DNA of 64,000 bases from Cliona cf. orientalis. Taxonomy: Eukaryota > Porifera > Demospongiae > Clionaida > Clionaidae. A model generated the notes under the pieces. The model had not been told where the DNA came from and searched no databases. It saw only the letters and a program-made list of their open reading frames with translations. Of the stretch, positions 1-64,000 are shown piece after piece; the stretch's first letter is position 1; each line of letters starts with the position of its first letter. The stretch lies in NCBI GenBank assembly GCA_963930775.1, contig OZ005689.1, forward strand, positions 9,002,854 through 9,066,853. The letters are read 5' to 3'. Both the position numbers and the translations under genes were made by a program.

Positions 1-117
1 AGTTCATTGTGGTATACACAATACAAATCACATGACGTCATGCACACTAATACAATAATGATAGTGCAGCATTGATTTAGCAGTTTGAGTTTTATCCAGT
101 GCTGGATGTGAATCAAT

Positions 118-1317
118 ATGGATAATTATAGTGTGACGTTATCGCGTAAAGTATTGGTCTACCTATGTTACGGTATCCTTATCATTCTTTCTTTGCAAAT
201 CAGAGCTTCTCTGAGCTGTGCTATCTTCAATTACGCAATTTATGATTCACAATCAAACGCCATAAAAGTGGGCTGGGAACTTCGTTCAGATGATGATCAT
301 TGCCAGCAGAATGGCCCGTATAATGTAACTGTTAGCAGATGCGATGGAGGAATACACAATTTAATGACATCTGCTATGAGAGACAACAGTGGGCACATAA
401 AAGTTCTGATTAATCATAACTTATGTGGATCGCAGTGTACGATTCAATTTCAAGGGTCTGAAGTATGCATACTGTTCCTAAACATTTCTACAGACAGTAA
501 GTTAAGATAATAGCATGCCAGTTAATTGCTATGATTGTAGCTAATACGAATATTGAATTCTTAATCATAGATCAGTTGATGTATCACTGTGGAGGCGAAT
601 GTATTCCAATAACCAATGATGCTATATCCTGTACACGGCATAACATCGAATATTACTCAAATTCAACAGGAATATTTGAAAGTTGCAATCCAATATCCAA
701 CGACACGTGCATAACCAACTTAGAGAATTGTTTATCACAAGCGAAAAATGGAGTTCTTCTGATAGGACTTTGCAGTTACCGGGTGACGCAACCTCTTCGT
801 CAACAGTCTGAGATTAAGTGTGATTCAGAAGGAAGAAATACCTGGCTAAACAGTTGTACTACTCTCGTTGTATTACAATCACAAAGTTTGCTATACAATA
901 CAACAAATCCGAGTGAGTAACCTTAATAGTCTGTGTATATATTAATGTGTGAATTCATTATATAATTTAGATTGTATAACTAACCAACCAACAACTCTCG
1001 AAGTAACTACTCCTGGACCACCTGATCTTATAACTACTGATCCTGCAACTACAAGGAATGACATGGAAACATCAGCTACAACGGACATAAGCAACCAATC
1101 AGCTAGTATTGTGGCAGATAACTCGTGTATGTATATTATTTCAGCTATTACAATCTTTGCCATGGTGCCAAATGGATGGTCAGAATCTATATTCACCCTA
1201 GCAGTGTTAAGTGGATACTATTTACAAGGTAAATCTATAATATGCTACAGGTGTAAAAGCAGAAAGATGAATGGCAGGGATGGCAGCATAGGGACGGCAA
1301 GGCTAAAAAGTACATGA
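118..1317 (+). CDS. FN3-like type I surface protein, 3 exons
   Basis: Exons 118-496, 571-912 and 971-1317 join in phase 1 to give 355 codons. The start is the first ATG and opens a signal peptide (hydrophobic core YLCYGILIILSLQI, residues 15-28). Residues about 35-125 look fibronectin-III-like (VGWELRS strand, Cys-rich). Residues about 127-240 form a second Cys-rich module with CGGEC near its start. A Thr/Pro-rich stalk (TTLEVTTPGPPDLITTD) follows, then hydrophobic segments near residues 295-325 and a short basic tail (CYRCKSRK). The layout matches the FN3-like receptors at 33515-34897 and 50843-52538. The 3' end is the least certain part: the hydrophobic stretch is broken by VPNGW, and a small intron from 1128 or a GPI-type ending cannot be excluded. 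No function is assigned beyond membrane glycoprotein. Confidence 0.6.
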
Positions 1318-4300
1318 ACAAGATTTGTAGGGGTAATCACGTCCATTGTACATCCTTACACTCACTTTTCTCGATTGTTATGCATCTATTGATGGTGGTC
1401 TATTGGTGCTATCCTTAATCAAAGCTTCCTAAGCATATGACATTGTGGTATGCCCCTATAATAATAATAATATGGCTCATAGATAATCAGCTTTGACTGC
1501 TGCATTAGCTATATGTATACCACCTGATTAGCTAGTTCGTTCCAGCACCTACTCAAAAAGCAAGTGTAGGGATGAATAGTGGATGTAATATTATCCTTAT
1601 AAATTTGGCCTTGCCACTCCTACTTCATCTCTTATTAATTTTTATCGTATTTTATATTTGTTTCTGTTCTTTTTTCTTTCGCTTTAGGATAATTCATCAA
1701 TGCTATCTGACATGATTTTCCCATTAACTCTCAAATCGGTGCAGTGGCATAACACTATGCATATCCAGGATGATGAGAGTGCAAACATCATAGCCATGTC
1801 CCTCATTAATTTGTCGCAAACAGGCAGCTCAGTGACTAACGTCATTCCCAGGCCCAGAGAAGCTACTATTATTACCTGGTCCAACAATAACTTACTGGCT
1901 TCTAAAAGTTGCTCCTTTAGCGGAAGTTTTTCACTCCCTAGTGCCACCTTTGCACAGTTTCATCTAGCGACAAAAATTTGGGGTGGAAGCGCCATAAATG
2001 AGTGGGCGTATTCAGCATGCCAAGTTCCTTGGGATGTATTTCTAGGAGAATTTCTTTTTGGTAATAACCGTGTGTTTCAAAAGTGATATCTGCTGCCTTC
2101 AGAAGTTGCTGCAGCTAGCTAACTACCCTAGCAGTCATGATCATGTAAAACCTCAGACGTATCTAAGTGAATAAAATTGTTATCTATTGACCTACTAGGA
2201 GGTCAATAAGTGGATTATTAAGCTCCTATAGAGCAATCTGATTGGTCTGAATGTTACAACCATGGTACAATACACTGTTATGAAACACTTTGAACTACAG
2301 GCAGGCGGGTGGTATGATAACATTCTTGAGGTCGGTATAGTAGAACATACATAGGATACAACCTTGATGCCTTAGCTACTCTATCCCCAAATTGGTGCCA
2401 CACCCCAGCCAAATCAGCTTGAAGTGGGGAGGCTGAGCAGCTAAACTATGAATGCAGTTTGCATGGCCTAACTAGCCTGGCAAAGATTGTCAAAATATGT
2501 ATGCTCATAACATCCTGGCTGACCTTTCCAGAGTTATAGTCCCCAGGACACTCCCGATTCCACTTTGTGTAACATTGAGTGGCCTAGGCCGACAAGGCTA
2601 CATTTGGCATATTGCGGTTTTGTCATCTCTTTAGCTAGCTACAGATTGCGCAATGTGTGCATTGGGTAGCTAGCTACATTTGGCATATTGCGGTTTTGTA
2701 ATCAAATTGGTACTTTCCTCTCTAATTCCCAGTTAGTAAAATTCCATTGTATTACTGTGCACCTGCACACGCAGAGTATACATAATTGTTGTAACCTTAT
2801 CATAAAATTACAATATGAGTACCATTAAAGGAGTGTTATGATTTATACTGCAGTATCGGGATAAGTTAGGCTCTTACCAATTATGCTCACAAACTGCCTA
2901 TCAGTTGTCTATTCTCAGTTTAAGGGAGCAGACACACACAATAGAATTTTTTTCTGGAAAACACCGTGATACGGTAGCTAAATATAGATTCAATGGAAGC
3001 AGCTGCATATTTCTAAATAACACACATCAATTCTAAGTAATGTACACTAAGGCTGTCAAATCCAGCATGGCTTTCCTATCGAACCAAGCATTCTAGAAAA
3101 CACTCTAGGAGGCTATGCATAGCTTGTGAATATAAATCTCTCGATCAAAGTACACCATTGTGCGTTCCAATACAGTCCCAACCACCCTCCGCATACAGCT
3201 ACTCCCAACCTTTTATAATTAGCGCGTACTTTTGCACAAGACTTGAATCCACATTAAAATAATAGCTACCATACTTAATAGTACATGAAAAACGTATGTG
3301 TGGCTTTCTGGTAAAGGTCATCAATCGCTCCATATACTATTATACACATTGTGAGAGTTCGCAAAATGCTAATTTCTTATGTTAAATTGGATCATACGTT
3401 GTATCCGATTAACTACGGTAATCAGTAATAATAATTATACACATTGTATTTCTATTGTAAAGTTTAGAGCTACAGTAGGAGTCAAGTTTATGTGCTAATT
3501 GCACTGTTACAGTGGCTGCTCTATCATTATTACATGATGTGGCAAATTCATCTTGTCCTCCCACAATGTCACACTTCAGTCTGAAATATGTGTACAACTG
3601 CTACGTTCATTCCATATGCAGTACGTATTGGCAGCTACACTGCATATAGGCTTCTACCTTCGTATGTAGTACGTTTGCTCTAGCTTGGAGCATGCATGCT
3701 CTAGGAGTAGGGGGAAAGCACCTGGCTATGTCAATATAAGATGAAAGTCTCTGTGACAATACCTAAACTAATAAGCATTTGAGAGCCACTGTGCACTTTC
3801 TATACTGGACAATATTATTAACCAGCAAAGCAAATCAGTCATGTAGCTGTGGTATTAGGTGCAATGTAAATGCAGAAGGCATGCAACAAACAATTGTAGT
3901 AATCCCCTGATAAGACAAGATAAGGGTTAGCTGATAAGATAAAATTATATAAAAGTGTGGGGGAAGGAAGGGGGGATTTCAGTGTCACATGGCTATTATA
4001 TAAACAATGATCAAATAACATGCATGTGCTCTCCATGCATATCGATTCTATCTATCTAAACAACTCTCCTTATTTGTATCTCTATTAGCTATAATTATTT
4101 GTTATGGTCAACTACTACAGCTACACTACATGTAGTGTTTACTAAACATTCTCCAGTCTCATATTTCCTACATTCACTAGGAGTTCTGCCAGAATTTGCA
4201 CATAGCACTGGCAAAATTTCCCTATCCTAATCAATTATTTACTGCTACCCATGCACATAAAATTATGTCAGCATAATTTTAGAATAATAATTGTTTGAAG

Positions 4301-4858
4301 GTGTGGTCAGGGAACCTGGGATGTGGTCACATAAATATGTATGATCTGACAAAAATTTAATTTTTAAAAGTGCACGTAGAGCAGAGGTAAAAAAGGTTAC
4401 GTAGCGCAACCGTAGCGTAACCAGCCACTACGCAAGGTACTGATCTCCAGAGTACAGAGTACCCTGCCAAGCTTGCACAGTGAAAGACAGCAATTGCATG
4501 CTTTGCATGATTTCAACATTTAGCTAGCTAGTCATACTTCTACTCAACGGACTCACCACTGGTCACAGTAGGCTATCAACTATCGTGCTACGTAATTCTT
4601 GCCTTTAGCTACATGTACTATACTTCTGCTGATCTGACATTCACCTTGTATAATATTACTTAATAGCATGCAATCGTTATTTAATCAATAGAGCATCGCC
4701 ACAGCACAGTACAGTATTGCTGGCCTAGTTGCAACATGTAGACTATTATAATAGTTATAGCAATAGCTTTTGCAATCCACCAAGGGTTTTGCAAGATCTG
4801 AGTGCTTCATTATTACTTGTATATGTGTGTATCAGATAATAATACAAAGTATATACTG
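1318..4858. other. intergenic, no supported gene
   Basis: About 3.5 kb of AT-rich DNA between two convergent genes. I see no exon chain on either strand. It holds a dispersed repeat fragment (1961-2060) and a local duplication of the segment TACATTTGGCATATTGCGGT at about 2600-2620 and 2677-2696. The recurring palindromes TAGCTAGCTA and AATAATATTATT also occur here. Confidence 0.5.
1961..2060 (+). repeat. dispersed repeat copy (partner at 15110-15208)
   Basis: The stretch with AAAAATTTGGGGTGGAAGC, then ATGAGTGGGCGTAT, then GCCAAGTTC and a GGAGAAT(A/T)TCTTT ending recurs with mismatches inside the inverted-repeat element at 15092-15370. This copy is probably a fragment of that element family. 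A 128-codon open frame crosses it, but nothing suggests a gene. Confidence 0.55.
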
Positions 4859-6056
4859 CTATTGATGAGCTGTCCATGAATAATTTTCAATGTGACCATA
4901 GGCCGGACTGTCAGTCATCTTCATTGTTTTTATATCTCCATAGCTGCAGTTGATTTCCATATTAATGGCTGTTGGGTTTACACTGTTAATAACTTCTCCT
5001 AGACCATTTATTTCTTCATACACAGGTTCATTTTGCTCATTTGGCTCATAGCGTTTGCTTGACATGTGCTTGAACAATACAATGGCTGTCACTACGGTCA
5101 CAGTGACCAACAAACAAGCTACTATTGTACTCATCACACTGATAGTGATTATCTGCACTGTGATAGTTATTATAACATGATAATAACAACACTCTTACTA
5201 TTATTATACTAGCCTCAATCCCAGGACACTCCAGCCCAATTAAGTTTATCATTGTTGCACGCAGTGCAGTGTCCTAGAAATGAGGCTATACTATTACCAA
5301 TGTTAAGCTTCGTAGATCGTGAGGTTGATGATACTGATACCGTAGGCACCACGAGGCTCTCTGACCGCTCTGAGTAGTTTACTGATGTACCGGAACTGCT
5401 GGTAGTGACAAATAATGTCACCATTGTAGGTTTCAGAGTTGGACATGCTGAAAGGAGATGCAATACTAAGCTAAATATCAGTTAATATGCACTTATTTAC
5501 TCATCATGCTTGAGCTACGTATTCATGTATACCTATATTAGACACATTATCAGGTGCTACCACAGTCAGAACTGCTCTGTTGCTTTCAAATTCCATGACC
5601 TCACTCTCCAATGAGATTCGGATTATACAAGAGTAATTAGATTGGTTGTTAGATGTATCTATCCTGACAACCAATCCTGTTGCATTTTGCCTGTGATTAG
5701 GTGGGAGTCTAGATGCTGACCAAGTTCGTTCATTGATCCTCCATGATACAGATTCTGAATAAAATGACTCTGCAGTGTTATTGTATTCACATGGAAAGAA
5801 CACTTTTTGCCCATTTACTGCACAGACATCTTTTGGTTCAGAGGAGAACACACCAGTAGAATCTGATGTCTCAACAACTAGTGAACGATGAGAAATTATT
5901 TAATATGCCCAGCATAATAATATAGATAGCAAGAAATACCAATAGATGGAGATATGCCACATAAAATTTTGACAACATACCTCCACAATAAAGTGAGCAT
6001 AAGTACATCGTCAGAAACACAAAGTTAGTTATCATAATTAAACTTTGAGCTTCCAT
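4859..6056 (-). CDS. single-Ig receptor with ITAM-like cytoplasmic tail
   Basis: Exons on the minus strand are 6056-5981, 5877-5533, 5447-5298 and 5157-4859, all joined in phase 1, 289 residues. The chosen ATG at 6056 gives a clean signal peptide (MEAQSLIMITNFVFLTMYLC). The Ig domain spans residues about 30-136, with Cys in FPCEY, Trp in VSWRI, the LPPNH signature and Cys in NYSC. A Ser/Thr-rich stalk covers 141-190, and the membrane span is about 192-219. The tail carries YEEI (237-240), YGDI (263-266) and YGHI (277-280). YGDI and YGHI are separated by ten residues, which fits an ITAM (YxxI/L-x6-12-YxxI/L). YEEI is the classic Src-family SH2 ligand form. Role inferred: signalling adhesion or recognition receptor. 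An ATG further upstream (6170) is in frame but would bury the signal peptide. Confidence 0.8.
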
Positions 6057-7899
6057 TGAGTTAAACCACGATCTAGCGGCTCTGTTAGGCTGACATTGAC
6101 TTCTGACAATTAAGGAAACTACCGTGACGGCAAAAGATACTACACGGCAACAAAGTGTTAATACATTCATTTTCAATAACCAATATTATGTAAGTATACT
6201 CTATATGTTACATATGAACATCTGACTCGATATGTGACTATTGTCATAGATGATGTTATAGATTGATCAGTCTTGGCTATAATCAGCAATTAATGTTGTT
6301 GTTGTATTCTTGTTTTCATAATCACTGATGTGTATTCCTACGTAACCATGTACACATAGTATTGCTCAAATTCCATGTTGGGAAAAGAAATTAGAGTACT
6401 CAGTAATTATTCGTGTTCATTGACAATCATGCCGGCAATTATTGTATACATGGATCTAGATGATGATATCAAAACATCCCTTATAGGGGGCTAGGGCCCC
6501 CTGGTAAATCCCTCTATACCTTGTATTTGTGTATGTACATTCACTCTGAAGATTTGGACCATCAAGTGTGCACACTTGGATAAAATTTACATTGATAATT
6601 CTCTGTGGCATGTTAGCTACAATAAATACATGTAGCCTCAAATCCGTACACATAAATTTTCTATAACGGCTGTCTCAAATATTTTGGATGAGATTTTTAT
6701 TTACAGTTAGCTACTGTATCACTGTGTTACATTTCCTCAACAAAATTCAAATTTGTGAACCAATACAGCACTAGTAGGGGAGTATTAACTGGGTTTTAGA
6801 ATTTTACCTGTAATCTAATCGGTCAATAAAAGTAGCTTAGTTACTTGTAGGTTTTGCTTGGTAAATTTTACTTAATTACTTGTAAATTTTGGCCAGTAGG
6901 TATTATGAGAGCTCAAAGGCAAATAGCTGTACTACTATAGCAATAATTGTAAAACTCTAAATAACTTAGCTCACCTCAGCCAATGGGATCCATACTACCG
7001 GTATTTAGCATCCCTTTGTCCCCTTAGTAACACCCTCACAACGCTTGGGTGTCACAGCTCAGGGCCACCGGGAAGCTAAATACTGTACTGAGATCCCTTG
7101 TCCTCGGTGTCTAGTAACTATTATGTATCCCCATGCACTGTTGTAATAACAATATTATAATACTAGCTACAAGTTTAGTGTCCGCGAGTCTGACCACTTG
7201 ACCAGGTACCTATAGTAGTTGGCTGTAAAAGTGTCATACGGCTATAGTCATGTGTTTGCATGCACTGTATATGTTTGTTTTCGATATTCTTATGATATCC
7301 TAGCATTCTGGTAGAACAATCGCCGGATGATTTGCTAACATGCTCAGCAGAAGTGAATACCAATGCTGTACTGTGCTGGTCATATTAGAGGCCAAATCTA
7401 CTGTCATGTGCATGACATAATATTATATAAAATTGGCTATTAATGTCAATAGTAACTATATATAGCTTTTATTGAAGTCATTGCTTGAATCACCTATCAA
7501 TTGTGTGAAAATGATGAATTTGAATACTGTTACAGTACTTACTCAAATAGAAGCTGTACTGATTAGTAGCTAGCTAGACTCGAATATTGGCCGCACATGG
7601 AGATCTGTGAAAAATACTGGCCGCACTAGCTCTCCAGTAAGGTTAGCTATGGCTAGTATTTGACTAAATGCAATATTATCTCATGTTTTGTGGTCCAGGA
7701 GATAACTTGCCATAGTTTAATTCGTGTCTCCTAATTCATGCTGCTTCTTCTATCCTACACAGAATCTGCAGTATTGGATTTTCCTATCCTTGTTGAGCAA
7801 TTAGGCAGTGCAAGAGATTTCCATATCAATGAATCAGACGTTAATAGTGACCATATCAATGTTGAAAAGTGTGTGGAAACAAATGTACACACAAATAAG
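6057..7899. other. intergenic, divergent promoter region
   Basis: About 1.8 kb between the divergent genes at 6056 (minus) and 7900 (plus), so it should hold both promoters. I see no further exons, RNA genes or clear transposon ends. Short open frames are present but lack splice-site support. Confidence 0.4.
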
Positions 7900-10800
7900 A
7901 TGTCCTCTACCAACCTGATCGTGAACTTGCTTTTGTTACTCCTTGCTGTACTGGCCTTTCCCAGACTGATCACTTGTGATCGAAATAGGACATTGTTTGC
8001 CACAATTATTATAGTGCTATGTGGAAGATTTCACTCAAGTTATGGTATGTTTTTACCTTAACATCCGTTAGTGTACAGTATCACCATTAAGCATTAATGT
8101 TTTTATGGCAGGCCTACAATTTGGAGAAAGTGATTTATTTGTTAGAGAAGGACCGACTTCACGTTCACTTGCAATTCAAAGGCGAGACATATCTGGTTCT
8201 CTTGAAATAAAAGTTTTTGCAAGCACGATTACTGAATACAGAGAAAATCATGTTGAGATGGGATGTAATCTTACCTTGAATGATCTTAATATCCAAGAAT
8301 CACAGCTAGATCCTGCTGAAGGTAATTTTTGTAGTAATATAATCAGATTCTTTAGAATTAATTTTTATTCCGTTATGCTCAGACACTGACCTCAAAAGAT
8401 TTGAATATGATGTCAAGTTTGATGCTAATGTTCGTGAAGTATACATCGATGTTGAAGTATACGATGACCAATTATCAGAGAAAGAAGAGTACTTCATCCT
8501 ATCCCTAAACTATACAGAACATGCAACTGATCGATGTGCAATTGCTGTCGGCATTATGGATAATGATCGTAAGATAGAGAATACCTAACAATAATATTCA
8601 TCATTAACAATAATAATATTATTATTAATTTTGCTTAGGCCTGATATTCAATTTTAGTACAAGCCAGGCCATAATTGATGAAAATGCAGGAGAGTACTTG
8701 AACCTATCCATTGTCAAGACTGGAGAAAATGAACCAAATGTCACTGTTCAAATTGCAGTTAGGGAATTGCAAAAGGGAGTTGAAGGTGAATACTTAACAA
8801 AGTGTAATATGCACACATGCATAATAAGGCAATAATTAAATGAAATCTTGAAATCGGATACCTAGTATAGCCTAGAGAAACCTCATTGATTACGTCACTA
8901 CAATTGGTCTATCTGTAATCATCATCTTATTATATGTAAAACTTCTTAGCACATCCCTATTATAGAAGTATTCCTTATATTGTGATACTTTATCTCTGTA
9001 TAACCTAACAGTTGGTAGATAAGATTAATTACGATTCCTGGATGATGATTGCTATGCCTCCTTTGAATGCAGGAAGGGATTTCGATTTATTTGAAACTCA
9101 CTATGTTTTTGATAATGAAACCAGTGAGCAAATAGTGCGAATTCAAGTTTATGATGATGACAAACTTGGCATTGAGGAGCAATTCGAGCTATATTTCCCA
9201 TCACAGACAGGAAGCCATGATGTGCAGCACATTACCCTGACACCTAGTAGTGTGACAGTGATCATTCAAGAGGATGAAGGTATGCCATTAGCAAGAACTA
9301 GCATAACAACGCGGCCGGTGAAGGAGCGTTGATCTGAGTATGTGTGTATATCAAGGGCGGCGGAAGTGGTATGGCTGGTGTGGCTTTTGCCTTACCACCT
9401 TTTTCATGGATAGGCAATGCCATACCAGATTTTTAATAGCTGCTGCCGCTATGGCACTAATACTTTCCTGAACTTGAAATGCTGTAGCTTGGCTATAGCA
9501 ATGAGCAGGTCATGTCTTTTGATTCCACTAGTAGCTAGTATTGCCACGGTCATGACAGACGCAGTTTGGCTTGAACATGAGGCCAATGATTCGCGACTTA
9601 CCCTGCTATGCCCACTTTTCTCATAATATTAAAGCTCGTTCATTTAAAGCATGTTTATGATGTTATACTGTGCCTTTGTAATGGTAGGCTTGCCACACCA
9701 CTATTCGCAACCTTCTGCTGCCCCTGTATATCAACTACTTACTAATCATACAAGGATAACAGTAACCTAAATCTGTATAAACAATCTGCTAGCATTTATT
9801 TGCACCCCTATAGAATTTCATGGACTCCCTGCATAATAATTACAATTAGCTATAGCTAGCTAGAAAGCTACCACAACTATAATACTGTCAAATTAAGCTT
9901 GTCCTTATCTGAGCATGTCATTGAATAATTGTTCCTATAGTTTATGCATCCCCTTTTTTAATGCTTTTAGTTGCTGTGGTTGGATTTACAATGGCTGGAG
10001 ATGCGATGCTCCAAGAGGGAGGTGGATCTGCTAAAATTTGTGCTGGCTTTGATGATGAAGATATGGATGGAATAGAAATTGACAATGGGGTTGACTTCAT
10101 CTTTATAGTAGCTGATTTGTCACCCATTACTCCTGGAACAGGACACGGTAATTACTGTTAAGAACCTGCCTAGAATTATGTCAGTCCATGTATTATTTTA
10201 TGTGGTTAATGTGTATTGATAATACATATAATATTAGATTTAATACTGAAACCTTCGAACACGTTATACATCTATGAGCATGCACATGAAGATTGTCTGG
10301 AAATTTCAAGTCCCTTCGACACAAACTTGAATGAGTCAATGCATCTACTGTCATTGCAAATCAGGGGTACATCAGTATCAAGAAGTAAAGTCGTTTTCTC
10401 TCGTCAATATTTAAAGGTTTATATTGCAGATTATCATGGTAAGTGAAAGTTTGAGTTTATAATATAGCAAGGTAGTACTCTTGTTAATGGTACTTTTTAT
10501 GTATACATACAGGGCTGGTTTTTATTTCAGAACCAAGCAATATCACGACAGGCATGGGAATGGATGTCCATTTTGACTGTAACTACATTGGAACTCATGC
10601 TAGCCCACTGTGGACAATCGCACACCCAACAGGAACAATAAGAACTGTATCTGCAGCCAGATTACCACGTAATCATTTCTCAACAGGGAAGGGTCTATCA
10701 ATCAGAAATGTGGATGAAAGCCACAATAGGACATCATATGCTTGTCACTTTCAAATTTATGATAGAGATCAAGTTGTACGAATATCTAGTCGTGAAGGAA

Positions 10801-12109
10801 CATTGATGGTGTTGGATACCATTGCATTTGACATCCAGTTGAGTAGTGGAAGCAATTATTTTGATCATTCTTTAGCTCATCAGATAATCGAATTGTTTCG
10901 TGGTGACGAAATTCCATCAATGACCATCAGAAAGTTTGGGTATTCTGCAGATACTTTTATTGTTATCGTAAAAATCAAGAGCTTCAATGATGATCGTTGT
11001 AGCACAAGTAAGACAGTATACATGTTACAGTAATTGTAATATTAATTTTTTATCTGTAGTTGTTACTTCTTTAATTTTTCTCATTCATAGCAGTCAGAGA
11101 GCAAGTGTTATGGTACGCTTTTGATACACAAACGTATGAGCATACGTTACGTGATACAATGCTTGATGAACTGCCACATTCAAGCAACTATCTTGTTGAG
11201 ATCATTGATCCAGTAAGCAGCATTGAGATGAGCGGTGCCCATGTTCTCGTTCCGGAACCCATACATGTTGATATTTTTGATAAACACTGTAAGAGATAAG
11301 TAATTGTGTCAGCATAATGATGGGTAGTATTATTTATTCATCAATGTTACAGTTTCTGTAGGGTTCACTGAAGAAAATATAAGCCTTCAAGAAGGAATAA
11401 TGGGACAAATCTGCTTGACAACATACGATAAGAAAGTCCATCAGTCCATTAGTCTAAATTTTACCCTTCAATCACTGGATAGCATTGAAGGTATAATACA
11501 TTTATTTATTACTCCCACATCTATTGTACACGATAACCATTATAATATTAATATGCATACACAGGTTGTGTACTATTTGAGCAAAATTTCATTGTGCTCA
11601 ATTCTACAAGTGCAATTGGATGTACCACTGTCTCAAAAGGAACATGTGACGGTGATCTTGAGATGAACGTCACTGTAATGGCTACCTATGAAGATGTGGG
11701 GGAGAACAGTGTGACTGTCACAATGCTTCAACCATTCCTCAACATAACCTTAAGTAAGCATTTCCAGTGTCCCTTTACTTTAGTGTAATCATGATAATCG
11801 TATTGTCATATCAGCAGCTACTACTGACAACGCTGATCCAGGAGTACCTGTGGAACTTCTTATTACTTCATCTCTTGCGGTTCTTTTTTTCTTAATGTGT
11901 TTTATAATAGTGAGTATACAGTCTTAATATGACCACTCAATGACAGCTGCTTTAAAATTCTTTCATAGATTATCATCGTCGCCATTTGTATAATAGCTCG
12001 CTACTGTCGATCAAGGAAACGTAAATACACAGTCAATGACCGTGGCACCAACATTGTGGATAGCGGGACCATGCAAAGTGTCAGAAGCACACAAAGTTCT
12101 CATGATTAA
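7900..12109 (+). CDS. Calx-beta x3 / Ig transmembrane protein, 13 exons
   Basis: Exons: 7900-8044, 8112-8321, 8383-8568, 8639-8785, 9019-9279, 9971-10147, 10238-10438, 10531-11007, 11091-11288, 11353-11490, 11565-11753, 11815-11909, 11969-12109; 854 residues. All junctions are phase 1 except the last, which is phase 0. The signal peptide has a poly-Leu core. Calx-beta-type repeats lie at residues about 49-180 (ending AVGIMDND), 181-316 (INYDS, VYDDD, VIIQEDE) and 317-442. An Ig domain follows (443-540; FDC, LWTI, LPRNH, SYAC). Next come about 240 residues of unrecognised ectodomain, a membrane span (about 786-818) and a basic tail (RYCRSRKRKY) rich in Ser/Thr. Calx-beta domains bind Ca2+ in Na/Ca exchangers and occur in integrin beta-4 and sponge aggregation factors. 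It is paralogous to the 28708-33399 gene. The acceptor at 9018 was chosen over 9011 because only it keeps the frame. Confidence 0.82.
9347..9734. mobile_element. hAT-like non-autonomous element in an intron
   Basis: The segment is bounded by TATATCAA at 9347-9354 and again at 9727-9734, an 8-bp target-site-duplication candidate. Its ends are imperfect inverted repeats: left GGGCGGCGGAAG...GTGTGGC, right GCCACACCAC...CTTCTGCTGCCCCTG. The right end, read inward, begins CAGGGGCAGCAG, a hAT-style terminus. About 370 bp with no coding capacity. The left tip seems to lack the first two or three bases. Confidence 0.6.
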
Positions 12110-12647
12110 GAGACATCATCTGATAATTAACTAAGCCTTCTAAAATAGTGTTCGTGCCAATAATAATATTATAATACTGTCTTTAGCTATTCTAAATTTT
12201 GGCTGCATAATATTAATTATTGTAATATTAATAATAATAATAATATTATTATTATTGTTATTATGCGTGGATTGGGTGGTGAGTGGGTGATATAATCATA
12301 GAGTCGATAGTTAGATAGTTTTAAACAATGTCAGACCATAATATTATTATTGGTGACGTAGAATATTATGGTATCTCAATAATGCTATAGTATTATTACG
12401 TACAGATCAAGTTCATTAGTAACATGTTGAATTATACATTAAGTATCTCGATAACGTAATGAAAAGATTGGAATGCTTGTTACAATCTATCTTCAAGGTT
12501 TCACTATCAATTGCAAAACCTGTGCCTGGTACAACAATGCCATATGTAAAGAAGCCAACTCCATGGCACTAGACTTAAATTTGTGATCTTGTCTGCTTTT
12601 ATCCATATCTTAGCTTGACCTAGCTTGCTCAAAGAAGAAAGCTAAAA
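12110..12647. promoter_or_regulatory. spacer upstream of the M8 protease gene
   Basis: This 540-bp spacer separates two same-strand genes, so it should carry the 3' end of the first and the promoter of the second. It contains long AATAATATTATT-type palindromic runs at about 12223-12260. I cannot point to a defined promoter element. Confidence 0.35.
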
Positions 12648-15600
12648 ATGGCAATAATTTTAACCCATCTTATCATTCCATTGGTTTTGATACTGGCCAT
12701 CACTGATACGGCATACTCTTCATCTATAGACCAGCCGACCAGTGAACCAAGGTGCTACCATTCTCCTGATGAGGTCAGACTATAATTAATACAAAGCTAC
12801 TTGCTATAAAAATTAATCTGTGTTACAGTAATGATAACAATAATAATAAATTTGAAGGGCTCAGAAGCAAAGTGGGCTAACCCCGAACTAAATGTGGGGA
12901 ATTGTTTAAGCTCAAAACACTGCTGCATGAACGACTGCAGTGCACAAGCGTTACACTCCATATTCACTTGTAGTTTCCAAACAGTTTCCAAACTTGGGAA
13001 ATGAACTCAGTGTACAAGCAACCACAAATGTAAGATAACATTAACTTCCTGAGTGTCCACGCTTGCACACTGAGTTCACTTCCCAAACTTTGAAACTGGT
13101 TGGAAACTCTCAGTGAACAAGCCATGGAACTCTTGTGCACTTAGCTAAGTCTTTCTTGCTGTGAAACCATACATTGTACTCTACCAAGTTGCCAAAAATT
13201 TCAAAGATTCAGGGGGCTATATATTAGCTATTATTGTCATGATGCTATTAGAATGAGAGCTGTGAATCACGAGGGTAATGGTTAAATACCTCCTTTTTGA
13301 GTTTCTGCTTAAGCAGTCTCTCTATCTTATAGCATTTGAGTGATTATTGTATTTAATTTATAGCTATGCATGCCATAAACTTATTTTATCTTGATATTTT
13401 TACCTGAATGCATTAATTATGATACCGGTAATATTATTGACTCTAAATTTAAAGTATTAAATTATGTATAAGTTCACTTGAGCTTACAAGCAAAATCTTG
13501 CATCTATGATCGGTCTAGGGGCCTTTCAATCTTAGTAAGTAAGTTTCTTTCCAGCTATGAACAATGAGTAAAAAGAACGCTCGAGTCCCCGATTTAGTAT
13601 TTAATGGTTGAAAATTATTATGAAGCTGTCAAAATGACCACTGATTTCAGATTAATCTGCAAGTTTTATATTAATAGTTACCTCAAAAGTTAATCAAAAA
13701 TTAACTCTGTATCTACTTTCCAAGTTTGATCAGAAATAATATTATTATTCCCCAGCAACCAACACAATGTTGTTTGTTGACATTGAAAGCCTCAAAATGC
13801 AACTGAAGCAAATTTATGCAAGGACACATTGAATGTGTTCCAACCAGTGACAGGTAGATTTCTGAACTTTAGATCAGAGTTCCCCACTATAAATTATTTA
13901 TGATATTCTTTGTAAAGATTCAAAGTATTATTAATTATAAGTTTGTGAATTTCTTTGTCTAAAAATCCCCCAAGCAATCATGCATTTAACAAAATAATGT
14001 TGTTTGTTGACAAAGATGCAATACTAAGCACAAACAGGCACAACCTAAGGGTGTGTCAAGATGACCTTGACATGGATCCAGTTTAAAACAGTTTTAACTT
14101 GTCAGTTAGCTTTGAAAATAGTCCCTTTGCCTATTTCAGTAAGACTTTGCAGAGATTCAAAAATATTTCATCTAACGTATGTAATATGTTTCGTTTCTAA
14201 GTTTGACCCGAAAAAATCCCCAAGCAACCAACATAATGTTGCTTGTTTACTGTAAAATCAAGGGTATGATGCTTGGCACAAACAGGCACGTGCGCTATGT
14301 ATGCATGCCATGACTCCAGCATGCTTGCACTTGGATTCCTTATGAAATCAGTTAAATTTTAGTTATAGTACACTAGCTATAATAACAATAAATTAATATT
14401 GCTATTGTGCCAGTGTTACGAAGCAGATATGTGAATTAATGTAGCGAGATCTGACTGATAATGACAAAATTAATAATTTGACCCAACAGGCTTCTGAACT
14501 AGTACAAGTTCCTTAAATGTGATAAAGGGGAGAATCCAAATTAGGTATCGATGAGCTACTACTAGAGGCTTCATGCATATGCAGACACAGCACTTGTCAA
14601 ACTACATTCTTCCGTCATATCTACAAAAGCTTTTAAATTAATTTTATTGTACGCTAATAATTAATTTTGCACTGTCAAACGGAGAATCAATTTGATCGAG
14701 CAACTACGTCACTGCAAGCATTCATTAGTTTTCTCCTTTAATATCATCATACAGCCTACGGTTGGTGTCCATATTCCTAGTGAATCTGGTGAAGGTATTC
14801 GAGAGAAACGTGATGTTCCAGGATATCCATCATTAAGGATAGTTTTTGACTTTCATATCTCAATCTTTCTCGAGTGAGTTGCAGACTAAAATTAATACAG
14901 TATTAAAATAGTGCATGCCACAATCATTGCCATTATGTACAAACACATTGTATTATTCAGGCTTAACGATGCTCAACGAAACAGACTACTGGTACGTGTG
15001 AAAACCTTTTCTGTGCAGTATAGAAGCACAGTTCCTGTATTACTCTTAGAATTGGGATGATCCACGGCATATCATGGGAAACCCCAGAATGTCATGGATA
15101 CCAGGGTTTCATCTAGTTAGCTAGCAATAAAAATTTGGGGTGGAAGCACAATAGATGAGCAGGCGTATTTAGCAAGCCAAGTTCATGGGACGTAGGAGAA
15201 TATTTCTTTACTTTTTTCAGATAGTTTTTGATCAAAAACCAACTTAATGCTACTGGTTTGATTTGGTGACTTATTGTGATGTCTTGATGCTTAATTTAAT
15301 TAAAGTCAAATTCTTAGGGGGGAAGCTTCCCCCCTACCCCCTCACTGGATGAAACCCTGGATACCCATGGAGCAGCTTGACTATCTTGGAATGTCAACTA
15401 TAAACTGAGCACTTGTTTACCTATTGCAGTGTAAATTGTATGATATCTAAGGATCATTGGGTGTTAGAAATGAGAAACACCTTCACTATTGGTCTCTGCA
15501 TTTCTGTATGATTATCCATTAATTTTGTGCTATGTCAACAATAGACTGTGGTGCTTCCAGCTGCGGAAACCTACCTTGAATCTGCCTTGTCTGTACGTTC

Positions 15601-18600
15601 CCCAAGTGGTACAATACTTCTAGACAGGTAATTGCTCATAAAATCAAAATTGTCAGACTGTTTATTATTGTGAACTATGCATCATTACAGAGATTGCAGT
15701 GCTAACTCTTTCTTTGTCCCTGTTGGTGAAGTTAGGGAATGTGCAAATATGTGTGAAAATGTGACCATGTGTGGACCAGTGTTTGCCATTCCCGAACAAC
15801 ATCTTAAGGTTAATCTGCACTAATACAAATAAAAAATTCCAGAGCACCATAATAATATTATTAGTATGCAATTAGATTTTTTTGCTACCTAAACCTACTA
15901 ATTAAAATATTCCATGAAAATAGATCAGTATAGTGTTGTCAATACCCTCTGTGGCCTCCTCTTATGTATTATAATATTATGTCTTCCTATTATCCAGCGA
16001 TGTGTAGAATGTAATGGCTCGCCTACTAATTGCAACACTCGACCTGGAAGTACAGATGGCAGTGGCGTTCCTAATGCCGATATCATTGTTTATGTTAGTG
16101 CCACTACTTTGGGAGGGTTTTGTTCTGGAGGTACTATTGCTTTTGCTGGTGCTTGTCAGCTTGAAAGCACCCTGGACAGGTATATACTATCTAAGCCTTA
16201 CAATTGGTAGATAAATCAATGGAGCTTGAGCTAGTGTGGAAAATCTCTATCTCTTACTAATAGCTAGCTAGTAGCCCTTTACTTCTCATATTTTCTAATT
16301 ATTAACTCTCACCTCCTGGAGAGGTGTGTCGGCTCTATAGCTACTTCTACCCAATGCATCATGATCTGGGCCTTGTTTATTCAACTTTGTATTTTTAGGC
16401 CGATTGCAGGATTTGTCAATTTCTGCCCAAATTTTTTTACTCTGAGTGAGGGAGAAAACATTCAAGTGGCTCTGCATGAGCTCACACACGTCTTGGTAAG
16501 TACTAATTAGAATAAAATCAATAGAGCCCACAATAATGTTACTGGTTCTGTTAGGCATTCAGTTCATCGCTTTATCGCTTCTACCGAGATGAAAATGGCA
16601 TACCACGTACACCACGTGATGTAAACGGAATCCCACCATCTGCTCCAAGCACTAGGTCAGTGTATCATAATCTGTGCAACAAAGGTTATCAGTTTGGTGC
16701 CAGTTTTTAGATATATAGCTAGAACGAACACTTTAATAGCTTTAATGTAATAATATGCCATTATTAAAGAAATAAAGAAGATGATGTAGTGATACTTGCA
16801 TTCTCCTGTGTCTGTTAACTCAATTATACAGCACGGTTGCTACCGTTACATATACTGACTGGCTGACACGGAATGGTCCGATCGAGAGGAACGTCAACAT
16901 GTTGGTGACACCAAATGTTATTGTAAGTCTCAGTTTTGGCTGTTCACAAGAGCTAGCTCAATGTCATAACAAAGATCCCTGGGGGAGTACACAAGATATT
17001 TATTATGTCCATCATAGTATAATCATAGTCTAACTTGTGTGCATGGCCTCCACCAGGACCATTTCAATGTTGCGATTAATGGTCCCTCCCCACCTACTCT
17101 AAAAGCTATAGGCATCTTTCTTACTATGTATTCGCTAATGCATAATATCATTATGTCATGCACCATCTCTTGATACAGGAGCAAGCCAAGATTCACTATG
17201 GATGTGATGATATTATCGGAATGGAGTTAGAAAATCAAGGAGGCCCTGGAACTATATTTTCTCATTGGGAGCACAGAATAGTTGGGGTATGTTTGTAGAT
17301 CGAGATGATCATGATCATAACTGCTTTAAAGGGCCTTCAGGCGCCTATAGTCACCGGGAATCATCCACACATTTCATTAATCTTGTATAAAGTGCCTATG
17401 GTGTTTGTATAGGATTCTTATCATACAAACAATTGTATTAAAATTAATAATAATCTGACAATCACAATTTAAATTATTATTGTTCCGTGATCATAATAAT
17501 GTTATTACAGAATGAAGCAATGGGCGGATTCTTTCTCTTTGTTGGACCATTTTCACGGATGACATTCGGTCTGTTTGAAGACTCAGGGTATGTATTAATT
17601 ATTAATTATTTTGACTTTGTAACACATCTGGGGTATTTATAATTAATGCAGATGGTATGTTCCTAATTACGAATTTGCACAAGAGCTTGCCTGGGGCCGA
17701 AACAGAGGCTGCAGTATTCCTCATGGAAGCTGCGCTGAGCACATCCAGAACCAGCAAGCAAGGTTAGGCCATCATTAAAATAATATCATATTTAATTAGT
17801 GACACAGCTATTATTAATTTCATTCTATTCAGCCAACGTACATTGTCTCCATTCTGCAATGTTCTTCAAAATGTTGGGCCTCCAGTCAGGACCTGCAGCG
17901 TCGATAGAGATCTATTTACTGAGTGTAACCTCATTGAATTCCTCCCACCTGAACAAGTTCCACCAGAGTTTCAAGTATATACTATCTTCTATTCTATTGT
18001 ATATTATACCAATGTCACCAGGCTGCTATCATGATACAATGTCATGTCACTGGTAGAGCCCTTGCATGGTTCTTACCACAAGGAAGTATGTAGACATACA
18101 TGATTGTATGAACCAAAAGGGAAACGGAATTTCCTCGGATACTCCATTAACTTGTATCATAACTTTGCCTCCCTATGTTAAGCACAATTATTTATTTCAG
18201 TATTTCAACGGTGGATTCAATTTTGGATCTGATGTTGCACCTCGTGTAGGAAGCAGCTTTACACCAACAGACTACTGTCCTTTTGCTAGTCCTTTCTCAG
18301 TGAGTTATGCATAATAATATTAATTATTGTGGCAAGGTTTTCTAAGTTAGATTTGACATAATATTGCATGGAACTTGCAACTTTAATTCTATCACCAGTA
18401 TGCTTACTATAACACTGCCACCAAAATTAGTATGTAAAATCCTTAACTAAATTTTTATTTCTAGATTGACATTCCACCTTCATCTTGCTCCAACCCGATG
18501 GATGCACCGGGGGACAACATTGCTGGTGAGACATACGGCACTGGTTCACGCTGCATAGAGCATGGACAGACCTGGACTAGAACATTAGCTGGTGGACAGG

Positions 18601-21600
18601 TTGACACCTACGATATTGGCGTTGGCTGCTATCAGGTAGATGGAACATAATATTAATATTATTACTGCTAGTACATAATTTAAGGTAGTGGGAGATTTTC
18701 TTATAGTGCAAATTTTGTATTTTCACGTTAGGGGATGTTCTGTAAAAGATTTGAACTTGAAACTTTTGCATACTTCTTGACTTTACAACATGCAATATTT
18801 GATAAGCCTACCCAGAGACTAGTCCTTTAATCACACTAGAGATTTTTGGGGTTGACCAAATTGTGAATGTCTGAATATCAAGTTAGATTGTCTTTTAGTT
18901 GTTACTCTTGTTCTGGTTTATCATTACTGTAGTATTCCTGTTCACCACTTGGAGTGGAAATTCATCTGTTGGGTTTTCGATATCTTTGTTCCTGTGAAGG
19001 AGAAGAGGTACCTAACTGGTATAATAATGTTTTGACTATGTAACATTAACTGTTACATCAATAATTTTCAGCTTTTAATAGACCAGGATATTGATGGCAT
19101 TCGCTATCAAGGCTCTTTCATCTGTCCCTCTTGCCTCACCCACTGCTTTGTAAGTTAACAATAGTTCCCAGCAATGAGCACAATCATAATAATTCTAAAA
19201 TTGTGTATAGGATGAGCTAGAAAACTGCCCCGACCCAGGTGAGTTTTCACTTTGATATTGCTTTTGATTTTAATAAAACTTTCTCCTCTATTTTACAGAG
19301 CCTAATGCTTGTCCTGGTCAACAGACACTTGCAGGTATTACAACTACAATTGTGTATCATGATTTCTATTACACAGTATATGAATGTTTTGCCTCTTACT
19401 TTATTTGTCTGGTACAAGATGGTGAAATTAACCTATTACTCGCAACTTATTAACATTTACACAATGAGATAAACAGTGCACAGTATCACAGGCACACATT
19501 TGATAGAAAGGAAGACATTGTGGCACTTCTAGTGCAATAAATGAATGTGAATAGTGTCATTGATTATTATTATGATTATGCTTACAGAGCCACTTCCAGG
19601 CAACAGAGTGCAATGCTTTCTAATGTATGACTCTGGGTCTTGCTCAGCACTTCTCAGACCATCCATTTCACCCTTTCAGTGCTGTGTTGAGGATGGGGGG
19701 AATGCCTATCGAACATCATACGGCAATTGCGTCCAGTGTCCCAATAACAATAGTAAGACTTAGTACATTGTTTGCATATTTATTTTTTTGTTATTTATGA
19801 TTGTAATTTTGTTATAGTAGCTAACTATCATGTAGCCTAATTTTTTTTACAAGCTTTAAAAAGGGTATTGCTTAAGGGATACGAATGGTTCATTATTTTA
19901 TTAATTCTAAGTTTATCATTAATTTTTGTTGTTAATTACATTCTTTCAACCAACAGACGATGTGATTGAGATTACCCCTGAACGTGACACCTATAGCATC
20001 CTTGAAGGGAACGATTTGGAAGTGTGTATCATTGTATTGTCCCAATCAATTATGATTGAGTTTGAAGTCATTGTAGATATCTATCATAAATGTAAGTCAC
20101 CCATGGAAGATGTGATAACAGCATTCTTGCTCATTGATATCATGAAATTGTATGCTGTTAGTGGTGGTGTAATTGTGCAGCAGTGCAAACTGTTGCTGCA
20201 CGTTCAATAAACCACAGTTTAATACTATATTCAGCTGCAAAAAGTGGTTAATTAGCAGCTTGTTCAATACCTGTATATAGCTACAATTATCATGACCTTA
20301 TTAAGAAAGAATGCTAATAGAGCAGTACTATATTATGCTGGCTGTAACTCTTCCTACTAATGAATGATCGTATCTTTAATTATTATTGATGTAGCATATC
20401 ATATTTGGACCAATATCACGGTGGAACCAGGCGACTTGAGAAGCTGTGCGAATCTCTCAATTCCAGACAACCTGTGTCTGGATAAAGACAAAGAATATCA
20501 AATATACTTCACAGTATTGAGCCCGCCAGAGAATACTACAATCAAATTTCAACGAAACACTTCTTGGTTGTTCATAGTTGATAACGACAGTAAGGGCTTT
20601 GCTATTAGCAATACAGGCTCAAATTCAAGTAACAATCACGATTTTTTTTACAGTTTTACAGATTGGATTTCAGCAGGATGTCTACGAAGTGTATGAGAAT
20701 GCTTCATTTGTTACTGTTTGTATTGAGCTACTGGAAGGATGTGCCTGTTGTCGTCCTGTGAATGTTAGGCTGTACACTGAAGATGGAAATGCTACTGGTA
20801 CGCTAATATTAATTTAATGAACGAAATGGAATTAATTTAAAGCAACCTAATTATTAAAATACTACTCTAGTCTAAGTTAATAACTATAATAATTACGAGT
20901 GCACAAAATACACTTGTTGATTAGAATCGTGATGGTGTCCATTGCTTTTAATACTTCAGATATTTTGTGGGTGCATAATGTATATATAAGATCTTTTTTG
21001 TCTTTGCTCTAGTTATCATTGCTTATATGCCTATTATGCAGCTGACGAAGATTATAACTCCACTTTGAGGATCTTATCACTTCCGGTTGGAAGTGAAATT
21101 GGCGATACCGTCTGCACATCAATCTATATCATAAACGACAATGAAACTGAGGAACTGGAGTACTTCTCTGTACATGCAGTGGTGGTCGATCTCAATGTTA
21201 AAGTAACAAGAGGAGAAGCTGTCATCAATATCATAGATGATGATATCCCAGGTTAATTAATAATATTATGATGAGATGCCCTTTACTATGATCCCATGCA
21301 AGAGCAGAATGATTATGAGCGTTGATTTGTAGCAATAAATCTCCTTTAGGAGTATACAATATAGTTACAATTATTGCTGTGCAGCTATCAAATTGGGTAT
21401 CAATATTAATTATTAAGCGTACTATTTGATTACTGCCTTATCTTAATTAAATTAAGTTAATTAAATACTTGTTCATGCAGAATTTGAAATTCAGTTCACA
21501 TCTGACACTCCGCTGATCAATGATCTCGATGTGTCACTGAGTTTCTCATCAACAATTCCTGTGGCTGAAGCTACGTGCAGCGTATCACCTCGCCTGGGCA

Positions 21601-23549
21601 GTGTCGACTGTGTTGAAGACTACTCTTAAAATTTAATTGTAACATATAGTATAACATTATGTTATTGCTATAATTATTATACAATAGTTTACAAACTGCA
21701 TGCATATGGCTGTAGTATCTTAGAGGTACCAACATTAATAATCTTCTACCCAGTCTTGGCAAAACAATTACATGCTGACAAAAGGAGCTCGAGGAGGAGG
21801 AGGGGGGGGGGGGGGGGGGGCTTATTTCACGAGGATACTGTTTGTATTAATTTTTGTTATCGGCTATTCTTTTTACAGGCAGGGAGGGTAGTGGTTCATT
21901 TACCATAGTTCGTCGAAGGCGCAGGAGGGAATACACAGCAACTATCACTGCTAGAGCGGGTGATGAGACTCGTACAATACAACGGATATTCTACTCAGGT
22001 ATATAAGTATGCATTACCAACTACAAAGAATGTATCTTGCATAATAATATTATTATTAAACGATTATATAATATAGTGGTTGTTCCCCTAGTTGGATTCC
22101 AACATGGATAATAAAAATTATCACATGCGATAGTATAACTTGTGGCAGACATTATGAAAACAAAAAAAAAATTTTTGATTGTATAATGCTGCAGTGGAAT
22201 CTAATAATAATATTATTTAATATAATAATGTGCAATAATAATAATATTATCATTAATCATAATAATTATTATAGTTATTTTGTCTCTATACAAAAGTCCC
22301 ATAGACTAAGTGTGCAATTATTTTCTTAATTGCACACTTTAACATTTGCTTAGTAATTGCACACTTACTGACCGATAGCGGCGCGCGCTGGACCAATCAG
22401 ATCGCCCGTACGATCATAGCAACAAGCACGGCCACCGTGGCGCTGAAGAGATCGACAGAGAAGGCTTTGTAGAAGTCATCGAGCTAGACCCTTCTTCTTC
22501 GCTTGTATCCATGCGTCTGCTCTGCTGTCAGAATGCTGAGCTCTAGAACGAGCGAGCGAAACGGCGACCGACTTGTACTATTCCTCGTGCATGTATTATG
22601 ACAATGAGTGAGGCGTGGTCAAGACTTCAGTTAGCACAATAGCTTCTTGTGACTGTTGAACTCGTCGACCACTTACCAACATTGACCTTACTTGTGGTTG
22701 GCCTTGTGCCTCAGCTACAACAGTGGCTGCCCCACAGCTCCTTTGCTAACTGTACTATATGATTAGTATAGGTAATCACATGAATTCAAGTGCAATTTGG
22801 GAAATAATTGCATGAGTTAAAGGAAAATAATTGCACGAGGCGAAGCCGAGTGCAATTTATCCTTCTAATACATAACTCATGCAATTATTTCCCAAATTGC
22901 ACTCGAATTCATGTGATTACCTATACTAATGCATCTAACAACAATGTCCTGTTTTCACAGACACAACTGGGGATTGTGCTGTTCATTTGATCAACGAGGG
23001 ATTGACAATAATTGATGGGCAAACTGCAATTGTTGAAGTCCAAGGTACCGGACCGTCTGCTGCTAATAGAATCACAGAATTCAGATGCCAGTTTCCTAAT
23101 GAACCAGCCTTTCCATGTAAGTTTCAGACTAGGACTGTTACAGAAGAACAGCATTTTGGTAGACTTTTAATTTTTTAATTAGTGATTGTGAGGGTAGACC
23201 ACCAATCAAAATGTTATTACCGGTACTACTATTTCCCACCAAATTTTTTGGCTAGCTACATAATAACAATTATAATATTATTATTATTTTAATCCAATAT
23301 TTTTGTTACTCCACTCTAGTATATGGATAATGTGTACAAATTAAATTTTATCTCAGTTCACCAATATATAGTTAAAACATCTAAATAAATAAATTTTTCC
23401 CCCTAGGTGGCCCAAGTCCCATTCAACTAGAGATTCCTGCTGGGAGTTCGGAGTTGTTCATCGCACCTCGAGCTCCAAATGATGGGGGCATATGCACTCG
23501 GCGGCGGCGACGTCTCACAGTTCTGCTTGATCCAGAAGTTCAGCAATAA
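12648..23549 (+). CDS. secreted leishmanolysin-like (M8) metalloprotease with Calx-beta tail, 28 exons
   Basis: Exons: 12648-12773, 14755-14873, 14961-14991, 15545-15627, 15691-15808, 15998-16179, 16399-16495, 16555-16655, 16832-16922, 17179-17286, 17511-17587, 17652-17762, 17833-17974, 18201-18299, 18465-18635, 18933-19007, 19072-19149, 19211-19238, 19299-19334, 19588-19752, 19957-20091, 20395-20589, 20654-20797, 21042-21251, 21481-21600, 21879-21998, 22961-23116, 23407-23549; 1086 residues. After the signal peptide come the M8 hallmarks: AFAGACQLE, zinc site HELTH (residues 246-250), distal His 345 in SHWEHR, then MTFGLFEDSGWY. Catalytic residues are intact, so an active zinc endopeptidase is likely. 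Calx-beta units follow at about 680-789 (ends FIVDND) and 790-907 (ADEDY, NDNETEELEYF, INIIDDD). The last 180 residues are unrecognised, with Arg runs in two exons. No membrane span. The donor at 21601 (GTGTCG) is weak; without it the frame stops at 21628. An AATAAA overlaps the stop. Confidence 0.8.
12981..13099. repeat. inverted repeat, 38-bp arms, intron 1 of protease gene
   Basis: Arm 12982-13020 (CAGTTTCCAAACTTGGGAA...) pairs with 13061-13098 (...TTCCCAAACTTTGAAACTG) with few mismatches around a spacer of about 40 bp. It could be a small foldback element. It lies in the 2-kb first intron, which has no coding sequence. Confidence 0.6.
13740..14260 (+). repeat. diverged tandem repeat, unit about 230 bp
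   Basis: Three copies of a block containing CCCCAAGCAACCAACATAAT then GTTGTTTGTT lie at about 13751, 13966 and 14217. Each follows a stretch like AAGTTTGACCxGAAA. The copies are strongly diverged and non-coding. Confidence 0.5.
15092..15370. mobile_element. MITE-like element with 22-bp inverted ends
   Basis: The left end CATGGATACCAGGGTTTCAT (15093 on) is the reverse complement, with a 2-base slip, of GATGAAACCCTGGATACCCA (15348-15370). The 280-bp interior contains the dispersed segment also seen at 1961-2060 and a C-rich stretch (CCCCCCTACCCCC). It lies in an intron of the protease gene, with no coding capacity. Confidence 0.65.
21802..21820. repeat. poly-G tract, 19 nt, in intron
   Basis: A GGA-rich lead-in is followed by nineteen consecutive G on the plus strand, in the intron 21601-21878. 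This is one of several long dG/dC tracts in the window. Confidence 0.9.
22307..22930. mobile_element. composite foldback element with GC-rich core, intronic
   Basis: At the 5' side, short inverted copies of TGTGCAATTA lie at 22310-22372. At the 3' side, arms 22762-22819 and 22873-22930 are 58-bp inverted repeats with a single mismatch (outer end ATTAGTATAGGTAATCACAT). The 53-nt loop is itself nearly palindromic (TTGCACGAGG / CCGAGTGCAA). Between them, 22378-22640 is much richer in GC and CpG than the surroundings (GCGGCGCGCGCTGG). I read it as one or two non-autonomous elements inside the intron 21999-22960. Confidence 0.6.
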
Positions 23550-23948
23550 ATAACTGACATAATAAAATGGAAAAATTAATATGAACAGCAATATTTTTGT
23601 CGGTAATTAATGAAACTGTAACTAACTGTTTATCATAATAATACTATTATACGATTAATGATTATTTTTAACTGTCATAATGACTCATAATACCTTATTA
23701 TAATTATTGTTTGTACTTGAAATTCTTTAACTTTAAATTTCGCCCAAAAATTGCTAAAAAAAAAAAATAATGGGAAACGAATTGAGAATGATAGGCACTT
23801 TCCTTTGTGGTGATATTTTTAGGAATTTTCAAAATTAATGGTGCACTAAAAAATTGTCTGTATAATAATAATAATATTATTATTATGACATTGTGGTAGA
23901 GCAGCTTTTGTGGTCCCAATGTACATCTTTATTGCTTGGGTATGTCTC

Positions 23949-27215
<3,267 letters not shown>

Positions 27216-27735
27216 TTGGGACACTATAGTCATTGATGGCATTGTATATATTATATAGAATGTATATACTAGTATATTAGAGATTACATCATCACACGGA
27301 AGCTTATTATGAAGAAGCACCCAGCGTGGGAGTGGCCTGGGGACAAGGCTACACATACCCCATGCGTGTTGCATCTGTAGCTGCAGCATGGAGCTTTCAA
27401 GGTGTACTTAAGGATAATTTTCGCTAAAGAGGGAGCAAGTACATAGCAGTAATTAAACTTTAAGATGGGGACAACTCCATAATATGAAGCACACCCTCCC
27501 CCCACCCCACCCTCCTCCCTGAATTAAATCCTGCCTTATGACAATCTTTACTTATACAATTATTGTGGTAGTTTGTGCACATGAGCATAGCTAGAGAGCA
27601 CATAGCCTGCAGTAGGGTGGACTTGACAATTTTAACAGATTTGCTGCGCTTATGAGTTGCTCAGGTTGCTCACATGCCTAGGTCTCCAGGTCTGACAATT
27701 TTTACGCCAACAAACAGAGCTGAGACATAATTTCG

Positions 27736-28089
27736 TAGTCTGGGGTATCAGCCCCTTCGCAAGAGAGAGGAAGGGTCTGGTAACATTGGCACACTGCCTT
27801 TGTTCAAGTGGAATGTTGTGAATGTAATTACATTGTGGACCGCAACTCAAGTGGCTGCTAACCAAAATAATATTATCATGCACGTGCCAATGGTCATAGC
27901 ACTAGCTATATGTATGTACTGGCGCAATTCAAAGCCAATTGTGCATCACATGAGCACTGTACGTGGTCAAGATCACAGTTTGATCTGAGTGGTCATATCC
28001 ACATTTCAGACATGAGCACAACGTGGGTATATATAACAGTGTTACCAGACCCTACCTCTCTCTTGTGAAGGGGTTGGTATACCAGACTA
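27736..28089. mobile_element. MITE-like foldback, about 50-bp inverted ends
   Basis: The left end TAGTCTGGGGTATCAGCCCC...GGTCTGGTAACA (27736-27788) matches, inverted, the right end TGTTACCAGACC...GGTATACCAGACTA (28039-28089). The outer tips TAGTCTGG/CCAGACTA are exact. It is 354 bp with no coding capacity, in the spacer between the satellite and the convergent gene at 28708. Confidence 0.65.
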
Positions 28090-28707
28090 GTAATATTTTG
28101 AGGTTTGACAGGCAAACAGAAACCTGGTCCAGTCAAATGTGAGTGCTACATAGCTATCTATCATTATCTATACTTCTAATTTGTTTTCCCAGCGAAGCTG
28201 GTCTAGCTAAATCTGCATCTGATTCAACTCTATCAGATATAGTTGAATTAACTGAGGTATTAAATTTACTTATAGCCTCTCAATAATAAATTATGCTGGG
28301 ATGTTTCCCCCAGCTAGGGTGCCCGACTAAGTATGATCCAATCTGATCAAACTCACAACTTCTGAGAGATCCTGGATAAGGTCCCAAATGTAGTGCCTGC
28401 GTCTCGGAGATCAGTTGAAATTCAATATCTTTCATTAATTTATCACATTGTGCATGCATACAGACTGAGTATACACTAGCAAATCATAGCTTTGGAAATT
28501 ACATCACAAATCAATAATTAAATTTCAGTTCTAAATGTAAATAATTATAATTTAAAAGTTTCATCAAAATTTAATACAACATCACATGATAATTAAAAGG
28601 CAGTAGCTATAATATTATTCAGTTATAAACTTTTATATAGCTATGAGATTAATGATAATGTAACAATGACAATTATATCATTATTACATGTTATACTACA
28701 TCTAACT

Positions 28708-31700
28708 TTATTTATTCTTATCATTGGTTTTGTTTACACACTTACACTTTTTTACATATCTCCGGTGACAACAAAAATAATATATTATAAAACCAAAGAT
28801 AATCAACAAAGAGGATAGTACTGGTATTATTATTTCTGCAATAATTGAACCTTGACCTTGAGTAGGTTCACAACCTAGCAGAGATTGTATGCATTATTCA
28901 TGAATGAAAGAGGCGGTATACATGCATGAGTTTAATATTGAGGGCCCTATATGATTAATTTTGAGTCAGTTTTGATATTGACAATGCAGTGTGCAACAAA
29001 AATTAACAATTCGAAACATTTTCTGAATCAGATCAATTCCGTAAAGTTTATTGAATTGATCTGATTCAGATAGTAGCTACCATCGGCTGATCCCCCAATA
29101 ATTATTTTACGGTATTATACTTATAAAACAGCGTGATCTCTATAAAATTTATTCATGATATTTAATTTATTAATACCCCCAGGTATTATAATTGTTATGG
29201 AATAATATTATTATGGCTATGTACATGTATGCACAATCATGCTTAGCGTAATACTGATAGATATAAATTCAAGTTTGGCAGGACACTTAATAATAACGAT
29301 TCTATAGCTTCTCTCCTATCTATGATCATGAGACAGATGAGTAGTTACTATTACAATTACCATTTCCAGTGGGAATATTGATGCTCTTTGGCTGAAATGT
29401 TATACTGTATGTGCTTTTTGTCTTCAAATGTAGTTTGAGTACGTGGTTGCAGCAACCAGGTTTGAGTTTCAGTATTTCAAAGCATACAGTCCGGTTTGTG
29501 CTATTCAGGACCACTTCATTGACACTGAACTCGTGGCCTATTATATAATAGAATCAAGGAATTGGAGTCAAACACAAAAAAAATTGCCAGGCAGGCTCCT
29601 CATACTCTGCAAATAATATTATATTATTATTCATAATGTTGAAATGCATGGCTTCCAGACTTAAAGCTAGCTATATAGCATGCTGCCGAGAAGATGAGAA
29701 ACTGGGGGAGGGGGGGGGGCCTGTTCAGAGCATTGGACGACGTAGTTTTGCATGCAAAATGTATAATATTATACCTAGACATTATCCTTTATAATAATAA
29801 TATTTAGAAGTTGGCTCATACCTAATTAAATTGAAGTTATGGTGCTCTCCATATAATATTATGTGTATGCCATACATTTTCTTTGCCCACACGCTACGAA
29901 ATGCGCAGGGCTATGTTTGCATGTAAAATTTACGACCCTTTCCAAATTTGCTCATTACTGTGGTATATTTTGTCATCCTGTATGCATGTTTTGGTCATTA
30001 TTAGTCACTTCCTTTGTGTATGCATATTTAAGTCTCATGCATTTCCTGTTCTACTCAGTCTAGTCTGTCATCTCAGCTTGTGCTCTCTATCTGTATGTAT
30101 GTCTTGGTGCTAAAATATTTACCTCAGTGACAGTGCTAGCTAGGATAGACTTCCCACTTGCAAGTTAGTTAGTTAATTAGCTACTTAGCAGTATCTTCAT
30201 TAGTGGTGTGATATACCACACTCACACGCTACAAAATGGGTGGGGCTGCATGCGTATACATATATGTGACGACCTAGGCTGATAATTGGTGGCCTATGCT
30301 ATCTGAACCATTCTGTAAAATTTACGGTCACAACTATAGCTACCTCTGGGAAAGTCCCGTGTCACAAAGGTAACTAGTTAACATGCAGAGGCCCAGTAAT
30401 ATTTTTTTCCTACTTGGTATGTAATAAGTAATAGTTTCTCAGCTTTCAAATTCAAAAAACTATTTAATAAGAGGCGGCTTTTGGTTTTGTTTTTAATGAA
30501 AAATGGGCATGGCAACTATTTCTCATAATTACCGCATAAATTATCACCTAATAATCCCATCATAGGTTTCATCATGTTATTAGTCACCACAGAAGAATAA
30601 TACATTGCTAATGGGGATATAACACTTGGTTGCATTGCTCTAACTAGAGAATGTTATTTTAGTGAAAGTCAGTGGCTACCATAGTACTATGCTCTAACAT
30701 TGCTCTAACTAGTGAATGTTATTTTAGTGAAAGTCAGTGGCTATTACAGATCATGAAATTTTCACCACTTCTTATAAAATTTCTACATTGCCCCACATCT
30801 CCCCCACTGAGGAGGTATAATAATATAGCTATAATCTGTTGGAATACCATACATCATGCCACAACTACCATGGATGCAGTAGCTATCTATATGCTTATTT
30901 TTGGATTTCCTAATTAATTTGCATAATTACCAGATAATACTACCTATACGCAAATGGGGACATGTCATTGACTAATTTCTGTCCCATCCATTTACTCAGT
31001 ATAAGTACATATTAATTATTATGTAACGGTAATAAAGATTGCAACTGACATGGATTCTCTATCAAAAGTGGAAATGTTGCTCGTGGATAGATCAACGCAG
31101 GTTTAGAGATGCTGGCACAATACCCATACTCCTTAGTTGATTGATTATACAGCTTGATTGTATCTGGAAAAAGGAACAGTAGCAGTGAAGACCATGGCAA
31201 GAGTCATATTATTATATTATAGTTAGCTGATCAATGTAAGCAAAATTAATGTCTAAGAAACTCAGGAATCATATGCGTTCTATGAAATTATACAATGTGA
31301 ATTGTTGCTCATGAAACACATATTTACAGTAAATAGCTATAGTTAAGTTTTATAAGCATGGGGCTCATTTTGGGGGGGCAAACCCCCCTTATTATGTATT
31401 TGCCCCCTCTTGAGTGAAATACTGAAATAAGCTCGATGAAGAGTGCTGAGTCATAGGTTAGTGGTTGTGATCCTTGGCTGTTGGTACACAATAATTAATA
31501 CTTACAGACATTATCGTAGAGGGTGACATTGACAGGTTTACCAGTATCAACATTAACTTTTCCGTATCCTTTAACAGTGACATTAGCAATTTTTATCTCA
31601 AACTTGAGCACATCATTTACTGACAGGTCAATATTTTGGCGTATTTGAAATGTCACATTCTGCTGTTTTGTATTCGACTCGAACACAGCTGCTGATACCG

Positions 31701-33399
31701 AGTGAGCAATTATCAATGAATCTACATTATGATGCATAAAATTAATTTATTATTCATAGAATTAACAGAAGCATGGGGTGTAATTATTATTACTGTTATT
31801 GATCAATATTCTCTTACTTGTACTATGTACTGTGACATTGTAACTTCCACCACCTTCCTTTTTTATTGTCAAATGAATAGTTTCTCCTTTTGTGATGTAA
31901 GTAACATGTGGTTCGATGCTATTTTGGGATATTAAACTAAACGTGGCTGAAAAGTAATTGATAGTGAGTATTCCAGTATCACTCCGCTGTATGACTGAAT
32001 GAGTAATTCCACTTTCGAGTATGACATCCCACCATTCAAATGAACATGTATAGTTTGATACATTCAATGCAAGATCCTGAATAGAAACTTTGAGTCCATC
32101 AGCAGCAACACTCATGTAAGTTGATGAAGATGAAGAATAATGGGATAAAAGAGTTCCGTTAGAATATCCTATCCTCCACACTGGCGCTGTTGTTGTTGTA
32201 ATAATGCAAGGAATTATAACTGTTTCGCCATAGCCAGCATACACATTTTTGGGCTGCGAAATGAATTTAATCCCTACAGTGACAAATGGCATGGTAAGTC
32301 TATAGAAATAATAAATTAATAATTATTATAATAAGTTATTTCATTGTATACTATTAATAATATAAACTTCAGCTTCAGGATCCAATGTGACACCTCTAGA
32401 TTCAGATATTAAATTCAGATAAAAGTATTCCGGTAGTTCATCAATGCTATCATTGTATACTTGGAAAAGGACACTTTCGTTTGTCTTATTACTGTCGAAG
32501 ACAAACCTCGTTTGAAGCAGACAAAAATCAATTCCTGAATGGAAATGGAATGGTAACATCTGTAGCAAGCCCTATAATTTTTGTATTACCATTTATTGCT
32601 TCAACTATTCTATTGGAGTCAGAATCATTTGTTAACGTTTGATTCACATGAACAGTTACATTCTGCTCATTGTCCCCATGTTTAATGATCCATAATTGAC
32701 GAACAATTCCTTCATCTTCATTTACCTTGATTCTTAGTTCATTCCATGTAAATGATAACTCTGTAGAAAGCTCAAATAACTACAGTTTTCCAGTATAGGT
32801 GATTATGATTACAGTTACCATCATTATCACGAATTGTGGCCAATAGAGCACAGGCAGGAATTGCTGTAGGAATCTCAATGTATAGAACAAAAAACTCTTC
32901 ATTTTCAAAGATACTGTCATCTGCAACCTCAAGACTGAATGTTGCAACTCCAGAGTGAAATGAAATAGCAAAGCTTCTATCACTAAAATCCACATCTAAA
33001 ATCACCTATAATAAATTGGATCGATAATACAGATTGCCATAATTCTCACCTTCTGCTGGATCCAAATCTGAAAGCTGTGTCTCACTAAAGCTTAATACAT
33101 CATTTAGTCCCATTCTGCACACAGAGTTTGAACTGTTTGCTAATAGTTTGTATTCGTTAAGAGTGACTACATGTGCAATTGTTGTGGCTTCCAAATACTC
33201 GGGAAGTGAGGTTTCAATTGATATCGGGTGTGTTCTTCCTTCTTCAATAACCAGGTGATGGAGATTAGAAAGCTGAGCATCTATTATCATAATATTATAA
33301 TCTAAACACGTCTTATTCAGTGACATACATACCTCCTCCAACACAGAATAGGATCATAATACTTCCAAACCAAAGAATATAGGTTGGCACACCAGCCAT
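28708..33399 (-). CDS. Calx-beta x2 / Ig transmembrane protein, 10 exons
   Basis: Exons (minus strand): 33399-33333, 33280-33050, 32995-32819, 32760-32590, 32534-32352, 32273-31818, 31721-31506, 31163-31050, 29537-29361, 28856-28708; 646 residues, every junction phase 1. Signal peptide MAGVPTYILWFGSIMILFCV. Calx-beta units are residues about 23-158 (LDPAEG, VADDSIFENEEFF, TIRDND) and 159-276 (KVNEDEG, VYNDSIDELPEYF). Ig is 277-375 (IPC, VWRIGY, NYTC). Unrecognised ectodomain runs to about 597, then a membrane span (about 602-628) and a short Cys/Lys-rich tail. Exon boundaries, domain order and motifs such as QLDPAEG/DLDPAEG match the 7900 gene, but the exon pair for the third Calx-beta is absent and the membrane segment is one exon. 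The exon at 31163-31050 uses a GTCAGT donor. The signal AATAAA overlaps the stop. Confidence 0.8.
30633..30743 (+). repeat. local tandem duplication, period 65 bp
   Basis: CATTGCTCTAACTAG followed by GAATGTTATTTTAGTGAAAG and CAGTGGCTA occurs at 30633 and again at 30698. It lies in the 1.5-kb intron 29538-31049 of the minus-strand gene. That intron also has a G-rich stretch near 29705. Confidence 0.75.
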
Positions 33400-33514
33400 G
33401 TTTGCGTTGTCTTAGGTATCGTGAATATAATAGCTACATCAGTCACATGTCTACATTTTTCATTATTCATACAATTATTATAATAATATTATTATGACAA
33501 TAACAATACAATTA

Positions 33515-34897
33515 TCATGTCTCATTCATGTACAACTGCTTATGTGTAGTGTATGCTGGGCAATTCTGTAGGGTGATCCTTGATAAGGAGAGATAAGCCT
33601 CATTCTGTTTGATTTCTAAAACGACTTCTTTGTTATGGGGTTGAATAGTTTCATAAAATGGTTCTGGATCTGGTAGATCTAAACAAAATTCATGTGTTAT
33701 AATTATGAGTTACTTAAATGGTAGCTATACCTCTAAATTTCTTCTGCTTCTTGTAAATGAAAAGGCCAAATAAGAAGATGACTGTGAGAATTAACATCAA
33801 CAAAATCCCCAAAGTTACTGATCATTATTATAAGAATCTTGATCATTCATTGTGAAGACTGATAATTGAAATAATTATTATACCTGCAATCCAGATAGTT
33901 ATTTTTGGATGACTGAAGGTAGTAATTATAGTGGTATTTATTGTAGTGATACTTGTTGATATCCATAGAGTGTGCAATATGCTTTTATATGTACTTGTTG
34001 GACTAATACTTAACGATTCTTCAATTGGAATCGAAATTGTAACAGATATATCTGTAACGAAAGATAATTAATTGTGGTTACATGACAGTGTGTGCATTTA
34101 ATTTAAATAATACATTCAGTTGTAGATGTTTGAAATTCTTGATTTAAAAGATATACTTCTGTACGTGAGAGAAATGTCTGTACAATAACACCAGGAAGAC
34201 AAAAGTCATTTTGTGCAATGAATTCACACAATTCTGTTACCACTACCATCCTTGACAGATTTTTTAAACAAAATACAAATCCAGAACCTCTGACATATGA
34301 CACATTGTAATCATTTGTGTTGAGTGGCTCCCCATCAATTCTGAATCGTGAAGGAGTATATCCATCCAAACATATACCCCTGACTTGAAAACATACATCT
34401 TGAAAATTTTTATTTGTCACTATAATAATTAATATGATGCATACATGTAATGTAGAATTAATAGTGCCATATATGGTACCTCTATTCTCATTGAACTGAT
34501 TACTAATCTGAAGACAAGCACTGTAAGAGGATATGGAATCATCATTTAACTCTGCCCTGACACGAAAGTAACAAGTACTGCTATTAATAATGGCACAAGA
34601 TGAGCTGGTACTTGTCAAGTTTGTTATGTAAGTTTGAATTTCGATTTCAGAGATATCTGCAAACCAAATTTGGTACTGGTCGATGTGCAGATCATTAGAG
34701 CAGTGTGGTGTACTCCACTTGATGAAATCATAAACTGTAGAAAAATCTGTAACTTCTGGATGGCAAGAGTACTGACAGAAACCTAATTATTATACATACA
34801 CACAAGTAGCTACTGAATCAGTACCAGAAAATTGTAACGTACAATATTTAGAAAGTGCTGATAATAATATAAGGATGATAGCACAAGGAATCTTCAT
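33515..34897 (-). CDS. FN3-like receptor with tyrosine-motif tail, 6 exons
   Basis: Exons (minus strand): 34897-34843, 34782-34480, 34398-34114, 34051-33884, 33817-33731, 33678-33515; 353 residues, all junctions phase 1. Signal peptide MKIPCAIILILLSALS. Residues 19-119 look FN3-like (FIKWSTPHC strand, CYFRVRAEL). Residues 120-214 are an unnamed module (VCFQVRGIC, FCLKNLSR, ELCEFI) also found in neighbouring genes. Residues 215-270 are a Ser/Thr/Ile stalk. The membrane span is about 271-291 (LGILLMLILTVIFLFGLFIY). The tail has YETI (308-311), YLSL (328-331) and CPAYTT (339-344). The stalk donor at 34113 (GTATTA) is weak but keeps the frame. It is paralogous to 50843-52538. Inferred role: signalling surface receptor. 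Confidence 0.78.
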
Positions 34898-36319
34898 TAT
34901 GATAGTGATCGTTTTCAGGTACTATAACTGTACTAGTCTGGAGGACAGTTACCTTTAGTTGTTGATCCCTTCTATTCTTACTATAACAAAGTTTATGACA
35001 CTGTAGGATTATCATTAATTTACGTATTATTGTGTTAGGTACCTAACGTTGATCACTACTTGTTATAGTAAAGTTTACTAGTATGATAGTCCCCATTGGA
35101 AAATTGTGTCTGATGAACCTTCTAGTTTGAAACTTTGGTTTTGATAAACAATCTTTATTGATTAATTCATAGCATTGAATGTTGTTAAAGTATAACATAA
35201 TCGATTCCAATTCTGCTACACAAGAATACATTCCAATATTACAATCCGCTCAGTCTATGAATGATCTGTGTGTTCATAGATAGATCTTTTCAAACTGTAA
35301 TTGATGTTAATTTCATTTGAAAAATTTGTGTTATATTTTTAGCGAAAGGATTATTTGCACTTAATATTCTCGTCAACTTTAAGTGCACACCATAACTTCA
35401 CTGTGCAAAATGTCAGGGCTTCATTTGGGGGGGGGGGGGGGGGGGGGGGGAGGGGGGGAGGGGGGGGGCACCAATCATGTACACAATATAGATAGTTTTC
35501 CTGTGATTGATACAAAAAGCTGTCTAAATCAGAAGTTCTTGCTCATTTTTTTAACATGTGAATTATTGACAGCTTCGCGCTCCGTGTGGGAGGGTGATGG
35601 GAGGCGGCACATCCCCCTCCCACACCCACCCCTTGGTATTAAATAATTAATAGCTATGCACATGTACTATACGCTGCACTGTTCTATTAAAAAGTTTAAT
35701 GGTAGGGTTGTTACAACAGTGTGTGCAAAGTGTATGTGATAGGCCACACCCATGCCCCCTCTTAATTCAGCAATCATCGCTATAGCCCCCCCCCCCCTTG
35801 ACGACAATCCTAAATAAAGGTTTGAATATCATAAGAAATTTCATCTCTTTAAGCAAAACGAAGATATTTTTCGCGAATTACAATAATTTTGTGTACAATA
35901 AAATTCATACAATATCACTTATTCAATTTTTGTCTATTAGTCATAAAATATTGTGACCCTAAGAGTATCCATATAATCAATAAACCTACTTGTATGCCCT
36001 AAATTCTCTCCTAATAATTAAACATGCCCTTTCCAAATGTTAATAATAATCTTACGCTAGCATCTGATTCGTAATAATTCACCTAACTCTATTGATGTGG
36101 CATACATATTAAAATTTAATATTAAATTTTTGTAGTATCTTTTTAACCCGGCCAATTAATTGTGTTACATGGAATCATACACTTTCACTCCAGATCCAAT
36201 TACGAACGTGTCATAAAAAGTCGTTTAATACATACATTGTTCCTCAATAAGCACAATTATTATCATACATGAAGATATTACTATTGTTAACCACACTATA
36301 ACAGTTACTAAAAACAAAT
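34898..36319. other. intergenic with long poly-G tract
   Basis: About 1.4 kb between two same-strand genes. It holds 24 consecutive G at 35427-35450, followed by A-interrupted G runs to 35468, and a C run near 35790. No exon chain is supported on either strand. Confidence 0.6.
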
Positions 36320-39300
36320 TTAAACTGAAGCAGACTCATTATCTGTGTAAGAAGATGTAGCAATTAGGTAATAGTTATGCATAATTTTATTTCTGTATCT
36401 ATATACGCAGGATCCTTACCTGAGTCATACTTCATTAGCTTTCTTGAGTCACCATCATCCAGTGAATTTGTAACGCCACTAGGTGGATCAGACTGCTGAC
36501 TAGGACCACTTGTGGTATGAGAACGTTTGCAGCAGCTGATCATGACAGTGTATGATTGTGTAAATACATCCATATTTATTATTATTCAGCACAAACCCTT
36601 ACCGATAGCAATTGATGGCAATTATTATAAGACTGCTTATTATTACGATAGGTAAAATAACACCCAGGGCTATTGAAACTTCTGCATGAAGAAAGTAAAT
36701 TAATTGAAAGTCAATGCAGATAAAAATTGAATAATTTTCTCTTCACCATTGTGTTTACATGGGGGAGTTACTACATCCATGTTTTCTAACAAGCAGTAGA
36801 TATCTGAAGACTCTTGAGGAGATTCCCAGTATATGGAGACATTATAAGTTGTACCACACTTGAGTCCATTACTCAGTTGCACTGATTTCTCAACACTATT
36901 TTCATGGCATGCAATATCAATAATTTTGGAATCAACTGCAGCTTTCAACTTAAAATCTGATAAGTATCTTGACTGATTACAGGATATACTTAATGCTTGA
37001 TTTTCGGTATGAACTGATGAGTACTTTACTGCATGTGTAGCAAAATAATTATGATAATAATATTATTATGGAATGCTTTGTCTTGTTGATTTACCTGTTT
37101 CATTGATACAAATGCATATATCCCCAATAGCATCCTTGGAGTTGATGAACACATTTGTATCTACTTCACCATATTTATTAACTGCACTCACTGATACTAG
37201 GAAAGGTGCACATTCACTTGAATACTGATACAATATAGGATCATCAATGGAAACATCTGACCCAGTAGCAGCTAAAATATTACTTAGTATTGTTTCACCA
37301 GTGATGTCAGATACAAGAAAATGGTAGTAATCTGGTGGGTTTCCATTGTCATCATAAGGTAGAACATGTATCGTATTGGTTCCGTTGTCGATTATTACAT
37401 CTGGTGGTTCTGGCAACACTGAAAAATCACATCAATATGAGTGTGACAGTTATAATAATCACTGGGCCAGTTAGTTGTATGATATGTATCTCTAAGGCCA
37501 GGAAGCTAAAGCATGATTATTGCTCAAAACGCATGTGCAAACTACAATCTAGGGTATATTATGATATTGATCGATTATATAATCGACCAATATCATAATA
37601 TACCCTAGATTGTAGTTTGCACAAGTTAATGCACACATTATTGTGTTCTTATGAATTATCCCATATATGGGATAATTCATAAGAACACAATAATGTGTAC
37701 AGTGTTAATTCAGACTAAAATTAATGTTTGTAATTGATTACATTAGACAGTAATATTTTATCTTAGAATACCAGAAAGTGACATTATATGTGAATCGGTA
37801 ATTAAATTTATGTACATTAATGTATGTCGTGATAAAATTTACAATTAATGTTGCTCTTACCTATTGCAATCTCAAATGAATGTGTATAAATTCTGTATGG
37901 TGGTAGGAAATTCCTTGTGCAGAAGAATTCATGAAATATTGATAGGCGACTACCGTTCATATTCCTTGTTAAGTTCTTAATTTGAAAAGAGATTTTTTGA
38001 TCCTCAGTTAGGCAAAAATTAAAATAGGAGTTTTGAAAAACGGTGTTATTAAGACATGAGCAGCTTTTGAGGTCATAATATTTGCTATCTTCAGCAAATA
38101 AGACTGGACAGAAGCAATCTTCTTCAAATCCAGACCGTGGTAACACAAGATGGAAGGTAGAAGTTATTAGATTTGAAAAAGTAAATATTAGTGTTCTAGA
38201 GAGCGATGAATATAAATTCACCATAGTAGCTGTAATTGAAGAGTTTTTTTTAATTAAGCCAAAAATATTATCAATGTTTACCTGAATTCTGTATCTGAAT
38301 AGTTGCATCAGTCTTGTTGCATACAGAACCACCTTCGTTAAGTGCCTCTATTAGAATATCTGCCAGCTTTAAATCATCTTCAGCTCCTTGTATACTCAAA
38401 TCATTAAGTGGAATGTCAACGCTTTGACTCATGTTAACTGGCCATCTATTCTGTATCTGATTTGTTTGCCCACAAGTAGCTCTAGATATCACTTTGAAAT
38501 CGTCACACTGATGGTTTAGGATTGGTTTCCATGACAATGTTACATTTTGGTTAAGGAATGTGTTTTGATGATCTAAATAGAGATCAGTATTGTCCACATT
38601 AATTGTCAGTGGTCCACCTGAATAAAATGTTAATTATTGTTAAAAGCACATGAATTTGCAGTCTGTTATTTCATTACCTCTTGATGTAACAGTTAGGTAA
38701 CCGGTAGTACTTGACGTTACTGTGTATCCAGTACCACGTGATGCATAGCAGCGAAAGTAAATACCATTTAGGTCTCTTTGAACAAGTTTGATAACAATTC
38801 CCCCATAAATTGGCATGAATATTTCAGGTAGCTGCAATAGTTCAAATATTGACCCATTTACTTCCCATATTGGAGGAATGTAGCTGAACACAGTGCATGG
38901 AATGAGAACATCATGATCACCTTCTCTGTGGGTAATATTTCTGGGACCTAAATGCTGTCCACATGTGTCTGAGCAGTTACAAGATTTAATTGATTTTATT
39001 ATAGTAAAATTTTGATGGATAAAAATTTCACCTAGCCCAGCTACCTTTGTATTGCAGAAAATTAATGAAGATATATAATATATCCTACCTCATAATATAC
39101 TTTCACTATAGAGCCAAGTGGGCAACAAAAATCATAATTTGGCCCTTCAGGGGTACAAGGGAAATATGAGTCATAATTTGTCCCCTCAAGCAACATTATT
39201 GAAAAGTACACAGAATGAAGGGTTAATTGCATCATGGTAGCACGATACTGTAACAACTACAAGTTATGTCGATATATCTTCCATGCAATCATTCACATAG

Positions 39301-39850
39301 GACAAGAAATGACTGTGATAAAAAATTTGCTGATGAGAGCTGGAGGCGAAATTGGTGAAACTTTTTTCCTGTCTAAAATTTCCAGTTTTATGGTATAGTA
39401 TAGTAACTAATAATTATTATACTCACCAATGGTTAGTACTATTAGCTTTCCCACAGTACTTCGCAACTGACAAAAAGACCCATTAACAAACAAGCCAAAA
39501 AAACACTGGTAGGTGGTATCATTATCCTCTAGAAATACATTGTTCACAATCAGAGTGCGACCATCGTACATATGGTGAGGTGGAAGTTCCGATGACCTGT
39601 AAACAGTGGAGTTAATAAGCCACAAGGGTGCACTGGAAATTCCCCTGAAGTTACAATCCATCTTTAGTTGGTTACCAACACAAACAGTAGCATCTTGTGG
39701 TTGATCCACAAAACCAACACCTACAAATTTTGAACTATAATTACTATTATAGTCCATTACAGGTAACATACCATCTCTTGGTGGACAAAGTTGTCCTTGT
39801 GTTTGATGTAGAATCAGCGACACTAATAATAGATAGAAGTTGCCTGCCAT
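36320..39850 (-). CDS. two-Ig / FN3-like transmembrane receptor, 9 exons
   Basis: Exons (minus strand): 39850-39427, 38968-38678, 38617-38282, 38229-37861, 37418-37095, 37028-36747, 36681-36603, 36535-36420, 36342-36320; 747 residues. Junctions are phase 1 up to the membrane exon, then phase 2 and phase 1. Signal peptide MAGNFYLLLVSLILHQTQG. Ig1 is about 45-138 (MDCNF, PLWLI, LPPHH, YQCFF). Ig2 is 142-238 (IPC, PIWEV, FRCYA). Residues 239-350 (VTLSWKPI) and 474-581 (PEPPDV, FLVSVSAVNKYGE) look FN3-like. 351-473 contains the unnamed KNLTR module. 582-675 is a Cys-rich membrane-proximal module shared with the 53205 gene. The span is about 678-700, and the tail (CCKRSHTT...KYDSG) is 50 residues. 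No enzyme domain, so an adhesion or recognition role is inferred. Confidence 0.8.
37535..37622. repeat. 88-bp near-perfect palindrome
   Basis: Arms 37535-37569 (GTGCAAACTACAATCTAGGG...) and 37588-37622 are exact reverse complements. The 18-nt centre is itself nearly palindromic (TCGATTATATAATCGA). It sits in the intron 37419-37860 of the minus-strand receptor gene. Confidence 0.93.
37633..37698. repeat. 66-bp perfect palindrome
   Basis: Perfect inverted repeat with no spacer, centred on CCATATATGG, outer ends ACACATTATTGTG. It starts only 10 bp after the preceding palindrome, and its sequence is unrelated to it. Confidence 0.95.
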
Positions 39851-40960
39851 ATTTTCTTGGATCAAAAAGGGTGTGTCATTATTCATATCATGAATAAACC
39901 ACAAAAATAACGTGACCATGCACAAGTATAATTATTATTATTTCAAACAAAGTATGTTTCCCGGAATTCAAATGAATCTACTCTACTACATAGTTTGAAT
40001 TCAAAGATAAGCGTCATAGAACTGAGCTATGGTGTGTTTTAGATATTATTGATTTATGCAACACATATAATCAAGGAAGTCTATATGCCCTTGATGTATA
40101 CATAATCTAGATTGAACTATTACTGTATTACCATTATGTGTTATGAAATATATAGGTAAGTTATTAACTTAACTTGAAGTTTACAAAATTAATATTGTAT
40201 GAGGACCTATACGGCCCCAGAGAATAATGTGTGCCCTACAGTGGAGTAGGAACCATGGGGGCCAGAGGGGGCCACTGCCCCCCCCCCCCCAATATTTCAC
40301 GCACCCCCCCCCCCCCCCCCCCCCCCACTAATAATCAGGCTTGATACAAAATCCTTGTGTATGTATTCTTTTAATTTTTATCATCATATCAGACTTTCTT
40401 TGTAAAAATCTGGTTTAAATTACTAAAATACGACCTCTACAAAAGAATAATTATGGTCACAAAATTCAGTAATCAAGGTCACACCCACAACTTGTATCGG
40501 TGGCCCCTGCAATATGCAATTGCTTCCTATTGCACTGTATAGAGTCCCTAGGGAAATATTGTATCCCTAGGGTACTGTAACGGTGTCTGAAATGCTACAG
40601 AGGGTCACAGGTTATTAACGTTATTAGCACAGGCACTACTGTAATAAGATGGTAATCATACCCCTACGCCACCCCCCTCCCCCCACCACCACCATTTTGA
40701 AAAGGGAAAATTTAAATAGACAATGTTTTCTGGGAGCATGCGCATGCCCCCAGACCCCCAGGTTGCCATGGACTAAAGCCCATGGTCACAGCAATATAGA
40801 TACCAAAGCATAAAGGTAGAACATCTTATACAAGGTCACTATGCATTATAAACACTGGTAAGCACTAAGAAACCAAGTAGTCACAGAAGTATGTACACTA
40901 TTATAGCTATAATCATGCACAAAGAACCACTCATACAGAGGTGGCTGAGGGTAGGTCAGT

Positions 40961-40962
<2 letters not shown>

Positions 40963-40996
<34 letters not shown>
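40963..40996. repeat. poly-G tract, 34 nt
   Basis: Thirty-four consecutive G on the plus strand, followed by C-rich blocks (GCCCCCCTGCCCCCC). It is the longest homopolymer in the window. Its printed length may include sequencing or assembly error. Confidence 0.9.
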
Positions 40997-40997
<1 letters not shown>

Positions 40998-41289
40998 TCG
41001 ACTGCCCCCCTGCCCCCCCTGTTCCGCCTCCCCTGTCATACAACAAAAGTAACCATAACTTGCCTAATAGCTAAGTATCTCCTCAATTGCAAGCATCCGG
41101 CTGAGCAGGCCAGACTTGATTTAAAATGTGTGTTCATTTATTATATTCCACTTTTAGTCTAGTCAGCAACAGCTGTATTACATTGCACATACTAGCACAC
41201 ACAAATTATGTGATCAACACGTGTCCTGGTGTTTTGTTACCTGGCAACTAAGTTTCCCTCTGTGTGACGTGTCAAACCGCCGCCATGAT

Positions 41290-41343
41290 CAATAATTCGC
41301 GTTTGTGACGCTGTGCGCACAGCGTCACAAACGCGAATTATTG
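41290..41343. repeat. 54-bp perfect palindrome
   Basis: The arm CAATAATTCGCGTTTGTGAC... reads identically on the other strand, centred between 41316 and 41317 (GTGCGCAC). Outer flanks are also loosely inverted (AACCGCCGCCATGAT at 41275 and ATCGTGGCGGCG at 41366), suggesting a foldback element of about 105 bp. The arms are CpG-rich compared with the surroundings. Confidence 0.93.
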
Positions 41344-42764
41344 CTAATAATATGATTTAGAACTTATCGTGGCGGCGACCCTGTGCCGATTGAATCACCC
41401 AGTATTATTATGCACCACACTGTGGATGAAGGGGGCGGGGGGGGGGCACTAGTAATTAGCACGTGCAGAATTTGTTACTGTAGCATTCATACCTATTTGG
41501 GCCAGGGATTTGCCGGGCTTACTTAGAAATCAATCACATGAGAAACAGAAAATTTGTTGTACAAAAATAATTTGCTTACATACAATCATGCAAGAAGCTG
41601 GCAAGTATGTTATGATGACAATGACAGGTTTCATTAACATTGTCTATACTATATTATACTTGCATTATACTTATACCTTGCAGTGCTGCTAGTGCAGAAT
41701 GGCCATCCACCCGGTGTAACCATTGAGTCTTCAAATTTACACTATTTAGCTAGTGTATGCAGTGATCTAGCAATGAATAAAATAATTAATGATGTGCATC
41801 ATAATACTAATAGGGTTTGACCTATAGCTACAGTTACTGTAACAGTACTGACACCATTAATAATCACTGTGCTCTTCAATCAAGCTGAGCCTATATTATA
41901 TTCACTCAGTTTTCACCTGTATACTTGATAAAACACATTATCTCTCAACTTTGCTTACGATTCAGAGAATCTGATTGATGTGTCACTACAATAGTTAGGG
42001 GAAACTCTGCCTCTGTGCATACGTGGCGAAAGTATATGCAATGCAGAAATTAGCAGGCTGGTATTAGTAGATTATAATATGATAACATTGCACACATTAA
42101 GCCATTAAAATTGTATTTTTTTCTGCCTATAGGTATAATTATTGTGCATGTATTCATCTACTATATGAATAACTTACCTTCTCACGTACCAATGGACTTA
42201 ACATAATTCATAGCTGTACATGTGTTGTGAAATACACGCACAATGTCATGTGTACACAACTAATAATATTATATCACAACTATTGACCTTTGAATTGCAT
42301 AAACAGCTCAGGCTATATAATAATCAATAATAATATTATATCCTAGGCAACAGGGGTAGATTATGAATGATCAATCCCTGCTTGTGGTCTGATAAACTCC
42401 CTCTACTTGTAAACTTGTAATTGGCAATTTATTACAAGATGTTTATTTTGTCATGTTAGTTGTGCAGATTGACCAATAGGAAACTAGATATAGTATTATT
42501 AATAACGGTTAAACCATAGCAATTAGGGATTTACTACTTATCTTGCAAAACCATACCCCCCTCCCCACTAAGGCTCTGCCCTTGTGATCAGGGTGGTTTT
42601 CCAAGATAAATCCCTACTTGCTATGGCTTTTACACATTATAGCTACTGTTATTAACTCCTGTTCGCAATTATCTAGTGTAACACCAATCTATACATCGAT
42701 TGGTTGTATTTGGTGAATGCTGGGCTTTTGCTGCTGTGGCAGGGTCATGCCTCCCACTCTGCTT

Positions 42765-42875
42765 GCACGCTGTTGCTGCTGCTGCGTGTGCTGCTGCATG
42801 TACTGCATGTGCTGTTGCATGTGCCACATGTGCTCCGCATGCTGCATGTACTGCATGTACTGCATGTGCTGCTGG
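42765..42875. repeat. TGC / CATGTGCTG microsatellite
   Basis: Degenerate array of TGC triplets with CATGTACTG and CATGTGCTG units. All three forward frames stay open across it, giving Cys-, Leu- or Ala-rich frames that are best seen as artefacts of the repeat. Confidence 0.8.
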
Positions 42876-43407
42876 GAGATATATGCTAGTACATTCTCTC
42901 CTTACTACTAGTTGCTGCTGCTGGCTCTGGGAAGGGACCTGCATGTCCCTTCCCTTATCAATTGATGGCAGTGGAACATGTATGCATGCATGCTGTTGCT
43001 ATGATATCAATGATGTCAGATTAATTTGTTTGCAATTACAATAGTGCTTGCTATTAATTAAGAAGGGCCCCTAGTTTAAAACCTCTAACTGCAATGTAGG
43101 CTAACACTGCCTTTATTGGACAAATATGGGAGTTTGTTATGCCCGACTACAAAGCAGATTATTATAATACCTGACACTATGCATGTTGGACCAACACCAG
43201 GACATGATCTGACATCAAGTTATAATAATATTATAGTCCCATTTACATATTATATACAATATAGCTCCATATAAAGCTAGCTACCACTATAAATTCACTC
43301 TTGCTGTATACTGTGCTTTGTGAGTCAATTGCTCTATCACCGTGTGCACTATGTGTACACAGCGAAAGTATCAGCCAGCCTGCCAGTGGTGTACCACAAA
43401 GTGAGTG

Positions 43408-44900
43408 TTAAAAACTATTCATGGGGTACCCCTGCTCACCCAGTAGCACAAACCATTGACCCCAGTCTAGCAATAGTATGAAACTGTGCACTACAGTACA
43501 CACTGTGTATAGTGAACGGACATACTGTCCAATTAGAAGATTAATTGATCGGACATGTGATGTTATGACCCGGAAAACGGCCGATGGCCGACCGTTATAA
43601 TTTGCTCTGAACTCTAAGGCACACTGCTTGCCCCAAGTCCGGGAGAGTCCGCCACGACTGTGATAGTATGTTGGTTTGCTGAAATCTGCATACCAGAATA
43701 GAAGATCAGGTATCTTGCGTGAGTGGAAGAGCATATTTTTGAGGAATTTGGGGCAAAGCAGGCTATTGTAGCAATGTTCACCAGATGTCCGACAGCCATT
43801 CGGGTTACCAAATGAGTCAAATATCCCAAAACAGTGTTGCGAAAATTAGCATCAGCAATGGAGTTATTGGTACCATGCAGGGATGTGTTTGGCAATTATT
43901 AAAGTGCAAGTGAAATATTATAATAATGCCAGAATGCAGTGTAGCATACGCAAGAGGTGAATAACCAAGGGGATAAAATTAGCCAAGATGATAACTACTG
44001 CCATGATATCGAACAGGATCTGGGAATCACGCCAATATGAGCCCCATATTATATAATAGTGGCAGCCACTAGCTACTTGACGTGTGTGTAGTGATTGTGA
44101 AGGCTAGGCATAGATTATAATCTATGGGCTAGGGGATGTATGGGTGTGACTATAGCTACCTGCACTGTGCATGATGTGCCCTTCCAGAACTCCCAATTGG
44201 CCAAAAGTGCGCCGCCATGCTAGGTCGGATTTGTACCAATTTTCTGTCGGAGTGGAACACCCGGACCTTCTCCCATTATTATGATGGTGAACAAGGAGGG
44301 GGGTTGTGATGTTGAGGGCCGTGAGGAGGCAGTGGGATTGGTTCTGCCTCTGTGTGACTCGGACTCTAATTTTTTGCAAACGTTAAGTAGCTATAAGGGG
44401 TACAACTGAGGATTATTGCTTTACTCATTTCCAATATTTATATAATATTTGTAGCAAACTATATATCTTGTGCAGACATCTGTCACAGTACATATGATTG
44501 TAATCTCGTGTGGGGGGAGTGTTGTGAAGAACAGCAAGAATCGGACGGATGGTGATGCTTCTGGGTGTGAGGTAGCTAGCTACCTCTCCAAATTTGCCTC
44601 AGAGTCTGCTGATTGATTAAATTATTTTGTGCAATGTAAAGTTGTGCTTTGAATAACAGTGTTGGTACGTACAAATTTAAATTGAAGGTTACATGTATCC
44701 TACCGAATTGTATTTTCTGCAGATTGGAATGGCACGGTGGTGTGTGGGTCAGCCCGCAGCTTGTCCATAGGCTTGGCACTTTTCCCGCCAGCATAATTAT
44801 GAAGTACGTTGTTCCTAAAGCTGCATCAAGGTGGACTCTTGGCTCGTTGGGTTTCATTGCTATTTATCGGCGGAAGTGGGTGTCGCAGTCAAACCACGGC
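43408..44900 (-). other. possible decayed coding block, unrecognised
   Basis: On the minus strand, 43860-43408 has a frame free of stops for about 150 codons with plausible protein texture (FGNPNGC, LLFWYADF, GGLSRTWGKQC). Further open stretches lie at 44379-44122 (with a possible GCAG/GTAGCT donor near 44160) and 44857-44576. I could not join these by splice sites into one frame, and I do not recognise the product. It may be an old transposon gene or unrelated chance frames. Confidence 0.25.
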
Positions 44901-45290
44901 ATATCCCAATATTCTAAGCTCACTTTTAATTAATGATGATAGAATAATAGTGACCTGCTCCAGGAAAAGGGACCGTTCAGCATAAATATTCATTTTCCAA
45001 TAATGGCCAAAATGTGAAAAAATCTGTTTTTCTTCAATTTTCTGGTTTTTAGACTGTCAAAAAATGGAAAATTTTGGCTTTATTTTGATATATTATGTTC
45101 GTACACTTGTATGAAATAAAATGTAGCTATGGACGCAATTAATACCTCCGATATATGCAACTTAATACAAAATTTAATTAAAAAACGCCTATTTCCCAAA
45201 AACGACTCTATCTACCCGACTGTATAAAAATGGTCATAACTTCATTTGTGATCAGTATTTTTCTTTAACACTTGCACCATTGTATTATAA

Positions 45291-45886
45291 GCGAGGAGAT
45301 CCGCTGCGCAATGTGGTTCATGCATGAGGATAATGGTAATGGTTCACACGCCAGCTAGGGTATAGGGATCAGGTAGTTGGGCAAGTTGGAGTGCTGCGTG
45401 TTTGCTGAGCCCCTGCGATATGAATGATAATTGGTATTGCTTTTAATGTAGCCACAGTAGTGCTGCTGCTAAGCCATATGGCCCTATTTCTGTCAAATAT
45501 GGTACTATAATAATTATAATATAGTGCGCCAGCTATGAGCCTATAAATTAAATGTTGTGGGTATATGAAGGTAGCTATAGTGTGTGGCCAGTAGCTACAT
45601 GATTGGCGCGTGCAAACTATTATAACAATGGCGCCAATTAGTGCATAATCTAAGCTCGATTTGATGATGATAGTCACTAAGCGAGGAGATCCGCTGCGCG
45701 CTCTGGCTCACGCATGAGGGCAATGATAATAGTTTGCATGCCAGCCAGGTTAGGATCGGGTTGTTGAGCAAGTGGGGAATCTGGAGTTCTGCGTTCTGCT
45801 GGGCACCTGTGCAATGGAATATGAATGATACTTGGTATTGCTCTTTAATGTAGCCACGGTGATGCTGCTGCTAAGCCATAGCAAAT
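45291..45886 (+). repeat. direct repeat pair, about 200 bp, period about 391
   Basis: GCGAGGAGATCCGCTGCGC opens both copies (45291 and 45682). Both continue through CATGAGG, a GGTATTGCT stretch and GTAGCCAC(A/G)GT to GCTGCTGCTAAGCCATA. They are about 80 percent alike by eye. Non-coding and probably a duplicated transposon fragment. Confidence 0.7.
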
Positions 45887-46274
45887 AATATTATTAATGA
45901 AGGTATTACATCCTAGTATAGTGTTCTCAGTTGCAATTGTTGAGTTTTTGCTTGCATAGTGATATATTTCAACTTAAAGCATCATGATGCTTCTCCTTCC
46001 CATACCTGACAATACAAGCATCTCCAACTTCGACTCAAAAATGACAGAACTAAACTATCATAGAAATTGGTAATTTTAACAAAAACTGGTTTATCTTGGC
46101 CTAAATAATGATGCTCTGGGTTGTAATTGTTTAATTTTTACTTACAACTGAAGATATTCATGGAATTCATGGAAAATTTGGGCTAAAAAGGCAGCATTCC
46201 TGCCAAAAAAGGTGATAGATGGTGCGAAAAATAGTGAAAAGATCACTAGTTCTCCATATGTAACAAAATTTAAT

Positions 46275-46455
46275 GTACTTGAACACTGGGAATACTTTAC
46301 CCAAGGGAGAAGTCACGTAAAATCTTCCCATGATTAACCCAAAATTTAATAAGAAATCACGTAAAATTTCCCATGCTTAACCCAAGGGAGAAGTCACATA
46401 AAATCTTCCCATGATAGAATTATGGCAATGCTTTTCCTACTTTTGCATAAACATC
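46275..46455. repeat. solo end of the long-TIR element family
   Basis: Carries several copies of GGGAGAAGTCACGTAAAATC and TTCCCATGATTAACCC, then CTACTTTTGCATAAACATCT. This is the right terminal region of the element at 56047-57299 in the same orientation, without the rest of that element. Confidence 0.6.
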
Positions 46456-46665
46456 TGGACCTAAAGCGAGATTTGAACTCTCTGAGCTACACTCTGTTCG
46501 GCACACAAGGGTCCCAACTACTTGTTACAACCATCGCTGTTGTCGCTGCTGCCAATAATTTATAGATAACCCCTAAAGACTAACCCTGCTACCATTGGCA
46601 ACCCATCCCCAAATCCCGGGTCTTCAGCCCCTCCCATCCATATTGCATTATAATATTATACAAGC

Positions 46666-46689
46666 GGGGGGGGGGGGGGGGGGGGGGGG
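46666..46689. repeat. poly-G tract, 24 nt
   Basis: Twenty-four consecutive G followed by CTCGCGGCTTCGCTCGCCTC, in non-coding DNA. Confidence 0.9.
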
Positions 46690-46847
46690 CTCGCGGCTTC
46701 GCTCGCCTCCTGCTGCATGTGATTGTTGCATTAATAGGACCCCACAAAAGTAGGGGATATTAAGTACAACTGCACACCTGTGATGCATATGAGGCCCAGG
46801 TGCAAGGCCACAGGCCAGAGTGCTACTTTAATAGCAACTGCATACCG

Positions 46848-47181
46848 GTAATTATCGAATCCCGTTATGTACCGAGAAACCCGCGCGCCATAGGCGCACG
46901 GCCCAGCTCCCGTAGGGGGCTGTTTGGGTTTAGGGTAGGTTTGACACACAAGGGTTAGTACTAGCTACTATTGTCTATAAAGTCGTGACAAAGGGCAATC
47001 GCCAGCGGCGTTCACGGTGGTGCAGTGGCTAGGGCTTTGGTGTGTGGATTCATGTGCCCCAGTTCGATCCTCGCTCTATTCATTCATTACTTTCTTTTTT
47101 TCCCCTTATACTCTGGAAATATTCTAAGTGAGGGAGGCGCGCGCGGGTTTCTCGGTACATAACGGGATTCGTAATTATCGT
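46848..47181. mobile_element. short inverted-repeat element with pol III-like boxes
   Basis: The ends share a 33-bp inverted repeat: CGAATCCCGTTATGTACCGA...CCCGCGCG from 46856, inverted at 47137-47172. Inside, 47018-47029 (TGGTGCAGTGGC) resembles a tRNA A box and 47061-47070 (AGTTCGATCC) a B box, about 32 bp apart, as in tRNA-derived SINEs. No tRNA fold can be drawn convincingly. A (TTA)n run at 47201-47230 follows. Confidence 0.55.
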
Positions 47182-47199
47182 CAAAGCGGCTGAGACCGC

Positions 47200-49100
47200 C
47201 CTTTTATTATTATTATTATTATTATTATTGATTTGATAATCACACGACCATAGGTGCAGCATAAATTAAAGTATAAATAAAATAGATATTATAGGATGAT
47301 AAAGAAAGAAAATGAAATGTTAGGCTGAACAGATATGGATAATTTCTTCACTTAAATGTGAATTCAGGTCTGGTGCCAGTCTGACATGTACATCTCGTAT
47401 AAAGTTAGCACAAAGACTGTCTTGTTCTGTGTAAAACTTCTTATGATGGGAACCGAAGACTGAGTTATACCCTATGCTTGTGGAAGTGAGGGTTGAGCTC
47501 TGTAGAAATATATCCCGAACCAGTGAAGAATGAGACTTAAGGGCTGCAGATAAAAGCTTGAATGACCTCTGAACAACAATATTATACACGCTGTTGAGTC
47601 GAGCTGTGCAGTGAAGTATCCCAGTATGGCACATACGAGGGAGGGACCAAATCCTACGGAGGATATTGTTAAAAGTAACTTCGAGTGACCTTAGTTCCGG
47701 AGAAGAAGAAAACCAAAGAGCTGAGCCATATAGAGATAGGCAAAAACTCTCAAATAGCTTGGTTTTAACTAGAGGATTGCAGGGAGAGAATGAATGGAGC
47801 ATGCAGTTAGCTTTGCGAACTAGATCTTTCTTCACTCTAACAATATCATCAGTGTCAGAAAGATTAATTTAGAGGAAAGTATATGACCTAAGTGTTTGGC
47901 TGAGTGATTCAAATTGAGCTCCAAACCATTGAAGAAAAAACTAGCTGCAGGAGAACAATATGAGGAACTAGTGCGTGAGAAACAAACAAGTTGGGTCTTA
48001 CTAGCATTAAATAATAGGCTACGAGAGGATGCAAAGGAAGAACAAGTATCAAGCATCAAGCGAAGAGCAGCAGGAGATGGCGCAAGGAGAGCAATGTCAT
48101 CAGCGTAGCATAGAGCACCCACAAAGTGATTGTTCCAGTGACAACCGACACCTTTTTTCTCAAGCTCTGTCAGTAGATCGTCAATATAAACAGGAGAAAG
48201 AACTCCACCCTGACGCATCCCATTTGAAACAGAGAATTTGTTGGAAAATTGACCATTCCAGGATACACAGACATTCTGGTCAGAGTACCAATTGAGAAGA
48301 GCTCTTGTGATGACAGGAGATAAATCACGCTGAAGTAGCCTATCAAAAAGAATAGAATGATTGACTCGGTCAAAAGCTTTGCTAGCATCAAGAAAACAGC
48401 CATAAACACTAGAATCATTGACATTATAACGGGCAATGACATTCTTGATGAGACCCGTACAAAGCTGAATTGACAAGCCCTGCTTGAAGCCAAACTGTAA
48501 AGAAGAGGTAGAAAATGCCGATCTGTGGTCAATTAGGATGGTCCATTCGAAGATCTTACTTAGAGTGGGTGCGAGAGCAATTGGCCGATAACTGTCTGAG
48601 TCAGAGGGGTCTTTACCAGGTTTCAAAATGGGCTGCAACACACAATCTCTAAGAGACTTAGGGACATAACCATGACGGAGCATAGCTGTGAAAAGTTTGG
48701 AGAGCAGATGGACTAAGGAAGTGGATGCAAGGATAAAGTGATTAGACATTAGTGATGTACCATCTCAGCTCTGACTTGTTCAATTTAAGATGCGACAGAG
48801 CCTCGGAAACAGTATGAGGGGACACAGAAATTGAAGCTATGTCAGAGGAGGAGAGAGAGCTTTCAATATTAGTGAGAAGAGAGCGAGAAGAGTTATCTGA
48901 GTTCAAGAGACTATGAAGCTTGTCACCAAAGGAATTAGCAATGTCAGCATTGCAAGAACAGTGATCAACACAAGGTGCTGTAGTAGATGTACCCTTACTG
49001 GATTTAGCAGCATTACGAACAACTCTTACCTGTGTTCTGGAACTGCAATCGCATTCATGGCATCCTGTTTGAGCACATGGCTAAATCAATCAATTGTCCA
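47200..49100 (-). pseudogene. decayed non-LTR retrotransposon, reverse transcriptase ORF
   Basis: Minus-strand frames give an RT of the CR1/jockey-like type: SYRPIALAPTLSKIFE, FLDASKAFDRVNH, GMRQGGVLSP and the catalytic box YADDIALL. The C-terminal part (LVRKANCMLHSFSPCNP, LYGSALW) is in another frame. The reading frame is broken near 48775 (after NKSELR, before DGTSL) and near 47860 (before SDTDDIVRV). A few residues are also missing between VLSP and YIDDLL. No endonuclease domain is seen, so the copy is 5'-truncated and dead. The 3' end probably runs to the (AAT)n tail at 47201-47230, a typical end for this class. Confidence 0.85.
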
Positions 49101-49114
49101 AAAAAGTCGTTAGC

Positions 49115-50293
49115 AGAGGCGTAGGAAGACAATTTGATAAATGGGTGCTCTGGTGCCTATGTTTACACTAAATTAAATTGATTAAGGTACCATTAAATTG
49201 CGTGGGCGTGAGGTGGGGGATATGACACCTAAACCACATCAAAGTCATTAGTGAGGTGCATGTTGTGTAACCACGCCCTTTTAATTGCACAGGTCTCAGG
49301 GGTGTGGCTGCTAGAGCCGGAAGTGTTCATTTAATATCCTCCATGGACCGGAAGCCGAGCCGGAAGGGAGGGGCCAGGCCACGCCCAAAACAGCCCCACC
49401 CTGTTCCCCAAGGACCACCATTCTCAATCAAGTGCCTACTAACCACCGGATGTCCACCGGAAGCCCACAATCAATCCCAATTAAAACACACAGCGTCCTC
49501 AAGGCCAAAACACACACAAACACTTGGAGGCCGTTCTGCCACACCGCCCACGCAAGAGCTCACCTCATTTCCTGTGTGGGCGGAGTAACAACACGTCATC
49601 GCAACCACATCCGCTTCAAACCATCGTCAGCTTCCGTCCAGCCGTACGGGCCCCTCGATCGCACCGCCGTACAGTGCCTCATTAACAGACATGGCCTCAC
49701 CTTTGACCTCCTGCCACGCCCCCAAAGCCTCCTCGCGGGGTTCAAAGGTCACCACCGCTTCCGGGACACGCCCACCTATCGCCGAGGCCAAGTCCCAGGC
49801 GCCGATGTCCAAGAACTGGCCCGTGAAGCCACGCCCAATCGGAAGCAATAAAACCTGCATTAACGCACACGCACACACTCCGCACAGTGCCAGGAACACG
49901 CCCACATGCTTAATTAGGCCTAATAAGCTTTTTTTTTTTTTTTTTTTTTGTCGTTGCGGTTAATAGTTAAGAAAGAATGCTTTGATCTTGCTTTGATGTG
50001 GGCAATTACCGGCCTTTTCTTCAGGGGCCACTTCCGGTCGCTAATTACACGCGCATAATCATCCCTGGCCGATTCTGGACACGCCCACCTTCGACCAAAA
50101 GCACTCGTATGGCCTCTTCGGCCACGCCCCTTCACGATTCGCTAATTGAATTAGCCATTCCTGACGCTCACGCCCACGCAATTAAATGGTACCTTAAACA
50201 CTTCTGAATCAGAGTGAAGTATGACATTGTGTTCCACTCAGAAATTTCATGGGTGCACCAGCACCCGGTGCACCCATGCTTCCTACGCCAGTA
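49115..50293. mobile_element. 1.2-kb GC-rich inverted-repeat element
   Basis: The candidate target duplication GTTAGC flanks it (49109-49114 and 50294-50299). The ends are inverted: AGAGGCGTAGGAAG at the left and CTTCCTACGCCAGTA at the right. A second, nearly exact 27-bp inverted repeat lies further in, at 49186-49212 (GGTACCATTAAATTGCGTGG...) and 50167-50193. The interior is GC-rich, full of CACGCCC motifs and contains a T run at 49930-49949. Open frames on both strands look compositional and I recognise no transposase, so it is probably a non-autonomous DNA transposon. Confidence 0.6.
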
Positions 50294-50842
50294 GTTAGCT
50301 TGCTCGTATAGCTCCCCTCGCGAGACTTGAGAACGCGAGAGTGAGTCAAACGCAGAATCTACTACCTCCGTGATGTCCAATTGGACCATGTCTTCTCATG
50401 AATCGAGCTGCTTGCTTAACTGCAGACCACTGAATGTAAGCCCCCATTTGTTGCTTGGTTTTGTCGTGACAGTCCGTCCAAGAAGCTAGCGTTCGTGCAT
50501 GCCTGTAGCTAGTGCCAAGGCTGGCGTTCACAGAGATCGCCTGGTTGTAGCTTCTAATGCTCGAGGGCCAGAGATATTGTCGCGGGGTCAAACACTTCCG
50601 CTGACCTTCCGTAACGGACACACAACTAAAACTGAGATACGCGCGCGCGTGATTGCGTCACAACGACGCGCCAATAATCTAATTAGTATCTCCGATTTCG
50701 ATAACAATGTCCCTCCCCTTTCGAGGGCGGGGCTCGAATTCAGTTATCGTGTTCGCGAACACTTTGTATCACACTATTAGATTATACAGTGATAATAAGA
50801 AGCTACTGCGTACTCGTTACATCGCTCTACGGTTTGAGAATA
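50294..50842 (+). promoter_or_regulatory. CpG-rich region upstream of receptor gene
   Basis: About 550 bp with clearly higher GC and CpG than the rest (ACGCGCGCGCGTGATTGCGT, GGGCGGGGCTCGAATTC). It includes TGCGTCA, a CRE/AP-1-like heptamer, near 50654. It ends just before the ATG at 50843, so promoter function is plausible but inferred from composition only. Confidence 0.35.
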
Positions 50843-52538
50843 ATGAATAAGAAGGGATTCTTGCTGCTTTCACTTGTTATGCAGGTGGCCTACTGCAGCA
50901 GACAGGTCCAGGATTGCATTGATAGCAAAGTACACAACATAGATGTGTATGGTGTTTACTTTGATAACTGTTCAATGAGTATAAACTGGAAATCACCAGT
51001 GATCCAGGAGTGCAATGCCTCTGTATTACATGTTACAGTTAGGTTTGGAAAAGGTTGCTCACCAAATTTGAAGAATATTACACTGGAAAGCAATAAAACT
51101 AGTCTAGTGTTAAATGATGAAGAGATAGTTATGGCGTGTGCTACTGGTGAATACTACTTTCAAGTGATTGCAGAAGTTCAAATTAATTACTTGTCTCCTG
51201 TTCAGGAACTTATAAGCAGCTGTATAATGATAAGCGAATCGTACTATGAGACATTTCAGCTATATGGTATGCCTTTTAATAATGTTAAATCATGCCAGTC
51301 ATAATATTATAATAATTTATAATGTTAGCTAGCTACTATCAAACTATGCATGCTCATTAGAATGTTATAATTTATTTATTAGTATATGGGTTTTTTTTAT
51401 CTGTACAGCGTACAATTCATCAGAAATTGGTCAGGAAGTCTGTATTCCAATTCGATTGTGCTCTAATAGAGTATTACCAACATTTATCCTAAATGACACA
51501 GCAATTCCAGTTGATAGTGACAGAAGCAATGTATATTACATATCCGGAGGCAAATTTTGTTTTAGTCGATTAGAATCAAATGCTGTTCTCTATGAAACAT
51601 GCGTTGCACAATCTATATGCTCAGTGTGTTCAAATTATACTGGTAACATCACCATCATATCTAGATCACAACTGATGATATCCACTGAGAATGCAGGTAT
51701 AATGCAGATCATGCTGATTACTATTTATATTCATAATATTATTTTTGCTTAATAGGCAGTGATCCTCCTACAATTGCAAAAAAAGCTGATGAATTCTGCA
51801 ACAGTAAGTGTTTTAAATTATTAATAGTTATAATAAACAACGTTTAATTGCAAAATTATTATCAGTTCCTACAGTAATATTTTGTGGTAGCTCTTATATT
51901 CTATCAAACAACTCAACAACAGTGATAGTTTGCATATTTGTTCCATTCAATGAGTCTCAGACTACGACAGAGATTTCATTGCTGTATGAATTGAGAAATC
52001 AAAATAATTCATTGATCATGACTAGTAAGTACCTAAGTACTCATTCAAGTTTCATCTTTATCTTGAATACTCTTGTATTATAATAGCTAATGTAGGTTCC
52101 AATGTATCGAACAGTGTGGTTAGCAGGATAAGATTGGATTCAGCACAAGAACATTGTACTGAAATTGAATCTTTGGGCTGTGTCCAGAACAATACTTACA
52201 TAAGTGTATGTATAAAGGGTAATTCTACTAGAGACATGGTCTATGTGCCAGAGCCATGTAAATTGATTCAAATCATAAGGAATGGAACAGGTAAAAATTA
52301 TAACATAATAATAGTAGTTTTAATAATTTTGACTTAGCATATCTTTTCAGATGAATGTACCACAGTTACAGTACCAGACGCAAGCTTAAGTCTTTTCAAC
52401 ATCATCGCCATAACAATCAGTGTCACCTTTTTATCATTTTTTACGATATTATTAAGTGTTACTATAATATTCTGCAAACGAAAGGGGTATATCTTCAGAA
52501 AGTATTACTATAATCTAGTAAAGGCTGATGATAATTAA
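50843..52538 (+). CDS. FN3-like transmembrane receptor, 6 exons
   Basis: Exons 50843-51266, 51409-51696, 51756-51803, 51866-52024, 52096-52290 and 52351-52538; 433 residues, all junctions phase 1. The ATG at 50843 opens the signal peptide MNKKGFLLLSLVMQVAYC. Residues about 22-141 look FN3-like (MSINWKSPV, YYFQVIAEV). Residues 142-237 are the unnamed module shared with the 33515 gene (VCIPIRLC, FCFSRLES, ETCVAQ). 254-371 holds two further Cys-containing segments, the last (YISVCIKGNSTRDMV) resembling the same module. The membrane span is about 382-408, and the short tail has CKRKGYIFRKYYY. No classical ITAM/ITIM. It is paralogous to 33515-34897 in opposite orientation. The tail lacks that paralogue's tyrosine motifs, so partners may differ. 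Confidence 0.8.
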
Positions 52539-53204
52539 CTTGCCTATAGCTACTGCACAATATATTATATTCAGAATATATTACCTGAGTGTCCTTTCCT
52601 AACTGCATACTATCTTAATTCTTGTTACAATGTCATTATAATAATATTGTTACTAGCTATGTATGACAAGTATTTTATTATTATGACGTAAGACAATATT
52701 ATTATTAGACTGATACCTAGCAGTATATTCTCCATACCATTCATTCTGAACATACCATGAGCATGCATGTATAATAATGTTATATATAATAATAGTCCAC
52801 AGATTTGTATCGAGTACAATTAATAGAATTCTGAATGCTACTGATCCACTATTAATAAAGCTATTAGATGTATTCCACTATAATTGTTGATATTCATGTC
52901 TTGTTTTCCTCCCACCATGAAGTACTAGCACAATGATTGGTCAAAAACAAGGTTATTAATTTCGTTGAGACCACCTGCATGATGTGTATGACTCTGATGC
53001 ATGGACCACACATAAACACACACGCCTGCAAACCCAGAGATATGAATCTGATGGACCACACACATAATATTAAACCCTCACCTAGTATTACAATGAATAG
53101 CCTTTGTACTATGGGCAAGTATGTAAATATGATTCGGCCTGATTCATAATAATGTATCAGCTATATCTATATATAACAAAAATAATGATTCAGTTGCAGT
53201 AAAG
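52539..53204. other. short intergenic spacer
   Basis: A 666-bp AT-rich gap between two same-strand receptor genes, presumably holding the terminator of one and the promoter of the next. Nothing further is recognised. Confidence 0.4.
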
Positions 53205-56200
53205 ATGATTCTAAATCAGAAATTGTCATTAGTGTCCTGCATTATCTCTTCAGTTGTCTTATATTCTGCTGCACAGAGATGTGAGCAGAGTCAAGGTAAG
53301 ACAAAATAAATCTTGTATGACGACAACATTATCAACCTGCATGCATGTTGTTAATAATAATGTCATTAATTTATTACTCCTATTATATTATTATAACTAA
53401 TAAGATGTTCCAGTTATACTTTCAAATTCTGAAGACAGATTTGTTACTGTATGCTTTGGGGGAACAGTAACAATCGATTGCAAAATTCAAGGAACAGATC
53501 AGCGTCCGTCATGGGAAATAAATTCAACAAGCTACACTTCTTTAACAAGATTACCACCACATCATAGGTTTAATGGTACAGTTTTGACTATTGAAAACGT
53601 TGATATGAGTTTAAACAACGTGACTTACCAGTGCTATTTTACTTCCCTTGATGATGATTTTGAATTTTGTCGTATTGAAAGTCATAAGACTACATTGACT
53701 GTATTACCCCCAGGTAAGTGATAGTGGCTATTATGATAATCATTAAAGGCAGCTTAATTCATGACAATAATTTTAGATACATGTGTATGTGAAACTGAAG
53801 ATAAGAAATTTTGCTCTTGTCTGAAAGATGGTGGTAATTTACTATAATTATTATAATTGTATTGTGTAAAAAAAAAAAAAAAAAACTCGCAAGGAGAAAA
53901 ACTTTACCAATTTCACCACATGCTCTCACTGCATGGTGAAAATCTTTTTCCTGTGTTATAAAAGATTACATTGAGCATAATATTATGATGATCTTTATTA
54001 CATTGGCTAACTGCTGTACAAAGGTAGCTGCATGGGCTTGGAGAAATGTTAGTATTTAGCCTTGAGTGCATCAGTGGAATCCCTCTTTTCTGGACATCCA
54101 GGATAGCTTAATTTCAAATCTGATTAAAGGAGGTAACCTCATTTCATGTGTAGTTTTAATTTGTACACTGTTCTATAGCTGGGACTATGCATGCATGGTG
54201 TCATGATTAAAAGAGATATTCTCACTTCAGGGGTGTCCTTATACGGGTTGCGCTGTATTTGAATTGTATGCAAGATGTGAACAAAGGAGAGATGAAATGT
54301 ACACCTCAACAAACTGCGACATGGCTATAACTTTATAGTATAATATTAATAAGTCGCTTCGAATGTACACCAATACTATGTACCTTCTCTTTTATAATAT
54401 CTGCTGTTGTGTGGGTTTATGCATGGTACTAATTGAAAGTATTGTATGAAGAAGTTTTCGAGGGAGAAAATTTTCGCAGATCAGTAGAAAGGAGCACATC
54501 ATGAAGAGAAATTTCACAGAATGTTATAAACTGATTGCATGGATGGGTGTGGCATTCCTAAAATTTTGTGAAGAAAATTTTTGCAGGCGGCTATAAAATC
54601 ACAAAATTTGTGAAGGTTTTCTCCCTCGAAAGTTTGAAATTCCCGCCATATACAGTATAATAACGTGCTTGAATGATTTTCAGTTGGTGCTGAATTCTCT
54701 ATTGATGACAGTGGCATGATGATGATATCCTGTCAGTCGCATCTTTCAACCAACATATACCTTAAAATTGAAATAGAATCTAACGCAGTCAGTAATCACT
54801 ATGTAAACAACACCTCTTGTATCAATTATTCAGCTGCACACCTTGTGAATGACATCTGTGCAACACAATATACTTTGTCTGCCACTTTGATTTCAGCTGA
54901 TGCTTCTGCTACGAACATTCACAGCAAATGCCAACTGCATAGTATAAATTTCTCCTCATCAAAATGTCAAGGTATTATAATGTGTAGCTATAACTGCAGC
55001 ATATTTGTACCATTAATAATTTTTTTAATTAGTTCTCTTCTTTGACAGCACCATAATTATAACACCATGCATTATGCTGGACTGAGTGTAAATTTGTACA
55101 ACCTAGCATCAATTTAATTACTCCATAGAAATTAATCGTGATTGAAGACATGTTTTCCTTACCTAGTTTTGAGTTTGACAACTAGATCTGCGGGGTTCTA
55201 GAGGGAATAATAATATTATTATTATTATCTTGAATGTATATGACATAAATATACAAATGAATAATAATTGTTTGCTGGGGAAACTGTGCATGAAAGTGAG
55301 ACCATGCACGCCCTGTTACAACCTCAAATTAATAAAGAATCATTAATTAAGTATACCATAGTTCGGGTTTTAATCAGTGTGAGCATCTAGCTATTAGCTA
55401 ATTATTGCGAATTATGAGTTTTTCCATTAGCAAAGTATTATTATCATAACATGGGCAGATCTAGGGGGCGGGGTTGCAAACCACTCCCCCAAATGATTTT
55501 GAGCAGCCCCTCCCACTTACTATAGGTCGGCATAGTAGCTGCCACTGTATGGTCAGCAGACAAACTGTGTAGTAGTACATAATTGGCCTCAAAGCAACAG
55601 GTGGTTAGTGTAGCCTTGTCCCAAAGAGAGCCTGGGGACGAGGCTGGTGGTTAGTGGTACTACACCCTTAACATAACATCGCTTCAGCTATGAAAAATCT
55701 ATTGCAAACCAAGAGTCAGCTGTGGTACCAGTCGCTCTCTGGGGTGCGGGCATAGGTGATTAAAAGTGGGCGCGATTGCAACCCAACCCCGCTTCGTGTG
55801 CATTATATAATACCTACAACCCCAGCGAATTCGCATTCCCAGGCAAGGTATCTCTGAAATTAATTCTGGAATGGACTGGTGTAACTAGAATGTTTGTGGG
55901 ATCTGTATGTACGTTTGTATTCTTGAATTTACAGGTTTGACCTTTTGCACCTTCCATATGCAAAGTTTGTACTTTTGTACCCTTGAGTTTGTATTTATCC
56001 TACATTTTGAGCTTGAATTTGATAATTTTGGATTGCCATATTTAGATGTTTACATAAAAGTAGGAAAATTGCCATTATTCTGTCATGGGAAGATTTTACG
56101 TGACTTCTCCCTTGGGTTAATCATGGGAAGATTTACGTGCCTTCTACCATGACCTAATCATGGGAGGATTTAAATTTATGTCACATGTAAAGTATTCCCA

Positions 56201-57719
56201 GTGTTTACAATAAATTTTATATGGGAAGATTTTATGTAAGATCAAAGTTCTTACGTAAAATCTTACCATGTAATACTTATTTACCAACACAATAATCAGG
56301 GGGTGATTTATATGTATGAGCTCTGACCTCATGTAAAATCTCCCCAGATGTATACAAGGTATAGGTATGTGGGCTGATAATACTGCAACAACACATGGAC
56401 TTTAACCTCACGTAAAACCTTCCCATATATATAAACAATTAAGCAAGTATTATGGGATGGCATTAATGCCGGCAAAAGATATGCTGGACCTTTGACTCTG
56501 TTTATACAGTTGAGAGAAGTAATGGAGATATAGGAAGATTTTGCATAAGAATTTTGACATTATAGCTACTTCTAATCAATCTGCAGGGCCTCGTATATAG
56601 CTACCCAGGTGCTCAAAAAAGCGGCGGGGTATGAAGTTAATAATCTATCAAGCTTGTAGTCATAGCATGCAGTGATGACCTGTAACCTACATGTACCTAC
56701 CTCAATTAAGAACACTTCACGAGCAAGTCAAAGTGCGCCTAAATTAGGGAGGTGCCTAAGCGCTGCAATTAGAATGGTTCTGGACGTTTTGCCAGAGCTC
56801 AAGCGCTATCACTAACCAGTACTATTTAGTGACAGTGAATATGACAGTGGCGAGAGCAACAAAATATGGTTCTAGTTTCAGTAATTTTTTAGAAGTTTCA
56901 CTCTGCATGATCGCTGAATCATGCTCGAGTTGCTGGTACCCTAGCCATCAGAACGGTTGGACGAAGACGACTGAAATAGCAGTGAACAACTTTGTACCCC
57001 GAAGCAAAAGTTTTTGAAGAGCACAATTATCTACATTAAGTGTCTCCTGATTATTGGTAAATCAGTATTAGCTACATAGAAAGATTTTACGTAAGAACTT
57101 TGACCTTATGTAAAATCTTCCCATATAAAGTAACAAATGTAATCACCGGGAATACTTCACATGTGATGTAAAATCCTCCCATGGTTAGATCATGACAGAA
57201 GTCACGTAAAATCTCCCCATGATTAACCAAAGGGAGAAGTCACGTAAACTGATCTTCTCATGATAAAATCATGGCAGTTTTTCTACTTTTATGTAAACAC
57301 ATGCACAAAAATTATAATAATTATTATCATGCAGGAGGAAAAATGAAACCACGACGTGTAGCAGGTGTTATAGGAGGAGTTTGTGCTTTAATATCCGTAA
57401 CTGTCACAATAATAATAATTGCAAGTGCATGCTTCATTAAACGGCGTTGCCGAGATTATTGGAAGTGAGTATGGTTATTGAGTTCCACAATGTATGAATG
57501 TCATTTAAAAACCTACTATTATTTCCCAATTGTTACAGAAATAGAAGTGCTAGAAATATCTGTCGAAAACATATTTGCAGAAAAATGGATAATTTTATAC
57601 AACAACGAAGAAGAAATCATGAAGTTTCCCAAAATAGAGTTTCCCCAAACGATATACCAAATCCAACAATATTACAATGTTGTAATTGCTGCAATTTCTC
57701 CTGCCAAAATCCCAAGTAG
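53205..57719 (+). CDS. Ig / Cys-rich transmembrane receptor, 6 exons
   Basis: Exons 53205-53295, 53414-53713, 53777-53833, 54684-54971, 57335-57464 and 57539-57719; 348 residues. Junctions are phase 1 except the last, which is phase 2. Signal peptide is residues 1-23. Ig is 31-130 (TIDCK, SWEIN, LPPHH, YQCYF), closely similar to Ig1 of the 36320 gene. 131-149 is a small Cys cluster (TCVCET..FCSC). 150-245 is the membrane-proximal module also seen in that paralogue (MMISCQSHL). The span is about 254-279. The tail is strongly basic (RQ..QRRRNH) and ends in a Cys cluster (CCNCCNFSC). The 2.4-kb intron 54972-57334 contains a 1.25-kb inverted-repeat element. No ITAM. The Ig exon has no internal start, so it is easily missed by simple ORF calling. 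Confidence 0.78.
56047..57299. mobile_element. 1.25-kb element with long inverted ends, intronic
   Basis: Left end TGTTTACATAAAAGTAGGAA..., then CATGGGAAGATTTTACGTGA and CTTCTCCCTTGGGTTAATCA. The same order appears inverted at the right end (57130-57299, closing CTACTTTTATGTAAACA). Arms are about 150 bp, imperfect and internally repetitive. The interior has no recognised transposase. A solo end lies at 46275-46455. It lies in the intron of the 53205 gene. Confidence 0.7.
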
Positions 57720-58324
57720 CTACAAGAGAATTAATGAAATTTGATCGAGTTACTAAACAAGACTAAATCCTGTACTCTAAAAATGCACATCTAGCTACAT
57801 TAATACTTAAAATATGATTATTATACTTTTTGGAACTATTATAATACAAAAGAGGTGCCTTTGTACTATCTTGAACTAAATTAAATTTCATATGTAAAGA
57901 TATTGTGTTAGCTAAGTCATAATAATCTTATCCACATGTCATCCCAATAAACTTCAATTATGGAATTATCATATAAATCCTTGATGAGCTGGGTCCGAAG
58001 GCTATATAGCTAGCTGAGTGCCACAGGTCATAACATCACTTTATTACTAGATGTGATCCACAAGGGAAGATTAATGTAATGGAACCAGGGTATACGTATA
58101 GCATCCTCTCTGGATCCACCACCTGCACTATTCAGTACTATATGCCATAGGGACAGCTCTATATTATATCTTCAATCTTAATGTCTTCATACAGAAAGTG
58201 TCTGAATAATTATGACATGAGGGGTATCTACTTAAAGCCTAGTCATATTTGATTTAAGAACACTGTAACAGTATCCATTTAAGATCCGGAATATTTTTTT
58301 CCCGGATTCTGTAAAAATTTACAC
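57720..58324. other. intergenic, nothing recognised
   Basis: About 600 bp of AT-rich sequence between the last receptor gene and the tandem-repeat fields. No exon chain or element ends seen. Confidence 0.4.
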
Positions 58325-58905
58325 TTTAATGAACCGAGGGTAGCTTAGGATCTAAGCCAACCTCCGCTTAGCTTAGAATCTAAGCCAGTACCATCAGCTT
58401 AGGATCTAAGCCACTAGTATCTAAGCCAACCTCCGCTAGCTTAGAATCTAAGCCAGTCCCATCAGCTTAGGATCTAAGCCAACCTCCGCTTAGCTTAGAA
58501 TCTAAGCCATTACCATCAGCTTAGGATCTAAGCCACTAGTATCTAAGCTACCCTCCGCTTAGGATCTAAGCCAACCTCCGCTTAGGATCTAAGCCACTAG
58601 TATCCAAGACAACCTTGGCTTAGAATCTAAGCCAACCTCAGCTGCTTAGGATCTAAGCCACTAATATCTAAGACAACCTTGGCTTAGAATATAAGCCAAC
58701 CTCAGCTGCTTAGGATCTAAGACAACCTTGGCTTAGAATCTAAGTCAACCTCAGCTGCTTAGGATCTAAGCCACTAGTATCTAAGACAACCTCAGCTTAG
58801 GATCTAAGCCATTCTCAGCTTAGCATTTAAGCCAGTGCCATCAGCTTAGGGTCTAAGCCAATCATGACTTGGGAATTACAGCTGAGGATCTAAGTCTCCA
58901 CTGAT
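58325..58905. repeat. GCTTAG-nnn-CTAAGC array
   Basis: More than twenty copies of AGCTTAGGATCTAAGCCA or AGCTTAGAATCTAAGCCA, separated by short linkers (ACCTCCGCT, CTAGTAT, GTACCATC). Each unit has 6-bp inverted arms GCTTAG/CTAAGC. Larger composite units of about 90 bp repeat at 58330-58560; the array decays towards 58900. Confidence 0.92.
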
Positions 58906-59439
58906 GTTGGCACAATAGCTTGCCTAATTATAATTAAGCCACAAACTACTTGAGCATAACCACTAGCCTACTTGAGATACAAGCCACGTGGTCAGCAGCT
59001 CACCACCAAGATCATGCATTAATTAAAGTATGTACCTCAGTTTACCTGAGCACTATTGTTACATTGTATGTTGTTGACTTCTATGCAGGGATTTTTTTTG
59101 TTCATTTGCATTTACTATAATGTATTTTCAAGTTATGTTATGAACATACACCTATTTTAGTAAATTTTAATAAAATCCCTTTTCTTGAAATCAGTCAATT
59201 GGCAATGCATGATGATACAATAGGGGACAATTATGACAACTACCGTAATAATAATATTATTAAAACTTGCAAGATTTAGTGTGTTGAATGATGCTAATCA
59301 ATAACTAGAAATAAATCCATAACAACTAGTGCTTATTAAGTCTGTTCAATATGTAGAAGAGGATTTTGAGTGTAATTATTCCGGTATATAGTACACATCT
59401 TGCAGCATTCTTGGTCTCATTTGTACACCCCACACTTTC

Positions 59440-61640
59440 TAGGTACCAAACCCATAACAGTACATTTGTTCTTGTGTCTATAACCATAGTCTAGAGTGGT
59501 GTAAACAGTGGACATGGCATTGGTGACTTCTGTGTGTGTGAGGATGAGCATTTTGTGTGTACTTCATGTTAATCGAAACTGTACACATTTTGTAGTTTTT
59601 TGGTCTCATTTGTACACCCAACAGTTTCTGGGCACCAATATCAAATCAGTACCTTTGTTCTTGTGTCTATAACCATAATCTAGTGTGGTGTAAACAGTGG
59701 ACATGGTATTGGTGACTTCTGCGTGTGTGCATTCTGAGAATTTTCCAGGCAATCATCTACATGTATACATAGTACACATTTCGAAGCGTTTTAACTCTCA
59801 ATTCTTCACATAGCATCCCTTAAGTTCCAAACTTGATCAGTACCCTTGACTTGATGTTAACCATCATACTTCTGAGTTACATTGACTGGCGATGTGGTTG
59901 AGGCATGTTCTGTACATATGAGTATGAGAATATCCTGTGCACATGCATTCACGGTTACAATAATCGGTGCAATTTTTATAGCTTTTTAGCTCTCAATAGC
60001 ACATACAACATCTCTGGAGTACCAGACTTGATCAGTACCTTTATTCTTGTGTCTATAATTATAATCTAGAGTGGTGTTAACAGTGGACATGGTATTGGTG
60101 ACTTCTGTGTGTGTGAGTATAGGCATTTTGTATGTACTTCAATGTCGATACTGTACACATCTTGTAGCTTTCTTGGTCTCACTTGTACACCCCACACTTT
60201 CTAGGTACAAAAGCCATCCCAGTACAGTTGTTCTTGTGTCTATAACCTTAATCTAGAGTGGTGTAAACAGTGGAAATGACATTGGTGACTTACTCTGCAT
60301 GTGTAGTCTAAGAGTTTTCCATGTGTGTATTCACAGTAACCAAGGTACAACTTTCATAGCTTTTTAGCTCTTAATTTTGCACACATCATCTCTAAATTTC
60401 CAAACTTAAACAGTACCTTTGTCTTGATGTTGACAATCATACCTCTGAGTTTCGTTGACTGGCGATGTGGTTGAAGCATGTTCTGTACATGTGAGTATGA
60501 GAGTATCTTGTGCACATGCATTCACAGTAATCGGTACAATTTTTATAGCTTTTTAGCTCTCAATTCCACATACAACATCTCTGGAGTACCAGACTTGATC
60601 AATATCTTTATTTTGATGTCTATAACCATAATCTAGAGTGGTGTAAACAGTAGACATGGCATTGGTGACTTTTGAGTGTGTGAGGATGAGCATTTAGTGT
60701 GTACTTCATGTCAATCGATACTGTACACATTTTGTAGCTTTTTTGGTCTAATTTGTACACCCCACACTTTCCAAGTATCAAAACCAGACCAGTACCTTTA
60801 TTTTGATGTCTATATTCATAATCTATAGTGGTGTAAACAGTGGACATGGCATTGGTGACTTCTGTGTGTGTGAGGATGAGCATTTAGTGTGTACTTCATG
60901 TCAATCGATACTGTACACATCTTGTAGCTTTTTTGGTCTAATTTGTACACCCCACACTTTCCAAGTATCAAAACCAGACCACTACCTTTATTTTGATGTC
61001 TATATTCATAATCCATAGTGGTGTAAACAGTGGACATGGCGTTGGTGACTTCTGTGTGTGTGAGGATGAGCATTTAGTGTACTTTATATAAGTCAATCGA
61101 TACTGTACACATTTTGTAGCTTTTTTGGTCTAATTTGTACACCCCACACTTTCCAAGTATCAAAACCAGACCACTACCTTTATTTTGATGTCTATATTCA
61201 TAATCTATAGTGGTGTAAACAGTGGACATGGCATTGGTGACTTCTGTGTGTGTGAGGATGAGCATTTAGTGTGTACTTCATGTCAATCGATACCGTACAC
61301 ATCTTGTAGCTTTTTTGGTCTAATTTGTACACCCCACACTTTCCAAGTATCAAAACCAGACCACTACCTTTATTTTGATGTCTATATTCATAATCTATAG
61401 TGGTGTAAACAGTGGACATGGCATTGGTGACTTCTGTGTGTGTGAGGATGAGCATTTAGTGTGTACTCGATACCGTACACATCTTGTAGCTTTTTTGGTC
61501 TAATTTGTACACCCCACACTTTCCTAGTATCAAAACCAGACCAGTACCTTTATTTTGATGTCTATATTTATAATCTATAGTGGTGTAAACAGTGGGCATG
61601 GTATTGGTGCCATACTCTGCGTGTGTATTCTAAGTTTCCA
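59440..61640. repeat. satellite field, monomer about 190 bp
   Basis: GTAAACAGTGG recurs at about 59501, 59690, 60262, 60642, 60833, 61023, 61214, 61404 and 61584, with a variant (TTAACAGTGG) near 60076. Steps are 180-191 bp or twice that. The double steps contain a second, related monomer with GGCGATGTGGTTGA. Copies from 60642 to 61600 are nearly identical, whereas those to the left are diverged. An 82-87 codon frame repeats on the minus strand with no sign of being a gene. Confidence 0.9.
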
Positions 61641-62034
61641 TATTATGTGCATACATCAGTATTTTGGTACAATTTTCATAGCTTTTAAGCTCTAAATTCT
61701 TCACACATCATCTCTGAAGTTCCAAATTTGATCAGCACCTTTGTCTTGATGTTAACAATCATATTTCTGAGTTTTGTCAACTGGCGATGTGGTTGAGGAT
61801 TGTTCTGTACATCTGAGTATGAGAATATCCTGTGCACCTGCATGCACACGAAATAATTATAATACATGTAGGTATGGAGATAGACGCGAAATATTATATT
61901 GCGCATGCGCAACTATCCACTCTAATTTAGCGAATTATAAATTTACACTCGTGTAGCTAATGGAAGAGTCAATTTTTTCGATTTTAAGCTCGGGTACAAA
62001 CCCAAATGTGATGGCCTCTTCAAATGACAAACGT

Positions 62035-62574
62035 TAGTCCTTCTCTGAATCAGCCGAAGAGCAAAGAGAAAGAAGGCTTCAAAGGAGGCGAGAGCGAGAC
62101 AGAGCTCGTCGTGCCTCCGAGACAGCTGAACAAAGAGAAGAAAGATTGGCAAGAAGGCGAGTCAGAGACAGGGCCAGGCGAGCAGCTCAAACAGCAGAAC
62201 AAAGGCAATCGTATCTGCAAGGCAGACGTGATAGGCTGAATGTTGAGTCAGCCGAAGAAAGAGACGTTAGGCTACAGCATATGCAAGACAGACTAGCTGC
62301 AGAGTCAGCTGAAGAGAGAGAAGCTAGACTACAGTGAATGAGGATTAACCCCAGAGTGAAAGACTGGCTATTGAATCAGTTGAAGACAGAGAAGCCAGGC
62401 TACTGCGACTGAGCACTAACCAGCACGAAAGATTGGCTGCGGAGTCAACTGAAGACAGAGAAGCCAGGTTACTGCAACTGAGCACTAACCAACGTGAAGG
62501 ACTGGCAGCTGAGTCAGTTGAAGAAAGAGAAGATAGACGGCAACGTGCCATGGCCAGTGAAAGAGAAACTCCCT
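62035..62574 (+). pseudogene. degenerate transposon-type ESAEERxARL repeat protein
   Basis: The frame starting near 62041 encodes Arg/Glu-rich repeats (ESAEEQRERRLQRRRERDRA, AAESAEEREARLQ). It stops at TGA around 62337, and a shifted frame continues the same repeats (ESVEDREARLLRLS, ESTEDREARLLQLS) to a stop near 62574. Such repeats occur in transposon-encoded proteins of sponges and cnidarians, often beside helicase or endonuclease domains, none of which are seen here. The frame break marks it as dead. Confidence 0.6.
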
Positions 62575-63768
62575 GATGTGCATTTCATCCAGGAGCAAGA
62601 TGATACATTTCTCATAGTGCTCACAGGTAAGGATTTTACCTGCATCCATGAGTTGCTTCAATATGCTGAAGCCTGTTGTAGCTGGAATGTAGTGAGTGTA
62701 ATCACGCAGTGTACGTTGCGACGGGAGAGAAATGCATCCAGTTGATCTTAATGTCTCATGTGCTGATTGCAACTGGTGTCTGAGATGACACCAATGAATC
62801 ATTAGTGGGTGCCATCTCATAGAGTTAGCATTACGTTACCGTGCAGCATTAAGCTGTTGTTCCCAAAATAGTCTCTGAAATGAGATTTGGTGGCAAGTAG
62901 GCTTCTTCTCTTCTTCTTCCATTATCTTCTCTAAGTTCTGGTGCATGTCACTATCAACTGTAACTCCAATACTTTCTGATTCTTCAGCTACTTTTGCTTT
63001 CAGTCGCATATTTAGCTCCCTGATTCTGCTGAGCTCTTGTTGAAGGTTTGCCATTCATTTCTTCATTTCTTTTTGAGAGAGACTACTGTAAGGGGCACGA
63101 CTTGAGATGGACTCTCTGATTTCACTGGATCTAGACATCAAACGTTTTTGATGGATTCTCAGATTGGATCGAAATGAAGAGCAAGCTGTACAGCGTTTAT
63201 TTTTGCTGCCTGATGGCAGAATGAATTCACAGGAACTCGATCAGATTGTTGGCTGTTGCAATGACAATTGATAAATCTTGGTAAGCAACTTGCTTTCCTG
63301 TAATAAAATAATAATAATAATTGGTGTGGTGGTAGCTAAAGCATGTGGGCGGTGGGCCTTAATTATAACAATGTTAGTACCTGCTTGATCCTTGAAAGCT
63401 CCTCCATTATTCATGTCAATAACCGCTTGGAATTCCGTTGCAGCATTACCTGCACATAACTTGTTAACTAGAACACCGTAGCATGCCAATGTCCAGGTAA
63501 AATTATCATCAATTATGATGACGCAGGCTGGAGCACCAAGAATGGAATGTAGATTAAACTTGGCAAGCATGATCTTTTTCTGGGGAGGGTGAGACTGTGT
63601 TAAATTAATCCAGTCATCAGGTAGACTACCCGTCTCTCTTGTCAGTCTAGACTGAAGATGCGACAGATTACATACTGGGCATTCTCGGTACGATGAGGCA
63701 ATGGGTAGAGAGACCACAAGCTCAGTAGGTATAATCAGGCACAAAGGAACCGATACTCGATAAGCCAT
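62485..63768 (-). pseudogene. P-element/THAP9-type transposase-related fragment
   Basis: The minus strand from 63768 gives an ATG-led exon (MAYRVSVPLCLIIP, IIDDNFTWTLACYG). It has a plausible donor after KDQAG at about 63381 and an acceptor before 63287. Then follows a Cys-pair segment (SGSKNKRCTACSSFRSNLR), a coiled coil (MANLQQELSRIRELNMRLK), FQRLFWEQQ and the transposase N-terminal signature (LPSQRTLRDYTHYI, LLLDEMHIRE). In-frame stops interrupt it after KEMKK and after QLNAAR, and a frame slip lies near 63242. The transposase ends abruptly near 62570, where plus-strand repeat-protein sequence begins. It is therefore a broken, 3'-truncated copy. Confidence 0.7.
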
Positions 63769-64000
63769 TATGTGCTAGCTAAGAGATATCGAAATGGGTA
63801 GAGAACGAACAGCATACTTCTTTCTCTCATAATTCTTGGGATGCCAAATTCTCAATTTGCTTACTCCCATATCTGCAATATCATTGTGCATAGTATACAT
63901 TAAGGAAATGAAGGATGAATGCCCACTTTTGAACTAGATATTCTGGAATAAATATTTAATACCAAACCAAATATCCTAGTTAACCTCGTATAAGGGGCGT
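63769..64000. other. window edge, nothing recognised
   Basis: The last 230 bp contain no supported exon or repeat. They may hold the upstream region of the minus-strand transposon gene. Confidence 0.3.

What the first reader, a model, noticed from the sequence alone, without database searches (positions are those of the whole stretch)
118..57719. Cluster of modular Ig / FN3-like / Calx-beta membrane receptors: candidate recognition locus
Seven single-pass receptor genes and one Calx-beta protease lie within 58 kb, built from a shared kit of exon modules and arranged as inverted paralogue pairs. Known: Hydractinia allorecognition genes are clustered Ig-type membrane proteins, and sponge aggregation factors carry Calx-beta domains. 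Inference: this could be a sponge self/non-self or aggregation receptor complex that joins the two themes.
Basis: partly seen in the sequence, partly recalled or inferred. Interest (0 to 1): 0.88.

Follow-up and report, generated by a model that had tools for sequence, protein, structure and literature searches.

The report
Sponge receptor cluster with shared tails
This stretch of a boring sponge's chromosome 1 holds part of a larger cluster of cell-surface receptor genes; several have different outer parts but a similar tyrosine-bearing inner tail, so they look like recognition receptors, but whether they tell self from non-self is untested.

Summary
The genes are real: seven single-pass receptors (B, C, E, F, G, H, I), a doubtful one (A) and an M8 metalloprotease with a Calx-beta domain (D). 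Chromosome lengths identify the genome as Cliona cf. orientalis, chromosome 1. C and F are colinear, oppositely oriented Calx-beta/Ig paralogues (30% identity, E 1e-32). 'FN3-like' was not confirmed.

Receptors with different ectodomains share a cytoplasmic tail, P-x-Y-x-E/T-I ... C/S/N-P-A/S-Y. A divergently transcribed Ig pair recurs at three loci on two chromosomes.

Verdict: a coherent, probably signalling receptor complex; allorecognition is an open minority hypothesis, testable with the deposited alternate haplotype.

The parts
118..1317 (+). Gene A: secretory-type start, Thr-rich stretch; membrane anchor doubtful
   Evidence: Gene finder, 4 exons; no Pfam family for its module 501-917
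4859..5863 (-). Gene B: Ig module (5546-5863), stalk, TM, tail with PVYEEI, SYGDI, SPAYGHI (tail 4862-5032)
   Evidence: Open spliced model; Ig in alignment A1; tail homology
7900..12109 (+). Gene C: signal peptide, Calx-beta x2, Ig, further unassigned beta-type modules, TM, short tail without the tyrosine motifs; 11 exons
   Evidence: Calx-beta E 2.2e-12
15914..21251 (+). Gene D: M8 (leishmanolysin-type) metalloprotease with HELTH, then Calx-beta; exons probably continue to about 23549
   Evidence: Peptidase_M8 E 1.4e-32, Calx-beta E 9.3e-13
28746..33399 (-). Gene F: signal peptide, Calx-beta x2, Ig, modules, TM; inverted paralogue of C; 9 exons, C-terminal end uncertain
   Evidence: 30% to C over 310 aa, E 1e-32; 8 of 8 introns phase 1; Calx-beta E 2.9e-9
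33518..34771 (-). Gene E: FN-like module, C-rich module, stalk, TM (33717-33821), tail with PFYETI, NEAYLSL, NCPAY (33518-33670); not a closed splice model
   Evidence: tail homology
36420..39850 (-). Gene G: signal peptide, two Ig domains (39427-39736, 38678-38968), unassigned modules, TM 36603-36681; C-terminal exon uncertain
   Evidence: Open 9-exon model; Ig domains in A1
50843..52538 (+). Gene H: signal peptide, FN-like and C-rich modules, TM, short tail; paralogue of E
   Evidence: 6-exon closed model; domain alignment A3
53404..57465 (+). Gene I: Ig (53404-53718), second module (54677-55042), TM (57253-57465); not a closed model
   Evidence: Ig 41% to G

Best explanation
The window is part of a receptor gene complex of about 430 kb on chromosome 1 of the demosponge Cliona cf. 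orientalis, with a sister complex on chromosome 10. Its genes encode single-pass receptors with divergent Ig or C-rich ectodomains. A subset, spread over both complexes and C13, carries a related cytoplasmic tail with tyrosine motifs (P-x-Y-x-E/T-I and C/S/N-P-A/S-Y). Most likely mechanism: ectodomain contact with a ligand on another cell or microbe leads to tyrosine phosphorylation of the tail by a Src-type kinase, and SH2/PTB adaptors carry the signal on. C and F are a Calx-beta/Ig adhesion-type pair without that tail, and D is a neighbouring metalloprotease that could cut extracellular targets. Shown: genes, modules, paralogy, clustering, tail similarity. Inferred: phosphorylation, adaptors, ligand class, any link between D and the receptors.
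For: Gene models and domains. Ig profile. Union of three Ig queries: 28 places, 16 on C1 in 427 kb, 9 on C10 (8 in 84 kb), 2 on C9, 1 on C13. C-rich type from C10: 4 places at E<=0.01, two on C1 in or next to the window and two on C10. Tail: 6 of 10 pairwise alignments beaten by 0 of 2000 shuffles; an HMM of five tails finds further tails downstream of Ig receptors on C13 (E 0.0018), C9 (0.01) and C1 +160 kb (0.058); single-query search from the C10 tail hits C10:7617899 (1e-7), 7607759 (0.0015) and 7784239 (0.003). Recurrent divergent pair with tree support 99/96 and 98/94.
Against: Single-sequence genome searches with the B tail and the J tail find only themselves (one further J row at E 0.4), so cross-chromosome tail similarity rests on the profile and shuffles. 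The other 4 of 10 tail pairs are beaten by 18, 101, 18 and 169 of 2000 shuffles. The C9 and +160 kb tail hits are individually weak; the next, non-family hit has E 0.095. C, F, H and A lack the tail, and G's DPAY lies beyond a strong splice donor and is not counted. Gene models come from a home-made gene finder without RNA evidence. No relative in another species was found (database content for sponges unknown).
Confidence: 0.6

Rival explanations
1. Allorecognition (histocompatibility) complex: one or a few of these receptors are highly polymorphic and decide fusion or rejection between sponge individuals, as Alr1/Alr2 do in Hydractinia.
For: Same gross anatomy as the Hydractinia complex: clustered IgSF single-pass receptors with low mutual identity (PMC11067881); here paralogues share 20-44% with the first Ig; partial or interrupted Ig copies on C10 (two TAA in 7778738; truncated 7772534).
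Against: No polymorphism data. No recent duplicates of receptor exons among the 26 best DNA self-matches of the window. Ig clusters are common in this genome.
Confidence: 0.12
2. Innate recognition of microbes or symbionts: lineage-specific pattern-recognition receptors with tyrosine tails, without a self/non-self role.
For: Diverse ectodomains on a related signalling tail; the host carries bacterial and algal associates (PMC12639293, passages); Ig-containing sponge genes respond to microbial patterns in other sponges (PMC8242945, passages).
Against: No ligand, expression or induction evidence for these genes.
Confidence: 0.25
3. Ordinary adhesion or developmental receptors that are clustered only because of old tandem duplication.
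For: Old divergence without recent expansion in the window; many Ig clusters elsewhere, one of which encodes receptor phosphatases; Calx-beta and Ig are common adhesion modules.
Against: The tyrosine tail recurs under different ectodomains, which argues for a shared signalling job.
Confidence: 0.2
4. Aggregation-factor receptor complex: the Calx-beta receptors C and F, trimmed by D, bind the secreted aggregation factor.
For: Calx-beta domains in C, F and D.
Against: Calx-beta is widespread here (165 matches), and the strongest arrays are on another chromosome (C19).
Confidence: 0.05

Closest known systems
Hydractinia allorecognition complex (Alr gene family)
   Same: Clustered IgSF single-pass receptor genes of low mutual identity, with pseudogene-like copies (PMC11067881, section 17 read).
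   Different: Here many modules are unassigned or Calx-beta; two complexes on different chromosomes; polymorphism and function unknown; no Alr sequence was compared.
Sponge aggregation factors (Grice et al. 2017; paper not held; from citing passages and recall)
   Same: Calx-beta domains in C, F and D.
   Different: C and F are TM receptors with two Calx-beta each plus Ig, not secreted array proteins; the genome's strongest Calx-beta arrays are on C19.
Vertebrate ITAM/ITIM immunoreceptors (recalled)
   Same: Single-pass Ig receptors in a cluster with cytoplasmic tyrosine motifs; B has Y-x-x-I-x10-Y-x-x-I.
   Different: The strict ITAM or ITIM consensus is not met by the other tails; the shared motif is P-x-Y-x-E/T-I plus C/S/N-P-A/S-Y.
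Leishmanolysin-type M8 metalloproteases
   Same: D: HELTH motif and Peptidase_M8 E 1.4e-32.
   Different: D carries a C-terminal Calx-beta domain.

Membership tests
Immunoglobulin superfamily (I-set-like) | Ig-fold sequence profile with Cys-Trp-Cys core | tested here: met
   G21, C28, W39, C78 invariant in 16 copies; PDB profile hits, best 1.2e-27; singly below Pfam cut-offs where shown
Calx-beta domain proteins | Pfam PF03160 above gathering score | tested here: met
   C 47.5, F 37.4, D 48.7 bits against cut-off 27
Peptidase M8 | Pfam PF01457 above gathering score, HExxH zinc motif | tested here: met
   113.6 bits against cut-off 21; HELTH in 16268-16507. Catalysis not tested
Fibronectin type III | Pfam FN3 match or FN3 fold | tested here: inconclusive
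   No FN3 match for modules of A, E, H or full H and G; structure model of the E/H/J first module too poor (pLDDT 46.7)
Ig fold for the E/H/J C-rich module | Ig-like fold | tested here: inconclusive
Alr-type allorecognition complex | Cluster of single-pass IgSF receptors | tested here: met
   and gene models
Alr-type allorecognition complex | Exceptional polymorphism of ectodomains | not testable with these tools
   Only the primary haplotype was held
Alr-type allorecognition complex | Genetic control of fusion/rejection | not testable with these tools
   Needs grafts and crosses or association
Alr-type allorecognition complex | Sequence homology to Alr proteins | not tested
   No Alr sequence was fetched; Huene et al. 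2022 not held
Sponge aggregation factors | Secreted, no TM, long Calx-beta arrays | tested here: not met
   C and F have a TM segment, two clear Calx-beta domains and an Ig
Sponge aggregation factors | Wreath domain (recalled) | not tested
   No Wreath model or sequence was at hand
ITAM receptors | YxxI/L-x(6-12)-YxxI/L (recalled) | tested here: inconclusive
   Met by B (YGDI-x10-YGHI); not seen by eye in the E, J and C10 tails
ITIM receptors | (I/V/L/S)xYxx(I/V/L) (recalled) | tested here: not met
   Position -2 is P, C or E in the Y-x-x-I/L motifs of B and E read by eye

The most novel reading that the evidence does not exclude
The chromosome 1 and chromosome 10 complexes are a sponge histocompatibility system: an immunoreceptor family with a common tyrosine tail under exchangeable Ig or C-rich ectodomains, organised partly as divergently transcribed receptor pairs, whose polymorphic members decide fusion or rejection. 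It would be an allorecognition complex of tyrosine-signalling Ig receptors in an early-branching animal, independent of the aggregation factors.
Probability: 0.12. Interest if true: 0.92.

Novelty: new variant of a known kind. Interest (0 to 1): 0.56.

Why it matters
Sponge tissue recognition has been known from grafts for decades, yet the receptor genes are not established. This gives a bounded, named candidate region in a public assembly with deposited alternate haplotype and RNA reads, a tail signature that defines family members, and a clear test. Even if it is not allorecognition, tyrosine-tailed Ig receptors in a clustered arrangement in a sponge bear on how old immunoreceptor-style signalling is.

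Tried and rejected
Aggregation-factor reading: rejected as the main one (C19 arrays). FN3: not confirmed. C-rich module as Ig: suggestive only. Structure of the first E/H/J module: uninformative. Cross-species relatives: none from the G and C models (6324 and 7617 candidates, none at E<=0.001); the third protein search was not used. PDB profile searches with the C-rich and FN-like alignments: 0 hits at E<=1. dN/dS was not attempted: window paralogues are too diverged and the C10 copies are partial or interrupted. A binomial figure for clustering is not used, because tandem duplicates cluster anyway. The first gene-finder run over-predicted and was discarded; over-split. F first looked frame-broken until another acceptor was tested. 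Literature listings showed no paper on such a sponge locus; subscription papers are mostly missing from that library.

Full report
Origin. The window is C1:9002854-9066853 of a held assembly of 216.8 Mb in 149 contigs. Six contig lengths seen here (C1 37,495,003; C9 9,894,826; C10 9,786,199; C13 8,925,284; C19 7,221,352; C15 8,350,398) equal, after rounding, chromosomes 1, 9, 10, 13, 19 and 15 in the table of the Cliona cf. orientalis genome note (37.5, 9.89, 9.79, 8.93, 7.22, 8.35 Mb; PMC12639293, passages). The published total is 217.17 Mb in 307 scaffolds, so small scaffolds seem absent from the held copy. A recalled silicatein-type signature has 4 hits, three of them in 5 kb of C12, with 0 in the reversed control.

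Genes. ORF listings and a home-made splice model give A+, B-, C+, D+, F-, E-, G-, H+, I+ along the window. C and H close from start to stop; F and G are open through 9 exons with uncertain last exons; B is open from Ig to stop; E and I are exon sets. C and F have the same order: signal peptide, two Calx-beta, Ig, further beta-type modules, TM (30% identity over 310 aa, E 1e-32). D is an M8 protease plus Calx-beta; M8 is otherwise rare, with 7 exon matches at three other places. Introns are phase 1 in 29 of 31 cases over C, F, G and H, as expected of module shuffling. Signal peptides and TM segments were read by eye.

The Ig subtype. Sixteen copies from the window and fetched loci share G, C, W, C and usually an LPxxH stretch and match Ig structures by profile. 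Searching the genome with three window Ig exons gave 14, 18 and 10 rows. I dropped three rows that align only to query residues 6-43, outside the Ig (C9:5529365, C19:1012244, C6:9105050). The union is 28 distinct places: 16 on C1 between 9.008 and 9.436 Mb, 9 on C10 (8 between 7.694 and 7.779 Mb), 2 on C9, 1 on C13. The C-rich module from C10 finds 4 places at E<=0.01: itself, another C10 place, gene E, and gene J just right of the window.

Control. The canonical Pfam Ig_3 model scored 150 of 1805 candidates; none of the 150 lies at C1 9.00-9.44 Mb, the nearest being C1:9467082, and large clusters exist elsewhere: 17 of the 150 lie in 171 kb of C15. One of these, read from 4.5 kb, looks by eye like an Ig receptor tyrosine phosphatase. 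So an Ig cluster by itself is not special in this genome, and the window's Ig genes are a diverged subtype.

The tail. B, E, J (C1 +74.9 kb), and two C10 genes have similar cytoplasmic tails: P-x-Y-x-E/T-I, then C/S-P-A-Y in four of the five, the fifth being read only in its first part. Of 10 pairs, 6 are beaten by 0 of 2000 shuffles, the other four by 18, 101, 18 and 169. An HMM of the five finds, outside its training rows, a partial C10 copy (E 6.6e-5), C13 (0.0018), C9 (0.01) and C1 +160 kb (0.058); the next row is a repeat region at 0.095. The last three lie downstream of an Ig exon and a hydrophobic segment on the same strand and read EPVYEQI...ECPAY, NEAY...NPSY and NDAY...NPAY. Single-query genome searches are weaker: B and J tails find only themselves at better than 0.4, the C10 tail finds three more places, all on C10. 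C, F, H and A lack the motif; G's DPAY follows a strong donor and is not counted. The reading that these bind Src-type SH2 and PTB domains is inference from recalled motif preferences.

Divergent pairs. At C1:9161282(-)/9162140(+), C1:9369957(-)/9370711(+) and C9:8251093(-)/8252334(+), a minus-strand Ig exon of G's second type faces a plus-strand Ig exon of G's first type within 1 kb. In a tree of the 16 Ig copies the minus members group with G's second Ig (99/96), and the plus members of the first C1 pair and the C9 pair group together (98/94); C1far_p is a long, unplaced branch. The first C1 pair and the C9 pair thus look like one duplicated unit. The order of B(-) and C(+) in the window is also head to head, at about 2 kb.

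Against allorecognition and aggregation. No receptor exons pair among the 26 best DNA self-matches of the window (E<=5e-7): the paralogues are old. The 16 best of 165 Calx-beta matches are on C19; whether these are aggregation factors was not tested (no Wreath model). Polymorphism, expression and conservation in other sponges could not be examined; the protein database gave no relatives.

Comparison. In Hydractinia, Alr genes are IgSF single-pass receptors of low mutual identity in clusters, with many pseudogene-like models (PMC11067881, section read). Gross anatomy agrees; defining features (polymorphism, control of fusion) are untested here. Sponge Ig genes with adhesion or immune roles are mentioned in reviews and transcriptome papers (PMC11999971, PMC8242945, PMC8380372, PMC5450542; passages only). 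I found no description of this complex in the listings.

Verdict. A real, coherent receptor complex, larger than the finding and shared between two chromosomes, probably signalling through tyrosines. Self/non-self recognition is possible but not favoured by the evidence at hand; the alternate haplotype of the same individual makes it testable at once.

Noticed in passing
L045 (C15:8041800-8046299); array C15:7.886-8.057 Mb: Tandem Ig array; the one member read looks by eye like an Ig receptor tyrosine phosphatase (HCSAGVGRTGTF). A possible partner or rival for recognition studies.
   Followed up: partly
C19:0.15-0.45, 1.1-2.2, 2.97-3.0 Mb: Large Calx-beta arrays, aggregation-factor-like in appearance.
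   Followed up: partly
L022:247-1149 and a second copy about 5 kb on: Tandem secreted proteins that look by eye like aerolysin-type beta-pore formers; Pfam finds no family.
   Followed up: partly
L022:7408-8085 and copies at window coordinates about -38.3 and -27.1 kb: Tandem secreted proteins with HSEIQ and PCxxC motifs; weak below-cut-off match to a deaminase family (E 0.018).
   Followed up: partly
C1, window coordinates about -26.1 to -24.4 kb, minus strand: Coiled-coil TM protein that looks by eye like the nuclear-fusion protein GEX1/Brambleberry.
   Followed up: no
23943-27196: GC-rich minisatellite of 9/18-bp units, open over long stretches in several frames, between D and F.
   Followed up: no
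59391-61609: 190-bp tandem repeat, about 11.7 copies.
   Followed up: no
47320-49080, minus strand: LINE-like reverse transcriptase ORFs (RVT_1 E 8.8e-26).
   Followed up: no
C10:7772534 and C10:7778738: Truncated or stop-interrupted recent copies of a C10 Ig exon, 87-97% alike in DNA.
   Followed up: partly
C12:3669638-3674600: Three silicatein-like signatures in 5 kb.
   Followed up: no
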